DNA of 64,000 bases from Forficula auricularia (Eukaryota > Arthropoda > Insecta > Dermaptera > Forficulidae), in NCBI GenBank assembly GCA_024734495.1, contig JALMQS010000070.1, positions 14,689,486 through 14,753,485 on the forward strand, read 5' to 3'. The position numbers and the translations under genes were made by a program. Shown here piece after piece: positions 1 through 64,000 of the stretch. Numbering within the stretch: the first letter of the stretch is position 1; the number at the start of each line of letters is the position of its first letter. Below the pieces are notes generated by a model. The model saw nothing but the letters and a program-made list of their open reading frames with translations. It ran no database searches and was not told the origin of the DNA.

Positions 1-45
1 CTGTTTCTAATCATCATTCCTGTTTTGACGATCCTGGCTTATGGG
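1..45 (+). CDS. TAZ: tafazzin, internal exon (partial, upstream exons outside window)
   Basis: Tafazzin is the mitochondrial phospholipid-lysophospholipid transacylase that remodels cardiolipin. Reading from base 3, this exon gives VSNHHSCFDDPGLWG, which carries the first acyltransferase block: the NHxSCxDDP signature with the HX4D catalytic pair (His codon 12..14, Asp codon 27..29). The exon ends after the first base of a Gly codon, followed by the donor GTAGAG at 46, so the phase is 1. The next exon starts with two bases (GT) that complete the codon. The match to the tafazzin family is direct and continues in the two downstream exons. The 5' boundary of this exon is outside the window. Confidence 0.93.
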
Positions 46-1008
46 GTAGAGCATTTTTTTTATTTTTATTATTATTATTATTAATTAGAAATCAAATTAA
101 ATATTAATTCATATATTATTAAAGATCAGGCAATATATCTTTATTTATTTTTTTACCCTTTCGGTTAATATTTTGCCTTCTCTAGACAAAATAAATGAAC
201 TGGTCCATAACAAGAGAAGCTTTTACATTACCGAATTAATCTTAAATGATTCATAACAAGAGAAGCTTTTATTATATTACCGAATTAATCTTAAATAATT
301 TAATTCCTTATTTTATGTAAAATATAATATTTTAAAAATAATTACTATATAAGAAAAATCAATTTTTCATCATTATCATAAGAAGCTTTTTTTATAGAGC
401 TAGTAGCTGTTTACATATAATTGTATTTAAAATTTTGAAAAACTTGAAAATAGGTTAGAATAAAATAATAATTTAAAAAATGACTACTCTAATCATGATT
501 ATTTCACATGTTATTAAATCATAACCTATAAATTCAAAATTGCATAATTATTTATTGGTACAGCAGGAAAAGTGGATGCTCACACACACACAGAGATTTT
601 CTAAAAACCGCCTTTTTTTAATTTAAGGAACTTTGAAATCGAAAGATCTTCAAAAATCTTATCACGAATTATTGTTTATTAAAACAAGATTTCCATTGCT
701 TTCTATAAAATGTTGTGTAATCGATTTTTTTTTTGTCTAATTAATTAATTTAATTTGGTATTTTTTTTTTTTATTTTACTGAAGAAGGCAAGATATTTTA
801 CTTAGAGAAAGTGGTGTAGGTTTTAGGTGAAACATTATATCAATTAATAAAGTAAAGGGTGTGTAGTTTCACAGTGAATGAAATAAAACTCAAAGAGGTT
901 TTACTTAGAGAAAGTGGTGTAGGTTTTAGGTGAAACATGATATTAATTAATAAAGTAAAGGGTGTGTAGTTTCACAGTGAATGAAATAAAACTCAAAGAG
1001 GTTTATAC

Positions 1009-1051
1009 AAACTCAATATATTTCGGATTATTAGTCCATCATCAGGAGTTT
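1009..1051 (-). ncRNA. hammerhead ribozyme motif, family A
   Basis: Minus strand: helix I AAACTC with GAGTTT (6 bp), core CTGATGA, extra T, helix II GGA/TCC, GAAA, helix III TA/TA with no loop, and U16.1-U17 before the cleavage point. All conserved core bases are present. Confidence 0.7.
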
Positions 1052-1074
1052 ACGAGTTAAAAGTTTTAACTTGT

Positions 1075-1117
1075 AAACTCCTGATGATGGACTAATAATC
1101 CGAAATATATTGAGTTT
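1075..1117 (+). ncRNA. hammerhead ribozyme motif, family A
   Basis: Plus-strand mirror of the previous motif: AAACTC + CTGATGA, helix II GGA/TCC, GAAA, TATA helix III, TT, then GAGTTT closing helix I. It is in the sense strand of the tafazzin intron. Confidence 0.72.
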
Positions 1118-1195
1118 GTATAAACCTCTTTGAGTTTTATTTCATTCACTGTGAAACTACACACCCTTTACTTTATTAATCAAAGAGGTTTATAC

Positions 1196-1238
1196 AAACT
1201 CAATATATTTCGGATTATTAGTCCATCATCAGGAGTTT
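1196..1238 (-). ncRNA. hammerhead ribozyme motif, family A
   Basis: Identical core and helices to the copy at 1009..1051, in the second inverted repeat of the compound element. Confidence 0.68.
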
Positions 1239-1296
1239 ACAGGTTAAAACTAATAATATTTAATCGCACGTTCAAATATTATTAGTTTTAACCTGT

Positions 1297-1339
1297 AAAC
1301 TCCTGATGATGGACTAATAATCCGAAATATATTGAGCTT
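1297..1339 (+). ncRNA. hammerhead ribozyme motif, family A
   Basis: The core is intact. Helix I has GAGCTT instead of GAGTTT, so it keeps three perfect pairs next to the core and one mismatch further out. Confidence 0.65.
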
Positions 1340-1789
1340 GTATAAACCTCTTTGAGTTTTATTTCATTCACTGTGAAACTACACACCCTTTACTTTATTA
1401 ATTTAAGGCAAGATATAGCCCGAAAGCTTAAAAAAAAATATATAATCAAGAAACCTATTGAAAAGATGTTTTCTTGTCGAGAGAAGCAAAGTTGTTGATT
1501 TTTAAAAGAAAATCAAGCGGATTAACTTTTTGTTTGATACGTAACCAGAAAAAATTTGGGGGGAGGTTACCCTTCGAGGGATTAGGGTATAATACTATGG
1601 ATAATCTCCTAGACTCTCAGATGTCCAGATTATTTTTTTTTTTATCAGTGTTTTTTTATTGAACGTTTATTTATATCTTGTAAAACTTCGATTTTTACCT
1701 CAATATTTAGGAGAGGGGGTTCTAACCCCTCCCACGCTGGCTACGGCCTTGGCTTGATGTATCAAAACATACACAAAACATAAATATAA

Positions 1790-1842
1790 CGAATATATAT
1801 ATATATATATATGTGTGTGTATATATATATATATATATATAG
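1790..1842. repeat. (AT)n/(GT)n microsatellite
   Basis: Alternating TA tract with a short GTGTGTGT interruption. Confidence 0.9.
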
Positions 1843-3079
1843 TTTTATTTGTTAAAATTAAGCTTCAAAAAATAAATAAATATTAATTAATTGAAAAGAT
1901 TTTATTGACGAGAGAAGCAAAGTTGTTGATTTTAAGAGTAAATCAAAGTGGGTGTCCTTTGTTTGGTTCACCTAAACACACACACAAACATATATAAATA
2001 AAAATAAATAAAAGTATAATTTCATCTATTAAGATTATGGTTTCGATGTTAGCCTTCAATAATTTTTAAAGAATTAGGTGTCTGTTCTAGGTGAAACATT
2101 TGAAATAAGAGTGGATTAAACTACTAGGGGATCGTACCCATACTAGGTGACCCGTTCAGAGGGAGGGGGTCTTCAAAATACAAATACCACGCTTGGTCAC
2201 AGGGTCTTCATCCCTTAGTCAACATCCTCTAGGGAAATCTCGCGCTTTTTCGAGCTTGTAATTATGATAGGTGTGCACGCACTTTTGTCGTCATGCGGCA
2301 AGCGCCGTATTAATTAATAAAGACAAATAGGAGCCAATTTTTTTTTTAACTTTCTGTTTGCAAAAAATGATTTAAAACCATATTTATGAATTACTACGTG
2401 AAAACTAGAAGGGGGGGTCTTGGCATATACTACGGGTGGCCACCGAGGGGGGGGGGGGTAAAAAATTGTAAAAAATGAGTTACGTAGTATGGGTATGTTC
2501 CCTAGATAGATTTTAGCCTTCATTCTCATTTTTTTTTTTTTTTTATATATTGAATTTGTTATTTCTCTTGAGTGTTCGTTCGTTAGAGTGAATGACCCTA
2601 CTTAGAAACGAACATTCATTTAATTGAGTCTTGGTGCACAAGAGAAAAAAAATAGTTCAAGTCGGACACACATACAGTGGACAGTACTTTTTATCATCTA
2701 ATATACTTGAGATAGCAAATTCGTTTTTATTGTCGTTGATAAGGAGAGAATAGATCAATTTGTAGAATTTGTTTATAATTTAATGTTTAATGGTTTGGAA
2801 ATCCCGTTAGGTAAAAAAAAATCACAAATTTGAAGCCCTCCCACAGTGTAATTTTAAAGAGATTTAATGTAAATTTACTTTAAAAAATAGCCTGATTTTA
2901 TTTAATGAGATCTTTACAAGTATATCTGTTATATTTATTACATACCCTATGCACTTATGAAATATTTTTTTATTTTTGACCACAAAATTTGATCCTTCCC
3001 AAAACAATCATACGTTTAAATTTAGTTGATTAATGTCCATTATAATAATTAATAAAATATTAACAAATTTTGGACAATA

Positions 3080-4055
3080 TTTTACTTTACCATACAGGAT
3101 ATGGTCAAGTATTGTAACCGTGCATGAAAAAAGTGTTTTTTTTCGAAATATCTCAAAAACGGCTGAAACTATTTTGTGTGAAATATGTATAGAGATAAAT
3201 AAAAAAATCTCCAAAATAATTTAAAAGATTTTTTAATTTTTTAATTTTATTTCCACTTTGTGAAACACCACTATAATCCGTTAAATAATTCCTGTGAAAC
3301 TATTTTGATTAAAAAAATTGAGCTAAACCATGGCATTTCGCTCTACAAAAAAGCTCTAATAAGTGAACATCGAAAAAATTATATTTTTCGGGATAATAAT
3401 TGTTTTGTCAAAATGTCTGTTAGTCTTTTATTCTGTGCGTTACCAAATTTTGTGGACGAGCTAGCTCAAAAACTAGTGTGAATATCATAACCAAATTTCA
3501 CACGTAGTTTTAGTCCATTGAGATTAAGAGCTGATTAGATTTTGGTGCATATCGAACACAAATAAAGGAGAGGGGGGGAGGGGTTAAAATTTAAAATTAT
3601 AATATTTTCAAACTAAAAAAATAAGAAATAAAAAATCAAATATACTATAAAATGATTAGTAGTTTTGGTTCATTGAGATTAAGAGCTGATTAGATTTTGG
3701 TGCATATCGACCCAAAATTAAGGGGGGTGCAGGGGGGGTAAAAATGAAAAATCTAGGCTATTTGAGCAAACTCAACCAAATTTTGTATACATAATCAGTG
3801 GGACCCCAGAAGTCTAAAAATGCAAAAATTAACCGCTTAAAATGGGGGCGGGGGAGGGGGGGGGTCAAAAAATGAAAATCTTGGCCATTTACCAAACTCA
3901 ACCAAATTTTGTATACATAATCAGTGGGACCCCAGAAGTCTAAAAATACAAAAACTAACCGCCACTTACACGATTATAAATAATTTTAGGGGCCGGGTTG
4001 TATGGTAAAGTCAAGTGGATGGTCACATCAGAACACGTCAGCTTATTAGTCTTCT
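3080..4055 (+). repeat. abundant repeat R1 with minisatellite and G/C homopolymers
   Basis: Begins TACTTTACCATACAGGATAT and ends with the reverse-complement-like GGTTGTATGGTAAAGTCAAG plus CACATCAGAACACG. The inside has GAAACCATGGCATTTCG, GACGAGCTAGCTCAAAAACT, and units of about 120 bp (GTATACATAATCAGTGGG) separated by runs of 7-14 G. Other copies lie at 4056..4700, 7166..7746, 16815..17634, 40310..41035 and 63119..63985. No coding sequence is evident and the class is unknown. Confidence 0.75.
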
Positions 4056-4700
4056 GGTAACCCACTGCGATTATGTATACAAAATTTGGTTGAGTTTGGT
4101 CCAAGGGCCTAGATTTTGATCTTTTGACCTCCCATTTTGGGCGGTTTGTTTTTGCATTTTTAGTGTTCTAGAGGCCCACTGATTATGTACACAAAGTTTT
4201 GCTGAGTTTGCTCAAATGGCCTATATTTTTATTTTTTGGCCCTAGAAAAAAATGTTATTCTTTATTATAGGTTCATTTATATTTCATTTTTCTTTAGTTT
4301 GAAAATATTATAATTTTAATTTTTAACCCCCCCCCCCCCCTTAATTTTGGGTCGATATGCACCAAAATCTAATCAGCTCTTAATCTCAATGCCCCAAAAC
4401 TACATGTGAAATTTGGTTTTGATAATCACACTAGTTTTTGAGCTAGCTCGTCCACAAAATTTTGATAACGCACATACTAACAGACTAACAGATACTTTGA
4501 CAAAACAGTTATTATCTCAAAAAATATAATTTTTTTGATGTTCACTTATTAGGGCTTTTTTGTAGACCGAAATGCCATGATTTCGCTCAATTTTTATAAT
4601 CAAAAGTTTCAGCCGTTTTTGAGATATTTCGAATAAAAGAAGCAAGCTTTTTTCATGCACGATTACAATACTTGACCATACCCTATGGTAAAGTAAAAAT
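4056..4700 (-). repeat. R1 repeat, inverted copy
   Basis: Reverse orientation of the neighbouring copy. It ends CATGCACGATTACAATACTT and CCATACCCTATGGTAAAG, so the two copies form a large head-to-head inverted repeat. Confidence 0.7.
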
Positions 4701-4934
4701 GGAAAGATCTGATTTGAACCTTTTTTCCATGAAGTATCCTTTCTCATTATTTCGCCATAAAATTTTCAGGATTCTATTTTTTATCAGTTACTTCCTAAGA
4801 GATTCCTTCAAAAAATTAAATCTTTAAGAACCACCCGGATATATACGTATATTTGTATATATATATATTTGAAAGATTTCAATTTGCCGATGATAATAGA
4901 TTCAAATTTTCTTCGAAAATAAATAAAAAAATAA

Positions 4935-5092
4935 GATGGTGTCATCTATTAAATCCTATGGACTGGAATATTTTTAATTATATGTCAGAGGGGTGTTTTT
5001 CACCCCCTCGGGAATCGAACCCGAGTGCCAAGTAACATCAATCCAGGCCATCTGGCTCACCTGCGGGATGCGATCCTCTCTGACATATGTAA
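4935..5092 (-). mobile_element. tRNA-derived SINE (S1)
   Basis: On the minus strand it reads GTGAGCCAGATGGCCTGG (A-box-like) and later CTCGGGTTCGATTCCCGAG (B box inside a T-arm-like hairpin), then CTGACATATAATTAAAAATA. The B box fits GGTTCGANTCC. There is no clover-leaf acceptor stem, so it is a SINE head and not a tRNA gene. Confidence 0.65.
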
Positions 5093-5511
5093 ACGCGTTA
5101 AATATTTTACTAAGTGATTGTTAACTTAATTTGTAAAATTTCGCGATCTAGTGATTCTAAATTTAAACATATAGCCATGCCATATAATTTAAATAAAGGT
5201 CGTTGAGTGAGAACAACCCCTCTGACATAATTTAAAATATTCCATTCCATCGGATTTAATAGATGACACCATCTTATGATTTTCTAAGAAAATTTGAATC
5301 TATTACCATCGGCAAATTGAAATCTTTCATATTCAATTAGGAAAAGTCATTCCATTGCCCTTCGAATTTTGAATCTCTTCAAAATTCGAAACACTCAATG
5401 ACCTTTATTTAAATTATATGCCATGGCTTTATGTTTAAATTTAGAATTACTAGATCGCGAAATTTTACAAATTAAGATAGCAATCTTTGAGTAAAATATT
5501 TAACGCGTTTA

Positions 5512-5678
5512 CATATGTCAGATAGGTTCGCATCCCGCAGGTGAGCCAGATGGCCCGGATTGATGTTACTGGCACTCGGGTTCGAGTCCCGAGGTGGGGA
5601 AACAACCCTTCTGACATATAATTAAAAATATTCCATTCCATCTGATTTAATAGATGACACCATCTTATGATTTTCTAA
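5512..5678 (+). mobile_element. tRNA-derived SINE (S1)
   Basis: Plus-strand copy with GGTGAGCCAGATGGCCC as A box and CTCGGGTTCGAGTCCCGAG as B-box hairpin, followed by TCTGACATATAATT and a tail shared with the copy at 4935..5092. Together they form an inverted pair around about 5100..5500, whose sequence is itself inverted (about 5130..5215 with 5390..5475). Confidence 0.65.
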
Positions 5679-5718
5679 GTATATATATTTATATTTATTT
5701 ATATATGGTATGTGTGTA

Positions 5719-6350
5719 TTAATCGTATGTTTCCTATGATTCAATCGCGAATCGAATGCAGGTGATTTTTGTCATATATTAAGTGATAATAATATCTGAA
5801 CTTATATATTTCTAACATGAAATAATGAAGTTAAATAAATTCATAATTTTCTCATTAATATATTAAAGAATAATTAACATATTAACGAGAATTGTTTTGA
5901 TCGCACTTTTTAAACAAGATATATATCGCGAGACTACCTCTGGTTGAAGCTATTGGAGTCTGCTGAGTCTTAAGTCTGGACCAAGAGAGATCACCTGCAT
6001 TCGATTCGCGATTGAATCAAATATAGGAAACATACGATTAATTAATAGCAAGCACCTAACATACGTGCTAACAGATCGGGCGCTCTGGACTGGGAGATTG
6101 AATATATAACATCTCAGATTTCAAATTCATTTGGTGATCCATCCAAGTGTCCATGACGTTGGATTATAGCTGAATGGATCATATCTTTTTCATTCTGTCT
6201 TGGTCCAGACTTAAGACTCAGCAGACTCCAATAGCTTCAACCAGCAGTAGTCTCGCGAAATATATCTCGCTCAAAAAGCGCGATCAAAACAATTCTCGTT
6301 AATATGTTAATTATTCTTTAATATATTAATGAGAAAAATTATAAAAAAAA
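5719..6350. mobile_element. palindromic MITE family R2
   Basis: Terminal inverted repeats around TAATCGTATGTTTCC and CGAATGCAGGTGAT (5719..5767 versus 5992..6042), then a second inverted block. Diagnostic inner sequences are AACGAGAATTGTTTTGATCG, ATATATCGCGAGACTAC and AGTCTGCTGAGTCTTAAG. Related copies lie at about 22898..23440, 41058..42094 and, more diverged, 48531..49135. Confidence 0.65.
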
Positions 6351-6528
6351 TTTGTATGTGTGTTGTTTGGTTGCATCAAGAAGAGGACAACCTCTTTGAT
6401 TACCTCTTGAAGACATTATTGCCTGATCCTAAATAATATATATAATTAATTAATAGAATGCACGTTTTTGCTTTTGTATGAATTAGGTCAACGAATAAAT
6501 TAACTTTGAATGTCTTTACACTTTTCAG

Positions 6529-6677
6529 GTATACTTAATGTCGGCACTCTCTTTAATCGCGACAGGATGCGCTGGTCGTTGGCTGCTCATGATATTTGTT
6601 TTACAAACGCGATACATTCGTATTTTTTTAGTCTAGGAAAATGTGTGCCCATTATACGCGGAGCTGGTGTTTATCAG
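6529..6677 (+). CDS. TAZ: tafazzin, internal exon
   Basis: The 149-bp exon lies between the acceptor TTTTCAG and the donor GTACCT. With the split Gly it reads GILNVGTLF, then [19 protein letters not shown] and [14 protein letters not shown]. This matches the tafazzin segment between the HX4D block and the FPEG block. The family pattern MRW..AA.DICFT...[18 protein letters not shown] is easy to recognise. The exon leaves in phase 0, and the next exon starts with CAA (Gln) in phase 0. The codons before MRW are a real continuation of the spliced frame, so the methionine at 6567 should not be taken as a start. Confidence 0.96.
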
Positions 6678-7165
6678 GTACCTATTGCTACTGCTAATAC
6701 TACTGCTACACAGGGTTTTTTATTTAAAACCTAAGTATTTTTAGTTAGGGTTAAAAAAAGAACGTTTCAAGTGCTTGCGCCGAATTTTTTCCAATTGAAA
6801 TTTTTTTCATAATTGATCTCCGATGATTAAATAATAATACTGAAATATATATATATACTCGCTCATTTCAATTTCAAATTGGTGTCGGTTATTATATAAC
6901 ACAAATTATGAAATATATCATTAAATTAAATTTTTTTTGACTTAATACCTGTTCATTCAACAAATCGATTGATACTAAATAAAGTTGTAAGTTTTTTTTT
7001 TTTTAATTAAAAAAGTGAATAATAAATAAATGATGAAGCAAGAACAAGACAGGCATATAAATTTAAAATTTAAAAGATGCCTAGAAAAGTAGATTTTTTC
7101 ATAGGTATATAAGAAATAAATAAATTTTTCCCAAATAATGAGGGCTGTGTAACGTGACCATTTTT

Positions 7166-7746
7166 ACTTTACCATACAGGGTATGGATAAGTATTGTAAT
7201 CGTGCATGAAAAAGTGGTTTTTGCTTTTTTTTTTGAAATATCTCAAAAACGGCTGAAACTATTTTGATTAAAAAAATTGAGCGAAACCATGGCATTTCGG
7301 TCTACAAAAAAACCCTAATAAGTGAACATGGAAAAAATTATATTTTTCGAGATAATAATTGATTTGTCAAAATGTTTGTTAGTTTGTCTGTTAGTCTGTG
7401 CGTTACCGAATTTTGTGGACGAGCTAGCTCAAAAATTAGTGTGAATATCAAAACCAAATTTCACACATGGTTTTGGTCCATTGAGATTAAGAGCTGATTA
7501 GATTTTGGTGCATATCGACCCAAAATTAAGGGGGGTGGAGGGGGGTTAAAAATTAAAAATCTAGGCCGTTTGAGCAAACTCAACCAAATTTTGTATACAT
7601 AATCAGTGACCCCCAGTAGTCTAAAAATGCAAAAACTAACCCCCCTACATGATTATAAATAATTTTATTAAATATTAAATATAAGTGAGGGGCCAGGTTG
7701 TATGGTAAAGTCAAGTGGTTGGCCACATCAGAACACGTCAGTTTAT
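7166..7746 (+). repeat. R1 repeat copy
   Basis: Starts TTTACTTTACCATACAGGG and ends TTGTATGGTAAAGTCAAG. It has one minisatellite unit. Confidence 0.75.
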
Positions 7747-8541
7747 TTTTTGTCAGAGCGGGACGCTTACAGAATTTTGTATATAAATAAAAAAAATATA
7801 TAAAAATAATTTTCGGACAATTCACACACGACCATTTGACCCCAAACTAATTATAGCTGGTACTTAAATGCAGAAATATTCTTTATTTCTTATCAAAAGT
7901 ATAGTTATCATGAATTTTTATATCCTTAACTTGAGAAATAATTGGTTCCCCATACAAACTTTCATCCCCTATTTCACCCCCTTCAGTTTTATTTTTGAGA
8001 CATATAATTAACAATAAGATGGGTTTTGTTAAATTTTGTTGAAAGTAAAATTTATTTGGGTTAACTAAATATTCTTACGACAACATAATCACGATAAAAG
8101 TAAATAAATATTATATGAAATATTCATTTACTATGAGTTAGGATTTCTAGGTCACTTGTTTCACATTAATTTAATGTCAGAAATCACATCCCCTACAACT
8201 TTGCTCATAATAAAATTTGCCGTAGAATTAATAGTTTAGGAGTTATTTGATAATTTTCATTCGTGCGCCCCCCCCCCCTCTCAAACCCCCTTTTGGGTTC
8301 AAATTATCAAAACGTTATATAGCTATAAACGTAAGTTAGAAGACATCTTATCCAAATATGAAATTTCATAATAATCCCTTCAGCCGTTTTTACTTGAATC
8401 GTGAGCAACTTTTCACCGAAACCACACAAACATACATACATATAGACAGACAGGAATTTTGTTAAGGGTGTTTTCGTTCATAACTTTGCTTGAAACGTGT
8501 CCAACCAAAATTTGGACCAATGTACAGACAAAACCTTAATT

Positions 8542-8651
8542 TTATATATATAGATATACCTATTTATATATATAGATATACCTTTTTATATATATAGATA
8601 TACCTATTTATATATATAGATATACCTATTTATATATATAGATATACCTAC
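8542..8651 (+). repeat. 24-bp minisatellite, five units
   Basis: Five consecutive units of TATATATATAGATATACC with a short TATT spacer. It follows sequence (about 8370..8540) with CAGCCGTTTTTACTTGAATC and ACAGACAGACAGG, which resembles the 3' end of a LINE or Helitron-like repeat. That assignment is uncertain. Confidence 0.8.
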
Positions 8652-9311
8652 AATAAAAACAATCAAGAATTTACTATAAATTTATAAATTATGATAGAGA
8701 TAAGAATTTTACCAGGGGAAAGGGACTTGGAGACAAATAATTACATCAATATATTTTTATTAACATTTAAATTATAAAAACCATTAGACAGAGAAGTGGT
8801 TGTACTTTACAAAAGTAATGAACATTTTTTTACTCGATCCCAAGGAAGCTAGTTCTCCGTTTGACTACATTTGTGGTCCCCTCATTGCTATATGAATTTT
8901 TTTTATAAATTTGAAATTATAATTTCTAAGGCTTTACCTTCATTTTCAATCTACCATATTATTCGCGTAAAGACTTCGAAATTATAGTCCCAAATTTATA
9001 AACCATTTATATATAGATATGTTGTTTTTATATGGTTATTTACCTCGTTTGATAAGATATTTATTTGTCACCATTTCGATAACTCTTTTTATCATTTATA
9101 CCAATTTCAAAAAACAATCGATAACATTCACTTAAGACTATTTGTGTAATTGAAATTTATTATTATTTATATATATATATTTAGATTCCGTACAAACATA
9201 AATCGGTACACTATTAGAGTTGGAATGATAATTTTGGGGAGGCTAGAATTTTATGTGAGGTCAAAAAGAATTATTATTATTATTATTTCATTATTCGTGT
9301 CCATGATTAAT

Positions 9312-9524
9312 AATTAAAGGAATCGTAGGGAGTTGGACATGACTTTAAATTAAATACAAGTTTTCATTTAAATACGCCAAACGTTTCGTTGCTGGTTTGC
9401 AACTTCTTCAGTGGCTCATTTATTAAACTTATTTGTCAGCAAAGAAACGTTTGGCTTATTTAAATGAAAACTTATATTTAATTTAAAGTCATGTCCAACT
9501 CCATACGATTCCTTTAATTATTAT
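9312..9524. mobile_element. foldback element, hammerhead family E
   Basis: Arms AAAGGAATCGTAGGGAG ... on the left and the reverse complement ending CGATTCCTTTAATTATT on the right. They enclose a complete minus-strand hammerhead (9376..9415) and an eroded plus-strand partner ending GAAACGTTTGGC (9443..9456). A half copy of the arm sits at about 24275..24325, just upstream of the last tafazzin exon. Confidence 0.75.
9376..9415 (-). ncRNA. hammerhead ribozyme motif, family E
   Basis: Minus strand: helix I GCCA/TGGC, CTGAAGA, extra A, helix II GTTGC/GCAAC, GAAA, C/G helix III, U-U cleavage site. All core positions are intact. Confidence 0.7.
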
Positions 9525-10288
9525 TATTGTTTTTCTTTAATTTAATTCACTTTAAAATGAGGATTGACCATTTTTGGAGGATTTTTGTAACTGTTGGCGT
9601 TCAAAAGTGGTTTGACTTAAAATGATGAAAAAATTCATTCATTTTCTGTTTATGAACGACAAATGAGACAAAGATTTTGATATCTTGAGTATTTTGTGAG
9701 ATATGATTGTTTTGCTAATCTAAACAAAGATTCTATTAGGAAATGTTTTCTCTTTATTAACATAATATGGGTTGAAAATAAAGAAATAATCGTTTAAAAA
9801 TTTCTCATAAATTTTTTCAATAATGAAATAATAATGGTTAAAAAACATATATCTGGACAAGCGAAGATCCCGGATTCGAGCCCCCGCTGATCTTTTGTCT
9901 TTAATAAAAAAAATATTTTCTTTATTCTCTAATTTAATTGAATAATAATATTTATAAGATAGGTTACTGAATCCTCGATATACGAGTCTGACTCGCACTT
10001 AGCCGTTATTTAGATAGACTAAATAAAATACTCCCATGTAAACTAATCCAATAATATATAGTGTTTGGCGCAATGCGCTTTCGCTATCGTTTGTTTTTGT
10101 TTTTGTGTCCTTTCCACCTAGTCTAAACTAATTTAAACTCTTTCTCTAATTGATAACTGAAGATGGGAATCTTTGGAATCTTTTTAGGGTTCCGTTAAAA
10201 AGTAAAACGGGATACTATTATTTTCACTTCACTGTCTCTCAAATCATTGTCGCACATAAACTATAATAAGATACAAATTGAAATTTAA

Positions 10289-10982
10289 GGTAGTTGTTTC
10301 ACCATATGGGTTTTCTTAGGATTTTTTTGAAATTTAGATAGATTATTATTTAAATACTTGTGCATCGATTGGTGGCAAAACGAAATTTATGAACAATATA
10401 GTTCCGGAGATATTAAATTCCAAAGATAGAGTTTTTCAGACTCTTATACATTGCACTATACGGGATATTGGAAAGTTTACATACATATTTAATTATAATT
10501 AAGAAACTCTTCTTACGATTGTTATAAAAAACTAAACCAACATTAAACAATAACTAATACAATTTTTAAGAAAATTTTAATTCATAGTTACAACATAGTT
10601 TCTGAGATATTAATGAATAAATAATGAAAAATTTACACTAAAAACAAACCCACACAACGCATTTATTTAACCTAAAAAGTGGGTTAACTTTAGTACTTTT
10701 TTGACGTTTTTTTCGCTTCAGCCATTGTCGCAACAGCTTTCAATCGCTTATTAAGAACTTTGTTTTATAAATCTCCCTTTATAATGTACTTTATCTGACA
10801 TTTCTATAATAAAATATATACAAGCTCGGACAATGTTGCCAGATTTGTCAAACGAGCACGGGATTGGCTAGTAGTGATACATAAACAGCAAAAGTTTTGG
10901 GCTTATGAATTATGAATGCTTATTGTCTGTTCTATATACTCTAGCATTAACTTTTTGCTAATATTGTCGCGAAACAACTACC
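10289..10982. mobile_element. TTAA-flanked MITE family T1
   Basis: TTAA on both sides (10285..10288 and 10983..10986). Termini are GGTAGTTGTTTC and GAAACAACTACC. Length is 694 bp. Two further copies with the same ends lie at 51354..52077 and 54430..55159. There is no open reading frame. TTAA duplication is typical of piggyBac-type transposition, but the termini do not start with the usual CCY. Confidence 0.75.
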
Positions 10983-11999
10983 TTAAAATATACCTATATG
11001 TATTTATTTTCCCCGAAATCAAAAATAGTAATCAAACGAATGATTATTTTGGGGAGTTTGGTATATAAAAAATATTTTTATAATGAAATCTAAGCTATTC
11101 CTGTAAATATTTTTTAAAGTATAATTCTTTTTTAATTTGATTCACTTAAAAAGAGAGTCCCTAAAGTGGCCATTTTTTGGTAATTTTTGTACCTTTCGGC
11201 GTTAAGAAATTGTTAAACATAAAATTATAAAAATTCCACGAATTCTCTCATTCTCTTCTAATTAACGACAGATTAAAAGAATTTTGATATACAAGTATAT
11301 TGGAAGATTAAAGTACGGAACCTTAGGTTTGCGGTTCTGACTCGCACTTGGCCGGTTTATTTAACAACTTGCCAAAATATAAATAAATACAAAGACAAAT
11401 TGGTTTTCAATAACTTAACAAATATTTAAGTAATGAGCTTTTAAAGAAGATAAGATTGTTAAATTATATAAATGTTGACAAATAAACAAATGAAAATTTA
11501 TACCTTTGACTGCCTCGTCTTTTATTTATTTTCAAATAAAACACTGCTACAATATAAATTCATTAACATACAATTTTTGGAATATTTAAACAGTCATTCT
11601 GAATGTAACGGTTAAAAGTCCAACTTCTAGTATAATTAATTCGAAAATGATTTACAAATGATAAGCACGCTTTTCCCTTTCTCTTGATTAATAATAATTA
11701 GTAGTTATCGCAATGGCACGTTTTTCTTGAAATTATTAGAGAACCCCTGAATTCATTTAAAATTGATGTGTCAAAAACGGTAAATCCCCGAAAATGGAAA
11801 TGCAACAGAAAGTATTTATTCCACATAAACGGATTTCATTCAAGCAGAGGACAACCTCATTGATTTCCCTTTATGAGTATTATACAATATTTATAAAAAA
11901 AATTAAAACTTTGGCGGATTTCAGATTTTGAAAAAAAAAACAAATTTTTGAAAAATAACCTTCTTAAAGTACCATATCAGGTCTCTCTGACGTTTCGGT

Positions 12000-12215
12000 A
12001 CCTCTCCACATATACCTGTGCTGAGTGTGTTTAGCTGTTTTACACAGGTATACGGGACCTACTTTTTAACGCCGGTTCGGAACGGCTAGTTTGGAGAGGT
12101 TGACTAGGCAATTATACTCTTGGTAGTTTGCCATTGCTTTCCAAGAGGAGGCGACTGCAAATATCTGCCGAGACTCAATCTCGAACTCTAACCACCTGAC
12201 CCACAGTCGCCTCTA
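12000..12215 (-). mobile_element. tRNA-derived SINE (S2), minus orientation
   Basis: Read on the minus strand: GACTGTGGGTCAGGTGGTTAG (A-box region), a B-box-like TTCGAGATTGAG, then CAATGGCAAACTACCAAGAG, CGGCGTTAAAAAGTAGGTCC and ACACACTCAGCACAGGTAT. Copies at 28508..28767, about 29106..29459 and a fragment at 38935..39100 share these blocks. Confidence 0.65.
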
Positions 12216-12259
12216 AAATAAAAAAAATAACCACATAATGTAAATATTAATTTTTAAAA

Positions 12260-12450
12260 ATCTAGTTTACACACAACGTTTCGATCCCTATTTCTGTGCT
12301 CGTTATCAAGTGAGGTTATCACTTCTACTGACTGAATTGTTAGAACACATATTAAAGTTATCTAACAATCCAAACATTTGATCATGAGACTTTGAACTGA
12401 TCACCTCACTTGATAATGACCACTGAAATAGTGATCAAAACGTTATATAT
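12260..12450. repeat. eroded hammerhead-type foldback
   Basis: Inverted arms with CACAACGTTTCGAT on the left and ATCAAAACGTTATATA on the right. The core is TTGATAA where a working hammerhead has CTGANGA. Helix II GACCACT/AGTG..TC is still visible on the right. Confidence 0.45.
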
Positions 12451-13383
12451 AAACTTAATTTTTATAATAAGTAAAAATAAAAATTTACATTATGCAATGT
12501 TATGTTCTCTTCTTTAATACATGCGTCTATGGTGAAAAAAATTTCATTGAATATTTAATCGCTTATATAAAAATTATCTTAATATACTAATCGATAATAC
12601 AAATAATATTCTATCTAATCAATAAAAAAAAAATTCATGAGTTCAATGCTGGAAATTCTTGGGTACCAAAAATGAGTACTTAGATAAGGTATTTTCGTTC
12701 GATTTTATGTTTTTTATGACTATGACGTTTCGAAAATAATTCTGAAATCGTATTAAGTTATAAAGATCATGTTTTTATTTTTATCGTTGTATAATGACCC
12801 TCACTAATGCAGAATTGAGAAAGTTTGTGAAGTTGTTTATATTTATATCTATATTATAGATATTTCATAAATTGTTTTCATTTCACGTAAAGTAGTAAAT
12901 TAGCTCAGTTTTATGTAAGAATACAAAATGAGCGAGTTATATAATACAATAGGTAGGGTTGTTCCTAAACAATTTTCCTTTAAAAGAGGAAATAATTTTC
13001 AAGGTTAAATTACGAGGATAAAAAGAGAAATTGATAGATTTTAATCACACATTTATAATATGTATATTTAGATAGAGACATAATTTAATTTAATTTATAG
13101 AATTAATCAATCTTAATTCCCTATTCAAATAAAAATTAATCCGATTTCCAGGGCTTTAATCGAATAAAAGAATTTGTTTTGTTTAATTGTACTAGTAGAA
13201 AAAAAATAATATTTTTCATTAATTCGATATTTATGCTTAGCGTTTTCCGTTGGGCGATTTAGTGCACACTTTTTTAAATTCGCTGCAACGGTTGTCCTGG
13301 AAACCTAAATAAACAATATTATAAGAGCAATGACGTCAATGCTCTCGTTCAGGGTGCACTGAAGTCCAACAAAAAACGCTTTA

Positions 13384-16300
13384 TTTATGGGTCATTCCAT
13401 GCCAAATCGACCAATTTTGACCCCGTCCCCCTTTCGATTTGCCTAAAACTTTGTTTTATTTTTTTCTACCCTATCGAAAACATGTTTCAGAATTTTTTCA
13501 AATTTTTCTACTCAATCGAAAAAAGTTATTAATTAAAAAAAAAAAAATGGTGTTTTTTCTTTCAAACGCTCATAACTATTTCCAAAATTCACTAATCGGG
13601 ACGTTTTTTGTTTTTTTAATTATTAAGGAGGTTCTTTCGCGACAATCCACACAAAAAGTTTTAGCCTCGTAACCACTCTATAAATATGAACGGAACTAAA
13701 ATTTTAGGTTATGTTTTTAACGTGACTGTCCACTCACAATACGAAATCTCTAGATGGATACACACATACTAGCCGGATCGTTTCTAAGCCATTGTGCTTA
13801 TATCCCCTCCACTAAAAATAATCGCCCAAATATGTTTTTTTTTGCTTTTTATCAAAACTACGTGGTAAATAATTTCAATTTTTTTTTAAGTTACTCCGAA
13901 TATATTATTATTAGTTTTTCATCAAGATGGTTAAAGTTCTTCAATGAAAAAAAAATAAAATAATGATAATATGCCCACCCTTTCCCTATCTACCCTATGT
14001 TAAAAATGTCATTTTTAATTGCAATTATTTCATGTTTGGTGTGGTAAATCGTCTTCAAATTTTAACAGTATGTGTATTATGCTTTTAATGACTTATACTC
14101 CAAGTTTCAAAGACTTCTTGAATTTTTGCATTTGTGAAAGAACTACCTTAAACGTGCTTTTCAGAAAAAAATACAAAAAAAATATTCAACTTCATATTCA
14201 ATAACATTTTTCAGTTTTTCTGAAAAAAATTATTGATTTTTTTGAAGTTTGACATTTTTGAAAATTTTTTTTTTTTTTTTTAATTTTTTGGTTTATTCTA
14301 CGTAGAATGCCGCAAATTCCATGTTGGTCGGAATTTTTATATTTTTTTTGTTTAATTGAAAAATAATTTTCTTATTTTTTCGCAATCCAACATTGTTTTC
14401 ATAATAAAATATATCTTAATCCATAATATTCTATGCTTTGTTTTTAATCTTAACTTGATTAATAATTAAGATTTTATTAATCGAGAAGATTTTTGGACTG
14501 TTTTAAATAAATTTAATAGAAATACTTTATGAATAATAAAATAAATATTCACTTAACTCAGGAGTACACGCGTCAATGAAAATCACGCTAGAACCCTATT
14601 TTTTTTCTTGTTTATTAATTGTTAATTTCTTGTATTTGATTTGTATTGATGTTTTATTAATTTCTGTAGTTAATTTGTATTGATGTTTTGTTGACCTAGC
14701 CACCGAGGACTTGTGCCTCTAAGCAGGTCGAGTAATAAAGATTTATTTATTTATTTATTTAACCCACACAGTTGCTGTCAAGTTGACTGTGACGCGAGTT
14801 CTCGTGGGTCTATTATTTCAAATACATTTTTCTTCCATTATTAATATGTCAGTGTATACATGGGCTTCTGCACCAAATAATATTCCAAATATCTATCTAC
14901 TCTTATTAAACAAGCAAAAATTGTTTGTTTGTATCTTAGTTCTATTTTGAAAACGGCTCTACCGATTTTGATGAAATTCACGGGTTAGGGGGTTTTTGGG
15001 GTGACAATTCGATCTGTCATGGTCTCATCTTCGGCTAAATTGTTTTTGATGGGTTTTTTCGTAATCAAATTAATTATTCTCAGGTAGAAAAATTCCAATC
15101 TTAGGGTTTTAAAAAAGGTTTCCCTTTTACTTTTGTACCCAGACAGACAATGGGTTGGACTAGTTCATTGTTCTCAAAGGCCTTGAAGAAGTATTATGAT
15201 TGTGGTTTTTAACATATTTTGTACTCCATAAACGTTAGAATTATTTATTAATAAACGTTTTATAATTGTTTTTATAAAGAATCTTATTTATTTAATAGAA
15301 TAAAAAATGATCAAGAATTTATTTTAAAATATCTTTTGCATAAGCAGGTCTCAATTTTCTGAAAAAATAACACATTTTGATAGGTTTTATTTATTAACAA
15401 TTGGATGAATAAAAATGAATCATGTGGTTGAATCAAAACCGGTTCACTGGTTGGGGATGCGGGGTAGGGCGAGGTTTCGGGGGTGGGGTCGAGCGGGGGG
15501 GGGGGGGGGGGTACAGTGGGCGAATACTAATATTTTTAATTTTTTTTTAATTTGAAAACGGCTCTCAAATAAAAATCGACATTTTTATCAGAATTTTAAA
15601 TTAAAAATAATATTAAAATAAAGCTTTTAACTGAAGGAAAAAGTTACCGAGCATCGCTCGGTGCATCCAGGAACTAACAATTAAGTTTTCACCTGAAGAG
15701 GATTATAATAAAGCCGTGAATGACCTAACTGACCGATTTTCAAAAACAAAAACCATCGCAGGAACTCAGCAATTGCATAGTGTGATACCAAATACAGATG
15801 GTTGTCTTTTTGTGTGAAATTACTCTAATTCAATACAATATAGAGTTTGTAAATTGTTTAAATGGCAAAGAGAAAGTAAATAAATTGTTTATTATTTATA
15901 TTAAAAATGTTAATGATTATTCACCGAATTATCCCTGTAATTATCCTAATTATTAATCAAGTTAAGATTAAAAACAAAGCATAAAATATTATGGATTAAG
16001 ATATATTTTATTATAAAAACAATGTTGGAGTGCGAAAAAATAAGAAAAATATTTTTCAATTAAACAAAAAAAAAAAAAAAATAGAAAGAAAAGTGCGACC
16101 AACATAGGGTTTGGGGCATTCTATGCAGAATAAATCAGATTAAAAAAAAAATAAATAATAATTTTTCAAAAATGTCAAACTTCAAAAAATCAATAATTTT
16201 TTCAGAAAAACTGAAAAATATTGAATATGAAGTTGAATATTTTTTTGTATTTTTTTCTGAAAATCACGTTTAAAAACGGAAAAAAACGTCCCGATTAGTC

Positions 16301-16495
16301 AATTTTTGAAATAGTTATGAGCGTTTGAAAGAAAAATGACAATTTTTTAAAAAAATGAATAACTTTTTTTCGGTTGAGTAGAAAAATTTGAAAAATGTTT
16401 TCGATAGGGTAGAAAAAGATAAAAAAGTTTCAGCCAAATCGAAAGGGGGTCGGGGTCAAAAGTGGTCGATTTGGCATGGAATGGCCCATATATAT
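13384..16495. mobile_element. 3.1-kb foldback transposon with long terminal inverted repeats
   Basis: The left end GGGTCATTCCATGCCAAATC is mirrored at the right end by GATTTGGCATGGAATGGCCC. The arms total about 550 bp (13384..13622 plus 14148..14475, against 15950..16495). The left arm is split by a TTAA-flanked MITE. Inside (14476..15949) there is no transposase frame that I recognise. Part of it is a tandem TTTA tract and a G-run. Confidence 0.7.
13627..14147. mobile_element. TTAA-flanked MITE family T2, inserted in foldback arm
   Basis: Flanked by TTAA (13623..13626, 14148..14151), with termini GGAGGTTCTTTCGCGACAA and TTTGTGAAAGAACTACC. The uninterrupted right arm of the host element shows the pre-insertion site with a single TTTAAA. 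Other copies are 56203..56733 and 61562..62076, with a fragment at about 19978..20106. Confidence 0.78.
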
Positions 16496-16814
16496 TTAAT
16501 GAATTGCATACAGATCAAAAACACAAAAATATTCGTGGTTGATTAATAGTGGCTGTCATTGAGATAGATTTGGTGAAGCAGTATCAGAATTTCCGCGCGG
16601 TTTCGGGCCCAGTTCTTTGATTGATTTATTAAGATTGAAGATGTTTTTAGAAAGGTTACCGATAAAAATAGTGACAAAAAAACGACAAGATGACGTCATC
16701 ATAATCATCTTATAAATATATAATCAGAATAAGGCGTATACGTTGGCAGATCAAGAGTTCGAACATTAGCAGGAATGCACGAAAGGGATATTTCTATATT
16801 AATAGAGGATTAAA

Positions 16815-17634
16815 ATAAGCTGACGTGTTCTGATGTGGCCATCCACTTGACTTTACCATACAACCTGGCCTCTCACTTATATTTAATATTTAATAAAATT
16901 ATTTATAATCATGTAGAGGATGCGGGTTAGTTTTTCCATTTTTAGACTCCTGAGGGCCCACTGATTATGTATATAAAATTTGATTGAGTTTGGTACAAGA
17001 GCCCATATTTTCATTTTTTGCCCCCCCCCCCCATTTTGGGCCGTTAGTTTTTGCATTTTTAGACTTCTGGGGTCCCATTGATTATGTATTCAAAATTTGG
17101 TTGAGTTTGGTAAATAGCCAAGATTTTCATTTTTTGACCCCCCTCCCCTCCCCATTTTGGGAGTTTAGTTTTTGCATTTTTAGACTTCTGGGATCCCACT
17201 GATTATGTATACAAAATTTGGTTGAGTTTGCTCAAATAGCCTAGATTTTTAATTTTTAACCCCCCTTAATTTTGGCTCGATATGCACTAAAATCTAATCA
17301 GCTCTTACTCTCAATGGACCAAAACTACGTGTGAAATTTGGTTTTGATATTCACACTAGTTTTTGAGCTAGCTCGTCCACAAAAATTTGGTAACGCACAG
17401 ACTAACTAACTAATAGACATTTTGACAAAAAAATTATTATCTCGAAAAATATAATTTTTCCGTTGTTCACATATTAGACCTTTTTTTGTAGAGCGAAATG
17501 CCATGATTTCGCTCAATTTTTTTAATCAAAATAGTTTCAGCCGTTTTTGAGATATTTTGAAAAAAAGAAGGAAAAATCAACTCTTTTCATGCACGATTAC
17601 AATACTTGACCATATCCTGTATGATAAAGTAAAA
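16815..17634 (-). repeat. R1 repeat copy with three minisatellite units
   Basis: Reverse orientation, from GACTTTACCATACAACCTGG to TGGTC-type terminus CCATATCCTGTATGATAAAG. C-runs (10 bases near 17023) separate the units. Confidence 0.72.
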
Positions 17635-18589
17635 ATAATAGAAACGGGGTAACAAAATCGACATAGAATAAATATATAATAAATAGGTATCCTAAAAAAA
17701 CATTTTCATTGTTAAATATTCAGTACATGAGTACTGAATTTTCACATTTCTAGATCAAACCGATAGCTGACAAAAAATAAAATTCCAACAGCGGTTGCTA
17801 GACTCCATAGTAGTTAAAAAATTTTTAGCCATTTTTAAGAACTCATTCCCGCAGCTTGGCCTCCCCATAGAAGTGGGAGGTTTAAGTAATTTTATATTTT
17901 TTTTAATATCTGCTACTGATGAGTAGTAAGTTTAACGTTTATACCTGGACTTATAGTGTTCCATCAATTTATTTATTATTTATGCTAAATTCTTTTATTC
18001 TTAAAAAAAAAAACTTTTTTCTTTAATTACTTTTTTTCTTTTCTTTGAGATATGGCTGTTTCTGTTTCGCCTCACCAAATCTTTCTCACGAGCTGCCTAT
18101 GTTAATTAATCAATTCAGTTCAAAGACCTTTATAAATTGTCATCTAAGACGGAGATCTTTTATTAAATCAATCAAGCTATATAGAACTATATAGATAGGC
18201 TTTAATTCAAAAATAAAGTTAAAGATACTCACTGTTTTATTCATATGATGAATAGATCAACTCTTTATCACAAATGGTTGAAATTATCATACGATGACGA
18301 TCCATTTATTTGGATTTTTTTTCTCGAACCTGAAAAAAAATTATCTTAATATAGATAAATGTTAGAACTGTAAAAATATTTTCGGCTCACCTTTTTTCCA
18401 AAAATTAATTACCGATGGTGGAAATGCATTACCTAGTATCTACAATTTTTCAATCGTATATCTAGTGAGCCCTCTTTTTAAAAAATATGCTGTTACACGG
18501 TACTCTATTTGCACGGTTTCGCTTTTACACAGTTTTTGAATTAAAATATGTGCTGTCAACTTTACCATAGAAATCTAAAGATTAACTGT

Positions 18590-19325
18590 TCAAAATCTTG
18601 ACCAAACCAAACAAAAGGTTCAAATTTGTAACCCTTCCCCCACTTTTTGGTCCGTTTTAAACCAAAATCTAATCAGGTCTTAATCTCAATATAAAATATC
18701 TAAAAATAAAATTTCGTTTTGATATTTTAATTGGTTTTTATGCTGGCTTTGAGTTCACAAAATTTGGCAACAATCTTGACCAAATCGAACAAAAGGTTCA
18801 AATTTGTAATCCTTCCCCCCACTTTTTGATCCGTTTTCAACCAAAATCAAATCAGGTCTTAATCTCAATATAAAATATCTAAAGATACAATTTCCTTTTG
18901 ATACTTTCATTGGTTTTTGAGCTGGTTTTGAGTTCCCAAAATTTGGCAACACACACACTAATATACATTTTGACAAAATAATTAATTAAAGCATGTCTGA
19001 GGTGTTTTGTCCTGAGGGTCGAACTAACATACCCGGACAGTGTGTTAGTACCTGGGTTCAACTCCTGGGGGGACGATCCCTCTGATAATACAATATAAAA
19101 ATATTTCAACTAATATCAAAGAAATTAAGACCTTAAAAACTAAATTCTTTTCAAAAATAATTAATATCTCGTAAAACATAATTTTTTCGATGTTCACTCA
19201 TTAAGACTTTCTTGTAGACAGTTAACGCCATGGTTTTGCTCAATTTTTTTATCAAAATGAAGTAAAAAAACAAAAAACACTTTTCATGCACGATTACAAT
19301 ACTTGACCATAACATGGTAAATTAA
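18590..19325 (-). repeat. diverged R1-like repeat, interrupted by a SINE
   Basis: Contains CCAAAATCTAATCAGGTCTT twice (tandem about 180 bp), TTGACAAAATAATTAAT and CATGCACGATTACAATACTT. The order matches R1 in reverse, but the identity is low. Confidence 0.55.
18987..19153 (+). mobile_element. tRNA-derived SINE (S1) with 12-bp target duplication
   Basis: AAAATAATTAAT occurs at 18975..18986 and again at 19154..19165. The 167-bp insert holds TACCTGGGTTCAACTCCTGG (B box) and CCCTCTGATAATACAATA, and the tail AATATTTCAACTAATATC is shared with copies at 38291 and 46540. The long target duplication shows LINE-type integration. Confidence 0.75.
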
Positions 19326-19838
19326 ATAAATTGTTTTATTTTGATTGTTGTGCATACATTTAACACACTTGTTTCACAAAAGCGATTATCTGTTGAATTT
19401 ATTTTGTATATTATTGAACACACTCTTCAAAAATGCTGTGTCTTGTTTCACACTGTTTCAATTTGCACGATTTTTCGTGAGATGTATTTACCGTATAAAT
19501 TGAAGGTTGGGTTTATTTTTAAATTTACTACACCGATCAAAGTGAATACACTATTAAATATATACCGCGCGAATGCTCGAAGTTTTTGCTGTTCGTAGTT
19601 ACAAGGTATTACATTTCCACTATCAATATTCTTAGAAATAAATTTGATTGGCTGTTGAATTATTTATGAATAAGAGTTTTCAAGGCAGTCCGAAATCATA
19701 TTAAAAATAACATTTTCTGTTCATATTGCCCGATCGATTTCTCTTCCAGAAATATAAACGATCATGAACTAGATGTTAAAAATGAATCATTCTAAATGTT
19801 AACGATCGTTTAAGTTATTTGATTTATATTACGTAGAA

Positions 19839-20541
19839 CAGCGATTCTTAACAGGGGGGCCGCAAAAATATTAGAATTTTTTAAGTTTTTATATCTTTAC
19901 CAATAAAAAAGTAGAATAAAAAAATATGTTACTAGTTTTTATAAGTGAGATATATGTAAGTGACAGATGACATATAGAGATTTCGTAGTGTAAGTGGACA
20001 GTCACGTTAAAAAAACATAACCTAAAATTTTAGTTCCGTTCATATTTATAGAGTGATTACGAGGCTAAAACTTTTTGTGTGGATTGTCGCGAAAGAACCT
20101 CCTTAAACATGGTTAAACTAAATGAAAACGTTGAGCGCTTAGGTAAATTTGACCCAACAGACAGACAAAATTACAAGTTGAATAAAACCGTGTAAATATT
20201 TTTTATAAGCCTAGGTTTACAATTTTTATACTATAGCAAATATACCTATTTTTCAAGAAATATGTTATTATTGACAATCTGATAAAGCATTTTTTGTTTA
20301 TTTAAAAACGTTAAAAAATATACATATATAAATGTTATGTCAAGTTCTGCTTTTTTTATTTATTTATGAATTATTGTTATATACTTTTGAGAGCTTTTTT
20401 GTACGAGTAAATAAGAGTAAGTTTCCTAATGTTGGGGGGAGGGGGTACTGGCGCGATCGTATTTTAGTATTTTAAGGGGGCCGCGAATATACTTTCGGAT
20501 TTTAAAGGGGCCGCGACTAATAAAAGGTTTAAGAACCCCTG
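19839..20541. mobile_element. hAT-type element with 8-bp target duplication
   Basis: ACGTAGAA flanks both sides (19831..19838, 20542..20549). Termini are CAGCGATTCTTAAC and GTTTAAGAACCCCTG. Subterminal GGGGCCGC blocks occur at both ends. No transposase is present. A T2 MITE fragment lies inside at about 19978..20106. Confidence 0.85.
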
Positions 20542-20997
20542 ACGTAGAAGATAAACATCTTTAATTTATTCCTTAAAAAGTATGCATTTTTGTTAAAATA
20601 CTATTATAATAAACACTTATAATAGTATATATTTTCCTAAAATTTTTAAAAATAAATTATTTCAAGATATAAATTATTAGGTAAACGGACAAAAAATACA
20701 TTCCTTAATTAATATATTCATCCTTTATTTTGGACTTAATCAGGCACTAAAAATATTATATACATAGACAGACAAAAAAGAACTGGCAGCTTTTATATGT
20801 AATATTTTTAGAGTCTGATAAAGTACAAAATAAAGGATGAAACGATGTTCATGCATTAATTAAATATTGTATTTATTATTTGTCCTTTTACTTAATAATG
20901 TATATAATTATTTTCATTATTTATGTCCATCGATTAAATTAATAAGGTGTTGTAGGGAAATAAGGACAATAGCTTATGCAAATATTTTTCATTTTAT

Positions 20998-21034
20998 ACC
21001 AACGTTTCGTCAACTTTGTTGACTTCCTCAGGGC
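20998..21034 (-). ncRNA. hammerhead ribozyme motif, family F
   Basis: GCC + CTGAGGA, extra A, helix II GTCAAC/GTTGAC, GAAA, C/G, U-U, then GGT. Helix I has two GC pairs and one GU pair. Confidence 0.7.
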
Positions 21035-21052
21035 TCAAACAAATTAATTTCT

Positions 21053-21316
21053 CTTTACAAAAAGCCTAAGCAAAAAGAAAACGAGTAACCCTGATATCGC
21101 TCTATTTATATTCTAATCTCCCAAGAGGAAACATGAAAAAAACATTATATTTTTCAATATATAAATCTTAATTTGAATGTAACTATAAATACTGAAATAT
21201 TTGTGATAGACTGATGATGAAGGCAATGCCTTCGAAACTATAGTCTCTAGAAATAATTAAAAATTATTTTATTTAAAAACAGAAGACTCCATCTCTCATT
21301 TTATTTTTTAAACTTA
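21053..21316 (+). mobile_element. hammerhead-bearing insertion with 12-bp target duplication
   Basis: AAATTAATTTCT occurs at 21041..21052 and 21317..21328, and the host hairpin is continuous once the insert is ignored. The 264-bp insert carries one plus-strand hammerhead (21207..21249) and ends in a T-rich tail. A long target duplication with a single-orientation insert indicates target-primed retrotransposition. Confidence 0.72.
21207..21249 (+). ncRNA. hammerhead ribozyme motif, family D
   Basis: Helix I TAGA/TCTA, CTGATGA, extra T, helix II GAAGGC/GCCTTC with AAT loop, GAAA, helix III CTA/TAG without loop, cleavage triplet GTC. One of the cleanest copies. Confidence 0.75.
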
Positions 21317-21530
21317 AAATTAATTTCTTTGCATCTTTGTCATTTTATCAATATTCATTCTTAGCAAACACATATAGACTAGTCATTGAACAGATTGAAA
21401 ATATTTCCTATTAAAATATAAATATTAAAAAAGAAAATATTTTCAATCTGTTCAATGACTGGCCTATATGTGTTTGCTAAGAATGAATATTTATAAAATG
21501 ACAAAGATGCAAAGAAATTAATTTGTTTGA

Positions 21531-21567
21531 GCCCTGAGGAAGTCAACAAAGTTGACGAAACGTTGGC
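21531..21567 (+). ncRNA. hammerhead ribozyme motif, family F
   Basis: GCC + CTGAGGA, extra A, GTCAAC/GTTGAC, GAAA, C/G, U-U, then GGC. Helix I is three perfect pairs. Sense strand of the tafazzin intron. Confidence 0.73.
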
Positions 21568-21831
21568 ATAAAATAAAAAATATTTGCATAAGCTATTGCC
21601 CTTATTTCCCTACAACACCTTATTAATTTATATAATGTAATCAATTTTTCGGACGATAATATCTAATAGATTAGGTACTTAAAGTTTAACATCTTTCACC
21701 GTATCTTTGTTATTATTATTATATAGGACAATTAAATTATAAGTGTTAAGTTAACGGTAAACAAAAAATAAATTTTCACACATTTATTAGATGAAGGAGG
21801 AGGTATCAGCCAAAGTTGGATGCGCTGGGTT

Positions 21832-21879
21832 CAATAAAACGTTTCGGCCTGAATTTATTTGGCCATCTTCAGTTAATTG
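21832..21879 (-). ncRNA. hammerhead ribozyme motif, family H
   Basis: Helix I CAATTAA/TTATTG with one bulge, CTGAAGA, extra T, helix II GGCC/GGCC with a long loop, GAAA, C/G, U-U. Confidence 0.62.
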
Positions 21880-22390
21880 GGCTACAAAATTTACAAAAAG
21901 ATGTTAACATTGATATATTTTATGCTTATTATCATAATATTACAAATTGACCAAGTTGGTTGTTTAAACTTAGAGTTATACACAAAATGCGGTACACATA
22001 TGTGATCGAACCAAGCCTTGTCAAAAATAAAAATTGTAGCTTCATGCAAATGTATATCGTGACTGAGCCCAAATGTTCAGAATGAATGTAATGAGTTTAT
22101 ATAAATTTTTTTCTATATAATTAAATATTTGACCCTTATGGAAGGTCATCATAAATCTCAATATTATTTATTTACATTCGAGCAAATTAGAATTTAATTA
22201 CTTTTTAATTCATTCATTATTTTCATTCCATCAAATTATACAATCTCATGTCTACATATCACCATCTCCCAATTTATTAAAAAGCTCAAAACAGGCTTTT
22301 TATTTATTTATATATTAAAGTCAAGAGACTTGGTCAACTTGTAATATTATGATAATAAGCATAATAATAACATCTACTATATTTGTAAAT

Positions 22391-22431
22391 TAACTGAAGA
22401 TGCCCAAATAAATTCAGGCCGAAACGTTTTA
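22391..22431 (+). ncRNA. hammerhead ribozyme motif, family H
   Basis: TAA + CTGAAGA, extra T, helix II weakened by one change (GCCC/GGCC), GAAA, C/G, U-U, TTA. Confidence 0.55.
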
Positions 22432-22528
22432 TTCAGGGTGTTTTATTGAACCCAGCGCATCCAACTTTGGCTGATACTCTCCTTCATCTAATACAGTTCC
22501 GTCACAGCCACGAACTCTAACATTTCAC

Positions 22529-22642
22529 AAATTTATTTTAAGCATGCCGATAATGTTTCGGGAAGTATTCACTTCCCATCTTCAGCAGTTAGTGGGATAT
22601 TCCCCGAAACAATGTCTACATGGTTAAAATAAGTTTGTAAAG
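22529..22642. repeat. small foldback with hammerhead-like core (family I)
   Basis: Arms AAATTTATTTTAAGCATG and CATGGTTAAAATAAGTTTG. The minus strand has CTGAAGA, extra T, GGGAAGT/ACTTCCC, GAAA, but the bases after GAAA do not form a clear cleavage triplet. The opposite strand ends GAAACAATGTC. Confidence 0.5.
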
Positions 22643-22659
22643 ATATATATTTTTGAGTG

Positions 22660-23610
22660 AATATTGATGAGGCAGTCCAAAAAAAGAATAAGATAATTTA
22701 TACTATCTCTTTATTCATAAACCGACGTTTCGGAGGCTATTCCCTCCTTCTTCAGGGTTTTGAAAAGTCAGTGAAGGAAATCCAATGCGACATTATCCTC
22801 TGTCTCCTCTTTCAGTGGTAGTAACAATAATATATTGTATTTCATTCTCAGCAGAATTATAATGTAGTAATTCTGCTGAGAATGAAATTCAATATATTAT
22901 TAATCGTATGTTTCTGTATTTGATTCGATAGAGAATCGAATGCAGATGATTTTTGTCAAATATTAAATGAAAATAATATCCGAATTTATATATTTCTAAC
23001 TTGAAATAATGAAGTTAAATATATTTATAATTTTCTCATTAATATATTAAAGAATAATTAACACATTAACGAGAATTGTTTTTGATCGCACTTTTTAAAC
23101 AAGATATATATCGCGAGACTACTGCTGGTTGAAGCTATAGGAGTCTGCTGAGTCCTATGTCTGGACCAAGAGAGAATGAAAAAGATGTGATCCATATCAA
23201 TGTTTGATATAAAAAAGTGTCTTGCAGGCTAAACGCGATAATGATGCTGGATTATAGCTAAATGGATCATATCTTTTTCATTCTCTCTTGGTCCAGACTT
23301 AAGTTCAGCAGGACTCCAATATCTTCAACCAGCAGTAGTCTCGCGATATATATCTTGTTTAAAAAGCGCGATCAAAACAATTCTCGTTAATGTGTTAATT
23401 ATTCTTTAATATATTAATGAGAAAATTATAAATATACAATATATTATTGTTACTCCCACTGAAAGAGGAGACAGAGGGGAATGTCGCATTGGATTTCCTT
23501 TACTGACTATTCAAAACCCTATAGAAGTAGGGAATAGTCTCCGAAACGTCCGTTTATGAATAAAGAGATAGTATAAATTATCATCTTTTTTTGGACTGCC
23601 TCATCAATAT
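22660..23610. mobile_element. foldback element, hammerhead family G, interrupted by R2
   Basis: The left arm TGATGAGGCAGTCCAAAAA is mirrored by TTTTTTGGACTGCCTCATCA. A minus hammerhead at 22719..22760 is intact. The plus copy at 23523..23567 has CTATAGA instead of CTGANGA. An R2 palindrome (about 22898..23440) has inserted in the middle. Confidence 0.72.
22719..22760 (-). ncRNA. hammerhead ribozyme motif, family G
   Basis: Helix I AAACC/GGTTT, CTGAAGA, extra A, helix II GGAGG/CCTCC, GAAA, C/G, cleavage triplet GTC. All core positions are kept. Confidence 0.75.
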
Positions 23611-23938
23611 TTGCTCAATTTCACTTATATCAGCCCGTCTCCAAAAATTACTTCAATCTTATCTATTTTTTGTTTACGATTAATTTTACGACTACAATAT
23701 TGTCTTACATACTAAAATATCAATATATATTACAGTATTTTTTTAAGCTTATGAATGGATAAGCTCGGTTATTCTTATTTTAATTTTATTTTTTTGAGAA
23801 ATATTTTTTTCTTCATTTTTCGAATTGCTTTTTACTTTATTTCTATTCGAGATGAAAAATTTTTATAATGTTTTTTTGGCATTGTCAAAGGAGACAGGAA
23901 GTAATTATGATTTGAACTACTTTCATTGACTTTTTGTT

Positions 23939-23977
23939 ACCCTGAAGAAGGAGAGAATAAATCTCCGAAACGTCGGT
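23939..23977 (+). ncRNA. hammerhead ribozyme motif, family G, 5' of tafazzin last exon
   Basis: ACC + CTGAAGA, extra A, helix II GGAGA/TCTCC (a compensated change from GGAGG/CCTCC), GAAA, C/G, GTC, GGT. TGTT and AACA further out can extend helix I. Sense strand. Confidence 0.7.
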
Positions 23978-24372
23978 TTAACAAATAAATGTAAAATAAT
24001 AAAACCTCTATAGTCTTATTTTTTAACAACCACCGTGGACTGCTTTTCCAATTGTTTTTGTTATCTTATTATTTTCTCTAATTTTTTTTTTAATTAGAAT
24101 ATTCTGGGTTACATTCATGCAGGAATGAATTGATCAACTCTCCTTAGATTGAGAGATGGAAAAATAAGCTCTCTTACTTTTTATTTTCCCTTTTTCTGTA
24201 TGATGTGATTTGAATCCATCAGAAAGCTCATTTTTGGCATTTTCAACGTATGGCATATTTAATCAAAACTTGTATTTAATTTAATTTAAAGTCTTGTCCA
24301 ACTCCCTACGATTCCTTTAATTAATAATTAATAATATATTACAGTATTTTAATTTTGCATTTTTTTTTTTAG

Positions 24373-24777
24373 CAAGCTATTGACTTTTGCATTGAACTTC
24401 TGGGACGCGGCAACTGGGTGCACATCTTCCCAGAAGGAAAAGTTAACATGTCAAAGGAACTTTTACGCTTCAAGTGGGGCATAGGTCGAATGATCTATGA
24501 ATCGGCAGTGTCTCCTATTATTGTGCCAATGTGGCATATCGGCATGGACGATGTTTTACCAAACGAACCTCCGTATCTTCTTCGTACACGTAATCGCATC
24601 ACAATCAATTTCGGAAGGCCAATTAATATCGCTGATACAGTGGAACGGTTGCGAAAAAGTTGTGTATCGCCACAAGAGGCTCGAAAAGTGATCACAGATC
24701 GAATCCAAGAAGAAATGATGAATCTGAAGGCAGAAACCGAAAAGCTCCACCAAATAATGCTACGGGCCGGTAAATGA
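24373..24777 (+). CDS. TAZ: tafazzin, terminal coding exon
   Basis: The 405-bp exon includes the TGA stop at 24775..24777 and follows the acceptor TTTTTTAG. It starts QAIDFCIELL and contains WVHIFPEGKVNMS, the second acyltransferase block (FPEG) used for phosphate and glycerolipid binding. LLRFKWGIGRMI and VPMWHIGMDDVLPNEPPY follow, and these are tafazzin-specific. The C-terminus is a charged helix ending near LHQIMLRAGK, close to the length expected for animal tafazzins. Base composition is near 45% GC, which contrasts with the AT-rich intron. The Met at 24448 and the one at 24418 are internal, since the frame is continuous with the preceding exon. The three exons in the window encode about 198 residues. 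Confidence 0.97.
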   Translation, partial: QAIDFCIELLGRGNWVHIFPEGKVNMSKELLRFKWGIGRMIYESAVSPIIVPMWHIGMDDVLPNEPPYLLRTRNRITINFGRPINIADTVERLRKSCVSPQEARKVITDRIQEEMMNLKAETEKLHQIMLRAGK

Positions 24778-26283
24778 CATCGGCGCCCCAAAGGCTGGGG
24801 GCGTTAAAAGCATTGCTCCAGGCCTTTGCCCAGTCCGCTTTTGCCTAGTCATTTTACATACATACACGCGTCCAACGTGATTCTGTTTAGTTAATTTTTT
24901 TAATTTCTTTGTTATGGGTGAATTTTTCGGGATGTAGACAATTTTGTTGAATTTTTTACTTTATTTTATTTATTTTTATTTTTCATTTTTTTATTTATTT
25001 TCATTTTTTTTTTTTTTTTTTGCATTTAGAAATATTTAGCAGTATTTTTTTAATATCTCTTCTTGCCAAGCCATTCATAAATCAATTTATAGGTATTATT
25101 TTTGATGGTCAAGATTAGTATCAATTATCACCATTTGCTTTTGAAATATATTTTTGTATATAGATAGATAGAGACTTCATGGCAAACAAAAACATTCATT
25201 CATCTATTAAGCATGGCTAATTTATATTTTAATTATTTTTTAGTACATTTGTTTAAAACTATTGTCAAACCAACCAAAAATTCTTTTAAATCAAAAAATA
25301 CTAATAATATACATATAGAATTAACTTTTTATATAATATAAATAATATTTATTATCTTGACCATCGGGTCCATTTTTTTTTTCATTTCCAAACCAAATCT
25401 TACATACTTACATGGTCAGGATTGAATAAAAAAAAAAATTTTATTGCAAGAAAATTTTATTTAATGATTTTTCATATCGGTTATATTGATTGTTTTATAT
25501 ATTCTTTTATATAATATTAAAGGAATCCAAATTTTTTTCAATTTATATATTTAGTAACTTTGGTAGACAAATATTAATATAAATAGATATTTATTTGTTA
25601 AAAATCTTATATATTATATAGGTATATATATATATATTATGGCGTATTGGACTTATTGTACTTCCACTGCACTCGGGACTACTGCGCATGCGCACTTGAT
25701 ATTTCTGCGAAAAAATTTCAAAGTACGCATGCGCATTAGTCCCGAGTGCGGTGCCAGTGCATTAAGTCAACTACGCTATTAGTTATATAATTATTTCATC
25801 TTAGGATATTTGGTAAAATCATTTTTCGAAATTTATTATATAGGCTAATAATAATAATACTAAAAGACAACATAAACATAAAGAATGGCAAAGGAGTACG
25901 TTCAACATGGCATCAGGGTCTTGTATTCTGGTTAGGGTCCTGTAAATCAGCAGTCTCTGAATCTTTGGCTCCTCTCTTAACATTGCTCAGATCAAATGTA
26001 ATAAAATATTAATGACTAAATAACATTAACAACCAAATATAGACATTTAATAAGGAAAATACAACAAATTTGACTTACACATATAACAATGATCTATATT
26101 AAAGTCTCTAATATTTATAATAATAATAATAATTAATGTGAATTGATTAAATAGTGAAATAGAAGCTTTGTTAATTAATATATCACGATTAAAAACATTG
26201 ATCACATCTAGATTAATGAAAGAGGCTTTGTAGTTGAAGTTTTTCGAAGGCAAGTAAAATTAAATAAGTGAGGCCATTTTATT
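24778..26283. other. intergenic space between convergent gene 3' ends
   Basis: About 1.5 kb between the tafazzin stop (+) and the PXK stop (-). It is AT-rich with long T tracts and no coding signal. AATAAA at 25425..25430 is a possible tafazzin polyadenylation signal. AATAAA on the minus strand at 26283..26278 directly abuts the PXK stop, so a more distal signal (lower coordinates) is more likely. A hairpin MITE sits at about 25650..25790. The 3' ends may overlap as antisense transcripts. Confidence 0.6.
25650..25790. mobile_element. hairpin MITE
   Basis: Arms GCACTCGGGACTACTGCGCA and TGCGCATTAGTCCCGAGTGC around a short loop, with outer ends GGCGTATTGGACTTATTG and CATTAAGTCAACTACGC. A related element is at about 29764..29876 and a half copy is near 31030..31085. 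Confidence 0.7.
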
Positions 26284-26411
26284 TTAACTGGCGCTCACTT
26301 TGCGGAGGGTGGCTTTGTTAAAGTTACAAATAGAACCGAGTAGTTGGTTTCTATCATTGGTGAGCGGAGTAGGAAGCGATAATGGCGGAGGCGGCGGCTC
26401 GGGTGGTGGAG
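26284..26411 (-). CDS. PXK: PXK terminal exon (Pro-rich, WH2-like C-terminus)
   Basis: Minus-strand exon after the acceptor TTTGTTTAG (26412..). Two bases complete an Ala codon, and the exon then reads PPPEPPPPPLSLPTPL, followed by LLGSICNFNKATLRKVSAS and TAA at 26284..26286. The proline run and the LL.SI..F.K.TLRK motif correspond to the C-terminus of animal PXK, which carries a WH2 (actin-monomer-binding) motif. The phase matches the previous exon, which ends on the first base of the codon. Confidence 0.93.
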
Positions 26412-26739
26412 CTAAACAAATATTCAAACAAAAAGAGAGAAAAAAATGATCATCTTGATAAATTATTTTTTTAATAAATTAGAATAAACTAAGTTATAGT
26501 AGATAATGAAAATTATTATGGACAATAATATTAGGATTTAGCGTTGAAAAAAATTTATTTAAAAAAATATATTCTAAGCTCCAATTCAGACAGTTAATAA
26601 ATTCTTCCGATTATAAATAAATGATTTTCAAGAGAAAAAAAAAGAAGGGTTTTATAAGGATAATTTAATATTTAGCTCAAAACGTACCATATCTTACGAT
26701 TAAGAAGCACAAAACTATGAATTTGGGTCCAGAGTGAAT

Positions 26740-26880
26740 TAATTCTCAAAGAGGTTGTCCTCTGCTTGATGCAAATAAACATACACATATTTCGAAATTA
26801 TATATCTGTATATATATATTATTTATTTGTTTGCGACTATAGTTTCGAAGACTTGGTCTTCATTATCAGTCTTTTTTAAT
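26740..26880 (-). repeat. degenerate hammerhead module (family D)
   Basis: The minus strand has CTGATAA, T, GAAGAC/GTCTTC, GAAA, CTATAGTC. The G8 position is A, so cleavage is unlikely. It is next to the shared module CAAAGAGGTTGTCCTCTGC. Confidence 0.6.
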
Positions 26881-26962
26881 TATCAATATTATTTTTCATG
26901 GGGTCAATACCGTATGGATAATTTTTAAGGATTTAGGTGTCGGTTCTAGGTGAAACATTATA

Positions 26963-27050
26963 AGTAACTTATGAGGAGAATTTTCTAGGTTAGGTTTCAC
27001 AAAAAACCTTTTGTGAAACCTGACCTGGAAAATTCTCCTCATAAGTTACC
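26963..27050. repeat. short hairpin repeat
   Basis: AACTTATGAGGAGAATTTTC mirrored by GAAAATTCTCCTCATAAGTT around TTTCACAAAAAACC. Arms are about 40 bp. Confidence 0.75.
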
Positions 27051-28507
27051 GTATGGATATTGAAAAAGATCTTTACTTAGCTGGGAGCCAGTTAAAATTC
27101 TCAAACAAATAAATAATATATATACATATATATAATTTCGATATATATGTGGGTATGTTTATTTGCATCAAGCAGAGGACAACCTCTTTGTGAATCAACA
27201 AGTCTGCTACTCTCGGCAAAACAAAAACTTTTCAATTTAATTCTCTTTCTAGCCCGAAATTTTACGCTTAGGGGTCGAATTTCGAAAAAAACAACTTTAA
27301 AATTGATAGAGCAAACCCTCGAGTACCTAGTAGATCGAGGGTCCGATTCTTTTTTTTTTTTTTCATTTGAAAATATAATTTATGAGTATGAGCAGCGGAA
27401 TTTATAAACAGACTGAATTGTTTAACATGTCAATTAAAATTAGAAGCTTAGAATTGAAAATTAAATAAAATTTTAATATTCAAGAAAATTTGATAATTTT
27501 TCTTATTATGTATAAATAAAGTAATAAGTATTTAACGCCAATGGGTTTCGTTACTTGAAATGCTAAAATTTAAAAGTTTTTGATTGTTTCAGGAAGCTCT
27601 TTGGAAAATAAGTTGGGCCTTATAAAAAAAAATGTTTATATTTATTGTTGGTTGATTATTTTGGTCATCTCATCAAAGCTTAAAAACCTGTACAGGTCAC
27701 TAAACATCAGCAAAATAATCAATCAGCAATGAATATTTCACAAAAAGATCGATATTTTTTCGATATAAGGTCATTTTATCGATTTGTAGATAAATAAAAT
27801 TCTTTGGAAAATCACAAGATATATTTGTATTCTTTGGAAAATCACAAGATATACTGGTTCCGTGTTAGGAATAATTTATATTTCAAGTCAAAGTGTCCCT
27901 TGAGAACCGAAGTGCCAAAAAACAAGGAGGTGAATTTAACTGTTCTGACATGTAATAAAAATGATCCATAACAATTCAGATTCAGTAGAAGAATCTGGTG
28001 ATTCCCCCATCCCCCCTTAAAAAAAATCTTCCAACAATGCCAAATATTTTGCACTAGAGTCTTCTGAAACAATTAGAACAACAATCGAAGCACAAAAATT
28101 TTAAATTTAAATAATGAAAAGTAAAGAAAAAAATACTATGTATATTTTATGTAAAATAGATATTTTTTAATTAAACTTTAGTTTTTTATATCTATCTTAT
28201 TAATTATCGATCACTGCCAATGTTTTATTATTTCGCTCAAGTTTTTATATTCCTCTCTAAAAATACATTTTAAGGTAATATGATTAATATGATCATGGTA
28301 GAAATTTTCTCAGGTTTTGAAAAAAATAAATAAGATATACCAATTGTACCGTGGAAAATATATTTAAATTTTAACAAGATTGAACATACCCTTTTTGAGA
28401 TAAAAATGTGTTTCAAATCAAATGCTTTATAATCCCTAATGTTTAGATTTATTTTAAATAAATGGTTAATCCAGATATTTCCAATTAGAGGGGGCTAATT
28501 AATATCC

Positions 28508-28767
28508 GAGACTGTGGGTTAGTGGCTAGAGTGTCGGGTCGTGACTAAGAACACTGGTCCGAGACCGAGTATCGGCAGATAATTTCAGTCAGCAGAAAGC
28601 AATGGCAACCTACCAAGAGTATTGCCAGTAAACCTTTACAAACTAGCCGTTCGGAACCGGCGTTAAAAAGTAGGTCCCGTATATCTGTGTAAAACAACTA
28701 AACACACTCAGCACAGGTATATGTGGAGAGGCGTCGACGCCCGTTTCGGTTATGGCACTCTAAGAAG
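28508..28767 (+). mobile_element. tRNA-derived SINE (S2) with 11-bp target duplication
   Basis: AATTAATATCC flanks it at 28497..28507 and 28768..28778. The head has GACTGTGGGTTAGTGGCTAG (A box) and CTGGTCCGAGACCGAG (B-box-like). The body has CAATGGCAACCTACCAAGAG and CGGCGTTAAAAAGTAGGTCC. Confidence 0.8.
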
Positions 28768-29105
28768 AATTAATATCCACACATTTATATTAATTAAGAA
28801 CGAATTCGGACAAGAATTTTATAAAATTAATTTCCGTTAATATGTTACACCTAATAGGAGCTTTGATCCTCCCATTAAGTTCTCCGTATCAACTTCAAAA
28901 TAACCGTTCTATTTGTATGTGGGATATCCCTTTGAAATAGCACTTTTGTTAATTTTTGTACATTTCAACATTTTCGATAACGAAAAATATGATGATATTC
29001 TTATGCATTTAATACAGAAGCTAAGAATTACTAATTCAAATTCATTTTATGCAAAAGTCTTTTTATCAAAATTATTACAATTAATACACGCCACACCTAT
29101 TTAAA

Positions 29106-29459
29106 GAGGAGACTGTGGGTCAGTGGTCAGAGTGTCGGGCCGCTGTCCCATTAAATTATATATATATTTATATATATTAGGCCACTGTTGGCCAGTGGTT
29201 AGAGTGTCGGCCCGCCGGTGAACCGAAATATGCTGGTTTGAGGCGAGTTTCGGCAGATATTTCCAGTCGCCTCCTCTTGGAAAGCAATGGCAAACTATCA
29301 AGAATATAATTGCCTAGTCAACCTCTCCAAACTAGGCGTTTGGAACCGGCGTTAAAAAGTAGGTCCCATATATCTGTGTAAAACAGCTAAACACACTCAG
29401 CACAGGTATATGTGGAGAGGTGCCGAAACGTCAGAGAAACCTGATATGGTACTTAAAAA
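29106..29459 (+). mobile_element. tRNA-derived SINE (S2), with duplicated head
   Basis: GACTGTGGGTCAGTGGTCAG occurs at about 29110 and a second head GTTGGCCAGTGGTTAGAG at about 29187, then the common S2 body. It looks like a dimer or an insertion into the head of another copy. It ends CCGAAACGTCAGAG. Confidence 0.6.
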
Positions 29460-29763
29460 AAAGCCTATTTTAGGCTTATTTAATTGGAGTACCAAATTAA
29501 CACAAAGCCATATGAGTAGCAGTTAATCTAACTTTCTCCAACAAATAAAAAAATAATAAATTAAAAGTTTTTTAAAATATATTTTTAATATTTGTTTCAT
29601 AAAATATTATCGACTGATTTTATAAAAAAATACATTAATTTATGGTATATTTGTTGAGGATTGTTAATCTTCTGTGTTAATTCACTTTAATTAAAAATTT
29701 TTAATCTCAAAAACGATAAGGTAAATCTTGTTGGAATTTAAATATATTTTTCAAGACAATTGA

Positions 29764-29876
29764 CTAGCGTAGACTTAATACATTCGGAGGTACTGAGCAA
29801 ATTTTCAAAGTACTCTCTCATTCTCAGTATGTCCAAATACTGTGCGAGTGCATTAAGTGGTCTACGTCATAACTTA
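29764..29876. mobile_element. hairpin MITE, relative of 25650..25790
   Basis: Ends TAGCGTAGACTTAATAC and GTGCATTAAGTGGTCTACG are inverted. Its inner part TTTTCAAAGTAC also resembles the element at 25650. Confidence 0.55.
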
Positions 29877-30027
29877 GATATTTTTTTAGAAAACCTAAGT
29901 TATAATTTCTTTCGTGATCATGTTACCTTAATCTATAATGTGATATAATTTTTGCATAACGATTGAAAATAAAAAGAATTTCCATGTTTAATGGATTTCT
30001 ATTAGATATTTTAAATATTATATTTAC

Positions 30028-30199
30028 CTGCTGGGGGTGGCGGTGGGGTTGTAGTTCCAGCAGAAGTTGCGGTACTTGTGCTGTTAGGACTATCACTACG
30101 CTCGGGAGATTTGCCATTCGCCAATAATTGATTCACTTGATTACTGCCATTATTCATGGTTGATGTTTTATGATTAGAATCAGATGAATTATGAGATTT
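30028..30199 (-). CDS. PXK: PXK exon (Ser/Asn/Pro-rich linker)
   Basis: Exon of 172 bases between the acceptor TTTTTTTTAG and the donor GTAAATAT (minus strand). It encodes a low-complexity Ser/Asn/Thr linker starting KSHNSSDSNHKTST and ending TSAGTTTPPPPPA. Animal PXK has the same kind of Ser/Pro-rich tail before its proline run and WH2-like end. 57 codons plus one base give an exit in phase 1, matching the terminal exon. Confidence 0.88.
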
Positions 30200-30490
30200 C
30201 TAAAAAAAAATAAAAAAAATACATATTTACTAAATTTTCTTATCTGTTTGATAATTTTAAAATAAAATAAATTAAAACAATTTTTTAAGGAAATTTTGAC
30301 TAATCTTAATAAAAAATCGTATTTGTAAATTTTATTTTAACGCCCCAATAGCGACGACTTGCAATGTAACCTTTAGAACTTAGCGGCTCTTTGATTTAAA
30401 AATCTTTAAAAATTCATTAAAGTAGTTTAGTGTAAGTACTTTCAATGATTTTTTTTATGATATATCCTGATATAATTATTTGGATGGTAG

Positions 30491-30829
30491 CATAGAGTTA
30501 TATAGAGTGGAAGGCTATATAGAAAAAGCCCTCTCTAGCGACTGCAGGACGAAAACTCTTAGTTCTTAAGAGCTATCCAAAGATCATAGAACATTCAAAG
30601 CCTTTATCATAGATAAAAGATACATACCCTTTATGTTATATATATATATACAATATATAAGCACATTTTTTACTCTTGATGATTTCACCAAAATTTGCCC
30701 CGAAGAGAGCGGTTTCCGCCATTTTATTGCCCAATGGTTTCGCCCTGGTCTCGCCAGAGAGCTCTCTAACTCGTATACGCTAAAATACATTGGCTGCTTA
30801 TGGAGCCTTCCACTCTATATTACTCTATG
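30491..30829. mobile_element. hAT-type MITE with perfect 8-bp target duplication
   Basis: GATGGTAG flanks it (30483..30490, 30830..30837). The 339-bp element has inverted ends CATAGAGTTATATAGAGTGG and CCACTCTATATTACTCTATG. No transposase. Confidence 0.85.
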
Positions 30830-31390
30830 GATGGTAGATAAAAAAAAAACTGCGGATCTCTAGGTTTGCGAGTCCCGCTCGCCAAAGGTTTTTAATTAAT
30901 ATAATTACATTTTCTATAAAAAGTTGTTTTAATTTATATTATTTCAAAATTATCGAGTGTCCGGTTCTTGTTCTGATGATGTATAACGTAGAAGCATTCG
31001 AAATAAGACTTATGCGTATTCGACTCAATTCATTCATTACTCGCACTGCACTCGGACGAACTAAGCATGCGTACTTTGATATTTCTCAATAGAAATCAGT
31101 TGTCTATCATACATTTTTCTTATATAAATACTCAGAAAATAATCTTAATTCATTTGAAAATAATTAAAATTTTAATATTTCAAATGGTTCTTTGTTAACT
31201 TGTTAAAATAAATGTATATATTCAAAAGAAATCATTTTAATATCATTTTTATTAAATAATATATTATATATATTTATTTTTTTGTTTGTTTAAATATTAA
31301 TAAAAGTAAAAAAAAAAACTAAAATAGTATCCAGTCAATATAATATTGAATAGTTATTTGATTGTATTATAAGGAAATGATGAATAATAC

Positions 31391-31471
31391 CTGTTTATGT
31401 TTTCGCTTTCTCATTTCCTCTTCAGAACTGAGCAATTCTTGTACCCTGGCAAGTCGTTTTTGTTGCCTCAC
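31391..31471 (-). CDS. PXK: PXK exon (basic, charged segment)
   Basis: An 81-base exon (27 codons, phase 0 at both ends) between the acceptor AATCTCAG and the donor GTATTATT. It encodes VRQQKRLARVQELLSS followed by an acidic EEE and a KRKHKQ cluster. This matches the PXK segment after the kinase-like domain, where a Gln/Lys/Arg-rich helix is followed by SEEE.KRK. The upstream exon ends EEHKQ-type (RAEHKQ), so the joined helix is continuous. Confidence 0.9.
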
Positions 31472-31976
31472 CTGAGATTGGCCAAAGTATTCAAGTTTTA
31501 ATTAAGCAATAAATAAACTAGTTTAAATTATAAGTAATTTTAAGCTCTATAGGGAAATTTATAAATATATTTTACCTAAACAATGTTAGTGAACAACGAA
31601 TTATTTCATATTTATATAGAAACCTTGGAATTATTTCCAAATGTATATACATCAATAATTTGTTGAAATTTTATACATATATAATTATATATATATATTT
31701 AATAAAAATATATATAGATAGATAAATTTAGTAAGAAAAGCACATATTGTTTTATTTTATCTGTCCCATATAATTTTAAATTAAAGATTCAAATAATTTT
31801 TACCTTTAAAAAAATCTGGCGTGAATTAAACACCCCGTAACTTTAGCCCCTCACGAATATTTAAATAATATTATTTCTATTTTAAAACAAATAGATATAA
31901 TGTAATTGTAACCGTGCAGGAAAAATTGGTGTTTAGCTTTGTTTTGTCAATATATCTAAAAAATCGTTTTAACAAT

Positions 31977-32007
<31 letters not shown>

Positions 32008-32189
32008 AGGCGAAATCAGGGAGCTAAGGCCTACAAAAACCTTAACTAGTAAACATTATAAAAATGATATTTTGAGAAATTTTAATTACAAGCCGACTTA
32101 ACCTCCAGAGCGGCATAATTTTGGGTTTGAAGGCAGCTTTTTGGGGCTCCGGTTTAAACTTTGAACCCTATGTTCATCAAGCGAAGCTG

Positions 32190-32420
32190 CCAAACATGCC
32201 TTTAGGAAGGTGTAGGGTCAAAAAATGAAAATATAGGCCCTTATACCAAACCCAACCAAGTTTTGTATACATAATCCATTTGCCCCAGAAGACTAAAAAT
32301 GCAAAAACTAACCACTCAAAAGTGTGTGGGGGGGGGGGGGGGCAAAAAATGAAAATATAGGCCCATGAACCAAATTTAACCAAATTTTGTATACATAATC
32401 AGTGGGCCCCAGAAAAATGA
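32190..32420 (+). repeat. partial R1 minisatellite
   Basis: Two units with TTTTGTATACATAATC separated by a run of about 16 G near 32327, inside diverged R1-like sequence (about 31890..32160). Confidence 0.65.
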
Positions 32421-32897
32421 TAAAATAGAGGCATTTTTAAGGCTCCCTTTAAGACTATGTTGTAAACCCTTCTTGCCATCCCGCAGAAAGTAGATATCAA
32501 TAATTATGCAGATTTTTAAAAAGTAACTGTGCAAAATTTGTTTAAAGGTGGTCAGAATTTGTATTTTTCTTTCATATGGTATTTGATGGCCTCTATAAAC
32601 CTGTGAAAGAATTATTAGTTAAATTCGGCTTTTTCTGAGATTAGCCCGGACAAACTTTACAGACAATTTTATTTATATGATCATTTTTAAGGAACTTGGT
32701 GTCGGTTCTAGGTGAAACATTTTAATTAAACTCTTATTATTTACCATATATGAGTATAGATTAAAAAAGTCGAGTAAATGTTAAATATATATTATTCTCA
32801 AACACCTCCCAATCGATCACAAACCCAAGGGTCGAAAATAATTTTTTCTCTTTGCCCTGGGGCGCAATCACAACGAGGCCTCGTCGAAAGACAATTA

Positions 32898-33026
32898 TTA
32901 ATTAAATTAGGGAACGAAGAAAATATTTTAATATAATAGCGAACATGCGAAGATCCTGGGTTCGAATCCCGGCTGATCCTTTTGTCTATAATATAAAAAT
33001 CTTTTCTTCGTTCCCTAATTTAATTT
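32898..33026. repeat. hairpin with tRNA T-arm-like sequence
   Basis: AGGGAACGAAGAAAATATTT is mirrored by AAAATCTTTTCTTCGTTCCC. Between the arms, GATCCTGGGTTCGAATCCCGG resembles a B box. A related sequence is at about 9855..9945. Confidence 0.55.
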
Positions 33027-33976
33027 AGTTAAATATATATGTTCGGATTTTACCCAAAATCTAAGAAGCTCTTAATCTCAGTTTAAAAGATCTAAATATA
33101 CAATTTGGTTTACGTATTATTATTGATTTTTGAGTTAGAACGCACAAAAAACTTGAACCACTCACAAATTTTTTGATAAAATAATTAATATCTCTTAAAA
33201 TATCATTTTTCCTATGTCCTCCAAGTGTTTATTTCGTATTTACCATATATGTTTTTTTTAATTGAAGTCTTAAGTTATTGAGATATTTTGAAAATTCAAA
33301 CTAAAAAGACCAATTTTTTCTCCATGATTACAATACTGCTCCATATTACGTATTATAAAGTAAAAAAAGAACCCGAAAAATTCCAATATTTTTAATTTTT
33401 TAAATTATTTTAAGTTTGATTTATGTTTCTTTATTATAATTTTCATTTCATTTTTCACGTCACCACCAGCACATTTGCATCACACCCTTAGGCAGGTAAT
33501 TATTTATTAGTTGTAGTTTTTATAATTCGCTCAATTAGCTTTTAGCTCAGCATTTTAGTTTTTATTCACTCACCTATGCTAATTTTTATTGAAAATTTTA
33601 ACAACTATTGTTAATTTTTTTTTCATTTACCTATGACTCATTCCACATATTAAAATTATGTAGGTAGATTTTTTATCAAAAATTACTTAATAAGAAGTAT
33701 TATAGGATAGTGATAATTTGCATATTGTTATTAATCGATTAGAGCTTTTATTCTTAATTTTTATTATCATAATAATTGCATTGGTGAATTCTTTTAGTTT
33801 TTTAGATGGTTAGAAGTTTGATTAATAATTATAATAATGCACAGTGTTTGTCTGTCCATAGAATGCGAGCGCATCCGACCTTAATTCCCTAGCCATTGAT
33901 TTAAAATGCACAGCAAAGAAAAATAATTCTTAAATTGAAAGTTTTTGCCGAGAGTAGCAGAATTTTTATATATTGA

Positions 33977-34109
33977 AGGAGACACTAAAAGAGTGTGTCT
34001 TCTGCTGAAATTATAAATTTTATTTATTTATAACGAAACTATAGTCTCGTTATAAATAAATAAAATTTATAATTTCAGCAGAAGACACACTCTTTTATTG
34101 TCTCCTTCA
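33977..34109. repeat. foldback of family D lacking the ribozyme core
   Basis: Arms GTGTGTCTTCTGCTGAAATT and its complement meet at AACGAAACTATAGTCTCGTT. Only the helix III palindrome of the hammerhead remains. Complete relatives are at 34965..35250 and 50466..50690. Confidence 0.7.
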
Positions 34110-34345
34110 AAAATAATTCTATTTAAATAAAACTGTGTTTAGTGGCCCTAATTTTATTTCAATAAATTGGCTAAGTATGGTAGAAAAGGTGAAAATAAAA
34201 ATGATATTTTTTTATTTAAACTAGAATTTGGACAGACGTAGATCGACTTATGACAAAAATAATTCTATTAAATGCCTTGATGATTTTAAGTTAGGTAGTT
34301 CGGAAAGTCATTTCGTTTTTTCTCAAGAGATTTGCTTCTAAAGCG

Positions 34346-34944
34346 TCAAGAAAATAACCCATTTTTGAAGAGAATTGTCACTGGGGACGAAAAATTGGTT
34401 GTCTACAATAATGGAGATCATGAGTAAAAACGATGATTCGGCTCAAACCACTTCAAAAGCCGATATTCATCAAAAAAAGGTTATGCTCTCTGGCTGGTGG
34501 GATTTCAAGGGAATTGTGATTTTTGAACATTTGTCAGCCAATACCACGATCAATTCTGAAATGTAGTACCATCAACTGGACAAATTGAATGATTCACTAA
34601 AACAAACATGGCCAGAATTGTTCTATAGAAAAGGTATAGTGTTCCACCAGGATAACGCGAGATCTCATACAAGTTTTGTAACTCGACAAAAGATTTTACT
34701 GCTTGGATGGGATGTACTATACCACACTCACCATATTCTCTAGATTTGCCCCCATCGAATTATTACTTGTTCCGGTCCCTGCAAAATTTTTTAGTCGGCA
34801 AACCTTTACTTCAAATGTAGGTGTCAAAAATGCAATGGATCAGTCTTTTGCCAGCAAAGATCAAAATTTTTTTGAACGTGGAATAATGCTACTGCCAGAA
34901 AGATGGCAAAAGGTATTGGACCAAAATATGGAATATATAATTTA
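34346..34944 (+). pseudogene. mariner transposase remnant (DD34D)
   Basis: Frame-shifted pieces of a mariner transposase: KRIVTGDEK (first catalytic Asp), GWWDFKGIVIFEHL, FHQDNARSHTSF (second Asp), SLDLPPSNYYLFRSLQNFL (third block, where the usual SDY is SNY, so the third catalytic Asp is lost), and FFERGIMLLPERWQKVL at the end. At least two frame changes and several stops are present and the N-terminal half is missing. It cannot encode an active enzyme. Confidence 0.88.
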
Positions 34945-34954
34945 AATTGAAAGT

Positions 34955-35250
34955 TTCTTTTTGCCGAGAGTAGCAGAATTTTTATAAATTGAACGAGACA
35001 ATAAAAGAGTGTCTTCTGCTGAAAAAAATACATTTTTAATTTATTTATAACGAGACTATAGTTTCGAGGGCTTTGCCCTCTTCAACAGTATTACAATTGA
35101 TTATTTCCTGTGAATCAATTGTAATAGACTGATGAAGAGGGCAAAGCTCTCGAAACTATAGTATCGTTATAAATAAACTAAAAATTTATTTTTTCAGCAG
35201 AAGACACTCAATTTTTATTGTCTCATTCAATATATAATTTAATAAAATAT
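34955..35250. mobile_element. foldback element, hammerhead family D, in mariner
   Basis: The left part TTGCCGAGAGTAGCAGAATT and GAGTGTCTTCTGCTG is mirrored by CAGCAGAAGACACTC. A plus hammerhead is at 35127..35165. The minus partner (35052..35088) has CTGTTGA. It lies between the transposase and the right mariner end. Confidence 0.72.
35127..35165 (+). ncRNA. hammerhead ribozyme motif, family D
   Basis: CTGATGA, extra A, helix II GAGGGC/GCTCTC (one GU pair), GAAA, CTA/TAG, U-A, TC. Helix I keeps only two clear pairs (GA/TC). Confidence 0.55.
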
Positions 35251-36954
35251 TTATACACTATAAGAAAATCGTCTTTCATTTTAACAAAAAAAAAACGAAA
35301 TAACTTTCCGAACGATCTAATAAAATGAATACATATTACTTGTAAATTTCAAGTCTGTATCTTATTTAGTCTACAAGGTAAAATACTCATACAAACAGAC
35401 ATGGTAGTGAGACTAATAGGGTCCCATTTTACGTTTGTAAGGAACCCTAAAAATGCCTCTGCATTCTTAAGATTATATAAAATAATAGCGTGGGAGAAGA
35501 CAAAAAAAAGGTAGTTTCTTTTTGAATCGTTTCGGCTAAAATTTATTTTGCCATCTTCAATTACCTAGCTAAGAAACATACATCATAATTGCTTAATTGA
35601 ATTAAATATAATAATCTCATAGAATACTAATAAATAATTCATGGTGATTTCATATAGGTATATATATATATCTTTCAACTGTTGTTAAGATATTAAAGTG
35701 AATTTTCATTTTTTATACTATATTATTATATATGAGATTCAGTTCTTGTAGTTCAGGACGCCACTCATTAACAGGTTAGATATTTTTTCTTTTTTAAATT
35801 AAACATTGATCTATGATGTTTTAGCTAGAGGACTGAAGATGACGAAATACAGTTTATATCTCAAAGAGAATCGAACTTTTTTTTTAATGATATTGGTGGA
35901 AGATGTTGTACCAAAAAGATGAAATCCCTGTAATTTGGTTGCTACCACGATGTTATGTCCCTCTTATATAATCTATTGCAATAGCCATTTAAAGTCAAAC
36001 TGAATCTTAAGATAACATTGAAAGGTGAATCCCAAACAAGGATTTTTTAAGGAATTTAAAAGTATCCATTTAAAAATCTACGTTTGCTACTAGATATGAA
36101 TTCAACCACAAAAGTTTATTGGATCTTGCTAGTTAATTAATACCAAACTCGTGAATTCATATTAGTATGTTTATAGGATACTAAGGCGTGAGTCCCATAA
36201 GCTTTCAGTAGCCCTAGTCTGTATCATTGTGATTTTATACCAGCCAATATTAAAGAACTAAATCAATTAAAATATATTTTGTGATCTGGACAAGCCAAGA
36301 AAACTTCTTTTCTAAATTATTTTATTTTGGCATAAACCAGAATTTGTTGCCCCTTATGTCCTGAAGACCCCAGGTTGTGTGCAAACAATTTAGACAAGAC
36401 TCACTGTTTATTTTAAATTTACAATATAAAGAAATTTAAGCTTTTTGTCCCTTGATGCATTGTTGAAGATGAGATAAACTAAAGTTAGTTTGATTCAATC
36501 TGAAAAAATTACAGATGATACAGAATTGAATTATTTTTAACAGATCTTTTAATAGAATAGAATCATCGGGATTTATCCAGATTCATAGAGAATGATTTAT
36601 CAGATGGAATGCAGGCCTGAGGGCTTAAATAAATAAACTCGACCCCCTGTAATGCTTTCGATTTATTTTAAAATGTTCATCAATACATACATCCAATCAC
36701 TATTAAGATTTCATCAGGGGAAAGTTACAATATTTACATCTTCAGAAAAAATTCTTGTAACAAGAAACCTTATACCCACGAGGAAAATGTAATATAAATA
36801 GATAAAATACAAAAGCTACGCATCCAGGGATTGGATCCATTTTTTTTTTTTTTTTTTTTTATTTATTGTCATCGGGAACAAATCCCATTTAGAAAGCACA
36901 TCAGTAAAGTCTTAGTAGGGTTAGTGAGGGAGCCGAGTTTTAGCCAGTCATATG

Positions 36955-37050
36955 CTAGCCAGGCTCGAACCCGGGCCTCCCGCTTGAACATCGTCATCAA
37001 CGATGCCAGCGTCTTAGTCAGCTCGGCCAACCCGACTCCCCATTGGACCC
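36955..37050 (-). mobile_element. Leu-tRNA-like SINE head
   Basis: The minus strand shows GGTTGGCCGAGCTGACTAAG (A box) and GGCCCGGGTTCGAGCCTGG (B box) with the spacing of a tRNA with a long variable arm. The ends do not pair as an acceptor stem, so I call it a SINE or tRNA relic and not a functional tRNA. Confidence 0.55.
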
Positions 37051-38290
37051 ATATACTGATGAAGATTTTAAAATAAATGGAAAGCTTTGCAAGGGGTTCG
37101 AGTTAATTTTATTTATAGCCTCAGTCCTGCTTTCGATCTGGTAATGAATGATCTGAATAAAAACTCATTCTAAAATATCTGGGATTTTTCCGGATTAAAT
37201 TTGGCAAGAAAAGGACAATTAACTCTGAGACTGACTCTTGAACGTAATTCAAAAACCAAAACGTCGTCCTTCGTTGTCTGAAAAATTTCCTCCCGAGTCT
37301 AAATTATAATTTCTTTGAGTTACTATTTTGTTTTTTTAAAACAGTAGACATGAGATTTTTCACTATGTAAATAATTTAATAGGTATAATATTAAATTTGA
37401 AAAAAGAGAATTCAACATTTCAGTTGTGATTTTATGGTCTGGTTAATGATAAACAAAAATCAAATAATAACAATTTACTTTGGTAGAAAAGTGAGTGTGA
37501 AATGAGTCATGAGGTAGGTGATGAGGTGGATCTACATTGCGGCAGAAAGGACATGCATAATTCATTCAATTCGTTTTTAAAAAACTATTAAATTAAATTA
37601 TTTTTCCTTCAAGAAAATTTTTCCATTAATACATATTAGATTGTAAAAAAAAATACATGAGGTTTATGACCTTCAACTTTAAATATGTTTAAGCTCAGAT
37701 AACTAATTAATTTTTTGCCCTGTATTTCGGTCTGAAATTTGCCCCAAAATTTTATATCAATAAGCTGCTCTAGTGTACCATAGGTTTTCAAGCTCAAACT
37801 CACAAATATTGCCAAATCATCAAAATTTGCGAGGATCAAAGCTTAGCCTGAAAACAGATTCTAACTCTCATCATTATTTTAATATCTATTTAAAAAATGT
37901 TTATTTAAATAAAATTATTCTGGAGATATGCTTCAGTGATTGAATTTTATTAATCATAATCGTAATATGGATCTGTCAATTATATCCTGGACAAACAAAT
38001 AATGTTTTTTTTAAACATATTCATTTATAGTGAAAACAAGAATTTAAGTATCTTTTTGGGATTATCTTTATCTTTTTATCTTTTATAATATTATATACTG
38101 GGTTGATTTTTGAAATAATTTCCATCTTTTTTCAAAAAAAGACACCCAAAAAGATACTTAAAACTTTGTTTTCACTGTAAAATCCATGGGTCCGTCACTG
38201 AAAACTTTTTTCAGTTTAGCAGGAATTTTCACTATTCCCTTTGAGTTGAAGGGAGTGAAAAATCTATAGCTATAATACTTATATATGTTG

Positions 38291-38440
38291 CATGTCAGAG
38301 AGAGATTTGTCTTAAGGGTTTGGCTACTGGCCCGGCAAGCTTAGTTAGCGCTTGGGTTCGATTCCTAAGGGGACGAACCTCTCTGATATGCAATGTAAAA
38401 ATATTTCAACTAATATCTATGATGTCCTTTAAAGTTATAT
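38291..38440 (+). mobile_element. tRNA-derived SINE (S1)
   Basis: TTGGCTACTGGCCCGGC and GCGCTTGGGTTCGATTCCT, then CCTCTCTGATATGCAATG and AATATTTCAACTAATATC, in the same order as the copy at 18987. Confidence 0.65.
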
Positions 38441-38544
38441 TCATTTATGTATGTCATTTAATTATAAAAATTACTCAATTGAATGTAATGGAAGGCAGCC
38501 CAGGGCCCAGGGGTAGTGAGGAAAGAAAAAATTAACACATATAT

Positions 38545-38700
38545 AAATAAAGTAATTTATTGGAATCCTTCCGCCTTTCCCTTAAAACCGACGTTTCGGT
38601 GGATTTTTCCCTTCAAGGGGTCAATGAAGGAGGGAACAATCTTCCGAAACGTCGGTTTGAAGGAAAGGAGGAAGGATTCCAATAAATTACACCTTAATCA
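38545..38700. repeat. eroded hammerhead foldback, family G
   Basis: AATTTATTGGAATCCTTCC ... and its complement enclose CCGACGTTTCGG on the left and CCGAAACGTCGG on the right. The CTGANGA boxes are gone on both strands. Confidence 0.6.
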
Positions 38701-39399
38701 CTATAATTTATTGATTGTTTTTTTTTTATATTAAATAAATAGTTTTATTTATGAGAACTATCTCAAAACGTTTATTAAATATTCAAACGTTTCGGGAAAT
38801 AAATGTAAATTTGGAAAAATAGTTGCTATAAGAAATTATAAATCAACTATAAACAAATAAATATTTTTTAAATTTCCAAGATAATTTGTAAATTTATTTT
38901 CAAAATATTTATTTGTTTATTCTTCTTATAGTGCCATGCCCGAAAGGGTGTCGGCTCCTCTCCACATATACCTGTGCTGAGTGTGTTTAGCTGTTTTACA
39001 CAGGTATACGGGACCTACTTTTTAACCTCGGTTCCGAACGGCTATTTTGGAGAGGTTGTCTAGGCAATTATACTCTTGGTAGTTTGCCATTGCTTTGTTT
39101 ATAGTTGTTTTAATTCCTTCTTATAGCAACTACATTTTCCAAATTTTTATGGATAAAGGAATAATTTTTTTTCGAAACGTTTGGATATTTAATAAAAGTT
39201 TTGAGATTGTTTTCATAAAAGGACTATATTTATTTGATATCAAAGTTCCAATGGTATTTTATTAATATCAAATGAAGCAATATGTCTAATATAGAGTATA
39301 ACTAGAAAGTACAGTTCTCTGATGAAATTAAATATAAACTTGAATTTATTTGCAACGAAATTTTCTCTGGAGAGAGACGCACTGGTAGAACTTTTAATT

Positions 39400-39855
39400 G
39401 AAAGTAATGGAAGGCACCCCAGGGGAAGGGAGGAAAGAAAAAATTAACACATATATCAAATAAGGTGTAATTTATTGGATTCCTTCCTCCTTTCCCTTCA
39501 AACCGACGTTTCGGAGGATTCTTCCCACCTTCTTTAGGGTTTCAGGGAAACAAATAAAATGCTTCCTTCCTCTCTCCAGAGCAGTGTTTAAAAATTTTTT
39601 CTTCCTTAGCAGAAACATAGAAAAACAATTTTTTTATGCTTCTGCTAAGGAAGAAAAAAGTTTTAAACACTGCTCTGGAGAGGAAGGAAGCATTTTATTT
39701 GTTTCCTTCATTGACCCTTTGAAACCCTGAAGAAGGAGGGAAGAATCCTCCGAAACGTCGGTTTGAAGGGAAAGGAATTCAATAAATTACACTTTATTTG
39801 ATATATGTGTTAATTTTTCTTTCCTCACTACCCCTGGGCTGCCTTCCATTACTTT
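39400..39855. mobile_element. foldback element, hammerhead family G
   Basis: Ends AAAGTAATGGAAGGCACCCC and its mirror GGCTGCCTTCCATTACTTT. The left arm has a dead minus ribozyme (CTAAAGA, 39502..39540). The right arm has an intact plus ribozyme. Between them is a hairpin built on TTTTTCTTCCTTAGCAGAA. Confidence 0.75.
39722..39764 (+). ncRNA. hammerhead ribozyme motif, family G
   Basis: Helix I AAACC/GGTTT, CTGAAGA, extra A, GGAGG/CCTCC, GAAA, C/G, GTC. All conserved positions are kept. Confidence 0.75.
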
Positions 39856-40309
39856 CAATTATAAACTTGAATAATAAAGAGGATGTCCTGGGCTAGGTGG
39901 AAAAAACATATTATATATATTTTATGTGTTAAAGACTATGCTTTATTTTCAGTCTTTTTTTAATAAATTAATATTTTATGTGTTTTTTCCTTGAGCATGA
40001 ATACCGATCGTTTGTTCATTCACTTTTCAAAGTACAGAGATGGCACAATATAATTTTTTTTTATCTATTTATTTTTACTGTAGTGAACAGAAAGAGTAGT
40101 TAGGGGTTTGTATATTTTAAATTTTTATTAGTTTTGTTTATATTTTTCAAATGATTTTTATAAAGATAAAAGTAAATAAATATTTTATGAAATATTCATT
40201 TACTATGAGTTAGGTTTTCTAGGTCACTTGTTTCACGTTAAAAATTAAAAAAATAAAAGAGGTAAATTTTTTTTTCAATATATATATTTCGGGGGCTATC
40301 AACCCATCT

Positions 40310-41035
40310 TTTTACTTTACCATACAGGGTATGGTCACGTATTGTAATCGTGCATGAAAAAAGTGTTTTTTTGCATCATTTTTTCGAAATATCTCAAAAA
40401 CGGCTGAAACTATTTTGATTAAAAAAATTGGGCGAAACCATGGCATTTCGGTCTACAAAAAACCCCCTAATAAGTGGACATCGAAAAAATTATATTTTTC
40501 GAGATAATAACTGTTTTATCAAAATGTCTGTTGGTCTGTGCGTTACCAAATTTTGTGGACGACCTAGCTCAAAAACTAGTATGAATATCAAATCCAAATT
40601 TCACACGTAGTTTTGGTGCATTGAGCTTAAGAGCTGATTAGATTTTGGTGGATATCGACCCAAAATTAAGCGGGGGAGGGGGGTTAAAATTTAAAATTAT
40701 AATATTTTCAAACTAAAAAAAAACAAGAAAAATGAAATATACTATAAAATGAACCTATAATAACGAAAATATTTTTTTTCTGGCGCCAAAATTAGGGGGG
40801 GGGTGTCAAAAATAAAAATCTAGGCCATTTGAGAAAACTCAACCATATTTTGTATACATAATCAGTGGGCTACCAGAAGACTAAAAATGCAAAAACTAAC
40901 GGCCCAAATGGGGGGGGGGGGGGTTTGGTGCCAAAAATTAAAATCTAGGCCCTTGTACCAAACTCAACCAGAAATGTATGGTAAAGTCAAGTGGATGGCC
41001 ACATCAGAACGTGTCAATTTATTTCTCTCTCAGTT
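40310..41035 (+). repeat. R1 repeat copy
   Basis: TTTACTTTACCATACAGGG to GTATGGTAAAGTCAAGTGG, with a G-run of 13 near 40911. It has inserted into a hammerhead-type foldback whose two arms are at about 40150..40309 and 42097..42245. Confidence 0.72.
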
Positions 41036-41057
41036 ATTTTCTGTACTTCCTGAAGAT

Positions 41058-41377
41058 GAATAATTTTCTAATTAATATATTACAGAATAATTAACATATT
41101 AACGAAAATTGTTTTTGATCGCGTTTTTAAACAAGATATATAGTATATATCGCGAGAGTACTGCTGGTTGAGGCTATTGGAGTCTGCTGAGTCTTAAGCC
41201 TGGATCAAGAGAGAATGAAAAAGATGTGATCCAGCATCATTTCGCGATTAGCCCGCATGACGCTTTTTATATCAAACACTGATATGGATCACCAAATTGA
41301 TTTGTAATCTGAGATGTTATATATTCAATCCCCCAGTCCAGCGCGCTCGATCTGTTAACACGTATGTAAGGTGTTTG

Positions 41378-41413
<36 letters not shown>

Positions 41414-42094
41414 ATATATAAAATAGAAAAGTATGTGGATATATATGTATGTGGAAACGATCTGATTGGCCAGTGCATAGCCAATGCCAAAGCGTTAAAT
41501 TATTAGAACGATTCTGATTGGTCAGATAGTGATCGTGCTTAGGCAATGTGTTAAATAAATCTTTCCTTATTCTTCCTTATTTTTGAATCAATTTCATTCA
41601 GCACATTCTTTCGATACTTACAGTAAGATTTTAAATTTCAATTATTAAATTGGTATGAACGAGACGCTCCCCGCCAGGGCTAGGTGACGCCGGGCCGAAG
41701 GCCCGGTCGTCAACTAGTTAATTAATAATAAGTTTCCTGTATTTGATTCGATCGCGAATCGAATGCAGGTGATTTTTGTCAGATATTAAGTGAAAATAAT
41801 ATCCGAATTTATATATTTCTGACTTGAAATAATGAAGTTAATTAATTTTCTAATTAACATATTAACGAGAATTGATTTTGATCGCGATTTTAAAGAAAAT
41901 ATATAAAACGCGATCAAAAACAATTCTCGTTAATATGTTAAGTTATTCTTTAATATATTAATGAGAAAATTATTTAACTTCATTATTTCTTACACAGAAA
42001 TATATAAATTCGGATATTATTTTCACTTAATATCTGACAAAAATCACCTGCATTCGATTCGCATCGAATCAAATAGAGGAAACTTATGATTTTC
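41058..42094. mobile_element. R2 palindromic MITE carrying a Helitron
   Basis: The R2 blocks AATTGTTTTTGATCGCG, CGAGAGTACTGCTGGTTG and CGAATGCAGGTGATTTTTG are present on both sides of a Helitron-like insertion. Confidence 0.6.
41406..41717 (+). mobile_element. non-autonomous Helitron-like element
   Basis: It starts around TCTATATATATAAAATAG (the exact 5' TC is hidden in a TCTA microsatellite, 41381..41412). It ends with the hairpin CCGGGCC-GAA-GGCCCGG (41690..41706) seven bases before CTAG at 41714..41717, followed by T. A 3' hairpin plus CTRR terminus is the Helitron signature. No Rep/helicase is present. Confidence 0.75.
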
Positions 42095-42455
42095 CCTGGG
42101 TTGATAGGCCGAAATATATATATATATATTGAAAAAAATGTACCGCTTTTATTTTTTTAATTTTTAACGTGAAACAAGTGATCTAGAAAACCTAACTCAT
42201 AGTAAATGAATATTTCATAAAATATTTATTTACTTTTATCTTTATTATTAAAGATGTTTTACCTTGCACCAACACCACAATCTCTATTAATTATAAATGA
42301 TTTTCAATATCGGAATTTTGAAAAATATTCTTTTAAAAATAATATGGGTTATTTCAATTAATCAATTTTTTAAGAGCTGAGATATATATATATTTGAAGT
42401 TGAAATTCATAAACCGTAATTATTTGCTTTCTTTTTTAATTAAATTGCTTTTTAA

Positions 42456-42602
42456 CCAGGCACTCCGAACAAGGTAGATCCACCTTTGGAGAGAGCCAGA
42501 GCCCTCTCATAAGTTTTCCATTTATGAAACGGTTCCCAAAAGAATATGCGGATATTATTATGACACCAGGCAAGGAAGAGGACCTGGAAGATGCCCTCCT
42601 AC
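42456..42602 (+). other. unexplained open frame beside PXK exon
   Basis: After a good acceptor-like TTTTTAACCAG there is an open plus-strand frame: HSEQGRSTFGESQSPL, then FMKRFPKEYADIIM and TPGKEEDLEDAL. Its composition is more protein-like and more GC-rich than the intron. I do not recognise the family. There is no obvious donor before the frame runs into the antisense of the PXK exon. It may be a relic exon or retrocopy fragment, or it may be chance. Confidence 0.3.
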
Positions 42603-42910
42603 CTGTTTGTGCTCTGCGCGTAACCGCTCCTCGACACGGACACATGCGTCGCGTAGCGCATCCTTGGCATGGCCTGAGAGCCGTAGTGCACCGCCGGTAC
42701 CAGCACCGCCGCCAGCGACAGTACCTGCGCCTGTACCAGGAGGGCCCGCTGCGCCGCCGCCGTAGAAGAGGCCACTGCCTCCGCAGGGGCCACCATTCGA
42801 AGGAGTCCGGCCCTTCCCATTGAACAGCGGCTCATTTAGAAGCTGGGCTAACGTCGGCAGCCCCGTTTTCGTGCAGGCTTCCGTAGAAAGAAGCGAGCTC
42901 AAAATCGGCC
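42603..42910 (-). CDS. PXK: PXK exon (end of kinase-like domain plus Gly-rich insertion)
   Basis: 308-base exon between the acceptor CCATTATTAG and the donor GTAGGAGG. Two bases complete an Arg codon, then PILSSLLSTEACTKTGLP and TLAQLLNEPLF match the C-lobe end of PXK (family pattern L.S.L..EACK.G.PT...LL..PLF). About 40 residues rich in Gly, Ala and Thr follow (for example YGGGAAGPPGTGAG). The PXK-like helix AKDALRDACVRVEERLRAEHKQ-type (given here only in part) then resumes. The exon is strikingly GC-rich compared with everything around it, mostly because of the Gly/Ala insertion. The frame stays open and the phases match both neighbours, so it is probably a genuine lineage-specific insertion. 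Confidence 0.9.
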
Positions 42911-43086
42911 CTAATAATGGAACAACGAAAAAAAAACTCATATCAAATTCAGTTTATAATAAGTCAATTGGCTATTAATGTAAAATTATTATCAAGAAAA
43001 TTCAATAAATTCTTTCTTCAATATTAAATTTTAATACAAATTTTCAAAAGGTGGATGGTCAATGGAAGGGTCTTATAACCTATTTA

Positions 43087-43294
43087 GGGCCAGTTGTATG
43101 TCGGTTGGTAAACTCTTTTTAAACGTTGACAAAGGGTAAAACCTTATAATTCACCTTGTGCCCGGTGGGATGGCCAATAAGATTAAAGTTCACTCTCATC
43201 TGATTGGCCATCCCGCCAGGCACAATGTGAATTATAAGGTTTTAACCTTTGTCAACGTTTAAAAAGAGTTTATCAACCTACATACAACTGGCCC
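43087..43294. mobile_element. Harbinger-type MITE with TTA duplication
   Basis: TTA at 43084..43086 and 43295..43297. The 208-bp element is almost entirely a hairpin (arms about 90 bp, GGGCCAGTTGTATGTCGG mirrored at the right end) around a 20-bp loop. Confidence 0.8.
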
Positions 43295-43689
43295 TTAGTG
43301 TGTCTTTTTGATTTTTTTTTTTTTTTGTTATATATGAAAGACAATGTTAAAATTTTCATTTAGCGAAATATTTTTCTCTATTATAGAACAAAAGTGTAAA
43401 TATAACAAATTTTCGGAATTAAAAACTACATTCATACATTCATGTTAAAATTTTATGTAAAGATAGAAAAGAGCTCTAACACCAAAAAATAAGGTAATCA
43501 TGGTTTCATTTGAAGATATCATGATTTCTACTGTAGCTAATAACTTTAAATTTGTTATGAAGATTAGTTTTAAAGACTTAAATGTTTGTTAATAAATTAT
43601 TTATTATCATTTCCGTCACATAATTTCTATTAATTTGAAAGTTTATAATCAGGAAAATGTTAGACAAGTTTTTAGTGATGTGAAGCTTT

Positions 43690-43745
43690 TAGTTTATCAG
43701 CCGGAACGAATTTCGTCGACTTTGCCGACTTCTTCAGGGCTTCGA
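43690..43745 (-). repeat. degenerate hammerhead, family F
   Basis: CTGAAGA, A, GTCGGC/GTCGAC, GAAA, but TTCGTTCC follows, so the short helix III is disrupted. Confidence 0.5.
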
Positions 43746-44888
43746 AATAGTGCTTGCCAAAATTTAGACGAATGTGTGGCATGAATATTTGAAGGCCTGA
43801 AAAAGTCGGCAGCCAACGCAACGTTAGCCAACTCTGCTAACACGACTCACTTAAGACTGTCATAATATTCTTGTTAATAAAGTTTTTTCTTAAATTTTAA
43901 AGGATGAAATAAAACAACTTTTAAAATCAAGTTTTCATAACAATTTTACGATTTAAAAGTAACTTTTACAAAATTTCAGGTTTCTATCCCCATTCAGTGG
44001 GATGGCTACAAATTTCGGGTTCTTAAGCAAAAATTTTCACTTCTCCGTTTCCCCATTGGTAGTAAATGGCCTCAGAACCACAGGACCCGTATCTTTGCTT
44101 ATTCTTGCTATATAGTAGCAACTCCCAATAGTTTCGGAGAAATCGTGATGAAAACGGTTGTAACAGGGAGAAGTTGGAAGTTTTTTCTTGTTTCACCCCC
44201 TTTGAAATTTCAATTTTTAAAAAACTTGCTAAGCATTTAGGTCTTCAAAATGTCATACCAAATTTTAAGTCATTAGCTCCTTAAGAAAATGCAAGTTCAT
44301 TATTTCAGCCATATCTTATTTAAATAACTATTAAATAGGTATAGAAAATAAATAAAAACAGAGAAATTCAGAAAAGCTAAAAACAAAATCTTTTAAATAA
44401 ATGATTCGAAAAAATAGCATTTATATAATATTATTGCACTCTTAAACAATCGGATAAGCCAATAATATTGTTCATATTGTGTTTATGAATTTTCCCTTCA
44501 TCTATGGCCATAAAAAGAAATCGCAAGGTGCTAATTCGGACAATCTAGCTGGCCGTTTAATTGTACTTCCCCTATCAATCAAAGAATTTAGAAAACATTA
44601 GTCTCAGTGCAATTTAATATCTTAGTGCTGAACATGCATTTTGATGATACCAGAAAATATTATATAAATAGAATAATTTCTAATAACTGTTTATTTTTAA
44701 ATTTTTAGCAATTTTTTTTTTCATTTTTTTAATTAATATTCCCCAAGCTATTTTTAATTTTAAACATCTTTTGTATTTACACTTTTGTTCAATTATTATT
44801 ATAATTTACGTCCATAATTTGTATTAATTTAAAAGTTTATAACATGAAAATAAAAAAATTTAGACGAATGTGTGACATGACTATTTGA

Positions 44889-44927
44889 AGCCCTGATGAA
44901 GTCGGCAAAGACGACGAAACGTTGGCT
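44889..44927 (+). ncRNA. hammerhead ribozyme motif, family F
   Basis: Helix I AGCC/GGCT, CTGATGA, extra A, helix II GTCG/CGAC with a larger loop, GAAA, C/G, U-U. Confidence 0.68.
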
Positions 44928-45689
44928 GATGAATAAAAAAGTCACACATAAAAACTTGTCCTTATTTTCCTTTTGTTCAATAATTAATAGGGAAAAATCT
45001 ATCGCCAAATGAATAATTTTACCAATGTATTTCTTATATATATATATATAGACATAGATGTATAAAAACATCCACTCGGTATAGGTGCTACACCTTCTCA
45101 GTGCGCTCCTTTTGCATACTTCATGTTAAAAATAAAAAAACGAAAGAAATTAATAAAATAATAAATACAAAATAATTATTATATCATTAAAAATGATCAA
45201 TTTTATAAAATTAAATTTATAAGTTAAAGAGTTTTAACTGAAATCACTTATAGCGTTTTCTGTTAGCATAATGTGCCCAGGAAATCTAAACACACATAAA
45301 CGTCCCCTTAGACTGTAAACCTGCTAAATCCATTTTTGATCATATATGCCATATTAATACCGTTCGAAAGAAAAAGAGATGCAGCATCGTCCAAGTAAAA
45401 CTGCTACTTAAAATTACGATCATAAGTTGTAGAAAAAAAATGGGAAAAATAGTTTTTTCCATAACAACAATATTAAATTTTGTTTGTTTTTTCTCTCCCC
45501 TGTAAAATTTCCTTGTTGTGAGTTAGCAGGTTTACACTCTAAGGCGACGATATGTTAAACGATGGAAGCGCTATTAGATTGGATATTTTGATAAGATATC
45601 TCCATCAAAATAAACATCGTTTAAGTTCTTTTTAAGTGATATTAATTTTAATTTGTTTTCTATTTGTTATGGATATTTTTTTTATATGT

Positions 45690-45985
45690 CAGAAGGGATA
45701 TCACCCCGCTTGGAAATTGAGTCAATTGTCAAAATCGGGACTGTCATTTGAGACGAAAGCAATCTGACATATAATTTTATATACATATTCGAGAAATTTT
45801 TTATCGATGAAGAATAAATCTTTGAGTAAAATTTTTACGCTATAGGTATATAATCTATGTCAGAGTTCAGAGTGGTTTCGCTTCGAAGAACAGTCATTAG
45901 TCCAAGCTACTTTTTGGCACTTGAGTTCAATTTCTAAGCGGAGTGAAAACATCCCCCTTCTGACATATAATAAAAAATATATCCA
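45690..45985. repeat. eroded S1-like SINE pair
   Basis: TATGTCAGAAGGGATATCAC and, about 160 bp on, CTATGTCAGAGTTCAGAG, each closing with TCTGACATATAAT. B boxes are degraded (CACTTGAGTTCAATTTCT). Confidence 0.4.
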
Positions 45986-46217
45986 TAACAGCTCGGATTC
46001 AAAAGACAATCTCTTGATTTTTAATATTTATTCTACTACAGACGGCTCTGGCTAGTGATCTTGTAGAAGCCTATCATGGCTTTCTTGTTTTCAGACAAAC
46101 ATTGCATTTAGTTTATTTCGAAATGACTTTATAAACTCTCGAAATAGCTGCAGGATTAAGAATCAAAATATTGTGTATTCTGATGAAAATATCTCATCAA
46201 TAAAACCTAATCTAGAA

Positions 46218-46913
46218 TAAGGTGACCAGATTTCAACATTGGTGAAGCGGGACAATTTAGTATCAATCACCCTCTTCGAAGAGAGGTTCAAAAGTTTTTT
46301 TTTTCGAGATATTCAAACGAAAATATATATTTCAAACTCTTTATAAAATTTACAATTTAAAATGAGTTTAGTATTTTGAAAATTAATATTTTTTTCCCCT
46401 TAAAATTCTCAATCAAGTTGATAAGGGTGTAAGATTTGTATCAACTACCCTTCGAAGAGAGGGTTCAAAAAAGTCCCGGAAAGCATGTGAGTTCTCAGGT
46501 TCGATTCCTGAGGGGATGAATCCCTCTGGTATCGCAATTTAATAATATTTCTACTAAAATCTTAGAATTTGTCCTAAAGATTGAATTCTTTCTCTTTAAA
46601 AATACATCTTAGTTAATCTGAACCCGAGCTGATTTTTTGAAAAACATTCTAACTATTTTCAAAAAAAAGATGCTCAAATCTTTAGTTTTATATCCTAATA
46701 ATGTTTCTAACCATTTGTTCTCTGTTGTGATTGCTGCTAATGGCCAAAATTTAACCTTTTCCTTAATATATTTTTTTAATAATGATGCCCCTTGAAAAAA
46801 TCATTTTTTAGCATTCTTTCCAAAAATCGGGACTTTCTTAAAACGCCGGGACGCGGGACAAATTGTTAAAAATCGGGACTGTCCCGCGAAAAGCGGGACG
46901 TCTGGTCACCTTA
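46218..46913. mobile_element. hAT-type element with perfect 8-bp target duplication
   Basis: ATCTAGAA flanks it (46210..46217, 46914..46921). Ends are TAAGGTGACCAGATTT and GTCTGGTCACCTTA. Length is 696 bp. It contains a partial S1 SINE (about 46478..46560) and a near-duplicated CTTCGAAGAGAGG block. Confidence 0.85.
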
Positions 46914-47650
46914 ATCTAGAAGGTTTTAGTCGAAACTCAGAAACTTATAAACAAAAACAATACATCCACCAAAACAAAAATTCCAAAATAAATTTAGATT
47001 TTTTTTAAGTCTGCTTTATAGTAATATTTTTTTTTTTTTATAATATGTATAATTCCTTTCGAATTGTGAGAAATAAATATAATATGTATTAGGAAGTTCT
47101 AAAAAATAATAATAAAATGTTATGTACGTAAATATAATTGCAGTATTACTAGTAACAATCACTAATATTTTAGTCTTGTAAATAATTGTCATTTGCAATA
47201 TGTGAGGGTTAAGGTAATAATCATCGTAGAAATTTCAGCATAGGATTTCGAAAAAAATATAATATAGACATTAGTCATATGTATGATGAAAATTATACTC
47301 TAATTTCAACAAAATTGACCAAACAGTATTCGGGATAGAAAATTTTTAATTTGAGTTAACTGCTTTAGGGTAAAGGTAATATCACTCAAAAAAATAAAAA
47401 AAAAAATGGTAAATTACAAGTTACTAAAAAAGCTGTCAGTCAAATTGAAAACAAAATAACAATAAAGGAAATGATTACAATACCCAGAAGGTAATAATAT
47501 CAAGACCGCCTGATAAACGTACATACTGATAGTATATCACTCAAAAATCAAGATATTTTATTTAAAAAATTTCATATGATATCGCCTTCAGAAATTAAGT
47601 ATACCTGAGGGTGGTCAATCCCTACCTCACTGATATAAGATTTAATCAAA

Positions 47651-47705
47651 GCAGTGTCGTACCTAGGGGGGGGGTGCGGTCTGCACTGGGTGGGACATAT
47701 TTTGG
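47651..47705 (+). mobile_element. truncated copy of the 60521 hAT MITE
   Basis: CAGTGTCGTACCTAGG, then GTGCGGTCTGCACTGGG and GGGACATATTTTGGG, parallel to the left end of 60521..60934. Confidence 0.6.
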
Positions 47706-47758
47706 GTATATCCATACGGTATTGACTCCATGAAAAACAATATTTATAATTAAAAAAA

Positions 47759-47797
47759 GGCTGATGATGAAGACCAAGTCTTCGAAACTATAGTCTC
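47759..47797 (+). ncRNA. hammerhead ribozyme motif, family D
   Basis: CTGATGA, extra T, helix II GAAGAC/GTCTTC, GAAA, CTA/TAG, GTC. Helix I is weak (GG/TC). Confidence 0.6.
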
Positions 47798-49146
47798 AAA
47801 CAAATAAATAATATATATATACAGATATATCATCTCGATATATATGTGTGTATGTTTATTTGCATCAAGCAGAGGACAACCGCTTTGTTTCTCTTTGTGA
47901 TTTAAATATATTGTTGGGACACGCCCAATACAAGGCCCCGCTTGAGTTTCCCCTCTTCGAATGCATATTTTTTCGAAACCCTAAACATAAATTTCTATTT
48001 TGGTTTTATTACCTTAAAATCGATGTTAACACGGGTTCAAGTTCGCGTAATAAAGATTCCTTTATATTAGTTTTTTAATTGCAGTAACGCCTTAATTAAA
48101 TGTGATTTTAAACTGCATTTAGCGAGCAAAAACTTCCCTGGCCTTTCAATGCGTGTATATACTTGTTAACAAACTTTTGTTAACATCGATATTAAACTTC
48201 GCGTAATAATGGCTTTTGATTTATTTTAAGTTTTAATTGCAAGTGAAAAATGTGCCTTGTTGTCGACAATAGATTCATGAAAATATATTCGTTGGAGTTA
48301 GCGAATAAAGAGTTTATTTAAATAATATTTAAAAATGAAATGAAAAATAAAACAACGAATTCAAATAAATAATTTGCCTGAATATATAAATATAGTATAT
48401 CGACAATTATTCACAGGACGAAATATTTCTGACAATAGAGATTGTTAATTTTTTTTTATATATATATGTTGCAGTAAAAACCCGTTTTTAGTAAAAACCT
48501 ACCTTTATGGCAACTCAGAGTTTACGATTAAATTTTACGTAATTTTTCTAACCGATATCAACAAACAAAGAATAATTGACCTATCAATGAGAAGTGTTTT
48601 TGACTGCGCTTTATTTGAAAAAGATATTTTACTACGAGACTAATGCCGATTATGCTATACAAAATCGTGGAGTCTTAAATCTGACCAAGAGAAAAAAAGA
48701 TGCGTGATTCATACTGCATCCAACGTGCGTTTTAGCGGAGAGCCTGCTAGACATTCGGATGGATCACCCATCCGATGATCCATCCGAATGTCTAGCGGGC
48801 TATACGCAAAATGACGTTGGATTGTAGCTAAGTGGATCACATCTTTTTTCTCTCCTGGTCCAGATTTAAGACTCCACTGACTTTAATAGCATAATCCGCA
48901 ATAGTCTCGTGATAAAATATCTTTTTCAAATAAAGCGCGGTCAAAACACTTCTCATTGATAGGTCAATTGTTCTTTGTTATATCAGTTTGAAAAATTATA
49001 AAAATTTATTTAAGATCATTATTTCAAGTTAGAAATATATAAGTTCAAATATTATTTTCACTCAATATTTGACAAAAATTCCCTACAGTTGATTTGTGAT
49101 TGAATCAAATGTAGAAAACATTCGGTTTTCTAAGCATATGCCTAGA

Positions 49147-49947
49147 GCAGTGATTCTCAACCACTGTGCCGCGGCACTTTTGTGTGCCGCCAAATTTTAG
49201 AAATGAAACAATAAAAATTATTTTCTATGTACTTTTATCTAATGAGTTATTATTTTTTCCAGTTTAGTCATTCAGATCACATAATTTAATGTAAAACTAA
49301 ATAAATAAGCTTTAAAAATATCTTCAAAAATTTATATTTTGATAGGTTCGTAATCCATTTGTGATAACGGATACGTCTGTATATGAATTAACTTCGAATG
49401 AAGATGAAGAACTAATTTCGCTTTTTAATAATCGAGATTTAATTTCAAAACATTCGGAAGAGTCAATTAATTCATTTTGGATTAAGATTAGATGCGATTA
49501 CCCCATAAGAGCCAAACAAGCTTTAAAATTATTATTACAATTTTCTACATCTTATTATTTGTGGGAATTCGGATTTTCAGCATTAACCAATATAAAAACG
49601 AAAAAAAGATAGAGATTTTTAAATGTAGATGACGAAATGAGAGTGGCATTATCATTTTTACGACCAAATATAAACCAAATTATCAAAAATCATCAAGTTC
49701 AAATTTTGCATTAAATCTATTCTTATAATTAATTTGTAATTAATAACTCAATAAACATTATGTTGTCTTTGTAGTACATATTATTTTATTTTACATTGAA
49801 AATTATTATCATAAACTATTTTACACAGTAACACAGTGTATTATTGTTAAGTAAAATTCTTTTAAACTTATCTTATTGTTAGTGTGCCGCCAAATTTTGA
49901 AATTGTTAAAAGTGTGCCGCAATAAAAAAAAGATTGAAAACCACTGG
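49147..49947 (+). mobile_element. hAT element with transposase remnant
   Basis: Ends are CAGTGATTCTCAACCACTG and GAAAACCACTG. Flanks GCCTAGAG and GTCTAGAA match at 6 of 8 bases. Subterminal GTGCCGCGGCACTTTTG and GTGTGCCGCC blocks mark the same family as 59216..60071. Confidence 0.75.
49343..49714 (+). pseudogene. hAT transposase C-terminal fragment
   Basis: The frame reads VRNPFVI, DEELISLFNNRDLIS, SFWIKIRCDYPIRAKQALKL, then TSYYLWEFGFSALTNIKTKKR, an in-frame TAG (49610), and VDDEMRVALSFLRPNI. This matches the C-terminus (dimerisation region) of ZBED-type hAT transposases. The catalytic N-terminal and central parts are absent and one stop interrupts the rest. Confidence 0.82.
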
Positions 49948-50465
49948 TCTAGAATCTTCATTTTCGACCTTCCGCCTCACTTCGCGTATCTATTTCCAAA
50001 AAATTTTAAACGAAAATGTCAAAAATGAGAAGAAAAGTTGTAAAGTATGTAATTTTTGACATTTTCGTTTAAAATTTTTGAAAATAAACATACGAAATGA
50101 GGCGGAAGGTCGAAAATGAAGATTCTAGACCTTTGAACCAACCTCAACCAACATCAGTAAACTCTAGTTGCCATAAAGGTATTCAGCGAAACGCGTTTTT
50201 AGTAAAAAACGGGTTTTTACTCCAACATATATATATAAATGAGTTTAAAACAAAAGAAAATTATTCGAGATTTGAAGTTAGGATGTATACGTGTATGTAT
50301 GATTAACAAAATATATTACATAAAATCAATGCCAAAATTTCATTGTTCAAGGCTAGATTTTCAGATTATATGAATGTTATAATATATATAAATATTAAAT
50401 GTTGAATTTTATACATACCTATATTAATATTTAAATTGATATTATAATGTATCAATAATATATTA

Positions 50466-50695
50466 TTGAAGGAGACAATAAAAGAGTGTGTCTTCTGCTG
50501 GAATTATAAATTTTATTTATTTATAACGAGACTATAGTTTCGAGGGCTTTACTCTTCATCAGTCTATTACAATTAATTCCCGTGAATCAATTGTAATAGA
50601 CTGATGAAAGAAGCCTCAAACTATAGTCTGGTTATAAATAAATAAAATTTATAATTCCAGCAGAAGACACACTCTTTTATTGTCTCCTTCAATAT
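50466..50695. mobile_element. foldback element, hammerhead family D
   Basis: GAAGGAGACAATAAAAGAGT ... mirrored by ACTCTTTTATTGTCTCCTTC. A minus hammerhead is at 50528..50564 and the plus partner at about 50600..50635 is eroded. The right end leads into GCTACTCTCGGC, the module seen next to other D copies. Confidence 0.72.
50528..50564 (-). ncRNA. hammerhead ribozyme motif, family D (weak helix II)
   Basis: CTGATGA, extra A, helix II reduced to GAG/CTC, GAAA, CTA/TAG, GTC, TC. Gene-sense strand of PXK. Confidence 0.5.
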
Positions 50696-51353
50696 ATAAA
50701 AATTCTGCTACTCTCGGCACAAAAATTATATTAAACAGGGTGTTTGAAATGACTTCATACATAAAATAATTAAATAAAAAAAATATTTTTGCCGAGAGTA
50801 GCAAATTACTTCAATATTTAAAGAATAATTCAAAGAGTGCGTCTTTTACTTGTCAAAACTATACAAAACTTACATTAATTTAATTATTGTCATTTTTTCA
50901 GTATAGTAGTAGATTTTTGAATATGTTTTATTGATTTTGTGTAATTTATTTTGTTAATGATAAATATTCTATAATTTTTAGGAAAAGAAATTGTCAATTT
51001 TAATAATAATAATTCTATTTGGGTAAATAAAATAATCTAATTCTCTCTCAATAATAAAATGATTTCACTGAGTGTTTAAAAGATTTCTCAACCATCTATA
51101 GTATAAATAAATAAATAAAAATCTTTTATCAAAATAATATCTATCTCTGTACAGGTTTCAAGTATTGATAGATCGATCAAATCAAATTGCATGGGATGAG
51201 ATAGTGAGAATCGATAAGTTACGAAAATTCGCTGTTGTTTCTAGCTATATTTAATAAGACTTAAAAAGGCTGCAAAATTAGGAGCCGAATCTTAATAGGA
51301 AATAATAAATATAGACATTTATTTGATTCAATGATAAATTTTAACATAATTAA

Positions 51354-52077
51354 GGTAGTTGTTCCGCTAAATGGGTTTTCTTAGGATTTTTTTGAAATTT
51401 AGACAGATTATTATTTAAATACTTCTGCATCGATTGGTGGTAAAACGAAATTTATGAACAATATATTTCCGGAGATATTAAATTCCAAATATAGTTTTTC
51501 AGACTTATACATTGCACTATACGGGATATGGGAAAATTTACATACATATTTAATTATAATTAAGAAACCCTTCTTACCATTTTTATAAAAAACTAAAGCA
51601 AAATTAAACAATAACCAATACATGTTTTAAGACAATTTTGATTCATAGTTACAACACAGTTTCTGAGATATTAATGAATAAATAATGAAAAATGTATCAA
51701 AAAAAATTTACACTAAAAACAATTTGGCAACAGCGCATTTATTTAACCAATGAAAGATGTATAAAGCGCGCATGCGCTAGATTTTTTCAAAATTATATTC
51801 ATAAGGTGTAACGGAGGCGTTGATTAGATTTGTTAAAAAATAACGAAACGATTTTTATAGAAATAAATCGACCTTTAAAATGTATTTTATCTGTCATTTT
51901 AATATAAAAATATTCAATCTCTTACAATGGTGCCAGATTTGTCAAACGAGCACGGGATTGGCTAGAATCGGTACATAAACAGCAAAAAGTTTTGGGCTTA
52001 TGAATTATGAATCCTTATTGTCTGTTCTATATAATCTAGCATTAACTTTTTGCTAGTATTGTCGCGAAACAACTATC
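51354..52077. mobile_element. TTAA-flanked MITE family T1
   Basis: TTAA on both sides. Ends are GGTAGTTGTTCCG and CGCGAAACAACTATC. Length is 724 bp. Same inner order as 54430..55159. Confidence 0.78.
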
Positions 52078-53239
52078 TTAATAGAAAATCATAAATATAG
52101 ATATTTATTTGATTCAATGATAAATTTTAACATAATTAACAAGTAAAATTTAAGTTGATTTTCTTATATGGGCCGTGGAGATGACAGAAAAAAGATTATT
52201 TTTATACAGGGTGTTAATAAAATGTGGGCCGCTCATTATCGAAATGATCCTAAAAGTTTATATTAACGTTATATGTATGCCCATCTTTCAGTCTGTGTTT
52301 AAAAAAAACCTATTATCTCAAGTAGAGATTATAGTAATATTTTTTAATGAAGAATAACTCTCAGTATCAACATTTCCTGTAAAGAAAAAAGAATGTGAAA
52401 TTTATCATTATCAAATTTCAAACTGGCGGCCATTTTAATCTAGTATTTATTAATTTCTCAATCCCTCTAGAAATGCACTTGTACTTAGGGATTAAGAAGA
52501 AGTTCATCTTGAATCGATAACTATAAATAAATATTAATTTATATTGATTAACATAAAAAAATTGAACAGAAAATGGTATTAGATTTTTTCTATTTATACC
52601 ATAGGTGGTTTTCTCCAAAAAAAATAAAAGCTTAAACATAAAAAGATACGAATGGTTAATTTTAAATGAATTTAAAAACTAATGGTGCTCAATTTCACTG
52701 CATGGTTTAAAGTTACTCATGACATAATTTCTACAATTTTTATAGATTATGGGAAATAAGAACAATTTTTAAATCTATTTTCATTCAAAAAGCATTTTTA
52801 GATTTAGTTTTTCAATATTTCTAATGATTAAAAATAAAAATAAATGTGCAAAGTTCCTTTTAAATAAAATATATTAAAAATAAATAAATAAAAATCTTTG
52901 TTTTATTTACTTATTTATTTCTTTTTGTAAACCACATGTATAGCAGGAAACAATATAAATTTATTTAAGGTACCTATGTATATGAATTCAATATTTAATA
53001 AAAAGATTTTTCTTGACGAGAGTAGCAGAGTAGTTAATTTTAAAATCAATGAGAGTGTCCTCAGCTTGATGCAAATAAATATATACTTATCGATATATAA
53101 ATGAACATATAATTTTATTTGAGAATTAAAACATACGGCTTATTCGTGAGAAAGACCGCCTAATAGAGAAAAAACTAGAAGATGAATAAAGGGTGTGTAG
53201 TTTCACAGTGAATGAAATAAAACTCAAAGAGGTTTATAC

Positions 53240-53282
53240 AAACTCAATATATTTCGGATTATTAGTCCATCATCAGGAGTTT
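53240..53282 (-). ncRNA. hammerhead ribozyme motif, family A
   Basis: AAACTC/GAGTTT helix I, CTGATGA, extra T, GGA/TCC, GAAA, TA/TA, U-U. PXK-sense strand. Confidence 0.72.
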
Positions 53283-53309
53283 ACAAGTTAATACTGAGTA
53301 TTAACTTGT

Positions 53310-53352
53310 AAACTCCTGATGATGGACTAATAATCCGAAATATATTGAGTTT
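53310..53352 (+). ncRNA. hammerhead ribozyme motif, family A
   Basis: Exact mirror of the motif at 53240..53282. Confidence 0.72.
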
Positions 53353-53772
53353 GTATAAACCTCTTTGAGTTTTATTTCATTCACTGTGAAACTACACACC
53401 CTTTACTCTATTAATTAACATCATGTTTCACCTAAAACCTATACCACTTTCCATAAGTAAAACTAGAAGATGAAGGCCAATACTATAGTCTCTAACAAAT
53501 AAAATTTTATAAATATACATAATATATATTCATTTATATATAAATAGGTAAGGTTTATTTGCATCAAGCAGAGAAGACCCTCTGTGATTTTCTCTTGAAA
53601 ATATTATTATAAATTTATAGTGGTTGCAATACAGGGTAATTTATAAAAATATATCATTCATGAAAATTTCAATTTACTTGTAACTAAATAAATGAGTAAA
53701 TTTAAATTTTACCCATTATCTTTGATCTTTTATTTCTTTCTAGTTAATTAATTTTAGGATATAAATACTAAC

Positions 53773-54024
53773 TGAGTTCCGGCGGACAAGAATCGGGCAA
53801 TTGGTTACAGGTCGCTGACTGGAGAGGCTGTCCGAAGGCCATTTCATATAACACGTGGCCAAAAGAGTAAGCGTCAACTGCCTCGAGGGATATCGAAACC
53901 CGTTTTAATTGTACAATATATGGCCTGTAGAATGTTGGTAATCCAAATAGAGAATTTTCAAGATCAGTCAATCGTATTCGTCGATTTTTTTCATCCAAAA
54001 TTAAATTACCAGTATGGAGATGGC
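53773..54024 (-). CDS. PXK: PXK exon (pseudokinase catalytic and activation region)
   Basis: 252-base exon between the acceptor TTTTTTCCAG and the donor GTTAGT. It completes YPYG, then reads HLHTGNLILDE, RIRLTDLENSLFGLP, and EAVDAYSFGHVLYEMAFGQP. This is the subdomain VIb-IX region of the PXK family. The catalytic loop that would be HRDxxxxN in an active kinase is GHLHTGN, so the proton-acceptor Asp is absent. The DFG position is DLEN. Both changes are typical of PXK, which is regarded as a pseudokinase. The donor GTTAGT is weaker than GTAAGT, but the phase (1) matches the next exon. Confidence 0.95.
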
Positions 54025-54429
54025 CTGGAAAAAACATTGTAGAAAAATTATTATTATTTATTTTTTCAAGAGGAAATCAATGATGATGATTTTGATGCAC
54101 ATAAACATAGTTATATATAAAATTTTATAAGAATTTTTTTTATTGATTGTTTTGTAATTAAAATGAATAAAAATCTTTTAAAAAAACAATTTTCAAAACG
54201 TTTAATAAATCAGACATTTATTTCGGGAGAATTTCTCCTTTATCAATGCAATTTTTCAAGTGAAATGTATAACAACATAGCCTATATTCAAAATATTTAA
54301 TTTCTTTATGTTGTTTTCTAAACCATAGAGAAAGCAACTTATTTTCTTTTTTTTACTTGAAAAATTGCACTGATAAAGGGAAAAATTTTCCCGAAATGTT
54401 TATTAATCATATTGAAGTTTGTTTTTTAA

Positions 54430-55159
54430 GGTAGTTGTTCCGCCAAATGGGTTTTCTTAGGGTTTTTTGAAATTTAGACAGATTATTATTTAAATACTTC
54501 TGCATCGATTGGTGGCAAAACGAAATTGATGAACAATATAGTTCCGGAGATATTAAATTCCAAATATAGAGTTTTTCAGACTCTTATACATTGCACTATA
54601 CGGGATATCGGAAAATTTACATACATATTTAATTATAATTAAGAAACCCTTCTTAACATTTTTATAAAAAACTAAAGCAAAATTAAACAATAACCAATAC
54701 ATATTTTAAGACAATTTTGATTCATAGTTACAACACAGTTTCTGAGATAATAATGAATAAATAATGAAAAATGTATCAAAAAAAATTTACACTAAAAACA
54801 ATTTGGCAACAGCGCATTTATTTAACCATCGAAAGATGTATAAAGCGCGCATGCGCTAGATTTTTAAAAATTATAATTTTCATAAGGTGTAACGTAGGCG
54901 TTGATTAGATTTGTTAAAAAATAACGAAACGATTTTTATAGAAATAAATCGACTTTTAAAATGTATTTTGTCTGTCATTTCTATGATAAAAATATTCAAT
55001 CTCTTACAATGGTGCCAGATTTGTCAAACGAGCACGGGATTGGCTAGAATCGGTACATAAACAGTAAAAAGTTTTGGGCTTATGAATTATGAATCCTTAT
55101 TGTCTGTTCTATATAATCTAGCATTAACTTTTTGCTAGTATTGTCGCGAAACAACTACC
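54430..55159. mobile_element. TTAA-flanked MITE family T1
   Basis: TTAA at 54426..54429 and 55160..55163. Ends are GGTAGTTGTTCCG and GTCGCGAAACAACTACC. Length is 730 bp. Closely similar to 51354..52077. Confidence 0.8.
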
Positions 55160-56202
55160 TTAAAAGATTTGTATTTATTATAAAATTTTATATATAAACC
55201 TTTATATTTTCATTTATGTATATGGGTGAATGTTTATTTGCATCAAGTAGAGGACACCCTCTTGATTTCTACTTGAAGATCAACTACTCACTCTGTTGTC
55301 GAGAATAACATATTTAATTTTTAAAGGGCTATTTCTAATAAGAATGCGTCCTCTGATTTAGGTGATTAAGTATATATAGGGAGATTCAAACTTAACAAAA
55401 ATTAGGAAATTATTATTATTATAAAAAAAGCAGACAACTGCGATTGTGACCAGCATACCTAGGGTGAGTGTGTATAATAAATAAATATGTATATTAGAAG
55501 AATTAACAGATTCTTATTTGAACCTTATTTATGAAACTTTAACTGAGAGAACATCAATTATTGCATAGTATTAATAAGAAACTAGTACTTTAGCGAAATA
55601 CCGATTTAATATTAAAGTAAGACTAACGATTACCCTATGGTTGATTGACATACGATGTTATTTAAGATAGATAATAGACTTGAGTCGTTGAATTTTTTAT
55701 GTATATACAAGGAAAAACAATTATCACTCAAAAAAATACTTGGAATATCAAAGTTGTTCTAAATTGTCATTTATAAATAGTGAATGAACATTTTTGTACA
55801 ATTTTTTTAATAATTTTATTTTTAAGTTCAATGATTTGGAAATCCCGTTAGAAACAAAAATTCTGAAAAAATATGTTCTATGAAGCCCTTATAAGAAGTT
55901 ATTTTAAAGTTAAGTAGATTTTAAAAAATTCATCCTTATTTTACTTAATGAAATATATAAAGGGATGTGATAAAAATATTTTTATCATCAACCCTAGAAA
56001 TAATTCGACCCATGTCAAAATAATCACCCGATTAAAATGTTAATACAATTGGTGATTTCAGAAAAAATAAATACATATAACTTGTAAATTTCAAGTATAT
56101 AAACTTCAATGCTATGACAGACAAGTAGACATTGTAGTGACACAAATAGGACTCCTTTTCGTTTATACGGAACCCTAAAAAGAGCAAAATTTCGTTATTT
56201 AA

Positions 56203-56733
56203 GCAGGTTCTTTCGCGACAATACACACAAAAAGTTATTAGCCTCGTAACCACACTATAAATATGAACGGGACTAAAATTTTAGGTTATGTTTTTTTAAC
56301 GTGACTGTACCACTCACACTAAAAATTTCTATATGGCCACACATACTTGCCGGATCGTTTCCAAGCCATTGTGCTTATATTCCCTCCAATAGAAATAATC
56401 GCCCAAATATGTTTTTTTTTTATCAATCAATACTACGTGGTAAATAATTTCAATTTTTTTTTTAAGTTACTCTGAATATATTATTCTAACAAATATTAAT
56501 TTTTCATCAAGATGGTGAAAGTCCTTCAATGAAAAATATAAAATAATGATCATTTTCCCACCCTTTCCCTATCTACCATATATAAAAAAATGTCATTTTT
56601 AATTGCAATTATTTCATGTTTGGTGTGGTAAATCGTCTTCAAATTTTAACAGTATGTTTATTATGCTTTTAATGACTTATATTCCAAGTTTCAAAGACTT
56701 CATGAAAATTTTTGCATTTGTGAAAGAACTACC
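56203..56733. mobile_element. TTAA-flanked MITE family T2
   Basis: Ends GCAGGTTCTTTCGCGACAA and TTTGTGAAAGAACTACC between TTAA copies. Length is 531 bp. Confidence 0.75.
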
Positions 56734-57039
56734 TTAATTTCTCAAATCTGTAAAGTAAATAGAAGCTATATGTTTGTAATATAAAAAAAATATGTAATAT
56801 GGACATCTTATGACTACCATACAGCTGCTCTCCCCAGTATATTAAAATTATTTGCCCAATATTTTCACAAGTTTCTAAAGAATAGCTGTGTAAAATTTGA
56901 TCCAAATTGGACAAAGGGTTCAAATTTTTAACTCTCTAATTTTTGGTTCGATCAATCAAAATTTAATTAGCTCTTAATCTCAATATTAAATATCTAAATA
57001 TAAAATTTAGTTTTGATACCTTTATTGGGTTATTTAGAT

Positions 57040-57430
57040 AATTAAAGTTGTTATAGGGAAATAAGGACTATATTTTTTATGCATATAATTTATATTTTAT
57101 TGCCAACGTTTCGTCAACCTTGTTGACCTCTTCAGGGCTCAAATAGTTAACTTCCCTGCATATTTGTCATTTTTATAATGATTATTTCTTAGTAAACATA
57201 TCAAAGAAAAAAAATTTTCATTCTGATTGATGTTGACTTGCCTTGATATGTTTACTAAGAAAGAATAATTATAAAAATGACAAATATGCAGGAAAGTTAA
57301 CTATTTGAGCCCTGAAGAAGTCAACAAAGTTGACGAAACATGGAAATGAAATATAAATTATCTGCATAAAAAATATAGTACTTATTTCCCTATAACAACT
57401 TTAATAATTTAATCGATGGACATAATTAAT
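57040..57430. mobile_element. foldback element, hammerhead family F
   Basis: The left arm GTTGTTATAGGGAAATAAGG is mirrored by CTTATTTCCCTATAACAAC, around a hairpin with TTAACTTCCCTGCATATTTG. The left ribozyme is intact and the right one (57312..) reads GAAACATGG. Confidence 0.75.
57102..57138 (-). ncRNA. hammerhead ribozyme motif, family F
   Basis: GCC/GGC helix I, CTGAAGA, extra G, helix II GTCAAC/GTTGAC, GAAA, C/G, U-U. PXK-sense strand. Confidence 0.7.
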
Positions 57431-57905
57431 CAAAATTAATAAAAAAAAGTTATTTAGATAGTGCGTTTAGAAAAGTTGGTAACACCAATACTATTTAACA
57501 GACATTTTGACAAAATAATTAATATCTCTTAAAATAAAAAATTTTCAACGTTTAATATAAGTTTTATTGTAGACCGAAACACCGTGAATTCGTTCAATTT
57601 TTTAATCAAAATAATTTTACCCGTTTTTGAGATATTTTAAAAATAAGAACCAAAAAAATACTTTTTTCATGTATGATTACAATAGTTCATCATACTCCTA
57701 CATGGTAAAATAATAACAATGAGTGAATGTGTGTATAATGTATATTAGAGGATCTCTAAGGGAATAATAATTTTTTTAATTTTTTTTCAATTCTTTATGG
57801 TGTGTTTCTTTTGTTATCAACTAATGTATTATTGTTTGTATTTGGTCCACACGCATACACTTGTATTATTTCGCTCTAAAAAATATAATCTGTGAATCAA
57901 CAGGT

Positions 57906-57945
57906 GCTGAAGAAGGACTGTTCCGTCCGAAACCTTTGCAGCGCA
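57906..57945 (+). repeat. hammerhead-like core, degenerate
   Basis: CTGAAGA, A, GGAC/GTCC, GAAA, then CCTTTGCAG in place of CG-U-H, so no valid cleavage site. Confidence 0.4.
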
Positions 57946-58089
57946 AACGTACACCATATTAAATACACATAAAAAAACTACACCAAATAGTTTTCTTCTA
58001 ATCTAACATCTGTTATAAATTTTTCCGAAACACCTCAAATTTCACACAAACCACAATTATATTAATATATTTAACTAAACGGATCTTAC

Positions 58090-58333
58090 CATAAGGATAG
58101 CCTTTTTCTTGTAAAAACAGTAAAGTTTCCAAAATTTGACAACCATAAAATGCAATCTCTGATAATGAAAAATTTCTTGTTTGCCTCGGGTTAGCATATT
58201 TATTAAGAAAGGGAGCCTTGGGCTTAGCTAAGCAAAGCAGATCTCGTACGCTGCCAGACGGATGGAAAGTTTTCACCGTGAAGCCACCTGCCTCATTGCA
58301 AGAGACAAACTCAACTGGTACAACGCCGGGATG
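58090..58333 (-). CDS. PXK: PXK exon (N-lobe and hinge of pseudokinase)
   Basis: 244-base exon after the acceptor TGATTTTAG, with donor GTAAGATC. It begins HPGVVPVEFVSCNEAGGF and continues TVKTFHPSGSVRDLL, KPKAPFLNKYANP and QILETLLFLQEKGYPYG. The pattern G.L.DL...KPK.PFL.KY.NP and Y.C/RQILE.L.FL..KG.PYG is diagnostic for the PXK kinase-like domain. It starts in phase 0 and ends on the first base of a Gly codon that the next exon completes. There is no Lys/Glu pair of a canonical ATP site in the part visible here. Confidence 0.95.
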
Positions 58334-58460
58334 CTAAAATCAAAAACAAATTAACAAATTAAAAATTTATATTATCATTTCCGTATATAATTTGTATTAA
58401 TTTGAATGTTTATAATAGAAAAATAAGGACAAGTTTTTATGTCTGACTTTTTTATTTATC

Positions 58461-58499
58461 AACCAACGTTTCGTCGACTTTGCCGACTTCTTCAGGGCC
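58461..58499 (-). ncRNA. hammerhead ribozyme motif, family F, near PXK acceptor
   Basis: CTGAAGA, extra A, helix II GTCGGC/GTCGAC, GAAA, C/G, U-U, helix I CC/GG plus two GU pairs. It lies in the sense strand of PXK about 130 nt before the 3' splice site at 58334. An eroded inverted partner (GAAACGTTGGCTGATAAAT) is at about 58706. Confidence 0.68.
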
Positions 58500-59146
58500 T
58501 CAAATAGTCATGTCACACATTCGTCTAAATTTTTTTGTTATCTTCGTTACCTTTGAAGACCATCAGAACACAAATTTCAAAAAATATTTGGCACATTCAC
58601 AAAAACAATTTTTCTTTCTTTCCTTTTTATATTAACAATTACATTAGATTTAAAACAGAAATAACATATATAGAATGAGGCAACACTTTTTTATTTTTTT
58701 TAAACGAAACGTTGGCTGATAAATAAAAAAGTCACAGATAAAAACTTGTCTTTATTTTCCTATTATAAACTTTCTTAATTATATTTATTTGACATTTTAT
58801 TTTAGACTTTTTTATATATTACTTTATTAGATAGGATACTATAAACGTTTTAAATTAGAAATTTGGTGTTGAATGAGGCTCTTGATTTTTTTTTATTTGA
58901 TTTATTTAAATAAATATTATGTTTTAGTATTAGTTGGTTATTTCTTATTACAAGCTTTGATAAAAATACAAATTATAATGTGTTAACTGTGGAAAAGGAA
59001 TGAATTTCTGCATAAAAAATTGTACTATATTATGAAAAACCAGAGTGAGTTTTCTTTTCTTTTCTTATTTTGTCTCTTTGTATCTTGAAATATGACATGT
59101 GATTGTTAAATTTCTTGACTGTAATTAAGATTATGTTTCCCTTGTA

Positions 59147-59184
59147 GACTGAGGATGGCGTGAGAATATCCGCCGAAACGTCTC
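59147..59184 (+). ncRNA. hammerhead ribozyme motif, unpaired family
   Basis: CTGAGGA, extra T, helix II GGCG/CGCC, GAAA, C/G, GTC, helix I GA/TC only. No inverted partner was seen. Confidence 0.55.
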
Positions 59185-59215
59185 AAAAGTTTTTCTGGAG
59201 AATAAATGGTTAGAC

Positions 59216-60071
59216 CAGTGATTCTCAAACTTTTTTTTGTTGCGGCACACTTTTAACAATTTCAAAATTTGGCGGCACACTGACAATAAGATTTTAAAAT
59301 AACTAAAAAAGACGAATCATATAGGTATTACTTTTGAATTCGTTTTATTTAAGTTTGAGAACAGCAAATATATACATTTATAAATTCAACCACACAGAAA
59401 GCAAGGGCGGATCCAGGGGGCGGAGGGGGCGACCCCCCCCCCCCAACCCGCTTACGAGTGCCACGTGCGTTGCCAGAGCCAAATACGGCGGCCAAATCAA
59501 CAGGGAATTTATAACAATATTTTTATTTTTTTTTTATTTTAATGAACTTAAAATATGAGATATGAAATTTGTAAAAAAATTTGAAAAAAAAAATTTATTT
59601 TTTTAAAATTGATGATAATGATCTCTCTGCCCCCCCCCCCCCCCCCCCCCCGCTTGGACAATTCGATCGCGACACACTTTCGAGATAAAAAGTAGATCTT
59701 ATATACATCGGGCACCTTATATACATTCTCCCCCATAAAAAATTCCTGGATACGCCCTTGACAGCAAGCAAGTAAAGAGCAAACTTAACTACATTCGCTT
59801 GCAGCTAAATCGACAAAACCCCTAAGCGCGCATAGAAAGTCGGTTTTTTAAAAAATGGCTAAGCCGATATATATATTTTTAAAGCTCATTTATTTAGCTT
59901 TACATTAAATTATGTGATCTGAATGACTGAACTGGAAAAAATAATAACTCATTAGATAAAAGTACATACAAAATAATTATTTTTATTGTTTGAATTTCTT
60001 AAATTTGGCGGCACACTTCAAGAATTTCGTGGCACACAAAAGTGCCGCGACACAGTGGTTGAGAATCACTG
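59216..60071. mobile_element. hAT element with perfect 8-bp target duplication
   Basis: GGTTAGAC at 59208..59215 and 60072..60079. Ends are CAGTGATTCTCAAAC and GTTGAGAATCACTG. GTGCCGC-type subterminal blocks occur on both sides. No transposase. Another element has inserted at 59402. Confidence 0.9.
59402..59760. mobile_element. hAT-type MITE nested in the previous element
   Basis: Flanks ACAGAAAG and ACAGCAAG (7 of 8 match). Ends are CAAGGGCGGATCCAGG and CCTGGATACGCCCTTG. It holds C-runs of 12 and 21 bases. Confidence 0.82.
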
Positions 60072-60520
60072 GGTTAGACTATAAGGAAATCTTGTATTAA
60101 CGAAGAGATTCCACCTGTTTCCAAGGTTTTCAAGAGCCTCATCAAACACCTAATTTCTATATTACTTTATGCATTAATTAGTCTATGAATTTACATAAGC
60201 TGAATGATATCTTAATTATTTAAACGTGTATGCATGAATAAAGATTGCCGATCAGGCGAAATACCCTGGGTTGCTTTCCAAAACTTTATCAACAGGTTGG
60301 CAGTGAAATTATTTTCTGCTCAAAAAGTAAGTAAATTTATAAATAGAACAATAGTTCAATTATTCATCAATACATGTTACGCGAGCGATCGGCTGAAGAG
60401 AACTACATATAATAATGGATAGAGATATTGTTTCAAATTTTATAATCGCGATGGTTACTAAAGCGAATTATCAAAAAATTTTCAATTAACTGAAACAACT
60501 CTATGATAAGTAGCTCTAAT

Positions 60521-60934
60521 CAGTGGCGTATTTAGGGGGCTGCGGTCCGCACCGGGCGGCACATATTTTGGGGCGGAATTTTTTATATTTAGTTATAGTT
60601 GTAAAAAACAACTTGTTCACTTTATAAGGTTACTATACAATTTCCACGAATTATGAATTACTATATGTTTTCGAATATTCTTCTTCGTCTTCAAGACAAT
60701 ATAGGGTAGAAAATATTTTCTATAAAAATTTTGTTTCAAGTTGTATTTATAGGTATATCAATTTATGCGGCCCCCTTTGTTGCTGCCTAAGTAATTTAAA
60801 TGGCTTCCAATGGTAAAAAAGTTCCCCACCTATAGTTTGTCTCAATTACAATTATTTATTTATGTTTATTAATTTATAAAAACCACCATTTGAATGACTT
60901 AGAAAGGGCGGCAAAAGTTCTAGGTAAGCCACTG
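60521..60934. mobile_element. hAT-type MITE with perfect 8-bp target duplication
   Basis: GCTCTAAT flanks it (60513..60520, 60935..60942). Ends are CAGTGGCGTATTTAGG and CTAGGTAAGCCACTG. Length is 414 bp. Confidence 0.87.
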
Positions 60935-61239
60935 GCTCTAATCGTATATAACTGTGAATATTACAAGAAGTTATTTATAGAATTCTACAATTTATAAGTT
61001 AACTTCTCAGGATGGGAATGTTATTTATTTATAAACAATACAGTCTATAGCGTAAGATGAACGTAAAAGACTAGAAAAAAAACGAAATTTCGAACAATTT
61101 AAAAATATAAGTATACAAATGGGGATGCCCCGACAGAATGGCAAAGCGGGACATAATTTTTGTGTTTTTTCAAATTGTAAAGTCCTCCAACCATCACAAA
61201 AAAAATCCTAGTGGTGGAGCAGCACAGGAAATACTTTAA

Positions 61240-61360
61240 TGGATTTTGATGAGGCAGTCCAAGGTTGATAAAAGAGAGATAATTATAACTATCTTTTTTA
61301 TTCAAAGCCGAGGTTTCGGGGGTTTATTCCCTCCTTCTTCAGGGTTTTGACATATATATT
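61240..61360 (-). repeat. half copy of family G with dead hammerhead
   Basis: TGATGAGGCAGTCCAAGG, then (minus) CTGAAGA, A, GGAGG/CCCCC, GAAA, CCTCGG. Both helix II and the cleavage triplet are damaged. Confidence 0.55.
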
Positions 61361-61561
61361 TTATTATTTTGGTTAGTTTTAAATTTTATTCCGCTTTGCC
61401 TTTATCTATATATTGAGTTGCCAAGTTGAGGCCCCTAATATTGTGAGTCCCGGGGCAGCCCACATATGTTTATTTGAATCAAGCAGAGAACGCCCTAATT
61501 GATTTCTTTTTATGAATTAACAACTCTGCTACTCTTGGCAAAACAAAATCTTTTCAATTAA

Positions 61562-62076
61562 GGAGGTTCTTTGGCGACAATCCACACAAAAAGTTTTAGC
61601 CTCGTAACCACTCTATAAATATGAACGGTGTTAAAATTTTAGGTTATATTTTTTTAACGTGACTTTACTTTTTACGTAACTATATTCTATTTATGAATGG
61701 ATCGTTTCCAAGCCATTGAACTTATATCCCCTCCACTAAAAATAATCGCCCAAATATGTTTTTTATTTTTTATCAAAACTACGGGGTAAATCATTTCAAT
61801 TTTTTTTTAAGTTACTCCGAATATATTATTCTAACAAATATTAGTTTTTCATCAAGATGGTGAAAGTCCTTCAAAGAAAACATATAAAATAATGATAATT
61901 TTCCCACCCTTTCCCAATCTATCAGATGTAAAAAATTTCATTTTTAATTGCTATTATTTAATGTTTGGTGTGGTAAATCGTCTTCAAATTTTAACAGTGT
62001 GTTTATTATGCTTTTAATGACTTATATTCCAAGTTTCGAAGACTTCTTGAATTTTTGCATTTGTGAAAGAACTACC
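61562..62076. mobile_element. TTAA-flanked MITE family T2
   Basis: TTAA at 61558..61561 and 62077..62080. Ends are GGAGGTTCTTTGGCGACAA and GTGAAAGAACTACC. It lies about 120 bp from the PXK donor. Confidence 0.78.
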
Positions 62077-62196
62077 TTAAATACGGTATTATTATTTGAT
62101 TTAAGGATATATTTGCCTATGAGAGTACAACTATAATATAAAGGTCTAATATTTAGTGAATCCGTAATGGTGTTATTTTTTTAGTTAAACAGATAC

Positions 62197-62424
62197 TTTA
62201 AAATGTAGAAGCGCACGAAGAGCTGTCGAAAGAGATTTTTCGTCAAGGTGTCTATCAGGGCCATGCTCCGCCCAGGCGAGAAGTTTCTCCTCTTGAGGAT
62301 GTCCTCGGAGAACGGCTTGAAAATAATGTTTTCTTATCCTCCATCCTATATTCGGACACGGTTTTCCAATTTCATAGGTCACCTCGCTACGTAAAGCCAT
62401 TGAAACATGCTGCAGAGCAATTTC
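62197..62424 (-). CDS. PXK: PXK exon (linker between PX and kinase-like domains)
   Basis: 228 bases, 76 codons, phase 0 at both ends, between the acceptor TTTCTTCCAG and the donor GTATCT. It reads EIALQHVSMALRSEV, then NIGWRIRKHYF, WAEHGPDRHLDEKSL and ALLHFK. This matches the PXK stretch just after the PX domain (EIALQ.VSM..RSE ... IGWRIRK.YF ... GPDK.L.DK). Translation without splicing would end at TAA three codons after the donor. The PX-domain exons must lie beyond 64000. Sequence 62425..63110 shows no further exon. Confidence 0.94.
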
Positions 62425-63118
62425 CTGGAAGAAAGAGGAATACATAATAATTTTAGTAAACAAAAGAAATAATCTTTAGATATCTATTTATAAAAAAAAA
62501 CTTCAATACATATGGAAAAAATGAGTGTCTTGAATATGTGAAAAATGGAGTGTTATATAAAAAGTTTTAACAAAGAATTTAAAAGAAAACAAAAGGTATC
62601 AAAATCCAGGACAGGTGTTTTTGTAGCCGGAGATTCTTCAGTTTAAGCAGCCTCAAAAACAGTTAATAATAACAACTTTCTTGGCGGTTGAGGTAAAGAA
62701 AACAAACAATTATAAGAAATGGTAGGGTAAAAATCTATACTCTAACATATATTCAGGCCTGACCTACAGAAGGTAGGTCCATTCATCTTTTTATTTATTT
62801 ATTTTTAGTTTATCCATGGGATTATAGTCCTCTGCCCCCTATGATTAAATCAATTATAAATTTTGTCAAGTCCTAAAATGTCCTAGAGTTGTACAAAATT
62901 TTATTTAGTTCTCACAGGCAGAGATTACCTGAGGTAGAGAGAGGTCATACCCAAATATCCAAAATAAGGAGCACCTACTAATAGGGTACCGTTTTATGTT
63001 TGTACGGAACCCTAAAAATGTACTGAAATTTGTTTGACTCTTTTATTGAATGAGACGTTTTTTTGGACAATATATTTTTATTTTCCAAATTTAAATTTGC
63101 ATAGGTACATATTTATTA

Positions 63119-63985
63119 TTACTTTACCATACAGGGTATGGTCAAGTACAAAGTACTACAAAAAAGCTCTAATAGGTGAACATCGAAAAAAATTATATTT
63201 TTCGAGATAATAATTGTTTTGTCAAAATGTCTGTTAGTTAGTCTGTTTGGTTGTCTGGTTGGTTGTCAGTTAGATAGTTAGTTAGTTAGTCTGTGCGTTA
63301 CCAAATTTTTGTGGACGAGCTAGTTCAAAAACTAGTGTGAATATCAAAACCAAATTTCACACGTAGTTTTGGTCCATTGAGATTAAGAGCTGATTGGATT
63401 TTGGTGCATATCGAATAAAAATTAAGGGGGTGGAGGGGTTAAAAAATAAAAATCTAGGCCGTTTGAGCAAACTCAACCAAATTTTGTATACATAATAAAT
63501 GTGACCCCAGAAGTCTAAAAATGCAAAAACTAACCGCCCAAAATGGGGGGGGTGGTATAGGGTCAAAAAATGAAAATCTTGGCCATTTACCAAACTCAAC
63601 CAAATTTTGTATACATAATCAGTGGGAGCCCAGAAGTCTAAAAATGCAAAAACTAACCGCCCAAAATGGGGGGGGGTATAGGGTCAAAAAATGAAAATCT
63701 TGGCCATTTACCAAACTCAACCAAATTTTGTATACATAATCAGTGGGAGCCCAGAAGTCTAAAAATGCAAAAACTAACCGCCCAAAATGGGGAGGGGGGG
63801 GTCAAAAAATGAAAATCTTGCCCATTTACCAAACTCAACCAAATTTTGTATATATAATCAATGGGATCCCAGAAGTTTAAAAATGCAAAAACTAACTCCC
63901 CCTACATGATTATAAATAATTTTAGGGGCCAGGTTTTATGGGAAAGTCAAGTGTATGGCCACATCCGAACACGTCAGCTTATTTT
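63119..63985 (+). repeat. R1 repeat copy with four minisatellite units
   Basis: TACTTTACCATACAGGGTA to ATGGGAAAGTCAAGTGTATG. ACTCAACCAAATTTTGTATA recurs at intervals of 119-123 bp (63471, 63594, 63714, 63833), each followed by a G-run. A GTTAGTTAGT microsatellite lies near 63231..63295. Confidence 0.78.
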
Positions 63986-64000
63986 TACAATAATTTGGGC

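Follow-up and report, generated by a model that had tools for sequence, protein, structure and literature searches.

The window, a stretch of 64,000 nucleotides of Forficula auricularia DNA, contains 22 candidate minimal hammerhead ribozymes, most of them in palindromic or otherwise inverted elements (Table 1), together with remains of a mariner-type transposase and many further inverted repeats without hammerheads. Neither a reverse transcriptase (RT) nor a GIY-YIG domain was found in the ten open reading frames (ORFs) scanned with Pfam, out of 100 of at least 65 amino acids in the window. Two ORFs (53771-54076 and 58016-58333) were presumed to be PXK-like kinases, an assignment that was dropped, a Pfam match being absent for both; for the second ORF the best PDB match (E 0.029) was unconvincing, and a protein search yielded no relative.

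The original prediction of about 20 minimal hammerhead motifs, each with one extra base, is confirmed by the counts. The loose pattern CTGANGA...GAAA matches 34 times in the window, against 3.32 expected, and none of 100 shuffles reached 34. A strict motif (CTGANGA, zero or one extra base, a stem II of at least 3 bp, GAA, a palindromic and loopless helix III, and an H17 other than G) matches 22 times, whereas 200 dinucleotide shuffles averaged 0.165 matches and never exceeded 2; a tighter cut (stems I and II of at least 3 bp, helix III of at least 2 bp) leaves 17 matches, with none across 200 shuffles. The extra base lies 5' of stem II in all 22 strict motifs, and the copies previously singled out (near 1075, 21207 and 39722) were found again. 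Loose matches at 22585, 30973 and 57907, among others, were rejected by the strict test. No family in an Rfam search of the window attained its gathering score, and when the limit was relaxed to E 10, none of the 44 matches belonged to a hammerhead family, so Rfam neither backs nor names the motifs. The matches to miRNA families for which alignments were displayed are inverted repeats. When two patterns of the Penelope-like element (PLE) type were scanned elsewhere, the first matched three viral-contig and two genome-contig stretches, and the second had no match among viral contigs; the five matches, in contigs of 46-65% G+C, were judged by eye, on pattern alone, to be due to chance.

The 22 strict motifs have a conserved hammerhead core with paired stems I and II, but stem I is no longer than 0-2 bp at 35129, 43737, 47761, 50562 and 59149, five copies that may be inactive. 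Because stem II differs in length, a MAFFT alignment of 13 motifs put the GAAA of group A and of group B out of register; therefore, in place of a covariance model, nine hand-chosen sequences, one per group or subgroup, were compared for pairing with their own partners and with partners swapped between groups. Own partners pair at 31 of 36 positions of stem I (swapped partners average 1.31 of 4) and at 27 of 27 positions of stem II (swapped, 1.62 of 3); both helices thus remain paired from group to group, as had been claimed. Helix III is a loopless palindrome of 2-4 bp (ACGT, ATATAT, ACTATAGT) in 21 of the 22, the very short form of PLE-type hammerheads, and is 1 bp in the degenerate copy at 43737; its loopless, palindromic nature had been recognised correctly, but not its length, which had been given as 1-3 bp. 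Sequence similarity flanking the motif sorts the 22 copies into about six groups, some distantly alike (A, six; B/C/H, seven; D, four; E/F, three; G and K, one each), with B joined to C weakly, via the tail. The earlier figure of at least eight unrelated repeat families was thus overstated.

Table 1. Strict-motif hammerhead cores and inverted elements of the window
Feature	Positions	Strand	Flanking direct repeat	Tail and other details
Strict core, group A	1021..1045	-
Strict core, group A	1081..1105	+
Strict core, group A	1208..1232	-
Strict core, group A	1303..1327	+
Strict core, group B/C/H	9384..9411	-
Strict core, group B/C/H	21005..21031	-
Strict core, group D	21211..21237	+		within insert C
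Strict core, group B/C/H	21534..21560	+
Strict core, group G	21842..21872	-
Strict core, group E/F	22728..22755	-
Strict core, group E/F	23942..23970	+		outside recognised inverted elements
Strict core, group D	35129..35155	+		stem I 2 bp
Strict core, group E/F	39727..39755	+
Strict core, group B/C/H	43711..43737	-		degenerate: stem I 0 bp, helix III 1 bp
Strict core, group B/C/H	44893..44919	+		outside recognised inverted elements
Strict core, group D	47761..47787	+		stem I 2 bp; outside recognised inverted elements
Strict core, group D	50538..50562	-		stem I 2 bp
Strict core, group A	53252..53276	-
Strict core, group A	53316..53340	+
Strict core, group B/C/H	57109..57135	-
Strict core, group B/C/H	58469..58495	-
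Strict core, group K	59149..59178	+		stem I 2 bp; outside recognised inverted elements
Insert A1, composite	797..1404		12 bp, 785-796 / 1405-1416	two pairs of group A hammerheads, each head to head; tail left 45 nt, right 1 nt; second tail copy 900-943
Insert A2, palindrome	53187..53458		16 bp, 53171-53186 / 53459-53474	two group A hammerheads; tail right 53 nt, left 0
Insert B	9282..9515		13 bp, simple ATT sequence	hammerhead on left arm; right arm begins at GAAA; tail left 34 nt, right 0; arm start placed by eye
Insert C	20903..21631		8 bp, a length often reached by swapped flanks	hammerheads at both inverted ends; D-group copy 21211 inside; tail left 32 nt, right 1 nt
Insert C2, palindrome	57041..57448		12 bp, 57029-57040 / 57449-57460	hammerheads 57135 (intact) and 57312 (broken past GAAA); tail right 43 nt, left 0
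Insert D1, palindrome	34946..35228		14 bp, 34932-34945 / 35229-35242	group D hammerhead; tail left 45 nt, right 0
Insert D3, palindrome	33931..34108		12 bp, 33919-33930 / 34109-34120	no strict motif; centre is helix III sequence ACTATAGT; both arm ends inside ribozyme; tail left 44 nt, right 0
Insert D4	26748..27236		9 bp, a length also reached by swapped flanks	holds nested n6; left arm with mutated ribozyme (CTGATAA); right arm begins about 2 nt before predicted cut; tail right 47 nt, left 0
Insert n6, small palindrome	26921..27046		13 bp, 26908-26920 / 27047-27059	inside D4; no ribozyme; tail left 46 nt, right 0, group-A-like (tail match 26936-26962)
Insert E, palindrome	39346..39859		13 bp, 39333-39345 / 39860-39872	intact hammerhead 39727, mutated copy on left arm; tail left 51 nt, right 0
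Element D2, palindrome	50459..50698		no boundary repeat placed	hammerhead 50562; D tail on right, 50691-50719
Element G, inverted pair	21785..22493		no duplication found	hammerhead 21872 and mutated copy 22394
Element F, inverted pair	22653..23618		no duplication found	hammerhead 22755 and mutated right copy; encloses other palindromes
Element H2	58404..58774		no duplication found	hammerhead 58495 on left arm; right arm begins at base of stem II
Element H3, head-to-head pair	43663..43828		left out of flank-repeat test	hammerhead 43737, degenerate
Element E2, E-group palindrome	38477..38690		no duplication found	ribozyme degenerate or truncated; no strict motif

Inverted head-to-head elements hold 18 of the 22 motifs, and 17 of these 18 face outward, an arrangement of units found in PLEs and a context that the original prediction had overlooked; no recognised inverted element surrounds the other four. 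Direct repeats of at least 12 bp, resembling the target-site duplications of PLEs, flank half of the elements tested (seven of 14, against one of 182 swapped flank pairs), and none of that length was found at the other seven (8 bp at C, 9 bp at D2 and D4, 7 bp at E2, F, G and H2). A tail of 32-53 nt, another PLE trait, belongs to exactly one arm in all ten inserts bounded by direct repeats of 8-16 bp, and tails are alike within groups. In MITE-like fold-back DNA transposons the terminal inverted repeats are symmetrical and the target duplication is short, and DNA transposon duplications are usually shorter than 12-16 bp. That transposons of this kind carry the hammerheads by chance would agree with the mariner-type remains and the many hammerhead-free inverted repeats, but at seven elements the 12-16 bp repeats exceed the usual length, only n6 among 17 other inverted repeats (hand-picked as a control) has one of at least 12 bp, and the one-sided tail is at odds with terminal inverted repeats; this origin is disfavoured and highly improbable.

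The idea that arm ends are generally made by ribozyme cleavage was dropped as a rule, since the ribozyme is read through in the 22 arms that bear a motif. Nine of 11 hand-placed arm ends fall no more than 11 nt from the predicted cut (post hoc p 9e-5), a proportion that becomes nine of 16 (p 0.006) when five weaker D-group matches, which start roughly 15-56 nt below the cut, are added, and nine of 18 (p 0.015) with the two n6 arms as well; the K-group match at 49951 stands outside all three counts. Only two ends come as close as 2 nt to the predicted cut, those of D3 are ambiguous owing to the palindrome at its centre, and the clustering is suggestive at most.

The proposal that these repeats spread through self-processed circular RNA is not supported, because same-strand hammerheads of the same group occur at one locus only. 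A circle of the retrozyme type requires two hammerheads on the same strand, spaced one unit apart, and of the 22 motifs only those of A1 form same-group pairs of this kind at distances up to 700 nt (1081/1303 on the plus strand, 1045/1232 on the minus strand). Their spacings of 222 nt and 187 nt, respectively, are within animal retrozyme sizes as given in PMC7229834, but with no further pair, a loopless helix III, and the RNA of the intact A2 insert (the one insert folded) predicted to form a single long hairpin that buries the ribozyme, it is very unlikely that the window elements are retrozymes whose tandem hammerheads excise a unit RNA for circularisation and reinsertion. The 22 motif-bearing copies hold the entire ribozyme, and their source RNAs were therefore uncut at that site; going by the literature, ribozyme activity would require a same-strand dimer or a PLE protein.

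The motif counts, head-to-head layout, duplications and one-sided tail match PLE anatomy, and to that extent the original prediction of non-autonomous PLE relatives stands. The elements are probably short non-coding PLE derivatives with minimal type I hammerheads in their pseudo-LTRs (pLTRs), and probably entered the genome through target-primed reverse transcription of both strands. A trans-acting PLE protein would nick the two DNA strands at points about 8-16 bp from each other, and on each strand reverse transcription would begin inside the element RNA, at either of two sites 32-53 nt apart. The two cDNAs would then join head to head, inside the ribozyme or upstream of it, to give a palindrome with outward ribozymes, a one-sided tail and a target-site duplication. 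The rule of one tail suggests that every insertion combines a long start with a short one.

Alternatively, a single priming event of a PLE-derived element may yield a cDNA that folds on itself and is copied into a palindrome, close to the self-priming on an antisense template proposed in PMC3846280, which also describes palindromes at junctions. The near-identical arms of A1 (97.9%) and A2 (98.7%) favour such an event, but in its simple form it predicts a tail on both arms or on neither, whereas ten of ten inserts are one-tailed, and in B, H2 and D4 the arms are unequal in 5' extent, though an unpaired loop could account for this; on balance it is an unlikely origin, if a credible one. Priming of both strands is still preferred, and might tentatively be extended to a coupled PLE dimer, itself a rather doubtful idea, in which one strand would prime at the proximal site and the other at the distal site, always one each. 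The folded hammerhead would be a stop that sets many arm ends and its palindromic helix III an annealing point for the cDNAs (as in D3), the ribozyme serving to shape or join two cDNAs rather than to make circles.

Several observations weigh against the PLE reading as a whole: no RT or GIY-YIG domain among the ten of 100 ORFs scanned, seven of 14 elements without a repeat of at least 12 bp and a repeat of simple sequence at B, duplications and tails longer than those published for PLEs, the finding of PMC11167929 that start sites in vitro do not differ between strands, and four of 22 motifs outside recognised inverted elements. The kind of element is already known, and the footprints hint at both-strand insertion by PLEs. 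Dense palindromic inserts with readable boundaries are a genomic record of insertion, and whole-genome counting could test whether both strands are primed, whether the two start sites are coupled and how the ribozyme affects cDNA ends.

Dispersed minimal type I hammerheads in animal genomes and PLE pLTRs were reportedly described by Cervera and de la Pena in 2014 and by Lunse et al. in 2017. Such hammerheads share with the window motifs their dispersed copies and a very short palindromic helix III, and are thought to cut as dimers (PMC7761336, PMC6155905 and PMC6466107). Animal retrozymes (PMC7229834) are likewise small non-coding elements with type I hammerheads, but they form direct tandem repeats of about 150-450 bp, those of invertebrates mostly with a usable helix III, whereas the window elements are mostly head to head and have a loopless helix III. 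Further parallels are the Pen families of Adineta vaga (PMC3846280, a paper in which the word hammerhead does not occur) and the Anolis element PAc (PMC11167929), which have inverted head-to-head units, a flanking target duplication and a tail on one unit. Unlike Pen and PAc, the window elements have no ORF that could be found, and the inserts span 126-729 bp. In PMC3846280, published PLEs have inverted pLTRs, mostly head to head and one of them tailed, with duplications of 8-10 bp, compared with 12-16 bp at seven elements here; PLE tails are 30-40 bp in PMC11167929, compared with 32-53 nt. According to the latter source, the Anolis protein cuts and extends both strands and initiates within the RNA, where its two start sites mark out the tail, and in PAc a hammerhead likewise adjoins the region where reverse transcription starts.

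Twenty-two motifs in the window satisfy a strict definition of the minimal hammerhead ribozyme, whereas 200 dinucleotide shuffles averaged 0.165 and never exceeded 2; about 20 had been noted originally. The loose pattern CTGANGA...GAAA has 34 matches against 3.32 expected, and no shuffle yielded a motif with stems I and II of at least 3 bp and helix III of at least 2 bp, of which the window has 17; stem I is 0-2 bp in five of the 22 copies. Pairing of helices I and II across families, as had been claimed, is borne out: in nine groups or subgroups, 31 of 36 stem I positions and 27 of 27 stem II positions pair with their own partners, far above the 1.31 of 4 and 1.62 of 3 obtained with partners swapped from another group. 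Helix III is indeed a loopless palindrome, but of 2-4 bp (21 of 22 motifs) rather than 1-3 bp, and flanking similarity sorts the motifs into several groups, about six and not at least eight. One extra base separates A9 from stem II in every strict motif; a single viroid ribozyme, that of the plus strand of CChMVd, is also known to have an additional nucleotide in the core. The motifs are real, and by their sequence they are minimal hammerheads of the type found in Penelope-like elements (PLEs), a kind already known; their setting is clear and little-described. The circular RNA also proposed is unsupported.

The G+C content of the window is 26-33% in 4-kb steps. An ORF matching the Pfam acyltransferase family retrieved 93 listed relatives, many nameless, the named ones being nearly all tafazzin or tafazzin family; the best named relatives listed are from insects (stick insect, 64% identity; planthopper, 63%), which points to an animal host, probably an insect. 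Identity reaches 98%, with 81% of the query covered, in an ENA protein that carries no name.

Locations of the ORF, a hammerhead copy and other features in the window
Feature	Position	Strand	Remark
ORF	24373-24774		acyltransferase family
Mariner-type transposase remnant	34369-34563		Pfam Transposase_1; between inserts D3 and D1
Tandem repeat, about 121-126 bp	3732-3962, 16926-17266, 63436-63896	both	apparently one unit
Hammerhead-like core	22556-22585	-	fails strict test; in weak palindrome 22524-22641
Group D hammerhead copy	53482		ends at A15.1
Extra D and A tail matches	50786-50803, 61513-61558, 32697-32721		no hammerhead; perhaps strongly truncated copies
Long inverted repeats	41724-42091, 43086-43295, 48529-49008, 49946-50131		no hammerhead; no direct repeat of at least 12 bp

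Inverted, head-to-head elements (lettered A to H) hold 18 of the 22 motifs, and 17 of these face outward from the element centre, the sole exception being 21211, a group D copy within the C element; the other four lie outside any recognised inverted element. The best palindromes are near-perfect (A2, 98.7%; A1, 97.9%). The longest direct repeat between flanks, searched 75 nt outward, was determined for 14 elements of the hammerhead families, including D3, D4 and E2, which have no strict motif, and leaving out H3. It reaches at least 12 bp in seven (A1, A2, B, C2, D1, D3 and E; in B it is simple ATT sequence), compared with 1 of 182 swapped flank pairs. In a hand-picked subset of 17 other inverted repeats of the window, only n6, a small ribozyme-free palindrome nested in D4 and bearing a group-A-like tail, reaches 12 bp; for 7 of 14 against 1 of 17, Fisher p is 0.011 (0.028 with B excluded).

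The tail was scored in ten inserts whose boundary repeat adjoins the arm ends: these seven, one of which (A1) is composite, with C (8 bp), D4 (9 bp) and n6 (13 bp), the lengths in C and D4 being also attained by swapped flanks. In all ten, exactly one arm carries a tail of 32-53 nt and the opposite arm 0-1 nt (p 0.001 if the arms had independent, even chances of gaining a tail). The tail is on the left in A1, B, C, D1, D3, E and n6 and on the right in A2, C2 and D4, and tails within a group resemble each other. D2 has a D tail on the right, but its 9-bp match lies away from the arm end, and it was left out of the count; E2, F, G and H2 were also left out of the scoring.

Two priming events, one per strand, from different start sites would fit such a one-sided tail. 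Snap-back copying could also give rise to palindromic inserts, but a one-sided tail is hard to reach by this route because the arms of such a copy would be either both tailed or both tailless. The two arms of B, H2 and D4 are unequal in 5' extent, which fits two separate cDNAs. The best explanation, a probable one, is insertion of non-coding PLE derivatives by target-primed reverse transcription on both strands.

All 22 motif-bearing arms hold the entire ribozyme, and thus RNA uncut at that site served as the template. Further arms terminate within the ribozyme: the right arm of B at GAAA, that of H2 where stem II begins at its base, the D copy 53482 at A15.1, and the right arm of D4 about 2 nt from the cut; D3 is centred on helix III. 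Nine of 11 hand-placed arm ends (9 of 18 with weaker rows counted) lie within 11 nt of the predicted cut. Behind this proximity may be a halt of reverse transcriptase at the folded RNA, cleavage, or annealing at the palindromic helix III. The A2 RNA is predicted to form a single long hairpin (-180.3 kcal/mol; shuffle mean, -44.9). Among four short stretches folded alone, those of C and E form stems I and II as the hammerhead requires, that of A forms stem I and a longer stem II whose additional pairs run into the core, and 21211 adopts an alternative pairing.

Many metazoan genomes are reported to contain thousands of minimal hammerheads, mostly dispersed, some in the pseudo-LTRs (pLTRs) of PLEs (PMC7761336). 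Among the literature matches listed, no title or abstract links hammerheads to palindromic non-coding inserts that are tailed on one side; that scope excludes the two main PLE-hammerhead papers, so the combination may already have been published. Published PLEs whose pLTRs are inverted, predominantly in head-to-head order, show duplications 8-10 bp long, a tail of 31 bp on one inverted pLTR, and junction palindromes attributed to self-priming (PMC3846280). A hammerhead at the start of a PLE ORF requires the PLE protein for cutting and is dispensable for insertion in vitro, where the PLE protein cuts and extends both strands and initiates inside the RNA at two sites, which define the tail (PMC11167929). 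That the window's inserts always combine one proximal and one distal start is a bold reading, and the in vitro finding of no start-site difference between the strands (PMC11167929) speaks against a fixed rule of one of each; given that finding, coupling of the start sites in vivo would be new.
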